Source: a virus
Length of the DNA stretch: 44,263 bases
Reading direction: 5' to 3' (one strand)
IMG/VR virus record: IMGVR_UViG_3300023119_000050
Location: 1-44,263 of that record
The notes beneath the pieces were generated by a model. That model was not told the DNA's origin. It worked only from the letters and a program-made list of their open reading frames with translations, and did no database searches. Below are positions 1 through 44,263 of the stretch, one piece after another. Position 1 is the first letter of the stretch, and each line of letters starts with the position of its first letter. Position numbers and translations under genes: made by a program.

Positions 1-1
1 T

Positions 2-436
2 AGTTTTATTGACACTTCTTCTTCCGTTGTCTTTGGTGCGTGGAGTTCAACCGAAACCGTAAGTGCTACAGGTAGTAATAATGGCACCTCAAATAGTAGT
101 GCAACAATACCATCTGGAACTAAAGGTATCCTAATAAAAGGAAGCACAAGCAGTCAAAACAATAGTCAAGGTCAGGGAAGGTTATTCGTAAATGGCACGC
201 AAAGAGCGGCCGGATCAGTGCAGAACGACGGCGATGGAAGTGTAATCGATTTTGATTATTTAATTTATATTGATGCCACTACTGGATCGGGAACATATTT
301 TCTCAATAGTAGAAATGTTACGGTGCCAGGCACAGCTTGGGTTGGTTCTGGTGCAGTAACTTCTATTCAAGTTCAGGCACAATCAACAAGTAGTGATAAA
401 AACACCACCCACAGCACAAATATATATTATTCATAA
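2..436 (+). CDS. C-terminal part of a virion/tail fibre protein (5' end outside window)
   Basis: The frame is open from base 2 to a TAA at 434-436, so this is the last 144 residues of a longer gene. The GTG at 218 is an internal codon, not a start. The visible part is rich in Ser, Thr, Gly and Asn with alternating hydrophobic residues, as in phage fibre beta-structure, and it ends with a Tyr-Tyr-Ser tail. It has no transmembrane segment and no catalytic motif that I recognise. It lies directly upstream, on the same strand, of a run of fibre genes, which supports a structural role. The exact family cannot be named from this fragment. Confidence 0.6.
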   Translation, partial: SFIDTSSSVVFGAWSSTETVSATGSNNGTSNSSATIPSGTKGILIKGSTSSQNNSQGQGRLFVNGTQRAAGSVQNDGDGSVIDFDYLIYIDATTGSGTYFLNSRNVTVPGTAWVGSGAVTSIQVQAQSTSSDKNTTHSTNIYYS

Positions 437-462
437 AGGATAGATAGAAAAAGGAGAAATAA

Positions 463-708
463 ATGGCAGAGTTTCCTACAAATCCTTCTAATGGAGATAA
501 ACATACAATTGGTGTCAAAACTTGGGAATATAATGCAACCGATGATAAATGGGTTGTAGATCAGTTTGGATTGGAAAATTGGACAGTTTCACAAGACTCA
601 TCAAATAGACTACTATTTACATATAACGGCACATTAATGATGAGAATATCAACAACTGGTGATATTGAAACCAGAGGCAATCTCACTGCATTTTCGGATA
701 TGACATAA
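463..708 (+). CDS. Small tail protein, FPNSP-type adaptor (81 aa)
   Basis: The first 30 residues (MAEFPTNPSNGDKH, then WEYNATDDKW) match the N-terminal adaptor shared by eight other genes in this window, whose form is M-A-x-x-FPNSP-x-x-G followed by YxYNSTxGxW. Here the adaptor is followed by only about 50 residues of beta-rich sequence ending GDIETRGNLTAFSDMT. That end resembles the GNI-x-x-x-G-x-LT stretches in phage fibre shafts. The start is supported by AAGGAG about 8 bases upstream. The stop overlaps the next ATG by one base (TAATG), so the two are translationally coupled. It is probably a virion component, either a minimal fibre or an adaptor acting with a neighbour. Its function is inferred only from the shared module. 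Confidence 0.7.
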   Translation: MAEFPTNPSNGDKHTIGVKTWEYNATDDKWVVDQFGLENWTVSQDSSNRLLFTYNGTLMMRISTTGDIETRGNLTAFSDMT

Positions 709-1517
709 TGCCAATACAATCTTCTGGAGCTATATCAATACGAGATATCCAATTAGTTCATAATTCAGCTTCACCTACTTGGCAGAGGGTTTCATTCGAA
801 GATTATTATAGAACAGTTGGATATGTTCAAGATTTGCCAGCGAATTCTGAGGTCCCAGAAATCCAAGGAGATCCCATAAGTTTTGATGATTTTTATGGAA
901 CGGAATCTCCAATTCCAGTTGAGTATGAATTAATTGGTGGTGGTGGAGGCGGTGGATCAGGAATGAATAATGGCCAAACTACAGTCGGCGTTACGGACGG
1001 AGAAACGGGTGGCGATAGCAGTATTGTAATTGAACATACAGATGATAATGATGTTGTAACTACAATTTTATCAGTAACATCAAGTGGTGCCGAAGGAGGC
1101 ATCGCGAGCTCGGTTGATCGGGGATCTTCTGACAGAACTGGTGACGCCTCTTATTATGGCTCTGGTGGTGCTGGCGGAGGATTAAAGTCCAATGGAGGCG
1201 GTGCGCCGGGCACAAGCTATGGCGCGGGGGGCGGTGGAGGCGGCGGCCGCGTCCAGACGAACTCATACGGAGGAATATACAATCGAGACCCAGCAGGAGA
1301 GGGCGGCGATGCAGCTATTCGGGAAGTGAGTTCTGAAAATTATGCCATAGAAATTCCAAGCGGTTCAATAATGACAATAGTAGTTGGAGCTCCTGGCCTT
1401 GGTGGGGTCGACGGTGGCACAAATGGGGGAAATGGCGCTGGGGGATATGTTAAAATTACAATTAACAGCAACGAATATATATACTCGGCCGAAGGGGAAT
1501 ATACGGTGACATTATGA
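708..1517 (+). CDS. Glycine-rich tail protein with QSSGAIS N-terminal module
   Basis: 269 residues. The N-terminus (MPIQSSGAISIRDIQ, then ISFDDFYG near residue 60) is a module I know from many phage tail proteins, where short SGxIS and SFxDFYG elements precede a receptor-facing domain. From about residue 77 the protein becomes strongly glycine-rich, with runs of 5-8 Gly separated by Ser, Thr, Asn and Ala, and it closes with a short beta segment (GYVKITINSNEYIYS). Such domains can fold as polyglycine-II sandwiches, as in the Salmonella phage S16 adhesin gp38, so a tip adhesin is plausible. The glycine tracts are locally GC-rich in otherwise AT-rich DNA. The stop overlaps the next start (ATGA). 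Confidence 0.75.
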   Translation: MPIQSSGAISIRDIQLVHNSASPTWQRVSFEDYYRTVGYVQDLPANSEVPEIQGDPISFDDFYGTESPIPVEYELIGGGGGGGSGMNNGQTTVGVTDGETGGDSSIVIEHTDDNDVVTTILSVTSSGAEGGIASSVDRGSSDRTGDASYYGSGGAGGGLKSNGGGAPGTSYGAGGGGGGGRVQTNSYGGIYNRDPAGEGGDAAIREVSSENYAIEIPSGSIMTIVVGAPGLGGVDGGTNGGNGAGGYVKITINSNEYIYSAEGEYTVTL

Positions 1518-2107
1518 TACATTTATTTAATAAATTTTTTTTAACAGAATATGACTATTCGGATGCCACCGACTTGATATTTTCTTATAGGAATGGAGAA
1601 TTTTCAATTTGTTTGATGGTTAAAGGATATAAGAATCTTGTAAAGGCAATTGGGATCGATAATGTGCCAAGAATATTCAAAGACAATCCAAATGAAGAAA
1701 TAAAATATGGAGTAGATCTGGAAAGTTTATCCACAAATAAGAAGAGATTTTATACAACTGAATCAACGTGGAAGGATGTTGATTCAGAGGCTTATAGAGT
1801 TTCACATCAATCGATCACTGGAAGAGGATATTATATAAACAATAATGACAGAATATGGACAACAAAGATATACAAAAATAATATTGAAGATAGAATCAGT
1901 ATAGATCGATGGAAACAAATGGGTACAAAAAATATAAAGGCTGCGTCAGATGAACCAGAACTGTTAGGGGAAGATTCTGATTGGAAGGGCCCGAAAGAAA
2001 TTTTGAAAATTTGTTATGATAATCGAATAGATTATATTGTTTATAAAAAGGTATTGAAAAATCAATCTTATGTTAGGGTTTTAATAAATCCCCAATCACA
2101 CAAATAA
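1514..2107 (+). CDS. Hypothetical protein, 197 aa, in fibre operon
   Basis: I do not recognise this gene. It starts at an ATG that overlaps the stop of the glycine-rich gene by four bases (ATGA), and it ends just before the giant fibre. The protein is rich in Lys, Asp, Asn and Tyr and looks like a soluble mixed alpha/beta protein. It lacks the Ser/Thr/Gly-rich composition of the fibres, and no membrane segment, signal peptide or known catalytic motif is visible. Its coupling to a probable adhesin suggests a partner role such as a chaperone, attachment factor or small structural protein. That is an inference from position only. Confidence 0.6.
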   Translation: MIHLFNKFFLTEYDYSDATDLIFSYRNGEFSICLMVKGYKNLVKAIGIDNVPRIFKDNPNEEIKYGVDLESLSTNKKRFYTTESTWKDVDSEAYRVSHQSITGRGYYINNNDRIWTTKIYKNNIEDRISIDRWKQMGTKNIKAASDEPELLGEDSDWKGPKEILKICYDNRIDYIVYKKVLKNQSYVRVLINPQSHK

Positions 2108-2113
2108 TAAATA
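2106..2113 (+). promoter_or_regulatory. Possible late promoter box (AATAAATA, one mismatch)
   Basis: ATAATAAATAG precedes the giant fibre gene by about 30 bases. It differs at one base from the T4 late box TATAAATA, and the same string with a similar flank recurs at 11641 upstream of another transcription start candidate. It is weak evidence on its own in AT-rich DNA. Confidence 0.3.
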
Positions 2114-2143
2114 GAAGAAAACATTACAAAAAGGGCAAAAGAG

Positions 2144-5100
2144 ATGGCAGATACCAATCTTTCAACATCGATTAGTGGAATTCGTACAAGATTATTAAAT
2201 GATATTCCTACAGCAACTGTAGATGAACTTTTGGCACTTGCAAGGGCGGCAAAATCAGTTGGTTTGACTGAAGATACTGACATTGAAGCTGCAATTGATT
2301 CGAGAGCACAAACTCTATCTTCTGGTGCAACTACGGATGAAGTCATTAAACTGTCACAGGCCCTAAAACAAGTTAGAAATACTTCTCAATCTGCTCTTTC
2401 ACCTTCCGTAACCTCTGATGATATCCTAGAAGGAATTTCCAACAAATATATGTCAGATGCAAATCTGCAATCATTGGGTTCTGCAATCATCCCTGCAACT
2501 AACGAAACTCTTGATTTGGGTTCTGCAACGAACAAATTTAGAGATTTATATCTGAGTTCAAACACATTGTATCTTGGAGAAACAACATTTAGTTCAGATG
2601 ATATTCTGAACTTTGATCTTTCTGTAACACCAGAAACACTCGAAATTCAAGTAGATGATCCAACAGCAGGCCACGGAACGGCATGGCAGTGGACTTGGAC
2701 ACAATCCGCTTTGCCTTTTGCCAGACTTGCAATTACAAATTCACCACAAACCGTTGTTCCACTTTATTTGGAGGGAACATATCAAATCAATAACTTTGCA
2801 CATACTGTTCATGGATCAATGACGCAAAGGCACGATTTCAAATTGAAATGGATTGAGGGCGCTGGAGATGATAACCTTGTTCCTTGGGTAACTACATCAA
2901 TTGTAAATGATAGTCACCCAGACATCAACGGCGGGACTGCACAAGATGTTCAAAGACTTGCTGTGAGTGTTCCTTCTTCTATCACACTACCTACACTCGT
3001 TGCTCCGTCTGTTTCTTATGATGTCACTTCTACCACAGGAGCTTATGTGTTTAGTGGTACTGCTAGTGGAAACAATCCAGAGATTGGGCCGTTTTATCGT
3101 GGTGGTACATATACTGTCAATATCAATGCAGCTGGCCATCCATTCTACTTTACAACCGACAACGGCACCAATTTTTCAGCAGGAACATATTTTGGTGAAT
3201 GGACTTCTGGTGTTACTGGTTCTAGAAATGAAACTGGAACAATCACATTTGTTGTGCCGTCAAACGCACCAGATATTCTATACTATCAGTGTGGAAATCA
3301 TTCAAATATGCGTGGTATTATTCGCGTTAAGGATTTGGCAGTTGAAACAAACGCGAATGGCAACTATTTAATATATGGCCAGCACAACCAAGAAGGACAT
3401 GTACAGACAATTGAACTTCGTCCTCTACCAACACTTACATCACAAATGTGTCTAGTGTATGATTCATCGACAAACAAGTTTGTACCACAAGACTTGGCAA
3501 CATATGTAGAAAATACTCCAAGTTTTGAGAATAAGATTAAAGAAGTTGCTGGTACTGCAACTCTGATTGCACCAGATGGAACATCTTTGGTTGCATCTGT
3601 CAACATCTATAGTGATGCAACGTATCTTCCAGCCGTCGGAAACACAGTTGGTGACATTGCATTTGTTGAAGATACACAAAAACTCTATATCTATAAAACT
3701 ACAGGATGGATTGAAACCGTTGCAAACGCAGACTTAACAGGTCTTGCAACAGAAACATATGTACAAAACTATGTTGCAAACAATGTCTCTGGTGGAAATG
3801 TTGTAGAATATACTTCAACAAATACAGCTGCTGTAAATGATGTTGTAATGTTGAATACTGATGGAACTGTGACTGTAGTTGAACCTACAAATTATCCATT
3901 TATAGCGAATAAGGGTGAAAATTACATTACCTCGGCAGGCACTGAAAATAATGCATCTGGAGAATCTGCAATTGTTGGGGGTTCTTCAACACCAGACAAA
4001 TATTTCACAATGTGGGTAGAAAGTAATGGATGGAATGGTTGTATTCAAATAAACAACAGTGGAACCTTTTCGTATGGTACTGAATACCTCTTTAGCGATT
4101 ATAATGCAGCTAACGGTACTAGAGGATTAAGTACCACTCAAGGAGAAGAACCATATATTCTTTTTAGTTCTGTCGATCCAGATAGAATTTTAGTTATAGG
4201 CAAGTCCACATCTGCAACTGGACACCAAGTTATGTCATTGCAGGGTACAGTTAGTGGAACTGCTGTTACTTGGGATGGAACTTACATTACACATCCAGAT
4301 TACAACACCGAAGGTTATTCTTCTGGCTCTCAAAGATTCCAATACGATTATGCTGGAAGTACTCCAGGCACAACAGACAAATTTATCATGGAATATAGTG
4401 ATGCTAGCGGAAACAAAAAACTCGTTAGAATCGAATGGGACGGAACCACACTAACATATGGCGATCCCGTTGATGTTACTGGAAAATCAGGATTTTCTTT
4501 TGACCACAATACTGAAGGTAAGTTTATTGCAAAAGATGGAACTACATCGATCGTCGCAGGTATTGTTGACTGGGATACTCAAACCGCAACTTTTGGTGGT
4601 AGTTTCAATCTAAATTCAATTGCTACAGCAGTAGGAATTGATCCAATCAGTGGAAATGCTGTTGCGGCATATCGAGTCAATCTCTCGTTTTATCCAAATT
4701 CTAACTCATATCTACGACAATTCTCCATTGATAGTAATCACACTCTCACTTCTGTGGGAAGTACAGTTACATGGGACACTACCGCAAATAGCTATAACGG
4801 TACTCCATACGACCTTAAATTTGCCAAAAAATCTAGTACATTCATGGTTTCATACGATGACAAAAGCAACTATACCTTAGAGTCTTTTTATGAAATATGG
4901 GATGTGAATGGGACAAGTATTACAAACACTGCCGGGGCCGTTCAAACAAGTGGATGGAGTCATTCTTCAGTTCCGTTACAATTTGATAATCCACATCAAT
5001 CGGGACAGTTTTCAATTTCTTGGAAAAATAGGAGATATGATAGTGGAAACTATAGACATGAATATAGAGTAAAACATCTTCAGTTTCCTTATGGAGAGTC

Positions 5101-8100
5101 CAACCTAGATGCATCTAAAGTTCATGGTATTGCAGCAACTGCCGGAACAACTATTGATGTAACTTTGGAGTTTGGAATTCATACAGGACTTTCTGGACTT
5201 ACTACTGGGTCAACATATTATGTAATAGACAATGGAACTTTGGCGACGGCACCAGACTCTAAAAATGCCAAACTTGGTGTTGCTATCAATGCAACATCTC
5301 TTGCATTAGATTTTACTGACGAACTTACAAGTGCAGATTTAGGTACATATGCGACAAAATCATATGTCGGTCAACAAATCACGGCGGCAGGTAGTTATAG
5401 CGATGCAAGTGTAGATTTACATCTAAACCAAAGTACAGCGACATCAAATGAAGTTTTAAGCTGGAATGGTACAGATTATGAATGGGTAGCACAACCAACA
5501 GATAATAATCAGTTGGCTAATGGTGCCGGATATATCACCGCTGCCGATATTCCAAACACCAATATCGTAGAATATACATCTACATCTTCTGCATCTGTAA
5601 ATGATGTTGTAATGTTAAATACTGATGGAACTGTGACTCCAGTTGAAGTTGCAACTTCTCCAGAGCAACTTACAAATCAAGGTTATAATGGGTCATATCA
5701 ACAACTTCTTCCAAATAATGAAGGCTACACTATTAGTAATACTAATGGTTTGGTCGCAGCTCATGTTGGATATTGGTTATTTCCAACACAAACTGATAAC
5801 AAGTACATCTCTGTAGCCTTTGATGAGGCGCCTGGCAGTATTTTTGAAATGAAAATTGTTTCTGCTGAATATAATAGTTCAACTGAGACTTGGACTTATG
5901 GAACCGAATATCAAGATCTTGCCTCATTGGGGAACTCATTGGGACTTGCTACATCAGATAATCCGTATGTGATTGGAAGTCCAGACAATCCAGATAAATT
6001 TTTAATTTTAGGGCCGAAGAAGAATGGAGGATCATCAGATTTAATTATTCATGCCGTAGGCACAATGGGTGGCGTTGGAATCACTTGGAGTGATACAGGA
6101 ACTAATAGTTCTAACAGCGGACCTACCTATAATTCTCGACTCGATCATATTAATTGGTACTATGACCATGCCGGAAGTACTGCCGGTTCTTACAAAATCA
6201 TCGGCGCATACAGAGACAATTCTAGTAATTGTAGAATATTTAGAGTTACGTGGGATGGAAATGCTACAATCCAATATAGCGATGATTTTGCTATACCACA
6301 TCCTATCGATAGTAGATCATTGGACTTCTCAAAACTCACAGAGGGTAGATTTGCAGGAGTTGATGCCTCTGGAAATCTCAGAATTGGTGATATAGATTGG
6401 GGTACAGGAAATATTACTGTCGGAACAGCATATGGATTGACTTCGTTCAACACAAATTTTGGTACTGACGCACCAGCGCATGTGGCATGGAGAGATTCTA
6501 GTGAACATTTTGTTGTTGCTTGGAGTGTTGGTGGAGGAAGTAACAGTCTAAAACTTAGAGCATTTTCGACAACAGGAAATTCAGCAGTGGCGGAAGGCTC
6601 AGAATACTCACTAGGCTATAATCAAGGTGGAACTTATGGCCATCTTTCTGGAAATATGGCATTCTACAAGAACAGTAATATGTTTGCACTAACTAACGCA
6701 GGGTATTATTATCTAAACAATACTAGTAACAGTAAGGATGGTTCGTTCATAACCCATTTCTCAGTAAATTCATCTTTAAATATAGTTATTGGTACAAGTA
6801 GAGTTACGCACGGCAACAACTCTTATGCAAAGAACACTGGATTTGGATATCCAGGCAAAATACAAATGGATCCTTTCAGGAGTGCTAAAGGATCAATATC
6901 GGCGCCAGGCAACACAAATGCAACCAGTTTGGTTGTTAAATTGTTTGCCCAACCAACTCAAGGTGTATATACAGAATCCAATCTAGATGCATCTAAAATT
7001 CATGGTATTGCTGCGTCTGCTGGTACAACAATTGATGTCACTGTAGAGGGAGGTATTCATACTGGACTTTCTGGTTTGACAGCTGGGTCAAAATATTATG
7101 TATTATCAGATGGTAGTCTTTCGGCAACTCCAGATACAAACAATGCTAAAGTTGGACTTGCTATGTCAAGCACAACACTTGCTGTTGATCTTTTAGATGA
7201 ATTAACTGATGCAAGTCTTGCTACCTATGCAACAAAAGCATATGTAGACACTTCTGTAGCAAACCTAGTAGATTCTGCCCCAGCAACACTTGATACACTC
7301 AATGAACTGGCTGCTGCACTAGGAGATGACGCTAATTTCTCCACAACGATTACTAACTCACTGGCAAATAAACTAGAAGCATCCGATTTGAATGGATATG
7401 CAACCGAAACTTATGTTAACAATCAAATCACAGCCGCTGGTAGTTATAGCGATGCAAGTGTAGATTTACATCTAAATCAAAGTACAGCGACAACCGATCA
7501 AATGCTTGTGTGGGATGGTTCTGATTATGCTTGGAGCACTCCAGCTGAGAAAATCAATATCGAAGGTGGTTTTGCCGATATGGACGCAACAAATGACCAA
7601 GGGCAATCGCAGAATATTAATTTACTATCGTCCGAGGGAAGTTTACATATCAACGAAACAGATACATTTGATATCAATGGAAATCTAATGTATGCGGCTG
7701 GTACTGCAATACGTTTTCAAGCAGAAATGTTTGGTTCTGGTATATATTACACATTAGCAACGCCATGGGATACGAGCAGTACATGGACGCATGTTGGTAG
7801 TTCGTACATTAGACCATCAACAAGTGGTAATTATTATGGCAGTGCAAGTACAGATGCCAAACCCACAACATATAGAATTTCATACGATGGAATCAAAGCG
7901 TTTGTTCTTGATAGACAAGATACACAAAACAATAGTAGCGGCGCAATTTACACATATTCAGGTTCCGGCTTCAATAATATCATCAGGCCTCCCAACGATG
8001 GTGTTTCCGGCAACGCTTGGTATCAACCATTTAATACATACACCACAAACGAATTTCCTCTGTGGGATTTTAGGTTCTCGCAAGATGGAACTAAAATCTA

Positions 8101-11100
8101 TCTTACATTTCAAAGTAATACTGGAAACTCAGATCCAAATGAAATTCAAAGATTTGATTTAACAACTGCTTGGGATTTATCAACAGCATCAGCGAGTGCA
8201 GTACAAACTCTAGCAACTCCAACCACAGGACATTCGGGGGCAAGATTTGCAATTAGCCCTGATGGTAAAACCGGCGCATTTATAAAAAATGGTGTCGATA
8301 TTGTTTACTACACAACTTTCTCAACAGCGTTTGATTTAACAACAGCCAGTTCTTGGAGTCAATGGCCCGCATCTATTCATGGTGGTAATGGCCCAGCAGA
8401 TATATTCTTCAAACCAGACGGTACAAAACTATACATTATGTCTGATAAGGGCTCCTATGGGGGGAGAATTTTTCAATATGACATACCAGTAAGTGATTTT
8501 GCAGCAGTAGCAACATCTGGTAACTATAATGACTTATCTAATACACCATCTCTTGCAACAGTTGCAACATCTGGTTCATATAATGACTTAACCAATACAC
8601 CAACAATTCCAACAAACAACAATCAATTGACTAACGGTGCTGGTTATATTACGGCATCTGATGTACCAAATCCTAGTGTTGTAGAATATACATCAACAAA
8701 TACAGCTGCTGTAAATGATGTTGTGATGCTGAATACTGATGGAACTGTGACTGTAGTTGAACCCACAAACTATCCATTTGTTCGTGTTTCTGCAAACAAC
8801 GCTCAAATGACAAGTGGTTTCGGGGGTGCGAGTTCCTATGTTGGAACGATTGCACACCACTCCACAAGAGAAAAAGCAATGTTACTTTTCCCGGGCGGCA
8901 CTGGGCATTCGGATAACAACATGCTTGTTCCATTTATTAAAAGCGGTTCTACTATTAGTGCTGGGACTGCCTTCGCAAGCGGAAACCATTTATCCATCAG
9001 AGACCCACACGCATTTTTTGGACCAGCAGGAACATACGAAGATACTTTCATTTATCTTGCTGCTTCAAGTAATGGAAACTCTATTTTAAAAGTAGGTACT
9101 ATCACAGGCACAACAGTAAATGGACTATCCAATCTTTCGGGTGGAAATGGATCTGTTAGTATAGGGCACAGCGGCAATAGATGCCTATTTTATCATGGTG
9201 GATTTAGTGGTGATGTATTAACTCTGTATGCAAAATTTCCAAATTCAAACAATAAAGCTGCTTTAAGAAAATTTACTTATGATTTTGCAACTGAAACTTT
9301 CGATACTAGTTATCCAGAAATTGAAACTTCATCTTCAGAAGTATTTGAATGGGAACATACAGCAGTTGATCCAGCAACCCCAACAAGAATTGCTGTTTAC
9401 AGACAAGAAGGGTCTGGCGCCACACGAAAAGGTATTATTAAATTTGCGACAGTAGATTGGGATATTGGTACTATAGTCCTTGGGCCGCAAACAGATTTGT
9501 TTACAAGATCTGGAACACATAGTGTAGGTGCAAGCGAAATTCAAAACCATCAGGAATTCCACCCAACAAACGGACTACTTGCTACAGTCACAACTACTCC
9601 GGCTGATGGTGGTGGAGATGCTCCTTATAGACTGAAGATGGCGCTATATAGTGCAGATGCGAATCTAAATGTAACAAATGTATCTGGTAATATTACAATA
9701 CAGGGTGGCGCCAATGTCCAAGTCGGAAAGGTTCGTGGAAATATCTGTTGGACAAAGGGCAGCAATACTGGAAGTTCTCCAAATGCACCCACATTGATTA
9801 TTCCTTGGTGGAATACAAATGATACCTATCCAGTAACTAGATATTATCATTTTGACAATTCTGGAAACTTGGTCAGTTCCAATGACAGTCAGATCAATGG
9901 GCCTGATGACTTTCCTCAAAACATTAACAAATGGATTTATTCAAGTCCCTTCAATGATGGAGATACAGCAGCATATACATTAGCTAGCAACTATCCAGAA
10001 GTAGTTATGACACAAGGTGCATATGGTGAATCTAACTTTGATGCAACTAAATTACATGGGGTTGCAGCATCAGCAGGAACAACTATTGATGTAACATTAG
10101 AGTATGGAATTCATACAGGACTTTCTGGACTTACTACGGGAACAAAATATTTTGTAACAGATGGCGGTGGAATTTCAACTAGCGGTGTTGCAAAACTTGG
10201 TACTGCTATCAATGCAACATCTCTTGCTCTAGATTTTGCTGATGAACTTACAAGTGCAGATTTGGGTACATATGCAACAAAAGCATACGTTGCATCACAA
10301 ATTCCATCTCTTACTGGATATGCAACTGAAACTTATGTAGATACTTCTGTAGCAAACCTTGTGGATTCTGCTCCAGCAACACTTGATACACTCAATGAAC
10401 TGGCTGCTGCACTAGGAGATGATCCTAACTTTGCAACAACTATCACCAATCAAATTGCTTCAAAAGCAAATGCGTATAGTACTGTGACAGTGACTGCATC
10501 TGGTGGATATTTCTACATTGATGGAATTCAACAAGCAACTCTTTCATTTGAGCCTGGCAGAACTTATCGTTTTGATCAATCAGATGCCTCAAATGGATCA
10601 CATCCACTAAGATTCTCAACAACCTCTGATGGCACTCATGCCAGCGGTGTTGAATATACGGTAGGAGTTACTACAAACGGAACTGCTGGTTCTGCCGGTG
10701 CATATACTGAAATTGCAATCACACACGCAACACCAGATTTATATTATTATTGTACAAATCATAGTGGAATGGGCGCCGGTTCTGTTGTTGGAAACTTCTC
10801 AGGTTCATATTCAGATCTTACTGGAACCCCAACTCCATATTCAGATAGTATGGTAGATACACATCTCAATCAATCTTCAGCGTCTACGGGACAAGTATTG
10901 TCTTGGAATGGTTCTGATTATTCTTGGGCAGATGTTGCTGGTGGTGCAACCACATCTGATACTGCACCAACTTCACCAAGTGCTGGAGAGTTCTGGTTCA
11001 AATCAGATTCAGCTGATTTGTATTTGTATTACACTGATGCTGATAGTTCTCAATGGATACAAGTTGGTGGTGCTGCTGCTAGTACTACAACTGGTTCTTC

Positions 11101-11617
11101 AAGTTCTTCTTCAACAACTCCATTTACAAAATTTTATCTAAGTGCAAGCCAGCCTGGTTCGACTGTTTCGAGTAGTGGTTATCTAGGACAAAATGTAGGA
11201 ACTTGGTACGAAGCAACATTTGCAAATGCTGCTAATACAGCCGGATTATCACCAGATAGCTCAGACAGAGATCCTACACTAACTGGCATTACATTTAGTG
11301 GAGATAAATTCTCAGGCTTTGTTCAGAATGGTACATACGAAATATCAGTACAGCCGGAAGTATATGAAAGAAATAGTACAGCAGGCCAAAGATATCATGG
11401 ATGGGAAGCAAGCACTGGTGCTTTTAGTTCTGCTGGTTGGTTAAGCCCAGGCACTGGCTCTTTTAACATTAATGGAGTAACTGTACCCGATAGTATAATA
11501 GTTACGTTTGAAGATGCTACGCCTGCAAATAATTGGATTAGATATATTTTAGAAAGCGATCAAAGTGGAGACTATTGGATTGGACAAGCAATATTAACGA
11601 TAAAGAAAATAGGATAA
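2144..11617 (+). CDS. Giant modular tail fibre protein (3157 aa) with two cupredoxin-like domains
   Basis: The largest gene of the window, very probably a long tail fibre. Layout: a helical adaptor (residues 1-85) shared with two later genes; a DLGSATNKFRDLYLSSN motif typical of marine phage fibres (about 125); a cupredoxin-like domain (about 290-400) with His332, Cys383, His386 and Met389; an LYIYKTTGW module (about 500). Then come three rounds of a unit that opens with VVEYTST and NDVVMLNTDGTVT, holds a long beta-rich section, and closes with ESNLDASK, HGIAA and GIHTGLSGLT. A propeller-like section (DG-T-K with TAWDLSTA) lies near 1800-2120. A second cupredoxin-like domain (about 2780-2885) has His2820, Cys2870, His2873 and Met2876. 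A DTAPTSPSAGEFWF module and a unique C-terminal tip follow. AAAAAGGGC before the ATG is a weak ribosome site. The fibre call is strong; the copper site is inference. Confidence 0.9.
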   Translation: MADTNLSTSISGIRTRLLNDIPTATVDELLALARAAKSVGLTEDTDIEAAIDSRAQTLSSGATTDEVIKLSQALKQVRNTSQSALSPSVTSDDILEGISNKYMSDANLQSLGSAIIPATNETLDLGSATNKFRDLYLSSNTLYLGETTFSSDDILNFDLSVTPETLEIQVDDPTAGHGTAWQWTWTQSALPFARLAITNSPQTVVPLYLEGTYQINNFAHTVHGSMTQRHDFKLKWIEGAGDDNLVPWVTTSIVNDSHPDINGGTAQDVQRLAVSVPSSITLPTLVAPSVSYDVTSTTGAYVFSGTASGNNPEIGPFYRGGTYTVNINAAGHPFYFTTDNGTNFSAGTYFGEWTSGVTGSRNETGTITFVVPSNAPDILYYQCGNHSNMRGIIRVKDLAVETNANGNYLIYGQHNQEGHVQTIELRPLPTLTSQMCLVYDSSTNKFVPQDLATYVENTPSFENKIKEVAGTATLIAPDGTSLVASVNIYSDATYLPAVGNTVGDIAFVEDTQKLYIYKTTGWIETVANADLTGLATETYVQNYVANNVSGGNVVEYTSTNTAAVNDVVMLNTDGTVTVVEPTNYPFIANKGENYITSAGTENNASGESAIVGGSSTPDKYFTMWVESNGWNGCIQINNSGTFSYGTEYLFSDYNAANGTRGLSTTQGEEPYILFSSVDPDRILVIGKSTSATGHQVMSLQGTVSGTAVTWDGTYITHPDYNTEGYSSGSQRFQYDYAGSTPGTTDKFIMEYSDASGNKKLVRIEWDGTTLTYGDPVDVTGKSGFSFDHNTEGKFIAKDGTTSIVAGIVDWDTQTATFGGSFNLNSIATAVGIDPISGNAVAAYRVNLSFYPNSNSYLRQFSIDSNHTLTSVGSTVTWDTTANSYNGTPYDLKFAKKSSTFMVSYDDKSNYTLESFYEIWDVNGTSITNTAGAVQTSGWSHSSVPLQFDNPHQSGQFSISWKNRRYDSGNYRHEYRVKHLQFPYGESNLDASKVHGIAATAGTTIDVTLEFGIHTGLSGLTTGSTYYVIDNGTLATAPDSKNAKLGVAINATSLALDFTDELTSADLGTYATKSYVGQQITAAGSYSDASVDLHLNQSTATSNEVLSWNGTDYEWVAQPTDNNQLANGAGYITAADIPNTNIVEYTSTSSASVNDVVMLNTDGTVTPVEVATSPEQLTNQGYNGSYQQLLPNNEGYTISNTNGLVAAHVGYWLFPTQTDNKYISVAFDEAPGSIFEMKIVSAEYNSSTETWTYGTEYQDLASLGNSLGLATSDNPYVIGSPDNPDKFLILGPKKNGGSSDLIIHAVGTMGGVGITWSDTGTNSSNSGPTYNSRLDHINWYYDHAGSTAGSYKIIGAYRDNSSNCRIFRVTWDGNATIQYSDDFAIPHPIDSRSLDFSKLTEGRFAGVDASGNLRIGDIDWGTGNITVGTAYGLTSFNTNFGTDAPAHVAWRDSSEHFVVAWSVGGGSNSLKLRAFSTTGNSAVAEGSEYSLGYNQGGTYGHLSGNMAFYKNSNMFALTNAGYYYLNNTSNSKDGSFITHFSVNSSLNIVIGTSRVTHGNNSYAKNTGFGYPGKIQMDPFRSAKGSISAPGNTNATSLVVKLFAQPTQGVYTESNLDASKIHGIAASAGTTIDVTVEGGIHTGLSGLTAGSKYYVLSDGSLSATPDTNNAKVGLAMSSTTLAVDLLDELTDASLATYATKAYVDTSVANLVDSAPATLDTLNELAAALGDDANFSTTITNSLANKLEASDLNGYATETYVNNQITAAGSYSDASVDLHLNQSTATTDQMLVWDGSDYAWSTPAEKINIEGGFADMDATNDQGQSQNINLLSSEGSLHINETDTFDINGNLMYAAGTAIRFQAEMFGSGIYYTLATPWDTSSTWTHVGSSYIRPSTSGNYYGSASTDAKPTTYRISYDGIKAFVLDRQDTQNNSSGAIYTYSGSGFNNIIRPPNDGVSGNAWYQPFNTYTTNEFPLWDFRFSQDGTKIYLTFQSNTGNSDPNEIQRFDLTTAWDLSTASASAVQTLATPTTGHSGARFAISPDGKTGAFIKNGVDIVYYTTFSTAFDLTTASSWSQWPASIHGGNGPADIFFKPDGTKLYIMSDKGSYGGRIFQYDIPVSDFAAVATSGNYNDLSNTPSLATVATSGSYNDLTNTPTIPTNNNQLTNGAGYITASDVPNPSVVEYTSTNTAAVNDVVMLNTDGTVTVVEPTNYPFVRVSANNAQMTSGFGGASSYVGTIAHHSTREKAMLLFPGGTGHSDNNMLVPFIKSGSTISAGTAFASGNHLSIRDPHAFFGPAGTYEDTFIYLAASSNGNSILKVGTITGTTVNGLSNLSGGNGSVSIGHSGNRCLFYHGGFSGDVLTLYAKFPNSNNKAALRKFTYDFATETFDTSYPEIETSSSEVFEWEHTAVDPATPTRIAVYRQEGSGATRKGIIKFATVDWDIGTIVLGPQTDLFTRSGTHSVGASEIQNHQEFHPTNGLLATVTTTPADGGGDAPYRLKMALYSADANLNVTNVSGNITIQGGANVQVGKVRGNICWTKGSNTGSSPNAPTLIIPWWNTNDTYPVTRYYHFDNSGNLVSSNDSQINGPDDFPQNINKWIYSSPFNDGDTAAYTLASNYPEVVMTQGAYGESNFDATKLHGVAASAGTTIDVTLEYGIHTGLSGLTTGTKYFVTDGGGISTSGVAKLGTAINATSLALDFADELTSADLGTYATKAYVASQIPSLTGYATETYVDTSVANLVDSAPATLDTLNELAAALGDDPNFATTITNQIASKANAYSTVTVTASGGYFYIDGIQQATLSFEPGRTYRFDQSDASNGSHPLRFSTTSDGTHASGVEYTVGVTTNGTAGSAGAYTEIAITHATPDLYYYCTNHSGMGAGSVVGNFSGSYSDLTGTPTPYSDSMVDTHLNQSSASTGQVLSWNGSDYSWADVAGGATTSDTAPTSPSAGEFWFKSDSADLYLYYTDADSSQWIQVGGAAASTTTGSSSSSSTTPFTKFYLSASQPGSTVSSSGYLGQNVGTWYEATFANAANTAGLSPDSSDRDPTLTGITFSGDKFSGFVQNGTYEISVQPEVYERNSTAGQRYHGWEASTGAFSSAGWLSPGTGSFNINGVTVPDSIIVTFEDATPANNWIRYILESDQSGDYWIGQAILTIKKIG
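3800..3901 (+). repeat. Direct repeat A, copy 1 (in giant fibre)
   Basis: Encodes VVEYTSTNTAAVNDVVML and the following DGTVTVVEPTNYPF. It is nearly identical at the DNA level to copy 3 at 8678-8779, and most differences I see are third-position changes. It marks the start of the first of three duplicated units in the giant fibre. Confidence 0.85.
5096..5370 (+). repeat. Direct repeat B, copy 1 (in giant fibre)
   Basis: Encodes the block from ESNLDASKVHGIAA through GIHTGLSGLTTG to TYATKSYV. Related copies are at 6974-7245 and 10028-10290. It closes each of the three duplicated units. Confidence 0.8.
5374..5443 (+). repeat. Direct repeat D, copy 1 (in giant fibre)
   Basis: Encodes QITAAGSYSDASVDLHLNQS. 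The DNA is almost identical to 7424-7492, with a run of about 35 identical bases across the SYSDASVDLHL part. A more diverged relative (SYSDLTGTPTPYSDSMVDTHLNQS region) occurs near 10805-10880. Confidence 0.8.
5563..5650 (+). repeat. Direct repeat A, copy 2 (in giant fibre)
   Basis: Encodes IVEYTSTSSASVNDVVML and then DGTVTPVE. It is the most diverged of the three A copies but is clearly the same block as those at 3800 and 8678. Confidence 0.8.
6974..7245 (+). repeat. Direct repeat B, copy 2 (in giant fibre)
   Basis: Encodes ESNLDASKIHGIAASAGTT, GIHTGLSGLTAG and TYATKAYVD. It is the second closing block of the triplicated unit and is followed directly by repeat C. Confidence 0.8.
7249..7338 (+). 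repeat. Direct repeat C, copy 1 (in giant fibre)
   Basis: Encodes TSVANLVDSAPATLDTLNEL and AAALGDD. Nearly the same DNA occurs at 10342-10430. The peptide block DSAPATLDTLNELAAALGDD is common in phage fibres, probably as a trimeric shaft or coiled segment. Confidence 0.85.
7424..7492 (+). repeat. Direct repeat D, copy 2 (in giant fibre)
   Basis: Second copy of the QITAAGSYSDASVDLHLNQS block (first at 5374-5443). Confidence 0.8.
8678..8779 (+). repeat. Direct repeat A, copy 3 (in giant fibre)
   Basis: Third copy of the VVEYTST / NDVVMLNTDGTVTVVE block. It is closest to copy 1 and marks the start of the third unit. Confidence 0.85.
10028..10290 (+). repeat. Direct repeat B, copy 3 (in giant fibre)
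   Basis: Third copy of the ESN-x-DA-x-K / HGVAASAGTTIDVTLE / GIHTGLSGLTTG block. It is closest at the DNA level to copy 1 over the GIHTGLSGLTTG and INATSLALDF parts. Confidence 0.8.
10342..10430 (+). repeat. Direct repeat C, copy 2 (in giant fibre)
   Basis: Second copy of the SVANLVDSAPATLDTLNEL block (first at 7249-7338). It is followed by the second cupredoxin-like domain. Confidence 0.85.
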
Positions 11618-11642
11618 TATTTAGCAACCATTCATATGTTAT

Positions 11643-11650
11643 AATAAATA
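11643..11650 (+). promoter_or_regulatory. Possible late promoter box (AATAAATA, one mismatch)
   Basis: TATAATAAATAG lies about 25 bases before the next gene and just after the giant fibre stop. It differs from TATAAATA at one base and has the same 11-base core as the candidate at 2106. Its position in a true intergenic gap adds some support. Confidence 0.35.
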
Positions 11651-11674
11651 GTAGAAAGAAAATAGGATAGATAA

Positions 11675-11938
11675 ATGGCAATCAATTTTCCAAATTCACC
11701 CACAGACGGACAGAGTTTCAGCTCTGGCGGAAAGACATATGTATATAACTCAACTTCAGGGGTGTGGGACAGAAAAACTACCACAATCGCAACCGTAACT
11801 GATGTATCCGAATTAACTGATACAACGAGTGTTATTCCAGCAGATATATCAGATTTGACTGACACTGGTGGATTATTAGGTGGTAGTGGAGTAACAGAAA
11901 ATAAAGCAATAGCCCTGTCTATTGTATTTGGAAGATAA
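11675..11938 (+). CDS. Adaptor-only tail protein, FPNSP module (87 aa)
   Basis: The protein is essentially only the shared fibre adaptor. It has MAINFPNSPTDGQ, then YVYNSTSGVWDRK, then the linker VSELTDTTSVIPADISDLTD that also appears in the genes at 16698, 20557 and 22060. In those genes the linker continues into a GDxAFV / LYxYNGxGWY module; here it ends after about 15 unrelated residues (LSIVFGR). It may be a cut-down fibre or an adaptor working with the following two genes, which lack this N-terminus. A GGATAG ribosome site precedes it, and the next gene begins 12 bases after its stop. A late-type box lies upstream. Confidence 0.75.
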   Translation: MAINFPNSPTDGQSFSSGGKTYVYNSTSGVWDRKTTTIATVTDVSELTDTTSVIPADISDLTDTGGLLGGSGVTENKAIALSIVFGR

Positions 11939-11950
11939 AGGAGAAAATCT

Positions 11951-12307
11951 ATGGCTAATCCAAATATAGTCACTGTAACATCAATTCTTGGAGAAACGGT
12001 GGGGGCAGTTGCAACCACTTCTTTTGCAGATTTAGTATCAAATCCGGCATCCAGTGGGAAAGTATATAAAATTAACTCCCTAATTGCTACAAATACGGAT
12101 TTAGCAAATGATGTAGACATATCAGTAAACTTTGTAAGTGGTGGAAATTCTTATGCTATAGGTTCTGCAATTACTATACCATATAATGCAATGTTAGTGG
12201 CGATTTCAAGAGATCATGGAATTTATCTTCGTGAAGATGAAAAAATTCAAGTTAAGGCTGGAAGCACTTTAATTCAATTTGTTTGTTCGTATGAGATAAT
12301 ATCATGA
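11951..12307 (+). CDS. Small marine-phage structural protein, MANPNIV type (118 aa)
   Basis: MANPNIVTVTSILGETV at the N-terminus, a KVYKINSLIATN segment, and a beta-rich remainder ending VCSYEIIS. From memory this pattern recurs in small virion-associated proteins of marine tailed phages that sit next to fibre genes; I cannot confirm this by search. No signal peptide or membrane helix is visible. AAGGAGAAAA lies just before the ATG. Its stop overlaps the next start (ATGA), so it is coupled to the double propeller protein. It could be a small decoration or fibre-attachment protein. Confidence 0.65.
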   Translation: MANPNIVTVTSILGETVGAVATTSFADLVSNPASSGKVYKINSLIATNTDLANDVDISVNFVSGGNSYAIGSAITIPYNAMLVAISRDHGIYLREDEKIQVKAGSTLIQFVCSYEIIS

Positions 12308-14883
12308 GCTCAAATGGTGGTATAATTGGCAAAAATATCACAGGAACTTCTGGGGTATTTGATATAGAAGAGCATTTCTTAAAAACTAAGTTAAATGTTT
12401 TTTCAAACAATGACATTGGGTTTAGCATTGAAAAGGGTCCTTATAATGTAGGTAGTCGTATTCCTATTCATAGACTTGATGTAGACTGGGAAGATCTGTA
12501 TATATCAAATGATGGTAATTATTTATTTACTCTTGCCGATGATGAAATAGTTCGTAAGTATAGTTTTGGGGTGCCCTTTGATGTTAGGACTCTTTCTTAT
12601 GTGCCTGATCAAACAAAAGAAACTACAAACCAAAATAACGGCGGCCGCTCTATTTACTTTAATCCAGAAGGTACGATAATGTACGTTGGTGGAAATAACG
12701 ACCCCACTACAGGAAATGATGAAATTAATTACTATACGTTGAGTACTGCCTGGGATATATCTACCGCTTCTGGTTCTTCTTCTAAAACGCTTAATGTTCA
12801 AGCAGAAATGGCTAACCTTCAGGTATGTATGCGTATGAGTTCAGATGGAACTAAAATGTATCTATTATCAAGAAGCAGCGATAGATTGGTTGAATATAAT
12901 CTAAGTACTGCGTGGGATACAAGCACTGCTACTTTTAATCAAGAGATTTCACTTAGTTCTTATAACACTAACCCCTATGCATTTGATTTTAAACCTGATG
13001 GAACAAAGCTTTATGTGGCGGGGCCCGGGCATGATGAAGTAAATTCTTTTACTTTAGGAACTGCGTGGGACATTAGTACTATTTCTCATGATACGTATAT
13101 TTTGAGTGCTTTTGATTTTGATTCAGGTATTTCTGATCTTTTCTTCAAACCTGATGGTACTTCTTTTTTTACGCGAGGTAACAATACTCAATCTATCATA
13201 GAAGTAAATCTATCAACCGCTTGGGATATTTCTACGGCTTCTTTTGTGAGCACTTCCAATGCCGCTTTTATTGGGGGTAGGGAGTTGGTTCCTACTGATG
13301 TAAAATTTAAAACAGATGGAACGAAAATGTATGTTACTGGGATGAATAGCGATAAAATAAGAGAGTATACCCTAGCTACAGCATGGGATCTTAGTAATGT
13401 TACCTACACTCAAGAATTTTCTTTTTCTTCTCAAGAGGCAAATCCAGAGGCTACTTTTTGGAAACCTGATGGCACTGAACTCTATATGACTGGATATGTA
13501 AATGATACTTTTCATCAATATACTTTAAGTACTGCTTGGGATATTAGCACTGCATCTTTAACTAGGACTGTAGGTCCAGGCCCTGGCCTAAATCCTCACG
13601 GACTTTTCTTTAAGCCAGACGGGTCTTCTTGGTATTATGTGGGGACTGGCGATAAAACTGTCTACAATTATAGCTGCCCAACTCCTTGGGAAATATCTGT
13701 AGCAACTCAACTAGGATCTTTCTCAGTTTCTGGACAACAAGCTAATCCATATGATTTAGCATTTAAATCTGATGGAACGATAATGTATATACAAGGGGGA
13801 ACAGGTGCTGATATAGACATATACAATTTAGGTACTGCCTGGGATGTTACAACTGCTGTTTATGACTATACAATAAGGCCTGTATATCTTGGACGCTATC
13901 AGGATGAAGGTTCTCCAGAAGGTATTACATTTAGTCCTGACGGAGTTTATATGTATCAGGTCGGCGCTCAATCAGATATTGTTGTTAGATATACTTTATC
14001 TACTGCTTGGGATTTAAATACTGCAAATCTTCCAGACTTTAATGACTATATGCATGTTGATATAGATAATGTATTTGTTGATAAAGCTACTAAAACTCAA
14101 TCAATGTGTATTAGTGAAGATGGAACAAAAATGTATATCTTAGTTTGGGGTGGAGAATATGTTATTATAGGATACACATTAGCTACTCCCTTTATGGTAA
14201 ATACAGCAACCTATGATGGAAAAAGTAGTATAAGCATATTTACATATGAAACTAGTGCTAGAGGGATTGCGTTAAAACCAGACGGAACAAAACTGTATGT
14301 ATGTGGAACAGTGGGAGATGGTATTGACGAGTTTGACATGACAACGCCATACGATATTACTACACTAACTCATAACTCATATTATGATTTCGATTCAGCT
14401 GCTTTTGGCGGAACTGACGCCCCAGCATTTTCACAACCTACAGATCTTCAGTTCAAACTAGATGGAACAAGAGTATTTATGGTTGGTGGTGGTTGGATGC
14501 ATCAGTGGAATTTATCTACTGCTTGGGATCTTAATACTGCAACTAGAGTTCTTGTTACTGCAAATAATAGAGAAGAAATGCCAGTAGTTGCTTCAATTGA
14601 TGGATTTAGATATGATGGAAGAGGTAAGAATATATATGTTGGACCTGAAGATAAAAGTATAGTGCAATTAATAACTGACTATACCCACACTGACGCTAAT
14701 ACTGGCGGTAGATGGTCAATACAACACAATGGTAATACTGGAACTTTTACGGTTCCAGATGGAAAAAGATTATATACAGGTATAGACAATCCTGCATATT
14801 TTACTTGGTCTTCAAACGGGCGATATCTATATATAGTAAATGACAAAAGGCCTGGTATCATTCAACTACAAATGATGACATAA
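12304..14883 (+). CDS. Beta-propeller tail adhesin with about 14-15 repeats (859 aa)
   Basis: Apart from a short N-terminal region (GGIIGKNITGTSGVFDIEEH), the protein is built of about 14-15 repeats of 45-55 residues. Each carries F-KPDGTKLY(V), then a turn, then an aromatic strand and TAWDISTAS. This is the pattern of beta-propeller blades (YVTN/NHL-like), and 14 blades would fit two seven-bladed propellers. Such folds bind glycans or proteins, so a receptor-binding role is likely. Unlike its neighbours it lacks the FPNSP adaptor, which is supplied by the separate small gene at 11675. The start overlaps the preceding stop (ATGA). No enzyme motif is visible. Confidence 0.85.
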   Translation: MSSNGGIIGKNITGTSGVFDIEEHFLKTKLNVFSNNDIGFSIEKGPYNVGSRIPIHRLDVDWEDLYISNDGNYLFTLADDEIVRKYSFGVPFDVRTLSYVPDQTKETTNQNNGGRSIYFNPEGTIMYVGGNNDPTTGNDEINYYTLSTAWDISTASGSSSKTLNVQAEMANLQVCMRMSSDGTKMYLLSRSSDRLVEYNLSTAWDTSTATFNQEISLSSYNTNPYAFDFKPDGTKLYVAGPGHDEVNSFTLGTAWDISTISHDTYILSAFDFDSGISDLFFKPDGTSFFTRGNNTQSIIEVNLSTAWDISTASFVSTSNAAFIGGRELVPTDVKFKTDGTKMYVTGMNSDKIREYTLATAWDLSNVTYTQEFSFSSQEANPEATFWKPDGTELYMTGYVNDTFHQYTLSTAWDISTASLTRTVGPGPGLNPHGLFFKPDGSSWYYVGTGDKTVYNYSCPTPWEISVATQLGSFSVSGQQANPYDLAFKSDGTIMYIQGGTGADIDIYNLGTAWDVTTAVYDYTIRPVYLGRYQDEGSPEGITFSPDGVYMYQVGAQSDIVVRYTLSTAWDLNTANLPDFNDYMHVDIDNVFVDKATKTQSMCISEDGTKMYILVWGGEYVIIGYTLATPFMVNTATYDGKSSISIFTYETSARGIALKPDGTKLYVCGTVGDGIDEFDMTTPYDITTLTHNSYYDFDSAAFGGTDAPAFSQPTDLQFKLDGTRVFMVGGGWMHQWNLSTAWDLNTATRVLVTANNREEMPVVASIDGFRYDGRGKNIYVGPEDKSIVQLITDYTHTDANTGGRWSIQHNGNTGTFTVPDGKRLYTGIDNPAYFTWSSNGRYLYIVNDKRPGIIQLQMMT

Positions 14884-14913
14884 GGCACATGAAATAAAAT
14901 AAGGGTAAAATAA

Positions 14914-16686
14914 ATGGCAATTAATTTTCCAAATTCACCAACAAATGGACAAACCGTAGTTCTTGCAAACAAAACATTAGTGTGGAGTTCAGCAACTGGA
15001 ACTTGGAATGTTCAATCATCTGCTAGTAGTGGTGGGGGTTCTCTCTCAATCTCTGATACTGCCCCTTCAAGTCCTTCTGATGGAGATATGTGGTTTAATA
15101 GCACATCTCTAAATTTATATGCATATTATGACGATGGAGACAGTCAACAGTGGATTGAGCTATCTTCAAATGATGCTCAAATGGGAGCAACGGTTTCTGA
15201 CACCGCACCTTCTTCTCCAGCAAACGGAGACTTTTGGTTCGATAGTTCCACTCTCACATGGTATACATACTATGATGATGGAGACAGTCAGCAATGGTTA
15301 GACCTTGCCGGACAAGCCACAACTGTCCAAGTGACGGCATCTGATACCGCACCAACAAGTCCATCCACAGGACAACTTTGGTTTGATACTGCAAATCTCA
15401 ATCTCTTTGTTTACTATTCAGATGGTTCATCTAATCAATGGGTGCAGATGAATTCAGAGGCAACAGCCGTTCCTACGGATGTTTCTGATTTGACTGACAC
15501 CACTGGTTTATTGGGTGGCGGCGTTACCGCTTATGCAAATTTAGCAGCATTTCCATCTACTGGAAATACTGAAGGTGATTTTGCATTTGCACAAGATACT
15601 AAAGCATTGTATATTTGGGATGGAACTGAGTGGGATAGGATTTCTAGTGGTACAAACGAAAGTCCTATTTTTAGTACAGAACCAGCGAGTGAATATGAAT
15701 TAGCTACTACTGGAACAGCAACTACTGTTGCAATCGCAGCATCTGATCCTGAAGGATTTCCAATAGTTTATGACCATGTTACAAATCCATCAAACCAAAC
15801 CCAAGCAACCATAACAAATAGTGGTGGTACATTTACCATTACACCATCAACTAATTCTAGTGACGAAGGAAGTTTTTCTTTAAGATTTAGAGCATCTGAT
15901 GGAACTCATGTATCTTCAAGAACTTCTACATTTTCTCTTTCATTCTATAATGGATATGCATCTCAATATTTAGCACTTACAAGTGGGAATTTAACAACTG
16001 TAAGTTATTCGGGATCTGGGACTGATAGTTTAAACTCTATCATAGATGCTGCCAGTGATGGAGATGCATTATTATTAGACCCCGGCGTATATGAATTGGA
16101 TCCTACTAATTGGGATGGTTATAACAGTAGTAACTGGAGGGGAAAAGCTATTGCGATTGTAGGAAAAACAAAAGACCCTGCTGATGTTGTTTTAAATTTG
16201 AAAGATGCTGGCGCGAGAGAAAAACCAATTTTCTCTAATGGTACAGTTCCGACAGATCATGACCACCATTTTGCCAACATGAGAGTAGTTAGATTGGGGG
16301 TCCCTAATCCGGCCGCCGATAGTTACAGAAGCGCTTTAAGAAGAGATGATGGTGGTGGATATGTACAAAACTGTATCGTTGATTTAAATGGAAACCCTGT
16401 TTCGTGGGTTTATGGTAGTGGATCAACAAGATATGGTTCATTTATAAACTGTTCGTTTGTAAATTATTCTTCATGGCTGACTAACTATAGTGGTGACTTT
16501 AATAGAGTAAGAATTACGGACTGCGCTTTTGCCGGTGGTTATAATAGTTCTGTAAATGCTAATGGAACGAATCAAACGAGTGTGTCTTTTGGTACTGATT
16601 ATACATATACAGACAATGGTTCTACATATGGACACATGAAAGGTATTAATAGCACTCCAACAGTCTCTATCACTGCACCAGTATAA
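14914..16686 (+). CDS. Tail fibre/spike with beta-helix C-terminus (590 aa)
   Basis: Domains in order: FPNSP adaptor (1-35); three tandem copies of a DTAP-x-SP-x-x-G-x-x-WF ... YYDDGDSQQW module (about 46-185); the GDFAFAQDTKALYIWDG module (about 215-240); a cadherin-like domain with ASDPEGFPI and FTITPST (about 250-350); then a region starting SLNSIIDAASDGDALLLDPG (about 372). That start is the usual opening of a right-handed beta-helix of the pectate-lyase type, and the rungs that follow alternate N-C-x-x-V/F patterns. Phage tailspikes with this fold often bind or cut polysaccharide. I cannot point to catalytic acids, so a binding role is equally possible. AAGGGT precedes the ATG. Confidence 0.85.
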   Translation: MAINFPNSPTNGQTVVLANKTLVWSSATGTWNVQSSASSGGGSLSISDTAPSSPSDGDMWFNSTSLNLYAYYDDGDSQQWIELSSNDAQMGATVSDTAPSSPANGDFWFDSSTLTWYTYYDDGDSQQWLDLAGQATTVQVTASDTAPTSPSTGQLWFDTANLNLFVYYSDGSSNQWVQMNSEATAVPTDVSDLTDTTGLLGGGVTAYANLAAFPSTGNTEGDFAFAQDTKALYIWDGTEWDRISSGTNESPIFSTEPASEYELATTGTATTVAIAASDPEGFPIVYDHVTNPSNQTQATITNSGGTFTITPSTNSSDEGSFSLRFRASDGTHVSSRTSTFSLSFYNGYASQYLALTSGNLTTVSYSGSGTDSLNSIIDAASDGDALLLDPGVYELDPTNWDGYNSSNWRGKAIAIVGKTKDPADVVLNLKDAGAREKPIFSNGTVPTDHDHHFANMRVVRLGVPNPAADSYRSALRRDDGGGYVQNCIVDLNGNPVSWVYGSGSTRYGSFINCSFVNYSSWLTNYSGDFNRVRITDCAFAGGYNSSVNANGTNQTSVSFGTDYTYTDNGSTYGHMKGINSTPTVSITAPV

Positions 16687-16697
16687 GGAACAAACAA

Positions 16698-19600
16698 ATG
16701 GCAATCAATTTTCCAAATTCACCGACAAATGGACAGATTTTTACATCTGGTGGAAAGTCGTATGAATACAATTCAACCACTGGAGTGTGGAATAGAAGAC
16801 CAGAGGCAACAAGTCCTATTCCAGCAGATATATCAGATTTAACAGATACAACCAATCTGCTCTTTGATGGCCAATATTCAAGTCTTGCTGGAGCGCCAAC
16901 TTCATCTACTGCTGGTGCTTTGGGCACACTCACAAAAACATTTACACAAAACGAAGAAACTGAAATAACACTCTCAGAAAACATCTCTCCAGTTCCAAAT
17001 GTAAGTGTGTTCAAAGAAGTCCCACAAGGAGGACTGACATCCAAAGGAAATTGGGATGTTAACGCAAACGCAACCAATTATGACTTCTTTGATGAAAAGC
17101 CTATTTCTTATTCATCGATTAGTTTAACTCCAAGCGCAACTGGCGATGGTACTTTTACAAGTAGCGATCCTATAATTTCAACACACCAAATAGCGGCGAC
17201 CATTCCAGATTATGGAAATGAGGCCGGATATGAGGTTACTTTAAGCAATTTACTTATTAATAATAATCTCACTGATGGGAGTTCACCAGAATTATACACT
17301 TTTGCTATGAGTCCTGACGGAACCAAAGCTCTGACATTGCAGGTTCATACCTCTCAAATACATAAACAAAGAATTCATGGATTTAATGTTGCCGTTGCTT
17401 ATAGTACTACAGTGGCAGATTATTCAAATCAATCTGCTTATTTTGATGTGACTCAAGGAGGCACTACAAGTGACCATAGAACAAGTAATTTTGGAATTGA
17501 TGAAAGTGGTACTTATATGTATATTCATAGAAAAGAGACAACGCATCAATACCAATTAAGTACTCCTTGGGATGCTAGTACAATTTCCTATCAAAACAAA
17601 ACATTTATACCGAGCGGAAACGGTATTCCATCTACAACAAATTGGCAAGCAGGCCCTCCAAATCCTTCCAATAATGGTGATTATATTTTATATTGCAATG
17701 GGAACTATGTAGCAAGATACACAATGTCAACTGCATGGGATATTACTACTGCTGGATCGAAGCAAGAAGTAGATTTATCTACCATATTGACTGCTGCTGG
17801 GGTAACTATAGATTGGGGCAATTTATATAATGCAATGTTTAGTAATGACGGAACTTTATTGTTGGTAAGTGCAAGAGGCAATTCATATCCACAACAGTTT
17901 GCATATAAATTTAATTTATCAACAGCATTTGATATTACGACTGCTGTATATGTAGAAGAAACGGGCGTGCATGGATGGGGATACTATCCAAGATTTTCCA
18001 GAGATAATTCGGGAAATACTTACATGATTGGTGGAACGGGGGCGGCCGCGCCTATTCGTATTGCTCAAACATCTATACCATCTGCTTTCTCTTCATCTGA
18101 CGTAGGTAAAAAAGTTATAGGTAACTCTGGATCCGCTATTATTACATCTACTGCTGGTGCATATAAGTCAGTTACTGCTTTTGCAGATACTTCTACAATT
18201 TCTTCTTGGCAGCTATTTGGTGCTGAAGGTAAGGCTGATGGGTCTGGTATTGAATTGAGTGGCTATTCTACTTCTACTCCTGTCATATTTCCTACGAGTG
18301 GTAATGGTGTAGGAGCAACAATGAATTATAATAATAATGTTTCAAGTGCAATAACTAATATAGTACATGTGGGATTTAATAGCGAGGGTACTATCGCAAT
18401 AGTTATGGTGGCGGGATTAAGTACTGGATATAAATTCACTAGATATGATTTGTCGATACCATTTGATCTTAGTACATTAACTGAAGATGCTACAAAAGTA
18501 AATACTAATGAAATGACTTCAGGTGTGAAATGGCTGTGGGTTCATCCAGACGGTACAAAAATTTGGATTAGTGACACTGGCGCAAATCGTATAAAATATT
18601 TTACTATGAGTACTGCTTGGGATCCTAGTACAGCTAGTTACGTTGGTTACTATTATTTCAATAGTGGAGGATCTTGGAACAGTACAAGTGGTGGTGGTGG
18701 AGCACCAAGCACAACAACCTTGCAACCATATGCTTTCGAATTTAATTCTGATGGGACAAAACTTCTAGTCGGATATTATGACAATAGTGCTTATGACGGA
18801 CTTGCAGAATATACACTTAGCACGGCTTATGACATGTCAACAATGACATATGTATCGTATGCAGACGTAACAACTGGAACTATACCTTATTCTTTCGTAG
18901 TATCTGAGGATGGACTTTCAGTGCTACGGGGATATTCAGGCGGCACGGCTGGTTTAGGCTATAGTTTGACATTGCCAAGTTATTTTAGTGTAGGAAGCAG
19001 CTCCTTGAATAATATTGGTAACATTGATTTCAGAACTCTTACGGGCGATGCTGGTGTCAGTGCTTACGCTGCTAGAACATTAATGTCTTATGATAAAAAA
19101 AGGTTGTGGTTATGTGATATGTCAACAAAGAAAATTTTTGAAATTACGGGCGGAACTTCATCAGCACATCCATACTCTCAATATTCTCCAGTCCTAACTG
19201 GTTCTACTGGTCAAATCAATTCATCATCGTGGGTCGATCTCGATTCTATGGTTGCAGATGAAACCAAGAATGATGGTGATGTATTCTATGCAGTTTCTAC
19301 AGATGACAGAACATCTTGGAGTGTTATCAAAGATGGTGACGGCGTAAGAAAGATTGTTAAGAATAACTCTGGAACTTGGCAGTATAATAATGATGCTGGA
19401 ACAACTGTTACAGTAGGATTTGATATTGCAAATGCATCTTACGATAGTAAAAGTTTAGATGTTAATGCATACGAATCTACGGCGCGGGCCGTAGATATTA
19501 GTAGTGATGGGTTGCACTTGATTGTGGCTGGTTCATTTGTTGATGATCTCCACTATTTTACACTTTCAACTGCTTTTGATGTAAGTACAGCCACTTATGT

Positions 19601-20555
19601 AAATAAAATTGATCCTCATGGAACAACTCTTGTAGGATGTAGATTTTCCTCTACAGGTCACAAAGTGTTTACTTGTGACGCTAATACATATAAAGTTGAA
19701 AGTTTTGATCTTAGTACTGCTTATGATCTTTCAACAGCAGGCTCAGGAACAACGAGTACTGCCTTAACCACTGTCAGCAGTAATGCTCAAACGGGACTCT
19801 TTGATTTTAACTTTAATAATAACGGCACTAAGTTGTTTGCCATGGATAGAAATGCATATAAAATTCATGAATATACTCTCTCTACAGCATGGGATATAAC
19901 TAATTTAACTTATGTTGATGCATATACTTATACAGCATACAGCGAAAGCTTTGCCTTTAATGGTGACGGTACAAAATTATTCATACTTAACATATCTGGC
20001 AATGATAAAGTTGAGTTACATAATTTAAGTGTTGCTTTTGACATAAGTACAGCTTCTATATCTTCGCCATTAGTATCATATGATACTTTTGAACAAGATA
20101 ACAATTCACAGGGGTTATGTTTTGGTAATAGCGGTCAGAAAATGTATATTGTGGGTAATGACGGCAACGACACAATTTATCAATATTCTACAGGCTCAAC
20201 TACTGTTGGTTATTCCACATCTGAAACTTGGGTTAACGGCACAAATAACAACGAACATGCAACACTACAAGAAGCACTAGGGGCTCAGTCATTTAACAGA
20301 ATGGACAAAGCACAACTCCAAGCAGTCACAGATCCAAACCACTATGTTCTTGGAGATACACTAGACTTGATGATTGCACCATATGCAACATCTGGAGCAT
20401 CTCCACTATCGGATGGTGTTACTATTGGATATCAGGCAGAAGCATTAGTGAGACAGGCAATCAATGGAACTGATTATGAAGCAGAGTTTCCGGCTCTAAA
20501 TAAAGTAAAAATCAAATCTCTTGCAGCACAAAACTTAAAGATAAGGGTAATCTAA
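16698..20555 (+). CDS. Large beta-propeller tail fibre (1285 aa)
   Basis: FPNSP adaptor and ISDLTDTTNLL linker (1-60), a beta-rich stretch with TQNEETEITLSENI, then two groups of propeller-type repeats (about residues 190-800 and 910-1160). These carry S-x-DGT-K and STAWD-x-STAS as in the gene at 12304, with the same TAWDITT-type strand ends. A central spacer (about 830-900, SWVDLDSMVADETKNDGD) and a C-terminal segment with LQEALGAQSFNRMDKAQLQA and LNKVKIKSLAAQNLKIRVI complete it. The last segment has the look of a phage fibre assembly or attachment tail. It is probably a receptor-binding fibre. It begins 11 bases after the previous stop with AAGGAA as ribosome site, and the next gene starts one base after its stop. 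Confidence 0.85.
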   Translation: MAINFPNSPTNGQIFTSGGKSYEYNSTTGVWNRRPEATSPIPADISDLTDTTNLLFDGQYSSLAGAPTSSTAGALGTLTKTFTQNEETEITLSENISPVPNVSVFKEVPQGGLTSKGNWDVNANATNYDFFDEKPISYSSISLTPSATGDGTFTSSDPIISTHQIAATIPDYGNEAGYEVTLSNLLINNNLTDGSSPELYTFAMSPDGTKALTLQVHTSQIHKQRIHGFNVAVAYSTTVADYSNQSAYFDVTQGGTTSDHRTSNFGIDESGTYMYIHRKETTHQYQLSTPWDASTISYQNKTFIPSGNGIPSTTNWQAGPPNPSNNGDYILYCNGNYVARYTMSTAWDITTAGSKQEVDLSTILTAAGVTIDWGNLYNAMFSNDGTLLLVSARGNSYPQQFAYKFNLSTAFDITTAVYVEETGVHGWGYYPRFSRDNSGNTYMIGGTGAAAPIRIAQTSIPSAFSSSDVGKKVIGNSGSAIITSTAGAYKSVTAFADTSTISSWQLFGAEGKADGSGIELSGYSTSTPVIFPTSGNGVGATMNYNNNVSSAITNIVHVGFNSEGTIAIVMVAGLSTGYKFTRYDLSIPFDLSTLTEDATKVNTNEMTSGVKWLWVHPDGTKIWISDTGANRIKYFTMSTAWDPSTASYVGYYYFNSGGSWNSTSGGGGAPSTTTLQPYAFEFNSDGTKLLVGYYDNSAYDGLAEYTLSTAYDMSTMTYVSYADVTTGTIPYSFVVSEDGLSVLRGYSGGTAGLGYSLTLPSYFSVGSSSLNNIGNIDFRTLTGDAGVSAYAARTLMSYDKKRLWLCDMSTKKIFEITGGTSSAHPYSQYSPVLTGSTGQINSSSWVDLDSMVADETKNDGDVFYAVSTDDRTSWSVIKDGDGVRKIVKNNSGTWQYNNDAGTTVTVGFDIANASYDSKSLDVNAYESTARAVDISSDGLHLIVAGSFVDDLHYFTLSTAFDVSTATYVNKIDPHGTTLVGCRFSSTGHKVFTCDANTYKVESFDLSTAYDLSTAGSGTTSTALTTVSSNAQTGLFDFNFNNNGTKLFAMDRNAYKIHEYTLSTAWDITNLTYVDAYTYTAYSESFAFNGDGTKLFILNISGNDKVELHNLSVAFDISTASISSPLVSYDTFEQDNNSQGLCFGNSGQKMYIVGNDGNDTIYQYSTGSTTVGYSTSETWVNGTNNNEHATLQEALGAQSFNRMDKAQLQAVTDPNHYVLGDTLDLMIAPYATSGASPLSDGVTIGYQAEALVRQAINGTDYEAEFPALNKVKIKSLAAQNLKIRVI

Positions 20556-20556
20556 A

Positions 20557-22029
20557 GTGGCAGTAAACTTTCCAGATAGTCCTAGTGATAATCAAACATT
20601 TACTACAAATGGAAGAACATATAGATATAATTCAGCAACAGGAGCCTGGAAAATATTAGCTGCTGGTGTAGGTTCAGATATTTCTGAACTAACTGATACA
20701 ACAAGTCTCATTCCAGCAGATGTTTCTGATTTGGCAGACAACACTGGTTTATTAGATAGTGGTGGTGCTACTGTATATGCGGATATGGCAGCACTAATAG
20801 CTGCAACTGGTATGTCTAATGGAGATTTTGGATTAGTCACTGCAAACAATAATATATACGTTTATAATGGTTCTGGTTGGTATAAAATAGCAACTGTGCA
20901 GAATGATTCTCCATCAGCAATCACTGGAGTAGATGGAACCTATGAACTAGCAACTGATGGAACTCCAACAGTTATTACAGCAGTTTCTACAGACCCAGAT
21001 GGATTTCCTCTTACATGGACTTATTCTACTTCTGGTTTGGGAAATATTGCTACAGTGAGTCAAGTGGATAATGTATTTACTATTACACCTAGTACTGATA
21101 GTGCCAATGATGGGACATTCACTCTTACAATTAGTGCCACTGATGGTGTTAATGGTGCGGTTAGTGCGAATACAAGTTTAACTCTAATCTTTACACCTAA
21201 TTGGACAACTACATTTTCAACTATGACCAGTACTTGGGGATCTACTTCCAATGTTTTATTGAGCACTTATGGCGGGTTTGCAAATGGAGTAGGGAGTACG
21301 TGGTATAGGTCTGGTGCAATATCTGTAAGCAGAGATGGTACAAAAATGACAATTAGTGATCAAATTGGCGGCGGGAAGCCCGTTGATTTTACTATGTCTA
21401 CTCCATATGATCCAAGCACTCTTGCATTTGCTCAAACAGGAGATATTAATATAAAAGCGCTTTATGCTTTAGATTATATTGAAGATGGAACAAAATTATA
21501 CTATGGTGATCAGCAAACAGTAAAATATGCAAATTTAAATACTGCATTCAACAGTAATACCCAAGCAAGCACAGTAAGTGTATTTACTGAGTCGGCTATT
21601 ATATATGATTTAAAATTCTCTACAGATGGAATGAAATTATTTGTTCTTTCTGGCAACCAAACTAGTGACAATCAAGTTAAAACATATAACTTAGGCGCGG
21701 CCTTTGACACATCATCTCGTACATTGGCAAACACATTTAATTTCTGGAGTACATATGCTAATAATTCAGTGAGAACTATTACTTCAATACAATTTAATCC
21801 TCTTGGAACAGTTTTATATGTAGTCTCTGCATATGGCGGAACAGCTTCTACTATTCCATTAACTACCGCTTGGGATTTATCAACAGCAGGTTCCTACACA
21901 ACTGGAGGAAGCTTTGGAGTAGGTGCGAATATTCAAAAGGCACATATTTCTTGGGATGGAAATTGGGTTTACGGACTTAGAGATCAGCAAGATAACTCTG
22001 TAAGATTATATTGGAGACAACAACCTTAA
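20557..22029 (+). CDS. Tail fibre, adaptor + cadherin-like + propeller repeats (490 aa)
   Basis: Begins with GTG one base after the preceding TAA; the N-terminus (VAVNFPDSPSDNQ) aligns with the other FPNSP adaptors, which fixes the start. Next come two SELTDTTSLIPADVSDL linkers, the ADMAALIAATGMSNGDFGLV / NNIYVYNGSGWYKIA module (about 70-110), a cadherin-like domain with STDPDGFPLTW and FTITPSTD (about 115-210), and about five propeller-like repeats with DGTK and TAWDLSTA (about 240-490). Five repeats are too few for a normal seven-bladed propeller, so it may close by oligomerisation or be a shorter fold. Bases 20782-20960 are a direct repeat of 22285-22463 in the next gene. Confidence 0.85.
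   Translation: MAVNFPDSPSDNQTFTTNGRTYRYNSATGAWKILAAGVGSDISELTDTTSLIPADVSDLADNTGLLDSGGATVYADMAALIAATGMSNGDFGLVTANNNIYVYNGSGWYKIATVQNDSPSAITGVDGTYELATDGTPTVITAVSTDPDGFPLTWTYSTSGLGNIATVSQVDNVFTITPSTDSANDGTFTLTISATDGVNGAVSANTSLTLIFTPNWTTTFSTMTSTWGSTSNVLLSTYGGFANGVGSTWYRSGAISVSRDGTKMTISDQIGGGKPVDFTMSTPYDPSTLAFAQTGDINIKALYALDYIEDGTKLYYGDQQTVKYANLNTAFNSNTQASTVSVFTESAIIYDLKFSTDGMKLFVLSGNQTSDNQVKTYNLGAAFDTSSRTLANTFNFWSTYANNSVRTITSIQFNPLGTVLYVVSAYGGTASTIPLTTAWDLSTAGSYTTGGSFGVGANIQKAHISWDGNWVYGLRDQQDNSVRLYWRQQP
20782..20960 (+). repeat. 179-base direct repeat, copy 1 (between adjacent fibre genes)
   Basis: Encodes the ADMAALIAATGMSNGDFGLV and YNGSGWYKIATVQND block of the first gene. The same block, of equal length and high DNA similarity, lies at 22285-22463 in the next gene. 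It points to module duplication or exchange. Confidence 0.85.
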
Positions 22030-22059
22030 ACCATAAGAGATAACTTAAAGGACAGACAA

Positions 22060-23556
22060 ATGGCGATAAACTTTCCAAATAGTCCAAGTGACAACCAAAC
22101 ATTTGTCACTAATGGAAGAACATATAGATATAATTCAGCATCAGGAGTTTGGAAAATAGTAACTTCTGGTGCAATATCCGATCTATCAGATTTGACAGAT
22201 ACAACAAGTCTCATTCCAGCAGATGTGTCTGATTTAACTGATACTGGAGGAGTATTGGGCAATGCCGGCGCGGCGATTTACGCAGATATGGCAGCATTAA
22301 TAGCCGCTACTGGTATGTCTAATGGAGATTTTGGATTAGTTACCGCAACAAATAATATATACGTTTATAATGGTTCTGGTTGGTATAAGATTGCTACAGT
22401 ACAAAATGATTCTCCTAGTGCGATTACTGGAGTAGATGGAACCTATGAATTAGCAACTGATGGTACGGCAACTGTAATCACAGCGGTGTCTACAGACCCA
22501 GAAGGATTCCCTCTGACATGGAGTTATGCAGTCACATCTGGTTCTTTAGGAACAATAGCAACCGTATCACAAGTAGATAATGTTTTCACGATTACACCCA
22601 GCACTACAGAGTCAGATGCTGGAACATTTGAGTTGACATTTAGTGCTACTGACGGTATCAATGGAGCAGTAAATGCAAGTAGTGAATTTTCTTTGACTTT
22701 TGGGGTACAATATCCTATTTTAAATACACTTAGTGGTAGTGTTACTAGTGGGTCTGTAACTGTTCCAAGTCAAGCCAATGATTATTATTGTACTCCCGAA
22801 GGAGATTTTTCTTTTGTAAGTGCCGCCTACAATCCTGTAGTATTAGAACACACCACTCATAAAAGTCCTACTACAACACAACGCAATATAGGTAGTACTG
22901 GTAATAGTACACTTGGAGGTTATTGGGCGATTACTGCAAGCCAAGACGGTACTAGAATATTTGCTGCGGAGCATAATTCTGGGGGCGGCAATTTAAAATT
23001 TTATCAATGGAATTATAATTTAAATACGACAGTAAATACTAATGGTAACGGATTAAGTGGAACAGTAGGCTCTAGTAGTTGTACTGGTACGGTTACTAGG
23101 AATAGGCCTTCAAACCAACCTGGCTTTGATATTACTGGAATAGCTTTGTCTAGTGATGGAACAAAATTATTTCTCTGTGCTGTCAACTACAACTACATTG
23201 CTCGTTGGGATCTCTCTACTCCCTTTGATATCAATACTATAGGAACTTCACCAGCACAAGAAGTTCAGGTTGCAGGAAGTACGCCATGCAACGATGTCCA
23301 ACTTAGTCCTGACGATAAATACCTAATCTATTCAGCGGGCAATTTTTCAAGAACATATACCCAAAAACAATTTGATCCAGCAAATCCTTTAGATTTAAAC
23401 AATTTATCTACTGTGACAGGTGGCTCAAAACAATTTTCAAGTAGTGGTGACGCTTCCGCAAACGTCAATCCATTAGGTGCCTGTTTCTTAAACGATGGCA
23501 CTTCAATGTTCGTTTTTGACCGTCAAAACAGTCAAATAGACAAATATACAGTTTAA
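22060..23556 (+). CDS. Tail fibre paralogue of the preceding gene (498 aa)
   Basis: The first 215 residues follow the gene at 20557 closely: adaptor MAINFPNSPSDNQTF, double SDLTDTT/ADVSDLTD linker, IYADMAALIAATGMSNGDFG module, cadherin-like domain with STDPEGFPLTWSY and FTITPSTTESDAGTF. The C-terminal half is quite different. It starts with strands around SVTSGSVTVPSQANDYYC and holds a few propeller-type repeats (DGTKLFLCA, STPFDIN, LSPDDKYLIY), with more cysteines than its neighbours. A pair of paralogues with matched stems and different tips is what one expects from fibre diversification. AAAGGAC lies before the ATG. The stop is followed by a 54-base gap with an exact late promoter box. Confidence 0.85.
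   Translation: MAINFPNSPSDNQTFVTNGRTYRYNSASGVWKIVTSGAISDLSDLTDTTSLIPADVSDLTDTGGVLGNAGAAIYADMAALIAATGMSNGDFGLVTATNNIYVYNGSGWYKIATVQNDSPSAITGVDGTYELATDGTATVITAVSTDPEGFPLTWSYAVTSGSLGTIATVSQVDNVFTITPSTTESDAGTFELTFSATDGINGAVNASSEFSLTFGVQYPILNTLSGSVTSGSVTVPSQANDYYCTPEGDFSFVSAAYNPVVLEHTTHKSPTTTQRNIGSTGNSTLGGYWAITASQDGTRIFAAEHNSGGGNLKFYQWNYNLNTTVNTNGNGLSGTVGSSSCTGTVTRNRPSNQPGFDITGIALSSDGTKLFLCAVNYNYIARWDLSTPFDINTIGTSPAQEVQVAGSTPCNDVQLSPDDKYLIYSAGNFSRTYTQKQFDPANPLDLNNLSTVTGGSKQFSSSGDASANVNPLGACFLNDGTSMFVFDRQNSQIDKYTV
22285..22463 (+). repeat. 179-base direct repeat, copy 2
   Basis: Second copy of the block at 20782-20960. A more distant relative is in the gene at 33192 (ADMAALIAKTGMTDGDQVFV). Confidence 0.85.
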
Positions 23557-23583
23557 TTGGATAAACAAAAGATAAAAATTAAT

Positions 23584-23591
23584 TATAAATA
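23584..23591 (+). promoter_or_regulatory. T4-type late promoter box TATAAATA
   Basis: An exact TATAAATA in the 54-base gap before the gene at 23611, 19 bases from its ATG. In T4 this box is recognised by the sigma factor gp55 with the sliding clamp and needs no -35 element. It probably drives the two fibre genes at 23611 and 25528. Confidence 0.65.
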
Positions 23592-23610
23592 ATACTAAAA
23601 AGGATTTACA

Positions 23611-25518
23611 ATGGCGGACAGCAATTTAGACACCTCAATAGCAGCTCTCAAAACAGAACTCTTGAACGCAATTCCTACTGCTACTGTAGATGAACTGGTA
23701 AGTATTGCAAGGTCTGCGAAAGGTATGAATCTAGGAGAAGATTCTTCTCTGGAACAAGCAATCAACACTAGAGTAAATGCTCTGGCATCAACTGCAACAA
23801 GTGATGAAGTTTCTAAACTCGCAACAGTCATAAAACAATTTCTAAACCCTGCTGCAATCACTGTTACCAATTTTACATCAGTAACTGGAGATTTAATTCC
23901 AGATACTAATGAAGCATATGATTTAGGTAGCGCATCTAATAGATTCAAAGACTTGTATATCAGCGGAAATACAATGTTCTTGGGAGACACTAAGATACAA
24001 GATGATGGAACAGAACTTAAATTCTTAGACTCATCAGATAATCCAAGAAAAATGAAAGCTAAAGAGATTGATCTGGACGATGGTTCTGGAAAGATTCGGT
24101 TAAAAAGAAATGCACAGGGTAAGTTAGATTTTAGAACAATAGATAATTCTGGAAATGATACTGGAGCAGTTTCAACTGCATCTACTGGAGCAACAGTTGG
24201 TGCATATTCTTTGATGTCTGAACTACCACTCACTGGAGTAGATGCTGGAACTCAAGCCTTTGTGTCTGAAAATAATAAATTGTTCTTATGGACAGGAACT
24301 GGTTGGTATAATATTGCGCTTGTCAATCAAACTCCATCTGCGATCTCTGGAGCAAATGCAACATATGATCTTGCAATTGATGGAACTCCTACTGTTGTAA
24401 CTTTGAATGCAACCGATCCAGAAGGACTTCCTTTAACATGGAGTTATCAGGTAACAACTGGAGCATTAGGTTCCACCGCAACAGTGGCCCAAGCAGATAA
24501 TGTATTTACCATCACACCAAGTGCAACAGAAGCTGATGCTGGAACATTTACTCTAACATTCTCAGCATCTGATGGCGTTAATCAATCTATTGCGAGTAGT
24601 GATTTTTCACTGGCATTTGCGCCGCCGCCAGCTGGCGTTCTCTTTACATCTGTGGGAACTCATACTTGGACTGTGCCAGATGGTGTAACTAGTATATCTA
24701 TGGTTGGTGTTGGTGGAGGCGGAAGTGGTGCGGTAGTCGGACATCAACCAGAAAATAGTGGTACTGGTGGTGGTGGAGCAGCGCTTGCATATGTTAATAA
24801 TTTTTCAGTCACAGCTGGAGAACAATATACAGTAAAAGTGGGGGCAGGGGGCGCTCCCGTAACCGGCGGGGCAAGCACCCATAACAGCGGAAATAGCGGC
24901 GAGGCGAGTTTTGTAAGTAAAGATGGAGTCATCATCTTTCAAGCGGGCGGTGGTTCGGGTGGCAATCGTGTTGCAGGCGGGCCCGCGCCCGAAGCTTCTG
25001 GTGGAACCAATGTGTTTGGTAACTCGACTGTATTGGGCAGTGCGACCACTGGTGGCCATGGAGGTGGTAGAGGAAAAGGTGATAGAGGTACTCAATCAAT
25101 GGCCGCCGGAGGGGGCGGTGGTGCTGGAGGATATTCTGGCAATGGCGGCGATGCATCTCCCGACACCAATTCAGGACAAAATGGTACTGGTGGTTCTGGA
25201 GCGGGAGGAAAAACAATGCAAGCTTTTGGTAGTGCTCATGGAACTGCTGGTGGTGGTGTTGGTGTATATGGTCAGGGCCGAAATGGTAACGCATCATCTG
25301 GAAGATCAGGTTCTGGTGGAACGAGCATTGATCCATTAGATTCTAATAACGACAAAAATTACGGCGCCGGTGGGCCTGGATCCTTTAATTTTAATAGCAA
25401 CTACAATGGGGAAACTGCCGGTCAAGGCGTTGTTCGGATCATTTGGGGAGATGGAAGATCTTTCCCATCAACCAATGTAGATCAGGCATCTTCGACAGCA
25501 GGCGAAACAACAGTATAA
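23611..25518 (+). CDS. Tail fibre, helical adaptor + cadherin-like + glycine-rich tip (635 aa)
   Basis: The N-terminal 100 residues (MADSNLDTSIAALKTELL, then PTATVDELVSIARSAKG) are the same helical adaptor as in the giant fibre and the next gene. They are followed by the DLGSASNRFKDLYISGNTMF motif (about 110-130) and a strand-rich section with KLKFLD-type repeats. A LFLWTGTGWYNIALV module (about 228) and a cadherin-like domain with ATDPEGLPLTWSYQ (about 240-345) come next. The C-terminal 280 residues are a polyglycine domain with many GGGG runs that closes with GVVRIIWGDGRSFPSTN, an ending I know from glycine-rich proteins of marine phages. A tip adhesin of polyglycine-II type is plausible. 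AAAAAGGA precedes the ATG, and a late box lies just upstream. Confidence 0.85.
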   Translation: MADSNLDTSIAALKTELLNAIPTATVDELVSIARSAKGMNLGEDSSLEQAINTRVNALASTATSDEVSKLATVIKQFLNPAAITVTNFTSVTGDLIPDTNEAYDLGSASNRFKDLYISGNTMFLGDTKIQDDGTELKFLDSSDNPRKMKAKEIDLDDGSGKIRLKRNAQGKLDFRTIDNSGNDTGAVSTASTGATVGAYSLMSELPLTGVDAGTQAFVSENNKLFLWTGTGWYNIALVNQTPSAISGANATYDLAIDGTPTVVTLNATDPEGLPLTWSYQVTTGALGSTATVAQADNVFTITPSATEADAGTFTLTFSASDGVNQSIASSDFSLAFAPPPAGVLFTSVGTHTWTVPDGVTSISMVGVGGGGSGAVVGHQPENSGTGGGGAALAYVNNFSVTAGEQYTVKVGAGGAPVTGGASTHNSGNSGEASFVSKDGVIIFQAGGGSGGNRVAGGPAPEASGGTNVFGNSTVLGSATTGGHGGGRGKGDRGTQSMAAGGGGGAGGYSGNGGDASPDTNSGQNGTGGSGAGGKTMQAFGSAHGTAGGGVGVYGQGRNGNASSGRSGSGGTSIDPLDSNNDKNYGAGGPGSFNFNSNYNGETAGQGVVRIIWGDGRSFPSTNVDQASSTAGETTV

Positions 25519-25527
25519 GGAAATCTC

Positions 25528-27780
25528 ATGGCAGACAGCGATCTATCCACATCAATTGCAGCACTCAAAACAAAAATTGAGAATGGAATTCCAACTGCAA
25601 ATGTTGCAGAGTTAGTTTCTCTTGCGAGAGCAGTAAAGGCATTAAATCTTGGAGAAGACAAGTCTTTAGAAGATGCAATCAATGCAAGAGCAAATGCGTT
25701 GGTTGGTTCTGCATCAGCTGATGATGTCGCAAGACTTGCAGGAGCAATCAAACAAGTTCTAAACCCTGCATCAATCACAGTCACAACTCTTTCCACAATC
25801 ACTGGAGATTTGATACCAGATCAAAATATTGTACACGATTTAGGTTCATCTACAAATAGATTCAAAGATTTGTATCTGAGTGGAAATACTGCTGTTATCG
25901 GAGACAGTAAAATATCCGATGATGGTACTGGTATTGATATCAGAGATACTTCTGGAAATCCAAGAACTATCAAAGCAAAAGAAGTAACTATTGATGATGG
26001 AACAGGAAATCCTATTAAAATGAAAAGAGGTGCTGGAAACACAATTCAGTTTCTAGATAGTTCTGATAATTCTATTGAAACACAAGAACAAGCTTCAGCA
26101 CCAGCAATGAGCGCATATAATCTATTATCACAATTACCCACATCTGGAGTAAATACTGGAACACAAGCATATGTTGCAGAGAACAATAAATTATATTTGT
26201 TTAATGGAACAGGTTGGTATAATATTGCATTGATAAGCAATCCAATCACAGCAGTTACTGGAAATGCAGCAACATATGAACTTGCAAATGATGGAACCCC
26301 TTTATCAATCACACTTTCAAGTTCTGACCCAGATGGAATTCCTTTGCAATGGAGTCATCAAGTTACTGCCGGAACCTTAGGCGAAACCACAATCACTAAT
26401 GTAGGTAATGTATTTACAATTACTCCATCAACAAACAATGCGGATGCGGGGGAGTTCACAATTTCGTTTATTGCGTCCAATGGAGAAAATCAAGAAACCG
26501 CTTCGAGTGTGTTTAGTTTGATTTTTGTAGCTCCTAGCCCTGAGTGGGATTCATATGCTAAAACTGCTGATAACCTTCAAAGTATGCCCTATTATCAAAG
26601 TAATAGAGAATGGGGATCTATGACTGAAATAAATAAAGACGGCACCTACGCCGTAATCTCAACAGGCCATGATCAGAACACTACGGAATGGGTGCAAATA
26701 TGGCATGATTCAACAGGAAACGGTAGCTGGGCCAAGCAAGCAGAATTTACTAGCCAAAGTGGGGATTTTGGAACCGATTTAGCCATCGACGACGAAGGTG
26801 TTACAGTAGCTATTGGTGACCCAGGCAGAAATGAAGTAAAAATTTATAAAAGATCTGGAACATCTTGGACACTAGATCAAACTATTTCTGACGGCGGGCA
26901 GTTCGGCTTTTCTATTGCTATTTCAGGTGACGGATTAGTATTAGCAGCTGCCAGACCTACTTGGTACAGTAATAGAGGCGGAATAAAATTTTACTCAAGA
27001 GCAGATAAAAATACAACCTTTACTGAATCATTTAATATGACCGACATAAGCAGTTTAAATTCCACAAACTCATATCTAGGAAGAGGACGAGGCACTAAAT
27101 CTAACTATAGAGGTGCAATGGAAATGAATGAAATCGGCACACGATTAGTGGTAGGTTGTCCTAGTTACAACAATAGTACACAATCTAGGGTTTACTTAAT
27201 AACTCGTCCTGATACTTCAACCAATTGGTCTAATACATCATCACAAATTAAATATTTTCAAGAAAGTGGTGAGTGGAACGGTGCGGATGTCTCTATTTCC
27301 GCAGATGGAAACACTATTGTCGCCGGTGGAGCAAATGCTGCAACCAATGGTAAGATAAACATTTTTGATATAACAACCCTTCCATCTTCACAATCAATGA
27401 CACCGACACAAACTATCAGCTGGTCTCAACTAACAAGCTCTGAAAAAGGAACATGGGGCAACTCATATTACTTTGGTAGAGCAGTAGGAATTAATGGCGA
27501 TGGCAAAACAATAGTAGCATCAGCAATGTCATATTATGCTAGCTATCTTAGTCGAATGGGCTCTGTTTACATTTTTAGAAAAAATACTACAAGCGGTAAC
27601 TGGGAATGGAAAGAAGTTTTAGAACCAAACCCAACAAGTAGCCAAGAAGATTTTGGAACCGATATTGGTATATCAGCGGACGGCTACCACATCATAGTTG
27701 GAGAATATTTGGCTACTGCACACTCTGGTCAGTCCTTTAGTCATAAAGGTTCATTTCATGTTTATAAAGCAATTAGTTAG
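25528..27780 (+). CDS. Tail fibre with FG-GAP-like propeller tip (750 aa)
   Basis: The N-terminal third parallels the preceding gene: helical adaptor MADSDLSTSIAALKT, DLGSSTNRFKDLYLSGN, ADDGTGIDI strands, LYLFNGTGWYNIALI module (about 220), cadherin-like domain with SSDPDGIPLQW (about 235-335). The rest consists of about seven repeats of the type FGTDLAIDDEGVTVAIGDP followed by VKIYKR-type strands. This resembles the FG-GAP/integrin-alpha-like propeller, in which FG-x-S-x-A-I-x-DG and V-x-VY elements alternate, and such propellers mediate adhesion. I do not see clear calcium-loop DxDxDG motifs in each blade. The gene begins nine bases after the previous stop and is the last rightward gene before a convergent leftward unit. 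Confidence 0.85.
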   Translation: MADSDLSTSIAALKTKIENGIPTANVAELVSLARAVKALNLGEDKSLEDAINARANALVGSASADDVARLAGAIKQVLNPASITVTTLSTITGDLIPDQNIVHDLGSSTNRFKDLYLSGNTAVIGDSKISDDGTGIDIRDTSGNPRTIKAKEVTIDDGTGNPIKMKRGAGNTIQFLDSSDNSIETQEQASAPAMSAYNLLSQLPTSGVNTGTQAYVAENNKLYLFNGTGWYNIALISNPITAVTGNAATYELANDGTPLSITLSSSDPDGIPLQWSHQVTAGTLGETTITNVGNVFTITPSTNNADAGEFTISFIASNGENQETASSVFSLIFVAPSPEWDSYAKTADNLQSMPYYQSNREWGSMTEINKDGTYAVISTGHDQNTTEWVQIWHDSTGNGSWAKQAEFTSQSGDFGTDLAIDDEGVTVAIGDPGRNEVKIYKRSGTSWTLDQTISDGGQFGFSIAISGDGLVLAAARPTWYSNRGGIKFYSRADKNTTFTESFNMTDISSLNSTNSYLGRGRGTKSNYRGAMEMNEIGTRLVVGCPSYNNSTQSRVYLITRPDTSTNWSNTSSQIKYFQESGEWNGADVSISADGNTIVAGGANAATNGKINIFDITTLPSSQSMTPTQTISWSQLTSSEKGTWGNSYYFGRAVGINGDGKTIVASAMSYYASYLSRMGSVYIFRKNTTSGNWEWKEVLEPNPTSSQEDFGTDIGISADGYHIIVGEYLATAHSGQSFSHKGSFHVYKAIS

Positions 27781-27795
27781 TATTTCTTGGTCTAA

Positions 27796-28014
27796 TTATT
27801 CATATATTTTGATTTTTTTAGGATCAGTTAGAACTGGTTTGCAATATGCTGTTGCACGATGTTCTTCTGGAACACTACGATAATATCTATAGTTTCCGTA
27901 TCTTTTTACAATCTGCGATGCAAAATAATTACAACGGTTTATATCCCAAAAATACATGTCTTGGCTAATAGTTTTTGATCCAAGTATAACAACTAATAAA
28001 AATACATGTGTCAT
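27796..28014 (-). CDS. Small protein with N-terminal hydrophobic segment (72 aa)
   Basis: Begins exactly at the base after the TAA of the 160-residue gene (TAA then ATG), which indicates translational coupling. The first 12 residues (MTHVFLLVVILG) are hydrophobic, followed by SKTISQDMYFWDINRCNYFA and a polar tail with AYCKPV. Two cysteines (in RCNYF and AYCKP) could form a disulphide if the protein is exported. From memory, similar short proteins lie beside fibre genes in marine T4-like phages, with no known function. It converges with the fibre gene ending at 27780. A membrane or periplasmic location is an inference from the N-terminus. Confidence 0.65.
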   Translation of the reverse strand: MTHVFLLVVILGSKTISQDMYFWDINRCNYFASQIVKRYGNYRYYRSVPEEHRATAYCKPVLTDPKKIKIYE

Positions 28015-28497
28015 TTACCACCAGTTGGCTCCTGTGCCAAGAAACCAAATAATAAACACAATAAGTCCAAATAGAAATACTGTAAGAAAAATAACAGCAA
28101 TTCCTTCTAAAAATGCTCTGCGTCTTTCTTGTTGCCTATAAACTGTTTCTTCTCTTTCTTTGCGAATTTTTCTACGAAGTTCAATCATTTCGCGCCAAGT
28201 TCCAAAACCAAACCGAATATTTAACATCTCTTCTAGTTGTTTCTCTTGTTCTTGTAATTTTTTCTTATGAACAAGAATCTCTAAAGCTTCCTGTTCAACA
28301 GAACCGCTACTAAAAAGCTTAGTAAATATTGGTGGATTTTTTCTTTGCGTTTCAGCACGCCCTAAATCTGCTGCAGCCCCATACCATTTGCCCAATTGAC
28401 CGACAACATCTTCTATCTCTCTTCCGGCATGGACTAACTTTTTAACTCCATTGAACGCAGCCGTTGCTGCCCCAATTGCTGTAATCGGGTCAATCAT
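28015..28497 (-). CDS. Tail-anchored membrane protein with amphipathic helix region (160 aa)
   Basis: Starts MIDPITAIGAATAAFNG and continues with a charged helical region (about residues 75-130, rich in Glu, Lys, Arg and Gln, with a coiled-coil look). It ends with one strong hydrophobic segment (about 131-153, FLEGIAVIFLTVFLFGLIVF) and a short WW tail, so it is probably anchored by its C-terminus. I recognise it only as a type of hypothetical protein found in marine myoviruses. AGGAGAAAAAT upstream of the ATG is a good ribosome site. A late-type box at 28584-28591 lies about 87 bases upstream. It abuts the 72-residue gene, so the two probably act together at the envelope, perhaps late in infection. 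Confidence 0.7.
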   Translation of the reverse strand: MIDPITAIGAATAAFNGVKKLVHAGREIEDVVGQLGKWYGAAADLGRAETQRKNPPIFTKLFSSGSVEQEALEILVHKKKLQEQEKQLEEMLNIRFGFGTWREMIELRRKIRKEREETVYRQQERRRAFLEGIAVIFLTVFLFGLIVFIIWFLGTGANWW

Positions 28498-28578
28498 ATT
28501 TTTCTCCTAATTATTTTTTTATAATAAAAAATTATATTAAAACATGAGAAAAATATTCACCTCGATATCAATCGCTTT

Positions 28579-29286
28579 CTATCTATTTATATTATTGAGA
28601 TCCCAAATCATGGGAAATATGTCGCTAATGATTTCTGCACATTGTTTTGCTATTATCATATGCTCTTTTTGCGTGCCGTTTGCTCCTCTAAGAGCAATAT
28701 AATGTAGCCAACTACGCAAACTTCCTTTCATATATAGTCTTGTTTTTGTAAGTCCTTCTGGAAGCAAAACTCTAGCTTGTTCTTTTGCAATTCCATTTTC
28801 AATTGCCCACTCATAGGCCTTTCTTGCAGTTTCAATTACGCCCGATTGTCTACGACCCCATTCTGCAATCAAATCTTGATGTTCTCTGTTTTCTACTAAA
28901 CTCGGATCATTTTCAATTTCAATGCTGTTTTGTCTGTTTTTTGTATCTTGAAGTCTACATTCTCTTTTTACAAACCACTCGCCCATCTCTTTTGGTTCTG
29001 CATATCTCTGCGAAAACTCTTGAAAAGAAAAACTACGATGGCGAACAATTTGATGAGCAATATCTCTTGTTGTTTCAATTTCCAAAGTCACATCCACCAT
29101 TTCTAATGGAGACCAATGGGCATGTTTGATAAGATATTTTATCAATTTATCGCTTGTTTTCTTGTTTATTTGATTTGATGGGTTTGAAACTTTTGCACAA
29201 TATGCAACCAAGTCTTGTAAAGTTTCTACTCCCTCTTCACTCAAATCTTCTGCTGATTTAGTGTAACTAATCAATTTAACTTTCAA
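28579..29286 (-). CDS. thyX: Flavin-dependent thymidylate synthase ThyX
   Basis: Makes dTMP from dUMP using methylene-tetrahydrofolate, FAD and NADPH. At 235 residues it is of normal ThyX length. The ThyX signature RHRSFSFQEFSQRY lies at 82-95 (RHR-x7-S), preceded by the HWSPLEMVDVTLEI helix/strand that lines the FAD site. The substrate-binding region EQARVLLPEGLTKTRLY is near 169-185, followed by SLRSWLHYIALR. All key residues seem intact. It begins nine bases after the stop of the 423-residue membrane gene and is read in the same direction, so it probably shares its late promoter. Many marine phages carry thyX to support phage DNA synthesis. Confidence 0.95.
   Translation of the reverse strand: MKVKLISYTKSAEDLSEEGVETLQDLVAYCAKVSNPSNQINKKTSDKLIKYLIKHAHWSPLEMVDVTLEIETTRDIAHQIVRHRSFSFQEFSQRYAEPKEMGEWFVKRECRLQDTKNRQNSIEIENDPSLVENREHQDLIAEWGRRQSGVIETARKAYEWAIENGIAKEQARVLLPEGLTKTRLYMKGSLRSWLHYIALRGANGTQKEHMIIAKQCAEIISDIFPMIWDLNNINR
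28584..28591 (-). promoter_or_regulatory. T4-type late promoter box TATAAATA (leftward)
   Basis: An exact TATAAATA on the minus strand (followed by GATAG), placed inside the last codons of thyX and about 87 bases before the start of the 160-residue gene. It would give the two small membrane genes their own late transcript. Confidence 0.6.
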
Positions 29287-29295
29287 GTCAATCTC

Positions 29296-30567
29296 CTATT
29301 CTAATCTAATGTGGTCTTCAAGTCTCTCTTCTGTCCATCTCTCAATCGGATCGTTGAAGTTAGGCTTTTTTTTTATTTCTTCCGTTCTAGGTTTTAACAT
29401 ATCCATTCCAAGTGGCGGAATAACACTTTCTTGTTCAAAATCCTTTTCGGATAAATGTGTAAGATTTGTTCCCTTTTTAATTTCTCTATAATATACTATT
29501 GATGATGTGCTAGCAATAACCAAAAGAATTGCAAGTGGGTCAAAAACAAAAATTAAACATAAAATCACAAATCTGACAGCATCCTCAAGTATATCTTCAT
29601 CTACATTATCATAAAGTACTTCTGCGACATATTTTACTGGTCCCACTTCGGCTTCTATTTTTCTTACTTCCTTTTCGAATTCAAATTTATCATTCCTTAA
29701 TACACCCAAATCATTCTCTGTGTCAATAATTTTTTGCTTTAAATTTTCAATTCTTTCACGATCTTTTTCATCCAATTCATCCAGTTTTATTTTACTACGA
29801 AGTCTATCAATTAACTCATTACTTTGAGTTCTTTCTGCTGCTTGCAAATCTCTCAAATCATTAATACGAATTCTTGCAGATGAAATTATTGTATCTACAC
29901 GATCCTCTTCTTTCTCTCTAAAGTCATTTACTTTTGATGCAGTATTTGGTCCATATCTTCCGTCTGGAGTTGTACCAACAAGCGCCTGCAAAGAAACAAT
30001 ATCATTCTCTTCAATATACTTTTCAATCAGTTCTAGTTTTTTACTTGCGGATGAGATTATTTCATTTTGTTCATCAACTAATAATTGATAGTTTCGAATT
30101 GCAGATTCGACTCTGCTCTCTTCTTTTGATATTTCAGAATTGATTTCAGCATTCTTATTCATATCAGAATTTTCTATCTTTTCAATTTGAAGTTCATACT
30201 CATTAATAGACTCTTCTAATCTTGCAATATTCTTTTCTACAATCTCAATTTGAGCAACATTTTCTCTATTTCCAGCAGTTTGTTCAATATGTGCCTTTGA
30301 TAGAAATCCAAATATACCTAAACTGGTTATAAACATAAGTACAATAACTGCAAGAGTCAAGTATGATTTTAGAAAAAAGTTAACTCTTTTCCAATTATGC
30401 GACAACCAAGCAGCCGTTAAAACCTTGGCAACTTCTAAAACAGAAGCCATAACAATTACTGGCATTACTGCCGCTGCAAAGATTGTAATCAATCCAGCAA
30501 TGGAGTAATATGCAGCGACTACAGATAATGCAATCGCGACCAATAATAAAGTTACAGATAGTATCAT
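29296..30567 (-). CDS. Membrane coiled-coil protein with peptidoglycan-binding-like motif (423 aa)
   Basis: Hydrophobic segments lie at about 1-20, 22-45 and 65-92 and again near 335-362 (RFVILCLIFVFDPLAILLVI). Between them is a long charged helical region (about 100-330) with heptad-like patterns. Inside it, near 195-215, is SLQALVGTTPDGRYGPNTAS, which resembles the core of PG_binding_1 domains (LQ-x-x-L-G, DG-x-YGP-x-T). Just before the last membrane part is RKIEAEVGPVKYVAEVLY. I know similar membrane/coiled-coil proteins from marine T4-like phages, where they are of unknown function. A role in the envelope, such as lysis timing, superinfection control or virion assembly at the membrane, is speculative. 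TGGAGAAC before the ATG is a good ribosome site. Confidence 0.75.
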   Translation of the reverse strand: MILSVTLLLVAIALSVVAAYYSIAGLITIFAAAVMPVIVMASVLEVAKVLTAAWLSHNWKRVNFFLKSYLTLAVIVLMFITSLGIFGFLSKAHIEQTAGNRENVAQIEIVEKNIARLEESINEYELQIEKIENSDMNKNAEINSEISKEESRVESAIRNYQLLVDEQNEIISSASKKLELIEKYIEENDIVSLQALVGTTPDGRYGPNTASKVNDFREKEEDRVDTIISSARIRINDLRDLQAAERTQSNELIDRLRSKIKLDELDEKDRERIENLKQKIIDTENDLGVLRNDKFEFEKEVRKIEAEVGPVKYVAEVLYDNVDEDILEDAVRFVILCLIFVFDPLAILLVIASTSSIVYYREIKKGTNLTHLSEKDFEQESVIPPLGMDMLKPRTEEIKKKPNFNDPIERWTEERLEDHIRLE

Positions 30568-30598
30568 TTAGTTCTCCACTAAAAATTATAGTATGTTT

Positions 30599-30612
30599 TA
30601 TTTATATAAATA
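30599..30612. promoter_or_regulatory. Palindromic bidirectional late promoter (TATAAATA on both strands)
   Basis: TATTTATATAAATA is a perfect 14-base palindrome in the only gap between the divergent genes at 30567 (leftward) and 30640 (rightward). It contains TATAAATA on the plus strand at 30605-30612 and on the minus strand at 30599-30606, with the two boxes overlapping by two bases. Each lies about 30 bases before its gene. As T4-type late promoters need only this box, one site could fire in either direction. Confidence 0.7.
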
Positions 30613-30639
30613 GAACGAATGCATTATAAAAGGTAAGTC

Positions 30640-32391
30640 ATGGCCATATCATTTCCAGCAAGTCCTGTGAATGGACAAACTCATACAGAAAATGGACAAA
30701 TCTTTGTTTTTGACTCCACAAGAGGTTATTGGCTAGTCAAAAAACAAGAGCAGATTGTTGCCTCTACTTCTCGTTCCACATTTGTTGCAACGGCAGGACA
30801 AACAGTTCATAATGTAAACTACGATCCGGCCGCAGCAGTTATTGTGTCAGTAAATGGTGTTATGTTAAACCCACAAGATGTGACAGCTACAAGCGGAACC
30901 TCTATCACTTTTGATACTGCATTGTCACTATCAGATGAAGTTGATATTGTCTTTCATCAACCGACAGCATCAAATCTAACAAGACATAGTGTCTCTGATA
31001 CAGCACCAAGCGGCGCATCTAGCGGAGATTTGTGGTTCAATTCTGCAAACTTAAAAACATATGTATACTATGATGATGGTTCAAGCGCACAATGGGTTGC
31101 AACAAATCCTCTTGGAGTGGATGGTGCAGATGGGGCTGCGGGAGCAGCTGGTTCTTCAGTCACTGCATATGCAAACTTTGCTGCATTTGCAAATGGAACT
31201 ACAGAAGGTGACTTCGCATTTGCACAAGATACCAAAGCATTATATGTATGGGATGGAACCGAATGGGATAGAATATCTTCTGGAAATGATGAAAGTCCTA
31301 TAATTATTACTGAACCACCAACAACACACACTCTTAATAGTAATGGAACCACAAGTACAGTTACAATGGTTGCGGAAGACCCAGAAGGATTTGATATATC
31401 ATATGGTATTGTTTATGGAACAACAAACAATACTTTGCCAAGCTTACTGTCGAGTGCCGCATCTGTAGATTCAAATGGAGTATATACTTTTACTCCATCT
31501 ACAAATATTGCTGATGCTGGAAGCGTAAAGGTCAGATTAAGTGCCAGTGATGGCGCAAAAACCACAACCCGATTTTGCACTCTTTCATTGGCATTTATTA
31601 GTACCGTTGATTATCTAGTAGTCGGTGGTGGTGGTGGTGGAGGTATGCGTCACGGCGGCGGTGGCGGTGCTGGCGGCTATATCTATTCTACAAATCAAAC
31701 ATTAAATATTGGTACTACATACAATATTGTTGTTGGAACTGGTGGGGCGGCCGGGAATGGTCAATCAGCGCCAGGTTCAAACGGCCTCGATAGTTCTATT
31801 TCCGGCACAGCATTCAATACAATAACAGCTATTGGTGGTGGTGGGGGAGGGACAACCGGCGCCGCTCTGGATGGTGGATCTGGCGGCGGGGGTGGACATA
31901 ATGGAGTAACAGCGGGAACAGGCACAGTTGGACAGGGTAACGATGGCGGCGTAGGCCATACATCCGCTCCATACCATGCTGGTGGTGGTGGTGGCGCTGG
32001 CGGGGCTGGTGCAAATGCTGGCAGTATCGGAGGTGCTGGAGGCGCAGGTCTTCAAAATAGTATAACTGGAACCGCACTTTACTATGCTGGGGGTGGCGGC
32101 GGTGGCACATACAACACGGCCGGCAACGCAGCTGGTGGATCTGGTGTTGGAGGAAACGGTGGTGCCGGAACGGGTGCAGCGGGTAGCCCCACGCCAAATA
32201 CGGGTTCGGGGGGTGGTGGCTCTGGTGGCGGCGCGGTGCCAAATCACGGAACGCCAACAGCGGGTGCAGATGGTATTGTAATCATTCGCTCAATTGACAC
32301 CGCCACCTCAACTACAGGCTCTCCAACAATTACTACGGACGGATCATATAATATATATCAATTTACTCAATCAGGATCTATTACATTTTAA
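30640..32391 (+). CDS. Tail fibre, FPNSP-like adaptor with glycine-rich tip (583 aa)
   Basis: Adaptor MAISFPASPVNGQTH with FVFDSTRGYW (1-32), a beta domain with STFVATAGQTVHNV and PAAAVIVSVNGVMLNPQDV (about 43-108), a DTAPSGASSGDLWF ... YYDDGSSAQW module (about 122-150), a short collagen-like stretch (GVDGADGAAGAAG), the GDFAFAQDTKALYVWDG module and a cadherin-like domain with AEDPEGFDI (about 215-320). The C-terminal half is a polyglycine domain ending DGIVIIRSIDT and YNIYQFTQSGSITF. I know that closing pattern from glycine-rich phage and bacterial proteins. It is a likely receptor-binding tip of polyglycine-II type. AAAAGGTAAGTC precedes the ATG, and the palindromic late promoter lies 28 bases upstream. 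Confidence 0.85.
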   Translation: MAISFPASPVNGQTHTENGQIFVFDSTRGYWLVKKQEQIVASTSRSTFVATAGQTVHNVNYDPAAAVIVSVNGVMLNPQDVTATSGTSITFDTALSLSDEVDIVFHQPTASNLTRHSVSDTAPSGASSGDLWFNSANLKTYVYYDDGSSAQWVATNPLGVDGADGAAGAAGSSVTAYANFAAFANGTTEGDFAFAQDTKALYVWDGTEWDRISSGNDESPIIITEPPTTHTLNSNGTTSTVTMVAEDPEGFDISYGIVYGTTNNTLPSLLSSAASVDSNGVYTFTPSTNIADAGSVKVRLSASDGAKTTTRFCTLSLAFISTVDYLVVGGGGGGGMRHGGGGGAGGYIYSTNQTLNIGTTYNIVVGTGGAAGNGQSAPGSNGLDSSISGTAFNTITAIGGGGGGTTGAALDGGSGGGGGHNGVTAGTGTVGQGNDGGVGHTSAPYHAGGGGGAGGAGANAGSIGGAGGAGLQNSITGTALYYAGGGGGGTYNTAGNAAGGSGVGGNGGAGTGAAGSPTPNTGSGGGGSGGGAVPNHGTPTAGADGIVIIRSIDTATSTTGSPTITTDGSYNIYQFTQSGSITF

Positions 32392-32404
32392 GGAACTAAA
32401 GTAA

Positions 32405-33190
32405 ATGGCAATCAATTTTCCAAGCAATCCAAATAACGGAGACACTATACTAGTAGGAAACACAACCTACACATTCGACTCTACATCTGGAGCGTGGGAT
32501 GCTAGTGGTTCTCTATATACCGTATCTGAAACTGCGCCGACAAATCCAAAAGAAGGTGATATGTGGTTTGATCCAAGTGTTCTGGAAACATATGTATATT
32601 ATAATGATGGAACAAGTTCTCAATGGGTAATCTCAAATAATTCACAGGGCCCAGCAGGTCCAGCGGGAACAGATGGAGCAGATGGAACAGCAGGCGCGGA
32701 TGGAGCAGATGGGGCAAGCGGTATCATACAGTCTCAATTTACATCAAAAACTGATACATTTGTTGGAACTGCAAACGGAACAGAAATGGCAGTAACTGGT
32801 ATGTCTGTTACAATAACACCAAGTTCTGCATCAAATAAAATTTATCTCACTGCACAAATCTCATATGGAACACAAGGAACAACATATAAAGCGTGGTTTA
32901 AAAGAAGTATTGATGGTGGCGCATATCAAGATATATTCATAGGTGATGCGGCAGGGTCTCGGCAAAGGACATCTATTCCTTTAGCTCTTGCTTCTGATGC
33001 AAATCAAGCAAATTCATTTATTTTACAGTTTATCGATGAACCAGCAACTACATCTGAGGTTATATATCAATTATATGTAAATAACGATAATAATTTCGCA
33101 TTTCATCTTAATAGATCAAACAACGATCAGGATAATGCTACTGGTGGAAGATATATCAGTACAATTATTGCATTGGAATTGGGAGCGTAA
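32405..33190 (+). CDS. Short tail fibre with collagen-like repeat (261 aa)
   Basis: Adaptor MAINFPSNPNNGDTI with YTFDSTSGAW (1-35), one ETAPTNPKEGDMWF ... YYNDGTSSQW module (about 40-78), then a Gly-x-Y collagen-like stretch of about ten triplets (GPAGPAGTDGADGTAGADGA, about 82-110). Collagen-like stretches in phage fibres form trimeric shafts. The C-terminal 150 residues form a compact beta-rich head with SVTITPSSASNKIYL, AWFKRSIDGG and YISTIIALELGA. That pattern is common in phage fibre heads, where strands of the form S-x-x-SKI-x-L precede a Trp-rich hairpin. The gene begins 13 bases after the previous stop with AAGGAAC as ribosome site. Confidence 0.85.
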   Translation: MAINFPSNPNNGDTILVGNTTYTFDSTSGAWDASGSLYTVSETAPTNPKEGDMWFDPSVLETYVYYNDGTSSQWVISNNSQGPAGPAGTDGADGTAGADGADGASGIIQSQFTSKTDTFVGTANGTEMAVTGMSVTITPSSASNKIYLTAQISYGTQGTTYKAWFKRSIDGGAYQDIFIGDAAGSRQRTSIPLALASDANQANSFILQFIDEPATTSEVIYQLYVNNDNNFAFHLNRSNNDQDNATGGRYISTIIALELGA

Positions 33191-33191
33191 C

Positions 33192-35732
33192 ATGGCAGCA
33201 GTAAATTTTCCAAATAGTCCAGTAGACGGTGATACGCATGTAGCGAATGGTGTTACATATACATACAATGCAACAAAAACAGTATGGAGGGCCGCGGCGG
33301 CTGGCAGTTCATCAGTTTCGACTGTTGCAGATATGGCTGCACTGATTGCAAAAACTGGAATGACTGATGGTGACCAAGTATTCGTTCAAGCAAACAATAA
33401 TCTTTATATCTATTCTGGTACTGGTTGGTATAAAGTGGCAACTGTTCAAAACGATTCTCCAAGTGCAATCACTGGAGTAGATGGAACTTATTCGCTTGCT
33501 ATAGATGGAACACCTACTGTAATCACAGGGGTTTCTACAGACCCTGAAGGATTCCCTTTGACATGGAGTTATTCAACATCTGGACTTGGTAGTATTGCTA
33601 CGATAAGTCAAACGGATAATGTATTTACTATTACACCTAGCACCGATGAAGCTAATTTCGGAACATTTACTCTTACAATTAATGCAACTGATGGTGTTAG
33701 TGGAGCAGTGAATGCAAATACATCAATCACTCTGGAATTTTTTATTGCAAACAGTAATTATACAACTCTTTTAGCAACAGCAGTAGATACATCAGACAAC
33801 AACAATATAACCGATAGTTCAGTTAACAACCATACAATCACAGCAAACGGCGATGCTCATGCAGGTACGTTTAGTCCATATCGGCATGGTGGATATAGCA
33901 CTTACTTCGATGGATCAGATTATTTACAGCTATCTGCCACAGCAACTAACCTTCTCCCCGAAACATCAAACACAACAATCGAAGCGTGGGTAAATACGAC
34001 AGTAACTGGACACGTTGCAATATTTAGTAATTTTGATCCATCTTCTCCCTACAACGGAATGGAAGTTGGATTATACAACGGCTATCAAGTTTTTTATTCA
34101 AACTCAGCCGGTTGGATTAATAATCCACCCAATACAGGAGTTAGTACAATAAATGATGGTAATTGGCATCATCTTGCTTGGGTAATTACGAACAGTGGAA
34201 CAACAGTTACAGCTTATGTTGATGGTGTTCAGAATTACACATCCTCAATAACTGCATCTACCACAGGAGGTAGTAATATCCGTATTGGGGCTTCTTCAAA
34301 TACTACCGTAAATAGACATTTCACTGGTTATATTGCTGATTTTAGATTTGTTAAAGGTGCCGCTGTATATTCTGCTGCGTTCACTCCACCAACCGCACAC
34401 TTAACTGCAATTACAAATACACAACTTCTTGCTTGCCACCTTCCATATATAGCAGATGGTTCTTCTAGCGCTCTCTCAATCACAGTAAACGGCAATACTT
34501 CAACAAAACCATTCGGCCCTTACGACAACTTAGAATACTCAGCAAGCGATCACGGTGGGTCTGTCTCCATGCCCAATGACAATGATTATCTTTCTGTTCC
34601 ACATTCCAGCACACTAAAACCATCAGGCACAGATCCATTCTGTGTTTCATTTTGGTATTATCCAACAACATCTCCAGGCACTACTAGACAACTTGTCGGA
34701 GATGCTAATTATGTTTCATATCCGACAAACTGTCCTGGCTGGGACATATTATATCAAAGTGGTAGTCAATTAGATGTAAGATGGGGATATCCAAATTATG
34801 CAGATATGGCTTCTGGAAAAACAAACAGCACTGTTCAGGTTAATGCTTGGAATCACATTGCGTTCTGTAGAAGCGGAGGCTCTTTATCTTACTATTTAAA
34901 CGGAAAAAGATGTAATACAACAACTTCTAATATTAATATATCAGCGTCTGGTTTAGCTAATTTTTATGTAGGTTATGCTGGAGAATCAACAGGCACCGCA
35001 ATGAATTCAGCAATGGGAACTATTGCAGATTTTAAGTATGAGGTCGGCACGAGTCAGTTTGATGCTACAGCTTCTACTATTACTGTACCTACAGCACCAC
35101 AGAGCACTACAAATTCTGTATTACATGTTAAAGGCACAGACGCATCTGTTATAGATAAAGCTCAAACAGGCAATATGAAAGTTTTTGGCACTGCAACAGG
35201 TTCATCAGCTGAAGCTAAGTTTGCTAATACAAAATCAATGTATTTCCCCGGCTCAAATCCTAATCATATAAGACACTACAGCCAAATTTATCTTCCAGGC
35301 GAATTGACAATAGAATGCTGGGTTAATACAAGTACGTTCAATTCTGGATATGTTTGGTGTTTAGAAAATTATCAACTTGAAATGAGAATTAATTCAAACG
35401 GAACTGGAGTAGATATATATGATAGTGGATACATAAACTTCTCTAGAGCAGCAGGTGCTATGAGCACAGGAACTTGGTATCATATAGCGGTGTGTAGAGA
35501 TTCTAGTAATGTTTTTAGAGCTTGGATTGATGGTGTACGAAGCACTCAATCTGGTACTAAAACAACTACTTATGATAAAGACCATATAATAATTGGAGGT
35601 GAATACTCTAGTGCTACAGGTATTAATTGGCCTTATCATGGTTATGTTCAAGATCTAAGAATAAGTAATTATGCAAGATACAGTGCAGAAGATGAAACTA
35701 CAAACATACCAACAGCACCGTTTAAAGGATAA
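33192..35732 (+). CDS. Tail fibre/adhesin with three LamG-like domains (846 aa)
   Basis: The start is the ATG whose product begins MAAVNFPNSPVDGDTH, aligning with the other adaptors; an upstream in-frame ATG at 33135 would overlap the previous gene by 56 bases and is unlikely. Next are the ADMAALIAKTGMTDGDQVFV module, the YIYSGTGWYKVA strand and a cadherin-like domain with STDPEGFPLTWSY. Then follow three concanavalin/LamG-like units, each with an opening YFDGSDYLQL-type strand, a TIEAWVN or CVSFWYY strand, a WHHLAWV / WNHIAFC / WYHIAVC strand and a YVDG / YLNGK / WIDG hairpin, ending in FTGYIADFRFVKG-type sequence. These folds bind carbohydrates or proteins. It is followed four bases later by a nuclease gene. 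Confidence 0.9.
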   Translation: MAAVNFPNSPVDGDTHVANGVTYTYNATKTVWRAAAAGSSSVSTVADMAALIAKTGMTDGDQVFVQANNNLYIYSGTGWYKVATVQNDSPSAITGVDGTYSLAIDGTPTVITGVSTDPEGFPLTWSYSTSGLGSIATISQTDNVFTITPSTDEANFGTFTLTINATDGVSGAVNANTSITLEFFIANSNYTTLLATAVDTSDNNNITDSSVNNHTITANGDAHAGTFSPYRHGGYSTYFDGSDYLQLSATATNLLPETSNTTIEAWVNTTVTGHVAIFSNFDPSSPYNGMEVGLYNGYQVFYSNSAGWINNPPNTGVSTINDGNWHHLAWVITNSGTTVTAYVDGVQNYTSSITASTTGGSNIRIGASSNTTVNRHFTGYIADFRFVKGAAVYSAAFTPPTAHLTAITNTQLLACHLPYIADGSSSALSITVNGNTSTKPFGPYDNLEYSASDHGGSVSMPNDNDYLSVPHSSTLKPSGTDPFCVSFWYYPTTSPGTTRQLVGDANYVSYPTNCPGWDILYQSGSQLDVRWGYPNYADMASGKTNSTVQVNAWNHIAFCRSGGSLSYYLNGKRCNTTTSNINISASGLANFYVGYAGESTGTAMNSAMGTIADFKYEVGTSQFDATASTITVPTAPQSTTNSVLHVKGTDASVIDKAQTGNMKVFGTATGSSAEAKFANTKSMYFPGSNPNHIRHYSQIYLPGELTIECWVNTSTFNSGYVWCLENYQLEMRINSNGTGVDIYDSGYINFSRAAGAMSTGTWYHIAVCRDSSNVFRAWIDGVRSTQSGTKTTTYDKDHIIIGGEYSSATGINWPYHGYVQDLRISNYARYSAEDETTNIPTAPFKG

Positions 35733-35736
35733 TATA

Positions 35737-36177
35737 ATGGCATATGAGTATAATTGTAAAATTTTAAGAATTGTGGATGGTGATACAGTAGACGTGGACA
35801 TTGATTTAGGATTCGGAATTTGGATGCATAGAGAAAGAGTGCGTATTATGGGTATTGATACACCAGAATCCAGAACGAAAAACGAAGAAGAAAAAGTTTA
35901 TGGACTGGCCGCAAAAGAATATCTAAAAGAATTGCTTCCAATTGGTTCCATTCAAACTATCAAAACACAAAAAGACAAGACAGGAAAATTTGGAAGAATT
36001 CTTGGAGATTTTGAAATTGAATACAAAGACTCTAAAAATAACTTTTCACGAAGAAGTATTACTTCACTAATGTTAGAAAATCATCATGCTGTCCCATATA
36101 AAGGCCAAAGTAAAGAAGAATTAGTAGAATTGCATCTCATAAATAGAGAGAAACTAAAAGAAAAAGGTCTTATCTAA
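35737..36177 (+). CDS. Staphylococcal-type nuclease (thermonuclease fold, 146 aa)
   Basis: An SNase/TNase-family phosphodiesterase that cuts DNA or RNA with calcium. The product begins MAYEYNCKILRIVDGDTVDV; this ATG is chosen over one at 35671 because it follows AAAGGATAAT and lies four bases after the previous stop. The family residues seem intact: Asp16 (VDGDT), Arg36, Asp41-Thr42 and Glu44 in RVRIMGIDTPE, and Arg87 in KFGRILG, corresponding to Asp21, Arg35, Asp40, Thr41, Glu43 and Arg87 of the staphylococcal enzyme. No signal peptide is visible, so it should act in the host cell or travel in the virion. It is co-transcribed with fibre genes, an odd place for a nuclease. The stop overlaps the next ATG by one base (TAATG). 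Confidence 0.9.
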   Translation: MAYEYNCKILRIVDGDTVDVDIDLGFGIWMHRERVRIMGIDTPESRTKNEEEKVYGLAAKEYLKELLPIGSIQTIKTQKDKTGKFGRILGDFEIEYKDSKNNFSRRSITSLMLENHHAVPYKGQSKEELVELHLINREKLKEKGLI

Positions 36178-38333
36178 TGCCTGCATCTAGAGCAAGAAAA
36201 TTATCACAATTGATGTCCGAAGGTGGTTCACTGGACACCCAGATTGATTCTTCTGGCACCACTAGTGAAATTGGTGGCGGAGGCGTAACTGTTTATGCAA
36301 CGATAAGTAATTTGCCTTCAACTGGAAATACAACTGGCGACATGGCATTTGTATCTAGTACACGACATTTTTATATCCATGATGGAAATGGTTGGTATAG
36401 TGTTGCATTAGTAAATGAAAGTCCCACAGCTATTACTGGAGTGGATGCAACATACGATCTTGCTGTAGATGGAACACCTACAGTTGTTACTGCCGTTTCT
36501 TCAGACCCAGAAGGAATACCTTTAACTTGGAGTTATGCAGTCACATCTGGTTCTCTTGGTACTACTGCGACAGTTCAACAAGGAACTGGTGCAAATACAA
36601 ATCAATTCACAGTTACTCCAGGCACAAATGACCCAGCGGACGAAGGTACTTTCGATTTAACATTTTCTGCGACAGAAGGTGTCAATACAGTAAATAAAAC
36701 TGCAAACTTCTCGCTTGCATTTGCGAGTTTAGAATTCACTTCATATGGACAATCCAGTTATGATTTATTACAGTCAGTTTCATCTCTTTCTCTAGTTGCC
36801 GTAAAAGGAACCTCTCAAGTCACCAACGAATATACTAATAGTGGTGGTGGAATGAGAACTTCTGGATTGTTGGCATATCCTACTAGAATAGAGGAAGCAA
36901 GAGCTCGTGTAATTACTAGTGGTTACTCAAATAGAAGCGCAGGCGAACCTTCAATATTCTATCCAACGGTTGATTGGGGGGCAGTAACGGGGGCTGCACA
37001 AATCACAGAAGCTCCAACTAACAGTAATTATACACCAACTGCCTCTGGTGGTTGGTCAATTAACACACATGGCACAATAGGTATAGGTAAAGTCACAGAT
37101 AGTGGTGGTACTAAACCATATGGCTATCATGCAATGATGATAGGAGACAGCGGATCCTCGTTTTCACCCGATAGTACACCCCAACATATAATTTGGGTGA
37201 GTGGTACAGAAACTTTAGGTCATAAATCACACGCAACTGCATATGGTTCACTTGCGTCACCCGACCAAGGTACTACAAGATATATGGGGGCGCCGGATAC
37301 TTCTCAATACGTTATTGGACTTGTTGGTAAAGATCAGTCAGGAACCCGTTCGTCCAATCTAAATGTTGTGCCAGGAACCTCTTACAATAGTGGCGGTCAG
37401 CCGACAGAATTTTATATGAAAAAATTTAATGAATCATACATCAATGATGCTACGTACTACACATCGGCTGTGACTTCAGATACTTATTTTAAGTTTGTAT
37501 CAAGTAACCACCCAAAACAACAACCGAATTTGCCTTCTGGGGATAGAAATCATAATACTCATCCAACACATAGCACTAAACGTGGACAATTATTAGCACA
37601 ACATCAACTCAGTGTTGGCGGAAGTGATATATTACGTTCATACTATCTGTCATTTTATCAACATCATAGCGCTGGTACATATAGAGGACACAAAATTGAA
37701 GTTTTTGATTGGGATATTTCAGCCGGAACTGGCCACTGGGTTGTAGACAATTATGATCAACAATCTTCGACTGATACTTTCAATTCTCTAGACAGAAATT
37801 TAATAGACCAACACTTCGCCTATACGAGTGAATTCAATACAGTAAGTGGAACTAGTCAGGATTTTGCGAATTCTTGGGATTTATCAAGATCAGTACACTC
37901 CCAATGGCCTCATTCATTTATAGTAACTACAAATGAAGTGGATTCGGGTAGTGCAACATCAGAAAAATATAAACTTTTTTATAGAGATATGTCAGCAAAC
38001 ATTGATGCTGCTACTTATGGTGGGTCGAAATCAGCAGGATTTAGTGCGAACTCAGGAGATAGTGGGTTAGTAGACACAGGACTTCTTGAATGTACTACAG
38101 CTACCTGTATTTCTCACGATAGTACAAACCAAAAATTGACACTTCTTTATACCGACCACGATAGTATTAATCTTAGGAATTATAATTATTCAAACAATAC
38201 GTGGGATTCGGTAATATCTTCAATAACAAATACCGGCATTGGATATCTCGCCACAGGTATTCACGTACTGCCTGGAACAACAAGATTTATTGTAACAGGG
38301 GTTGGAAAAATTTGGTTATATGAAATGAGTTAA
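36177..38333 (+). CDS. Tail fibre/adhesin with cadherin-like domain and unknown tip (718 aa)
   Basis: The N-terminus (MPASRARKLSQLMSEGGSL) is a different adaptor from its neighbours. From about residue 37 it has the shared module YATISNLPSTGNTTGDMAFV, HFYIHDGNGWYSVAL and a cadherin-like domain with SSDPEGIPLTWSYAV and FTVTPGTND (about 80-180). The C-terminal 530 residues are rich in Ser, Thr, Gly, His and Tyr with no repeat I can name. They contain several HxxH-type pairs (HPKQQP, HNTHPTHSTK) and read as a long beta-rich receptor-binding region. The last codon overlaps the stop of the convergent HAD gene in a shared TTAA. It is probably virion-associated; the family of the tip is unknown to me. 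Confidence 0.8.
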   Translation: MPASRARKLSQLMSEGGSLDTQIDSSGTTSEIGGGGVTVYATISNLPSTGNTTGDMAFVSSTRHFYIHDGNGWYSVALVNESPTAITGVDATYDLAVDGTPTVVTAVSSDPEGIPLTWSYAVTSGSLGTTATVQQGTGANTNQFTVTPGTNDPADEGTFDLTFSATEGVNTVNKTANFSLAFASLEFTSYGQSSYDLLQSVSSLSLVAVKGTSQVTNEYTNSGGGMRTSGLLAYPTRIEEARARVITSGYSNRSAGEPSIFYPTVDWGAVTGAAQITEAPTNSNYTPTASGGWSINTHGTIGIGKVTDSGGTKPYGYHAMMIGDSGSSFSPDSTPQHIIWVSGTETLGHKSHATAYGSLASPDQGTTRYMGAPDTSQYVIGLVGKDQSGTRSSNLNVVPGTSYNSGGQPTEFYMKKFNESYINDATYYTSAVTSDTYFKFVSSNHPKQQPNLPSGDRNHNTHPTHSTKRGQLLAQHQLSVGGSDILRSYYLSFYQHHSAGTYRGHKIEVFDWDISAGTGHWVVDNYDQQSSTDTFNSLDRNLIDQHFAYTSEFNTVSGTSQDFANSWDLSRSVHSQWPHSFIVTTNEVDSGSATSEKYKLFYRDMSANIDAATYGGSKSAGFSANSGDSGLVDTGLLECTTATCISHDSTNQKLTLLYTDHDSINLRNYNYSNNTWDSVISSITNTGIGYLATGIHVLPGTTRFIVTGVGKIWLYEMS

Positions 38334-38914
38334 TCGGTAATCAATCCATAGATTTCTTTCCAGTTTTGAACCCGAAGAGCACTACCAGTGTATCCAGAGT
38401 TATGTTCATGAGCAACCAAAAGACTTTCTAAACCCATCCGCAAACCAAGGTCTGCGTTCTCAGGTTTATCTTCAACCCAAAAACATCCACAACCAGAGTA
38501 TTCCAAAAGAGCTTCGTCTTTGTCAGCACCAGTGTCAAGATAGACATACCGTTCAAAGACACTATCTCCAAACAACTCCCGAAGGTTTTTAGTCCGAAGA
38601 TGTTGACTATATTGATCGTTACTCAAACTAGTAATTGCGTGGAAAATATAACCATGTTCTTCATGAAGTTTTTTCACATATTTGATCGCATCCCGCAAAG
38701 GAGGCAATTTCCGAATCCAAGCAGATTCATTGAACATTCGTACCAGCCGTTTTGCTTCGGCCCGTGCAAGTCCATATTTCAAATCCATTTTGTATTCGCC
38801 TTCTTGGACAACTTCATATCCATGCCGAGTCATCCAACAATCAAAGGCGTACTCCCAATCAAGGAGAACGCCATCGCAGTCTACTAGTATTGTTTTTTCT
38901 TTTTTAGCAATCAT
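38330..38914 (-). CDS. HAD-superfamily phosphatase (194 aa)
   Basis: The N-terminus ILVDCDGVLLDWEYAFD carries the HAD nucleophile motif DxDGV (Asp12, Asp14). A second motif (Thr95 in FHAITSLSND) and a third/fourth pair (Lys132 region in GADKDEAL, then Glu148-Asp149 in FWVEDKPENAD) complete the active site. HAD enzymes with this layout dephosphorylate small molecules, often 5'-nucleotides; T4-like marine phages carry such genes and a deoxynucleotidase-like role would suit DNA metabolism. The substrate is not shown by the sequence. It has its own sigma70-like promoter (38940-38968) and lies next to the methyltransferase in the early leftward block. Confidence 0.85.
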   Translation of the reverse strand: MIAKKEKTILVDCDGVLLDWEYAFDCWMTRHGYEVVQEGEYKMDLKYGLARAEAKRLVRMFNESAWIRKLPPLRDAIKYVKKLHEEHGYIFHAITSLSNDQYSQHLRTKNLRELFGDSVFERYVYLDTGADKDEALLEYSGCGCFWVEDKPENADLGLRMGLESLLVAHEHNSGYTGSALRVQNWKEIYGLITD

Positions 38915-38939
38915 TAACAGTCTTTCTTATTACATTATT

Positions 38940-38968
38940 AATATAACTGATTCGGTTTGAATTGTCAA
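38940..38968 (-). promoter_or_regulatory. Sigma70-type early promoter (TTGACA-17-TATATT)
   Basis: The -35 TTGACA is at 38963-38968 (minus strand) and the -10 TATATT at 38940-38945 with exactly 17 bases between. The spacer ATTCAAACCGAATCAGT is nearly the same as in the promoter at 40287. It lies across the 3' end of the methyltransferase gene and points at the HAD gene, about 26 bases from its ATG. Confidence 0.8.
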
Positions 38969-39705
38969 GACAAAAAGCGAGAAAGATTAGAATTATTTTC
39001 AATTCTTTCTTTGGCGATGTTGAAATAATTTTCGTCCATTTCAATCCCAATAAACCCACGACAAAGGTTTTGCGCAGCAACACCAGTTGTACCAGACCCC
39101 ATAGTATTATCTAAAACAACATCTCCTTCATTTGTATAAGTCTTGATCAGATATTCCATAAGACCAACTGGCTTTTGAGTTGGATGAAATCCTTTCTCTT
39201 GTTTATGTTTGATGATTGTTTTGGGATATCGTGATCCATCTGGATTATCACGATGCTTTGATTTTGCATTACCATAAACCTCACCAATCGTTGCAGTATC
39301 ACTCTTATAACCAGAATATGGAGTGCTATACCACATTTGTGGATTATATGTAGGCTTCTCTCTGTAGAATACAAGAATATTCTCATGCGATTTAAGAGGC
39401 ATAATCTTTGCATTCATAGGATTAGTACCCTGAGGCTTCTCCCATATCCATTCATAACGAAGATTCTTAATATTAGAGGCAGCAAGAATCGTAGTAAAAG
39501 GCTGTGCTGCTGTAAACACCATGGCAGCATTCTTCTTACAAATACGATTGTATTGCTCCCACAGCACATCAAGTGGTATGATTGAATCCCATTTACATGC
39601 TGTGGTGCCATATGGTAGATCGGCCATAATCATGTCAACACTATTGTCTTCAATAGTCTTCATGATTTCCAAACAATCACCATTATATAAGTCTAGTTTT
39701 ACCAT
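38965..39705 (-). CDS. DNA adenine/cytosine-N4 methyltransferase, beta class (246 aa)
   Basis: Transfers a methyl group from S-adenosylmethionine to an exocyclic amino group of DNA (N6-adenine or N4-cytosine). Motif IV (DLPY, residues 29-32) precedes motif I (DNTMGSGTTGVAAQ, 199-212), the beta-class order. HPTQKPVGLMEYLI (174-187) and GIEMDENY (220-227) are the usual neighbours of the SAM site. DLPY replaces the more common DPPY but is frequent in phage enzymes. No target-recognition insertion stands out. The gene overlaps the PD-(D/E)XK nuclease by seven bases, which suggests a paired function. The recognition site cannot be read from the sequence. Confidence 0.92.
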   Translation of the reverse strand: MVKLDLYNGDCLEIMKTIEDNSVDMIMADLPYGTTACKWDSIIPLDVLWEQYNRICKKNAAMVFTAAQPFTTILAASNIKNLRYEWIWEKPQGTNPMNAKIMPLKSHENILVFYREKPTYNPQMWYSTPYSGYKSDTATIGEVYGNAKSKHRDNPDGSRYPKTIIKHKQEKGFHPTQKPVGLMEYLIKTYTNEGDVVLDNTMGSGTTGVAAQNLCRGFIGIEMDENYFNIAKERIENNSNLSRFLS

Positions 39706-40259
39706 TCGCTAAGAGACTTCATATATCCAGAGTTCATTAGTTTTACGATTTTACCAGATGCAATCATATAATCATCATTGTCACCGCTCTTGCCACCTTG
39801 TTGATGAGAGAAATATTCACTAGTATCAAGTGCCTGCTTGAATTCTTTCTTCGTCATATACATGGCGCGAACTTTGTTGGGATCACCGTTAATCGCAAGG
39901 AAGATCAATCGTTCCCAGTCTTTACCGACAGCAACATGATTCATAGTAAAACAATCTTCTTTTAGAATTCTTTTTTTGTTGTTGGTGTGTGCAAGAGAAA
40001 ATTTAATCTCAGTGCGAATTCCGTTTATAACTCTATCGTGACCAGCCGTAGAAGTTTCAGCAAATTCCACATCATATCCACAAGCCTCAAAAAGAAGGCT
40101 GACATATATTTCGCCCAGCGCCCCTTTTTGTTTACTATCCATATAGCGATATCCCTCAAATGGAGTATCTATCCAAGGATCATAAAGATTTTCTTGAATG
40201 TAGTTTTGAATTACGGCTGAGTTTGCCACATTGTATATTTGTTCAGATGTTAGTTGCAT
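39699..40259 (-). CDS. PD-(D/E)XK restriction-like endonuclease (186 aa)
   Basis: The start is the ATG giving MQLTSEQIYN; a longer frame to 40322 would run across the promoter. KGALGE (Glu50) and GHDRVINGIRTEIKFS (Asp75, Glu84-Ile-Lys86) fit the PD-(D/E)XK nuclease core, with the second acid and the ExK triad spaced as usual. A later segment (FSHQQGGKSGDNDDYMIASG, 150-169) resembles what I recall from phage and prophage restriction-like nucleases. The gene overlaps the methyltransferase by seven bases on the same strand, as in a restriction-modification pair. It could degrade host or rival phage DNA while phage DNA is methylated. The family call is inference; no search was possible. Confidence 0.7.
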   Translation of the reverse strand: MQLTSEQIYNVANSAVIQNYIQENLYDPWIDTPFEGYRYMDSKQKGALGEIYVSLLFEACGYDVEFAETSTAGHDRVINGIRTEIKFSLAHTNNKKRILKEDCFTMNHVAVGKDWERLIFLAINGDPNKVRAMYMTKKEFKQALDTSEYFSHQQGGKSGDNDDYMIASGKIVKLMNSGYMKSLSEW

Positions 40260-40286
40260 GGGATCATCTCTTTTTGTTAGGGGTAT

Positions 40287-40315
40287 AATATAACCGATTC
40301 GGTTTGAATTGTCAA
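40287..40315 (-). promoter_or_regulatory. Sigma70-type early promoter (TTGACA-17-TATATT)
   Basis: -35 TTGACA at 40310-40315 and -10 TATATT at 40287-40292, with a 17-base spacer ATTCAAACCGAATCGGT that differs from the 38940 promoter at only one base. It lies about 28 bases before the nuclease ATG, so the nuclease-methylase pair has its own early promoter. Confidence 0.8.
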
Positions 40316-40560
40316 GGGCCAATTGCGTTATAATAGCCCTCCGCTTTTACATTCATGGTCCCATCACCATTGTCGTATGTTTGATAAAGTTCGGAACCTG
40401 TGAAAAACGCACATGCTTCACACATCACATTCCAATCAGAAATATGAATGGTAGAACTGATTGGCATTTTCCAGTTATCCATTCCTTCTGTAAGTTTGTC
40501 AAACGCAACAGTGAGTTGCGCTTTTGTATAGCCTAGAGAACTTACAATCATATCTTCCAT
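40312..40560 (-). CDS. Conserved phage hypothetical protein (82 aa)
   Basis: An acidic small protein starting MEDMIVSSLGYTKAQL, with CEACAFFTGSELYQTY near residue 48 and the C-terminus EGYYNAIGP. I remember the combination ACAFFTGS and GYY-x-x-IG from short proteins of T4-like marine phages, with no known function. Two cysteines three apart (CEAC) could bind metal or form a disulphide, but there is no second pair for a zinc ribbon. It follows the 112-residue gene after eight bases in the same direction and has no promoter of its own visible, so it is probably transcribed from 40941. Confidence 0.65.
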   Translation of the reverse strand: MEDMIVSSLGYTKAQLTVAFDKLTEGMDNWKMPISSTIHISDWNVMCEACAFFTGSELYQTYDNGDGTMNVKAEGYYNAIGP

Positions 40561-40568
40561 AGTAACTC

Positions 40569-40907
40569 CTATATCAAGTAGTTAGGTCCAGTCCACCGAA
40601 TATCATAATCTTCAAAGACATTTCCACGCGCCGCATTTCGAGCAGGAGCGTTCCAACCAGCAGCTTTCAAGATATCACCCATGCGGAATTTTTTGTCATT
40701 TTCAGTGTTGACAACAAATCCCCAGACACCACCGTTTGAGATAATTTTGATATATTTACTACCAACTGTCCATGACAATCCGTTGTTGAATTCTTCAATC
40801 ATATCTAGATTGATATGAGTCAACTCTTTAGTACCATTACGACTTGTCCAGTTGTAATAGTCAGTTTTGATGTTTTCAAGAAGATTTTCAAGGGCGGTAT
40901 TCATCAT
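40569..40907 (-). CDS. Conserved phage hypothetical protein (112 aa)
   Basis: A soluble alpha/beta protein. The N-terminal part is a helix (MMNTALENLLENIKTDYYNW), the middle carries strands WTVGSKYIKIISN and WGFVVNTEN, and the end is highly patterned: FRMGDILKAAGWNAPARNAA, then RGNVFEDYDIRWTGPNYL. I know this ending from small conserved proteins of T4-like cyanophages, but the function is unknown. AAAGAGAGAAACAA lies before the ATG. A sigma70-type promoter at 40941-40969 precedes it. It is probably an early gene made to alter host physiology, by inference from context only. Confidence 0.7.
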   Translation of the reverse strand: MMNTALENLLENIKTDYYNWTSRNGTKELTHINLDMIEEFNNGLSWTVGSKYIKIISNGGVWGFVVNTENDKKFRMGDILKAAGWNAPARNAARGNVFEDYDIRWTGPNYLI

Positions 40908-40940
40908 ATTGTTTCTCTCTTTTTCTTAACTTACATATAT

Positions 40941-40969
40941 AATATAAGTGATTCGGGCCCAAAAGTCAA
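40941..40969 (-). promoter_or_regulatory. Sigma70-type early promoter (TTGACT-17-TATATT)
   Basis: -35 TTGACT at 40964-40969 and -10 TATATT at 40941-40946 with a 17-base spacer that includes CCCGAATCACT. The CGAATC part is shared with the promoters at 38940 and 40287. The -35 lies in the loop of a perfect GC hairpin (40953-40977). Confidence 0.75.
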
Positions 40970-40977
40970 GGGCCCGA
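40953..40977. terminator. GC hairpin overlapping a promoter; possible rightward intrinsic terminator
   Basis: TCGGGCCC and GGGCCCGA form a perfect eight-base stem with a nine-base loop. On the plus strand it is followed six bases later by a run of seven T, as in intrinsic terminators, yet no rightward gene ends here. On the minus strand it lies after the glycine-zipper gene and contains the -35 of the next promoter in its loop, with no U-tract. It may stop antisense transcription or affect the promoter. Confidence 0.45.
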
Positions 40978-40993
40978 GCTAAGTTTTTTTCAA

Positions 40994-41488
40994 TTAATTT
41001 AGAGAATAAGAAACTCTCAATCTTACCGTATCTCCTACATTATATGCAATTCCTGTTTGTTGACGAATAGTGTTACCATGCACATTAATTACAACAACAT
41101 AATGTGAAATAAAACTTTCTTCTTGACGCTGATACTCAGTTCTACATTGCGTTTCTCTGCGATATTGCACAACATTTCCATTCTGATTTTGACTTCCAAT
41201 CAATCCACCAATAATTGCACCAGCATTTCTATTATCTTTTCTCTGATCCCCCTTACCAAATTGATGTCCAATAACACCACCAATAATAGCACCAGTGATA
41301 ATATTATTTGAATTATTGCCATTTCGATAAACAGGAACATCTACATCACTACAAATTCTTTTTGGAACATTATAAGAATTAGAACCATAGATTGTTTGTA
41401 CATCAACAATCGTTCCTTCTGCATAACTCTGAGCATATGCAGCTGTTGATAGGATTGACATTGTTAATATAGCGAATAATCTTTTCAT
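40994..41488 (-). CDS. Secreted glycine-zipper envelope protein (164 aa)
   Basis: The start is the ATG with AGAGGA six bases upstream; a GTG 21 bases earlier would place charged residues before the signal. MKRLFAILTMSILSTAAYAQ is a clear signal peptide with cleavage after AYA (residue 19). Near 66-100 lies ITGAIIGGVIGHQFGKG followed by AGAIIGGLIGSQ, a double glycine-zipper membrane segment as in bacterial 17-kDa-antigen-like and other glycine-zipper 2TM proteins. Flanking strands (VPKRICSDVDVPVY before; RRETQCRTEYQRQEE and VGDTVRLRVSYSL after) match the layout of such proteins in gammaproteobacteria. It should sit in the periplasm or outer membrane of the host. This is an unusual cargo for a phage early region and perhaps a host-derived gene. 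Confidence 0.85.
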   Translation of the reverse strand: MKRLFAILTMSILSTAAYAQSYAEGTIVDVQTIYGSNSYNVPKRICSDVDVPVYRNGNNSNNIITGAIIGGVIGHQFGKGDQRKDNRNAGAIIGGLIGSQNQNGNVVQYRRETQCRTEYQRQEESFISHYVVVINVHGNTIRQQTGIAYNVGDTVRLRVSYSLN

Positions 41489-41520
41489 TTTTTCCTCTAT
41501 TTCCGCCACGGAATCGTTGA

Positions 41521-41718
41521 TTACACTCTAACGCTTTCTGCAAACTCTGTGGCTTTAGTTTCATCGATAAAAAACTTTTTGGTTACAATTGAACGACCAT
41601 CTCTTGACCATTTACTGTTCACCTCAGTTACCTTTACTTCAAAACCATAACAATGGTTTTCAAAGACGATTGGTGTTACCTTTGAGTAACACTTGTAATT
41701 TTTGGATTTCTCTTTCAT
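41521..41718 (-). CDS. Hypothetical protein coupled to rnh (65 aa)
   Basis: Starts in the last bases of rnh (ATGA overlap), so it is translated with it. The sequence is basic and strand-rich (SKVTPIVFENHCYGFEVKVTEV, then TKKFFIDETKATEFAESVRV). The last part, a strand followed by a short helix with EAxxFxxS-type spacing, looks like a small soluble DNA- or protein-binding fold. I do not recognise a family. Its position between rnh and the glycine-zipper gene suggests an early function in DNA metabolism or in binding a host protein. Confidence 0.65.
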   Translation of the reverse strand: MKEKSKNYKCYSKVTPIVFENHCYGFEVKVTEVNSKWSRDGRSIVTKKFFIDETKATEFAESVRV

Positions 41719-42617
41719 GCTGTCCTCATAACATCTTCTTCATGATAGGTTTTATATTTACTTTCTTTGAATCCGTCAATTTCTTCCATCAACATCATCA
41801 TACGGTTCTTGATAAAATAATTGAATACCTTTTTCATATCTCCTTCTGGTTCATTTTCAAATTTTTCAAGTATTTTAGTTCTGATATCTTCTGGAACCAA
41901 TGTAAGATCAACAAGTGCTTCGTTTCTCTTCCATCGTTTCAACATATTTGCATCACAGAAATCTTCTGGACAACGACTCATATCAAGCCAATCTCCTAAG
42001 TTTTTCTTTGTGATGGGTTTTTGTCTACGATTTTCTATAAAAACTTCATCATCACTCAAAAAGTTAGGTATTCCATCTGATTTATCACCACGAATAATAT
42101 GCTCTCTTAAATATCTTTGAGGATTTTTCTCTACGAGATATCTTTTTTGCATAGGACTATATTGAGAAACATTGGGATATTTTTGCAGTTGTTTGAAGTC
42201 TTTATCACTAGACATAATCAAGATTTTCTCATAAGGAGCAAAAGCCTGAGTCAAGGTTGCAATAATATCATCCGCTTCAACACGGTCATGTTCAATGATT
42301 TTGTAAGGAAAGACTTCCTTGAGGTCTGTCTTTACTTCATTCATTGTGTTGAAGATAAGACTCCAATCAATACCAGAATCTTCTCTCTCTTTTTTGCGAG
42401 AGAATTTATAGTATGGATAAATGTCCTTTCTCCAATAATTTTTGTTATCACAACAGATTACGATATTTCCATACTCTGCTGAAAACTTTTTCTTAATTCT
42501 TAGAATACTATTCAGTATCATGTGTCGAATCAAGCCATCATCAATATCTTCAGTATTGGGGCCTACCTGAGTCATGAGATTAGAAATGATAACTTGACTT
42601 AGATCTATCAAAATCAT
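41715..42617 (-). CDS. rnh: T4-type RNase H, 5'-3' exonuclease of the FEN family
   Basis: Removes RNA primers and adjacent DNA from lagging-strand fragments during phage replication. At 300 residues it is close to the 305 of T4 Rnh. The metal-binding acids and motifs of the FEN/PIN-like fold are present: ILIDLSQ (Asp5), VICCDNKNYWRKDIYPYYK (53-71), RVEADDIIATL (Asp116-Asp117), LIMSSDKDFKQL (Asp138, Asp140) and IIRGDKSDGIPN (Asp178, Asp181) leading to the helix-hairpin region. It has its own sigma70-like promoter at 42651 and is followed by a coupled 65-residue gene. The C-terminal part, rich in Lys and Met (FIKNRMMMLM), is less clear. Confidence 0.93.
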   Translation of the reverse strand: MILIDLSQVIISNLMTQVGPNTEDIDDGLIRHMILNSILRIKKKFSAEYGNIVICCDNKNYWRKDIYPYYKFSRKKEREDSGIDWSLIFNTMNEVKTDLKEVFPYKIIEHDRVEADDIIATLTQAFAPYEKILIMSSDKDFKQLQKYPNVSQYSPMQKRYLVEKNPQRYLREHIIRGDKSDGIPNFLSDDEVFIENRRQKPITKKNLGDWLDMSRCPEDFCDANMLKRWKRNEALVDLTLVPEDIRTKILEKFENEPEGDMKKVFNYFIKNRMMMLMEEIDGFKESKYKTYHEEDVMRTA

Positions 42618-42650
42618 AATTTTGTCTCTATTTTGTTTTACATACTATTA

Positions 42651-42680
42651 CTTATAACATATTTCATTCTAGTCTGTCAA
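42651..42680 (-). promoter_or_regulatory. Sigma70-type early promoter (TTGACA, -10 TTATAA/TATAAG)
   Basis: -35 TTGACA at 42675-42680. The -10 is either TTATAA at 42652-42657 (17-base spacer) or TATAAG at 42651-42656 (18-base spacer). It lies over the 3' end of the 190-residue gene and about 34 bases before the rnh start. The spacer lacks the CGAATC element of the other early promoters. Confidence 0.65.
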
Positions 42681-43249
42681 GGAGTTTTTTGAAACCATTC
42701 TGGAATGTTCCGTTTACTCCATACCATATTGAACCTTTCTTGCTTTGTTTGGTAAAATAACTGATAAGACTTTACAGGATCATCTGGAAATTGACATTGA
42801 GGAGAATCTTTCATTGCAAGTTTGAATGGAGTGAGTCCATCTTCTGCAATGTTTATTGGAGGTGTGATCAAAACCTCTCGCAATAATTCATCGGTAGAAT
42901 GTATTTTTCCATATCTGTATGTGTATTCGTCACATAGAGCCACCCAATGGTTGTAATGCCAGATATAATTTGCAAGAGACTCGGTGGTCCACTCTGTGCA
43001 GGGATGAGTGAAGTGTACAGCCTTGTAAAGAGTTTTCTCTAGGTTTGGGTTAGGATGAACCCAATAGTCGACCATGCGTTTTCCTGAGATAGATGGTCGT
43101 TTCTCATGTTTACCATCCAACATTCTATGCGCCGTAGAAAGCATTTGTGCCGATTCGACAATCATCTTTACTACATGTTTGTCGCATTGAAGTTGTGCGG
43201 CTACAGTTGGATTTTCATCTAGTACAAAAATGTTCATTGAATTTACCAT
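42677..43249 (-). CDS. Conserved phage protein, MNIFVLD-xxP type (190 aa)
   Basis: Begins MVNSMNIFVLDENPTVAAQL, then CDKHVVKMIVESAQMLSTAH, with a middle part of helices (WTTESLANYIWHYNHWVALC) and a C-terminus with YQLFYQTKQERFNMVWSKRN. I know the N-terminal pattern from T4-like marine phages, where it is usually annotated only as hypothetical. The pattern of conserved Asp, His and Lys early in the protein suggests an enzyme, perhaps nucleic-acid-directed, but this is a guess. Homologues as I recall begin at MNIF, so the second ATG (43237) may be the true start. Its own early promoter lies at 43266-43294. Confidence 0.75.
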   Translation of the reverse strand: MVNSMNIFVLDENPTVAAQLQCDKHVVKMIVESAQMLSTAHRMLDGKHEKRPSISGKRMVDYWVHPNPNLEKTLYKAVHFTHPCTEWTTESLANYIWHYNHWVALCDEYTYRYGKIHSTDELLREVLITPPINIAEDGLTPFKLAMKDSPQCQFPDDPVKSYQLFYQTKQERFNMVWSKRNIPEWFQKTP

Positions 43250-43265
43250 TTGTTAATACACATAT

Positions 43266-43294
43266 AATATAACAACTATGTGTTTATAAGTCAA
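43266..43294 (-). promoter_or_regulatory. Sigma70-type early promoter (TTGACT-17-TATATT)
   Basis: -35 TTGACT at 43289-43294 and -10 TATATT at 43266-43271 with a 17-base spacer (TATAAACACATAGTTGT). As with the others, it overlaps the end of the upstream gene (the RuvC-like gene). It serves the 190-residue gene, about 20 bases downstream. Confidence 0.75.
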
Positions 43295-43844
43295 GGGCTA
43301 ATTTACAAATATAATAAGAATCTACAATATCTGAAACAGGGTTTCCTATTTTTTCTGATTTTATTTCTAAACTTTCGTTCAAATTTACATTAGTTTCTTC
43401 TAAAAATGATTCGTACATCATTTCTTTATTAGCATTACCTTTACCAGTGGCAAACTTCTTTATCACTGTCGGAGGCACTACATGATATTCTAGTTCTGAA
43501 TTCCACAGTTTCCACTTCAAAATTCCAGTGTTTTCGGCAATATGAAACACTTTTCCTTTCGATCCGTAACTATAGTCCTCTAAGACTATTTCTTCGATAT
43601 TATGATGTATGAAAATGTCTAAGGCCCAGTCTGAGATAAAATCATATCTTTCCTCTGCTGTCTGCCAATTTTGAATTTGTTGCGAACCTTCAATATTTTT
43701 ATATTGAAAATCTTCGTATTTTTTTGTATTTGAAAGAAAGAAGATTAAGCATTTTTCAAAACTAAAATCTTCTTTCTCTCCTGTATATATGCACACTGAT
43801 GGGCAAGTTAAGCTGTAATCAATACCACCTATTCTTCTAACCAC
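43284..43844 (-). CDS. RuvC-like Holliday junction resolvase/nuclease (186 aa)
   Basis: An RNase H-fold nuclease expected to resolve recombination and branched replication intermediates before packaging. Key features: the first acid in GIDYSLTCPSVCIY (Asp9), EIVLEDYSYGSKGKVF (Glu89-Asp90), HVVPPTVIKKFATGKGNANK (121-140, the usual basic segment), and a last acid in NPVSDIVDSYYICKL (Asp172 or Asp175). Length and order fit phage RuvC-like proteins. The start is a GTG inside the end of the zinc-ribbon gene (16-base overlap), with AGAGGATGAAGA just before it. A TATAAATA box lies about 35 bases upstream within that gene. T4's own resolvase, gene 49 (endonuclease VII), is a different family. Confidence 0.85.
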   Translation of the reverse strand: MVRRIGGIDYSLTCPSVCIYTGEKEDFSFEKCLIFFLSNTKKYEDFQYKNIEGSQQIQNWQTAEERYDFISDWALDIFIHHNIEEIVLEDYSYGSKGKVFHIAENTGILKWKLWNSELEYHVVPPTVIKKFATGKGNANKEMMYESFLEETNVNLNESLEIKSEKIGNPVSDIVDSYYICKLALDL

Positions 43845-43993
43845 TCTTCATCCTCTTCCATGTCGAACTCTTTGATTATATTTATACAATCTTCAAGAGC
43901 CTCTCCACAGATGGGACAAAACCTTACAACTTCTTCATTATGAGTTTCTACGGAAAATTCCGCTGCACATTCTGTACATCCAATATGCTCCAT
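43829..43993 (-). CDS. Small zinc-ribbon protein (54 aa)
   Basis: A short gene read from ATG at 43993 to TAG at 43829. MEHIGCTECAAEFSVETHNE is followed by RFCPICGEALEDC. The pairs C-x2-C (Cys6/Cys9 and Cys26/Cys29) are spaced as in a zinc ribbon, and a Glu/Asp-rich acidic tail (FDMEEDEEWLEE) follows. GGGAGTAG eight bases before the ATG is a good ribosome site. It overlaps the start of the RuvC-like gene by 16 bases, so the two are coupled. Small zinc ribbons in T4-like phages may bind nucleic acids or RNA polymerase; the acidic tail favours a protein partner. That part is inference. Confidence 0.75.
   Translation of the reverse strand: MEHIGCTECAAEFSVETHNEEVVRFCPICGEALEDCINIIKEFDMEEDEEWLEE
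43879..43886 (-). promoter_or_regulatory. Possible late promoter box TATAAATA inside the zinc-ribbon gene
   Basis: An exact TATAAATA on the minus strand, 35 bases before the GTG of the RuvC-like gene. A late transcript from here would fit a resolvase used before packaging. It lies inside codons (CINII), so chance in AT-rich DNA cannot be excluded. Confidence 0.35.
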
Positions 43994-44041
43994 TTACTAC
44001 TCCCTTTTGAAATATTTTATTATTTAGAATTATGTATTTTT

Positions 44042-44263
44042 TCAAAAGGTTATTTCACAGGCACCACCTTGACACGCAATCGCGCCCATAGTATCAATGT
44101 CTGTGAATTTTTTAGTTTCGAGTTGCGTATTAAAATCTATATGTGTCAAATTCTGTTGAATTTTTGTCCATTTATGCAACAAGAAAACATCCTTCAAACA
44201 ATATTCTGCATCTTTCATATCACCATAAAAGTAATTATCGGCAAATTTCTTAAACCTACGAAT
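44042..44263 (-). CDS. C-terminal fragment, possibly a 3'-5' exonuclease (start outside window)
   Basis: The minus strand is open from the window edge to a TGA at 44042-44044, giving the last 73 residues of a gene. AEYCLKDVFLLHKWTKIQ has the Y-x3-D pattern and hydrophobic spacing of the ExoIII motif in DEDDy-type 3'-5' exonucleases (DnaQ/PolA proofreading fold), so such an enzyme is my first guess. The end, GAIACQGGACEITF, has Cys-x4-Cys, which also recalls the redox tail of class I ribonucleotide reductase alpha chains (CESGAC in E. coli NrdA). The rest does not align well with that family by eye. The fragment is too short to decide. Confidence 0.5.
   Translation of the reverse strand: MRRFKKFADNYFYGDMKDAEYCLKDVFLLHKWTKIQQNLTHIDFNTQLETKKFTDIDTMGAIACQGGACEITF

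Follow-up and report, generated by a model that had tools for sequence, protein, structure and literature searches.

The 44,263-nt stretch of DNA analyzed here (the window) is part of a 203.8-kb record, G001, of a Kyanoviridae-like T4-type marine phage, and it is best read as carrying a second host-recognition cluster of about 40 kb, composed of putative adhesin-like genes built in the order holder, neck, and tip. Most of the tip-bearing genes consist of an N-terminal adaptor, an Ig/cadherin-like neck, and a C-terminal tip, often with short shaft hairpins after the adaptor, and among close relatives the tips are replaced from the end of the neck, with the holder and the neck kept. The preliminary description of this DNA, which reported an array of fibre genes at positions 463–38333 with two shared adaptors and many different tips, was partly confirmed with corrections, and its interpretation was partly supported.

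Homologues of the neck, terminase, sheath, tube, portal, prohead, capsid, and baseplate genes of Melnitz were found in G001. The array occupied 60.7–101 kb of this record, outside the interval between the baseplate genes and gp13/gp14, and lay on the strand opposite to the usual host-recognition region, which was located separately between the baseplate genes and gp13 at 165–203.8 kb. The latter region, assigned its function by location and by partial matches to tail fibre genes of Melnitz, contained eleven ORFs of 310–1,882 aa and spanned 38.3 kb including two small ORFs. The array strand added 36.9 kb (counting the nuclease and small genes but not 11675 and 11951), and the two together accounted for approximately 37% of the record, bearing out the earlier view that the phage has more than a normal fibre set. 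In the relative G004, four genes of the A1 adaptor type described below were situated between a fibre-region ORF and gp13. Melnitz matched the array in one short shaft stretch, and neck and adaptor matches were absent from it. A near-DNA search of phage records with positions 1–25000 of the window as the query yielded no match. The interval 463–38333 is not made up of fibre genes throughout; it also holds a minus-strand segment at 28015–30567, with ThyX, and a nuclease gene at 35671. The products of 28015 and 29296 had the look of membrane proteins by eye.

All twelve genes named in the preliminary description, nine with an FPNSP adaptor (A1) and three with a MAD adaptor (A2), opened at their assigned starts, and AAGG, AGGA, or GGAG was present within 20 nt upstream of all twelve and of 14 of the 18 genes checked. 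An A1 motif written after the nine genes were known matched 9 of the 635 possible ORF starts in the window, none of the 2,426 in the rest of G001, and none in mononucleotide shuffles (n = 50). Because this motif was fitted afterwards, each adaptor was subjected to a leave-one-out profile test, in which the profile of the other eight recovered all nine A1 adaptors (E values of 4.3e-9 to 8.5e-21); among non-members in G001, the best was each time a stretch near the start of the ORF at 181184 (E values of 3.5e-7 to 5.4e-6). The adaptor was thus upheld for all nine genes, but 463 (463..708, plus strand) and 11675 (11675..11938, plus strand), encoding 81 and 87 aa, respectively, are stubs that end soon after the adaptor, so that seven FPNSP genes carry tips. 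A single short adaptor shared by the nine was abandoned in favor of a divergent family of position-specific adaptors: the adaptor of 30640 was 93% identical to its syntenic partners and 31–38% identical to the other eight over 45 aa, and five columns of the alignment were invariant. The A1 adaptor was aligned to a common DTAPxxPxxGDxWF shaft module with an hhalign probability of 32% over 28 columns, and it is possible but unproven that the adaptor is an N-terminal copy of this module. The MAD adaptor of 2144, 23611, and 25528 was confirmed, with approximately 80 common residues followed by a LIPxxN..DLGS..RFKDLY stretch. A third N-terminal type, SRARKLSQLM, was found at 36177, and at 24620 of the relative G022 lies an A1 gene that encodes 588 aa. 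Several array proteins share conserved N-terminal domains in the manner of multiple receptor-binding proteins, and these proteins are presumably fibres.

The two-adaptor picture had missed a neck of approximately 140 aa, which eight window genes of three N-terminal types have in common; a blastp comparison of the window ORFs with one another placed it behind A1, A2, and the 36177 N-terminus. The contigs examined contained 63 distinct ORFs with a neck, a set in which near-identical ORFs of related contigs were retained; of these, 24 had A1, 25 had A2, eight had the third type as assigned by a loose pattern, and six had another or a missing N-terminus, the last class including ORFs truncated at the ends of the compared pieces (e.g., 18172 of G020). 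In 1,303 of 1,561 pairs, which are non-independent and are those with neck-covering similarity, the similarity ended no more than 20 aa from the neck end, and it continued in 253 and stopped short in 5. The same boundary was observed in 351 of the 408 pairs with a window member. The neck of 22060 found a match in 1 of 50,697 phage records (tblastn, E 1e-3) and was Ig/cadherin-like in the predicted structure. The models of 22060 and 23611 both had a pTM below 0.4, and the tip of 22060 was poorly modelled, with pLDDT mostly below 50. The Foldseek matches listed for the monomer models (50 of 1,648 and 50 of 1,498) were mostly domains of Ig, cadherin, or S-layer type and not phage docking folds, and no T4 gp10-like or CBA120 D1/XD domain was among them. 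Genes 2144, 16698, and 32405 had an adaptor and a long C-terminal part with no neck match, and 708 and 12304 matched neither adaptor nor neck. No description of the array or the neck was found in the open-access literature searched, subscription papers being mostly outside that search.

On the plus strand, the stub 463 shares its unit with a glycine-rich gene with a different N-terminus and no Pfam or PHROGs match (708..1517), and 2144 (2144..11617) has the helical A2 adaptor followed by the remainder of its 3157 aa with internal repeats. The clearest beta-propeller was that of 12304 (12304..14883; Pfam Lactonase, E = 2.1e-15; PDB 1l0q, E = 3.9e-8), a protein without an adaptor within the array. 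The long A1 protein of 16698 (16698..20555) resembled it by homology, and 20557 (20557..22029; A1, neck at 20770..21195) carried a tip related to it. The reported LamG, glycine-rich, and FG-GAP-like tips proved real: 33192 (33192..35732; A1, neck at 33315..33743) has three LamG-type stretches (Pfam Laminin_G_3, E = 1.2e-43), glycine-rich tips were found in 23611 (23611..25518; A2 with four helices in the model, neck at 24196..24621) and 30640 (30640..32391; A1, a hairpin repeat, neck at 31159..31599), the latter position holding other tips in relatives, and an FG-GAP-like tip in 25528 (25528..27780; A2, neck at 26110..26529). The collagen matches were weak but real; 32405 (32405..33190) consists of A1, a hairpin repeat, a collagen-like stretch, and a C-terminal domain similar to PHROGs tail fibre 6942. 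A match of this C-terminal part to the PDB chain orf22 (E = 9.2e-11) did not recur with the full-length query, which yielded no PDB match at E 1e-3, and it was therefore given little weight. The beta-helix tip was not borne out: 14914 (14914..16686; A1, three hairpin-type repeats, neck at 15523..15948, and tip) had no Pfam match other than in the neck region, its best PDB E value was 0.42, and the array proteins scanned contained no pectate-lyase or beta-helix family at E 0.1. The remaining neck-bearing genes were 22060 (22060..23556; A1, neck at 22273..22701, tip) and 36177 (36177..38333; third N-terminus, neck at 36285..36725, tip). Clustering of the tips, from which 4 of the 63 neck-bearing ORFs were excluded for tips shorter than 60 aa, gave a LamG-type cluster of 12 proteins and an FG-GAP-like cluster of 13, each behind several N-termini; these sizes are undercounts, the coverage rule having left, for example, 23611 and its G018 partner apart.

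The array genes are predicted to be expressed late. Late-promoter-like octamers on the plus strand were AATAAATA at 2106..2113 and 11643..11650, 38 nt before 2144 and 32 nt before 11675, respectively, and TATAAATA at 23584..23591 and 30605..30612, 27 nt before 23611 and 35 nt before 30640, respectively; a minus-strand copy of TATAAATA at 30599–30606 faced 29296–30567. Such motifs preceded array units and likewise gp18, gp19, and gp23. In G001, 24 of 57 WATAAATA copies lay 20–60 nt upstream of the start of an ORF (22 different ORFs), against 1.7% expected, and these ORFs included gp13, gp18, gp19, gp23, and array units. Over the entire window there was no excess (9 copies versus 10.3 expected), only the placement being striking.

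The gene content of the locus was hypervariable among relatives, and gain and loss of cassettes, for which a comparison of related genomes had been proposed, was observed: one and the same place holds three cassettes in the window, one each in G019 and G020, and none in G022. Similarity among the relatives, which are metagenomic contigs in which an assembly join could mimic a swap, mostly stopped at the neck end. G018 and G020 were 98.96% identical over 9,261 bp, the adjoining tip had no DNA similarity, and identity was again 90% in the adaptor and neck; similarity between the differing tips extended over no more than 85 aa, at 22% (E = 0.009). Between G019 and G020, with approximately 95% identity between cassettes, two tips were unrelated (best E values of 2.8 and 4.7), and a third was related as protein only, belonging to the same family (24%, E = 1.5e-13). 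In the comparisons of G007 with G027 and with G028, two neck-bearing cassettes in succession each had tips that could not, or could barely, be aligned. Not every tip was replaced, since 23611 and G018 32354 were 81% identical over 444 aa, into the tip. Tip turnover was seen between genomes 95–99% identical beside the tip.

The phage is known here from sequence records alone, and the best reading of the array is that it encodes late virion proteins forming a multi-receptor fibre set with exchangeable tips. In Synechococcus phage ACG-2014f (NC_047712), three neighbouring A1 genes are annotated as tail collar proteins. The A1 gene of S-SCSM1, whose adaptor is a distant member (E = 1.5e-7), is annotated as a long tail fibre proximal subunit and, in the record's own note, as a virion protein; 45 proteins of this phage were found by virion mass spectrometry (PMC9602691). 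The shaft stretch of the A2 profile weakly matched the solved tail spike 6eu4 (E = 0.0055), and searches of the PDB with the A1 and A2 profiles matched no solved docking domain by sequence, T4 gp10-like and CBA120 D1/XD domains included. The proposed virion decorated with mixed adhesins is plausible. We consider it probable that the array is a second, late-expressed cluster whose proteins dock at their own sites, bind surfaces through their tips, and undergo tip swaps by recombination. Each adaptor would attach its protein to a separate site on the virion, in a branched or multi-socket fibre assembly, and the tips would bind cell-surface glycans or proteins. Co-infecting phages would recombine homologously through the adaptor and neck at one flank of the tip and the conserved gene that follows at the other, and the resulting tip swaps would shift host range. 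That one virion carries most of the 13 tip-bearing array proteins (eleven in which one of the three N-terminal types is present, as well as 708 and 12304) together with the gp13-linked set, with position-specific adaptors and the neck as a tip-exchange joint, is a tentative and rather doubtful proposition.

The nine paralogous A1 adaptors retain the same FP..P and W core, and promoter evidence places several A1 genes in one transcription unit, as would be expected if these proteins competed for one docking site and each burst received random mixtures of adhesins as a form of bet-hedging. The adaptors are not homogenised, however, as the contrast between the syntenic partners of 30640 and its eight paralogs indicates, and all 30 A2 adaptors of four related records found their best match in another genome, with a within-genome median of 27% and a maximum of 92%. 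Each adaptor is conserved at its own position across relatives, which points to ordered docking and not to random mixing on one socket, and we regard such mixing as improbable; the position-specific conservation may perhaps reflect common descent alone.

The curli-type operon found inside the locus in G018, G019, and G020, that of G018 being 44–58% identical to the Melnitz one, and the membrane-protein-like appearance of 28015 and 29296 would fit late products that leave the particle, either as free adhesins released at lysis or as proteins on the infected cell. The array N-termini lack a signal peptide (by eye), and in G004 the same kind of cassette sits in the structural region beside gp13; we regard this explanation as very improbable. 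Least probable of all is a silent or programmed archive, in which expression is limited to one or two cassettes and the others serve as donors for switching within the genome. The adaptor and neck of 20557 and 22060 share 79% DNA identity over approximately 620 nt, which makes within-genome recombination possible, and two adaptor stubs exist. Against such an archive, the tip-bearing ORFs are complete and late-promoter motifs lie upstream of their units. RVT_1 (PF00078), Resolvase (PF00239), and Phage_integrase (PF00589) had no match in G001, a possibly incomplete record, while 3, 10, and 14 of 14 control genomes matched them, respectively; no inverted repeats of at least 40 nt were reported in the window, and a DGR or inversion system was rejected on these two grounds. 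The previously suggested store for exchange is therefore retained as exchange between phages at the level of tips and not as a silent store.

Fibre islands and multi-fibre phages are already known, and the array, read as a second host-recognition cluster, is a variant of these. According to the accessible parts of the reports cited here, pelagimyophages and cyanomyophages have a host recognition cluster, a large hypervariable tail-fibre island beside the neck protein gene (PMC7029224); G001 has a region there as well, and its array is an additional locus, encoded on the other strand and composed mainly of adaptor(-neck)-tip genes; curli genes lie inside the array locus in three relatives but in a separate variable region in that report. 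In metaviromic islands of marine phages, the C-terminal parts of fibres likewise vary and the N-termini stay, but these are single fibre or receptor-binding genes, unlike the many paralogous cassettes, neck, and sharp boundary found here (PMC3909814). Schizotequatrovirus vibrio phages are also large and marine, with seven tail fibres and recombination hotspots at the long tail fibre genes, and a shared-adaptor array or neck is not described in the accessible part of that account (PMC12028318). Klebsiella phage phiKp24 has hyperbranched fibres with 14 putative fibre proteins (PMC9700779), and it and RaK2 (PMC10253068) resemble the array in having many fibre proteins with an N-terminal docking part and diverse C-terminal parts. 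The head domains of these phages are T4 gp10-like or CBA120-like and their tips mainly beta-helix depolymerases; neither was found in the array, whose tips are of LamG, FG-GAP, propeller, glycine-rich, and collagen types. TSP1–4 of CBA120 (Ackermannviridae) similarly combine conserved N-terminal docking domains with differing binding parts, but as four branched tail spikes with other docking folds (PMC10253068). One of the three A1 genes of ACG-2014f is, as in the array, a stub, of 70 aa. That set differs in comprising three genes only, with a glutaredoxin gene between the second and the third, a collagen/collar tip in the one scanned, and no neck match in the genes tested.

Fibre islands are thought to be where abundant marine phages change their host range, but often no more than a "variable region" can be named. 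In the array the unit being exchanged can be recognized as the tip, preceded by a conserved neck and an adaptor bound to its position, an arrangement that recurs in many genes. It offers a concrete, testable rule by which a T4-like phage can retain its assembly contacts while renewing its receptor binding. The array is a natural example of plug-in host-recognition parts. If one virion does carry most of these proteins, it would bear one of the largest receptor-binding repertoires on a single particle, evolving by replacement of single tips with all sockets kept.

The array reported in the preliminary description, in which many different tips were said to stand behind two adaptors in twelve genes, is real, and its actual arrangement is more orderly than described there. 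It is a second host-recognition-like cluster, in which the adaptors are bound to their positions, eight genes have a standard Ig-like neck, and the tips are replaceable. The window matched part of a 203,815-base IMG/VR record (G001) with 99.96% identity and 18 mismatches, on the minus strand, G001 positions being 99085 minus the window position. When G001 was compared with the annotated Methylophilales phage Melnitz (Kyanoviridae), it proved to have the T4-type genes for neck, terminase, sheath, tube, head, and baseplate; eleven ORFs of 310–1,882 aa were located between the baseplate genes and gp13, the position of the host-recognition cluster. The array was located apart from the gp13 region, at 60.7–101 kb on the opposite strand, amid replication and metabolism genes. 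The 17 ORFs on the array strand totaled 36,867 nt, a sum that includes a nuclease gene and small genes and leaves out 11675 and 11951 (genes are named by their start in the window), and the region beside gp13 totaled 38,302 nt. A LamG-looking ORF at the start of G001 (58–558) and an ORF still open where the record stops (200743–203815) may be a single gene split by the two ends of the record. The homologues of the tail sheath protein gp18 in G001 (4914–8099) and its relative G018 (10761–13913) consisted of 1,061 and 1,050 aa, respectively, versus about 663 aa in Melnitz (121161–123152), which suggests that a large domain is inserted in the homologue, along the tail. A RuvC-like gene at window positions 43284–43844 matched 408 records, mostly named Salmonella, Vibrio, or Klebsiella phages; the best among the matches listed was Pelagibacter phage Mosig (45%).

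An ORF check reproduced the start positions of all twelve genes. A motif written post hoc to fit the nine FPNSP-type (A1) adaptors matched only those nine of the window's 635 possible starts, and it matched none of the 2,426 starts in the remainder of G001 and none in 50 shuffles. Leave-one-out analysis, a stronger test, recovered every A1 adaptor with a profile built from the remaining eight. The adaptor was present in all nine genes, as proposed, but two of them lacked a tip, being stubs of 81 and 87 aa. Such stubs recur, because cultured phage ACG-2014f also has one, of 70 aa, with an A1-type adaptor.

The neck, about 140 aa long and common to window ORFs, consisted of a stretch with GTGWY-type residues at its end and a Big_9/Cadherin_5-like domain, an assignment partly under the Pfam cut-off. 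It was found in five A1 genes, two genes with the helical MAD adaptor (A2), and 36177, which has a third type of N-terminus. In AlphaFold2 models, the A2 adaptor formed four helices (block mean pLDDT mostly 85–93), the A1 adaptor had strands between residues 14 and 33 (pLDDT 86–92 over the first 30 residues), and the Ig/cadherin-like domain reached 91–98. The solved structures listed as matches were mostly cadherins, titin and other Ig domains, and S-layer domains. The tips of 33192, 23611 and 30640, 25528, and 32405 matched LamG, glycine-rich, FG-GAP, and, weakly, collagen families, respectively. The protein encoded at 2144–11617 (3,157 aa) contained internal repeats of several families (each copy about 75–197 nt, 61–95% identity), suggesting enlargement by internal duplication.

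Across the window and the contigs fetched from IMG/VR, 63 distinct neck-bearing ORFs were found (24 A1, 25 A2, 8 third-type, and 6 other), in which one tip family occurred behind differing N-termini. Similarity ended no more than 20 aa from the end of the neck in 1,303 of 1,561 statistically non-independent pairs and continued past it in 253. The clearest apparent examples of tip replacement came from near-identical genomes. G018 and G020 were 98.96% identical over 9,261 bp, DNA similarity was absent across the tip of the next cassette, and beyond this tip the adaptor and neck returned to 90%; the tip proteins had at most 85 aa in common (22% identity, E 0.009). Between cassettes, G019 and G020 were about 95% identical; their tips were unrelated in two of the cassettes (best E 2.8 and 4.7) and in a third belonged to the same family, with 24% identity. 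At two consecutive neck-bearing cassettes, G007 and G027/G028 had highly identical adaptors and necks, with nil or marginal tip similarity (best E 3.5e-5 to 0.16). There were counter-examples: 23611 and its G018 counterpart were 81% identical over 444 aa, reaching into the tip, and the tips of 25528 and its G019 counterpart were related (E 2.9e-16). Entire cassettes are also gained and lost: in the interval from the ThyX/29296 pair to the nuclease gene, the window has three, G019 and G020 one each, and G022 none. Inside the array locus and adjoining ThyX, three relatives carried a curli operon that includes a cyclase-like gene (G018 23199–29919, G019 24195–30915, and G020 11450–18170), where the window had only 28015–28497. 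The G018 curli genes were 44–58% identical to the Melnitz curli region (50.1–56.9 kb), except for one small spurious-looking ORF.

The 30640 adaptor was 93% identical to its positional counterparts in G018, G019, and G020, versus 31–38% to the window's remaining A1 adaptors, and the 463 adaptor was 47% identical to its syntenic G022 partner versus 29–44% to paralogues, although the A1 comparison covers short sequence. For all 30 A2 adaptors sampled (G006, part of G007, G027, and G028), the closest one belonged to another genome, at 94–100%, versus a median of 27% and a maximum of 92% inside one genome. Common descent explains part of this likeness; the adaptors nevertheless do not look like a single interchangeable plug.

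One relative, G004, had four A1 genes between a homologue of the G001 197375 ORF and gp13, inside the structural region. In cultured Synechococcus phages, the annotation of A1-bearing genes was either tail collar fibre or long tail fibre proximal subunit. The record of the S-SCSM1 A1 gene notes a virion protein, and the virion link of this gene rests on that note; mass spectrometry is reported to have detected 45 virion proteins of this phage (PMC9602691). We infer that the array proteins would be together on one virion. The late sigma factor of Melnitz has a homologue in G001. Of the 57 occurrences in G001 of WATAAATA, the T4-type late promoter core, 24 were located 20–60 nt ahead of an ORF (expected, 1.7%). 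These represented 22 distinct ORFs, including gp13, gp18, gp19, and gp23; array ORFs preceded by the motif were G001 101249, 2144, 11675, 23611, and 30640. Over the whole window the motif was not in excess (9 versus 10.3 by chance). Its placement argues for late expression of the entire array and against a silent store. RVT_1, Resolvase, and Phage_integrase had no match in G001, and a search of the window found no inverted repeats of at least 40 nt. At 30599–30612, two late-promoter motifs overlapped on opposite strands between 30640 and 29296–30567, which encodes a 423-aa protein that has the appearance of a coiled-coil membrane protein and weakly matched an Rz-like spanin (E 0.0048).

The array, predicted from its promoters to be transcribed late, would work in the manner of the phiKp24, RaK2, and CBA120 multi-fibre sets, but their docking and depolymerase features were absent from it as far as tested. 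It is similar to the pelagimyophage host-recognition cluster but is situated at another genome location. Because it resembles both, yet without those features and located elsewhere, the array is a variant of the known multi-fibre/host-recognition kind.
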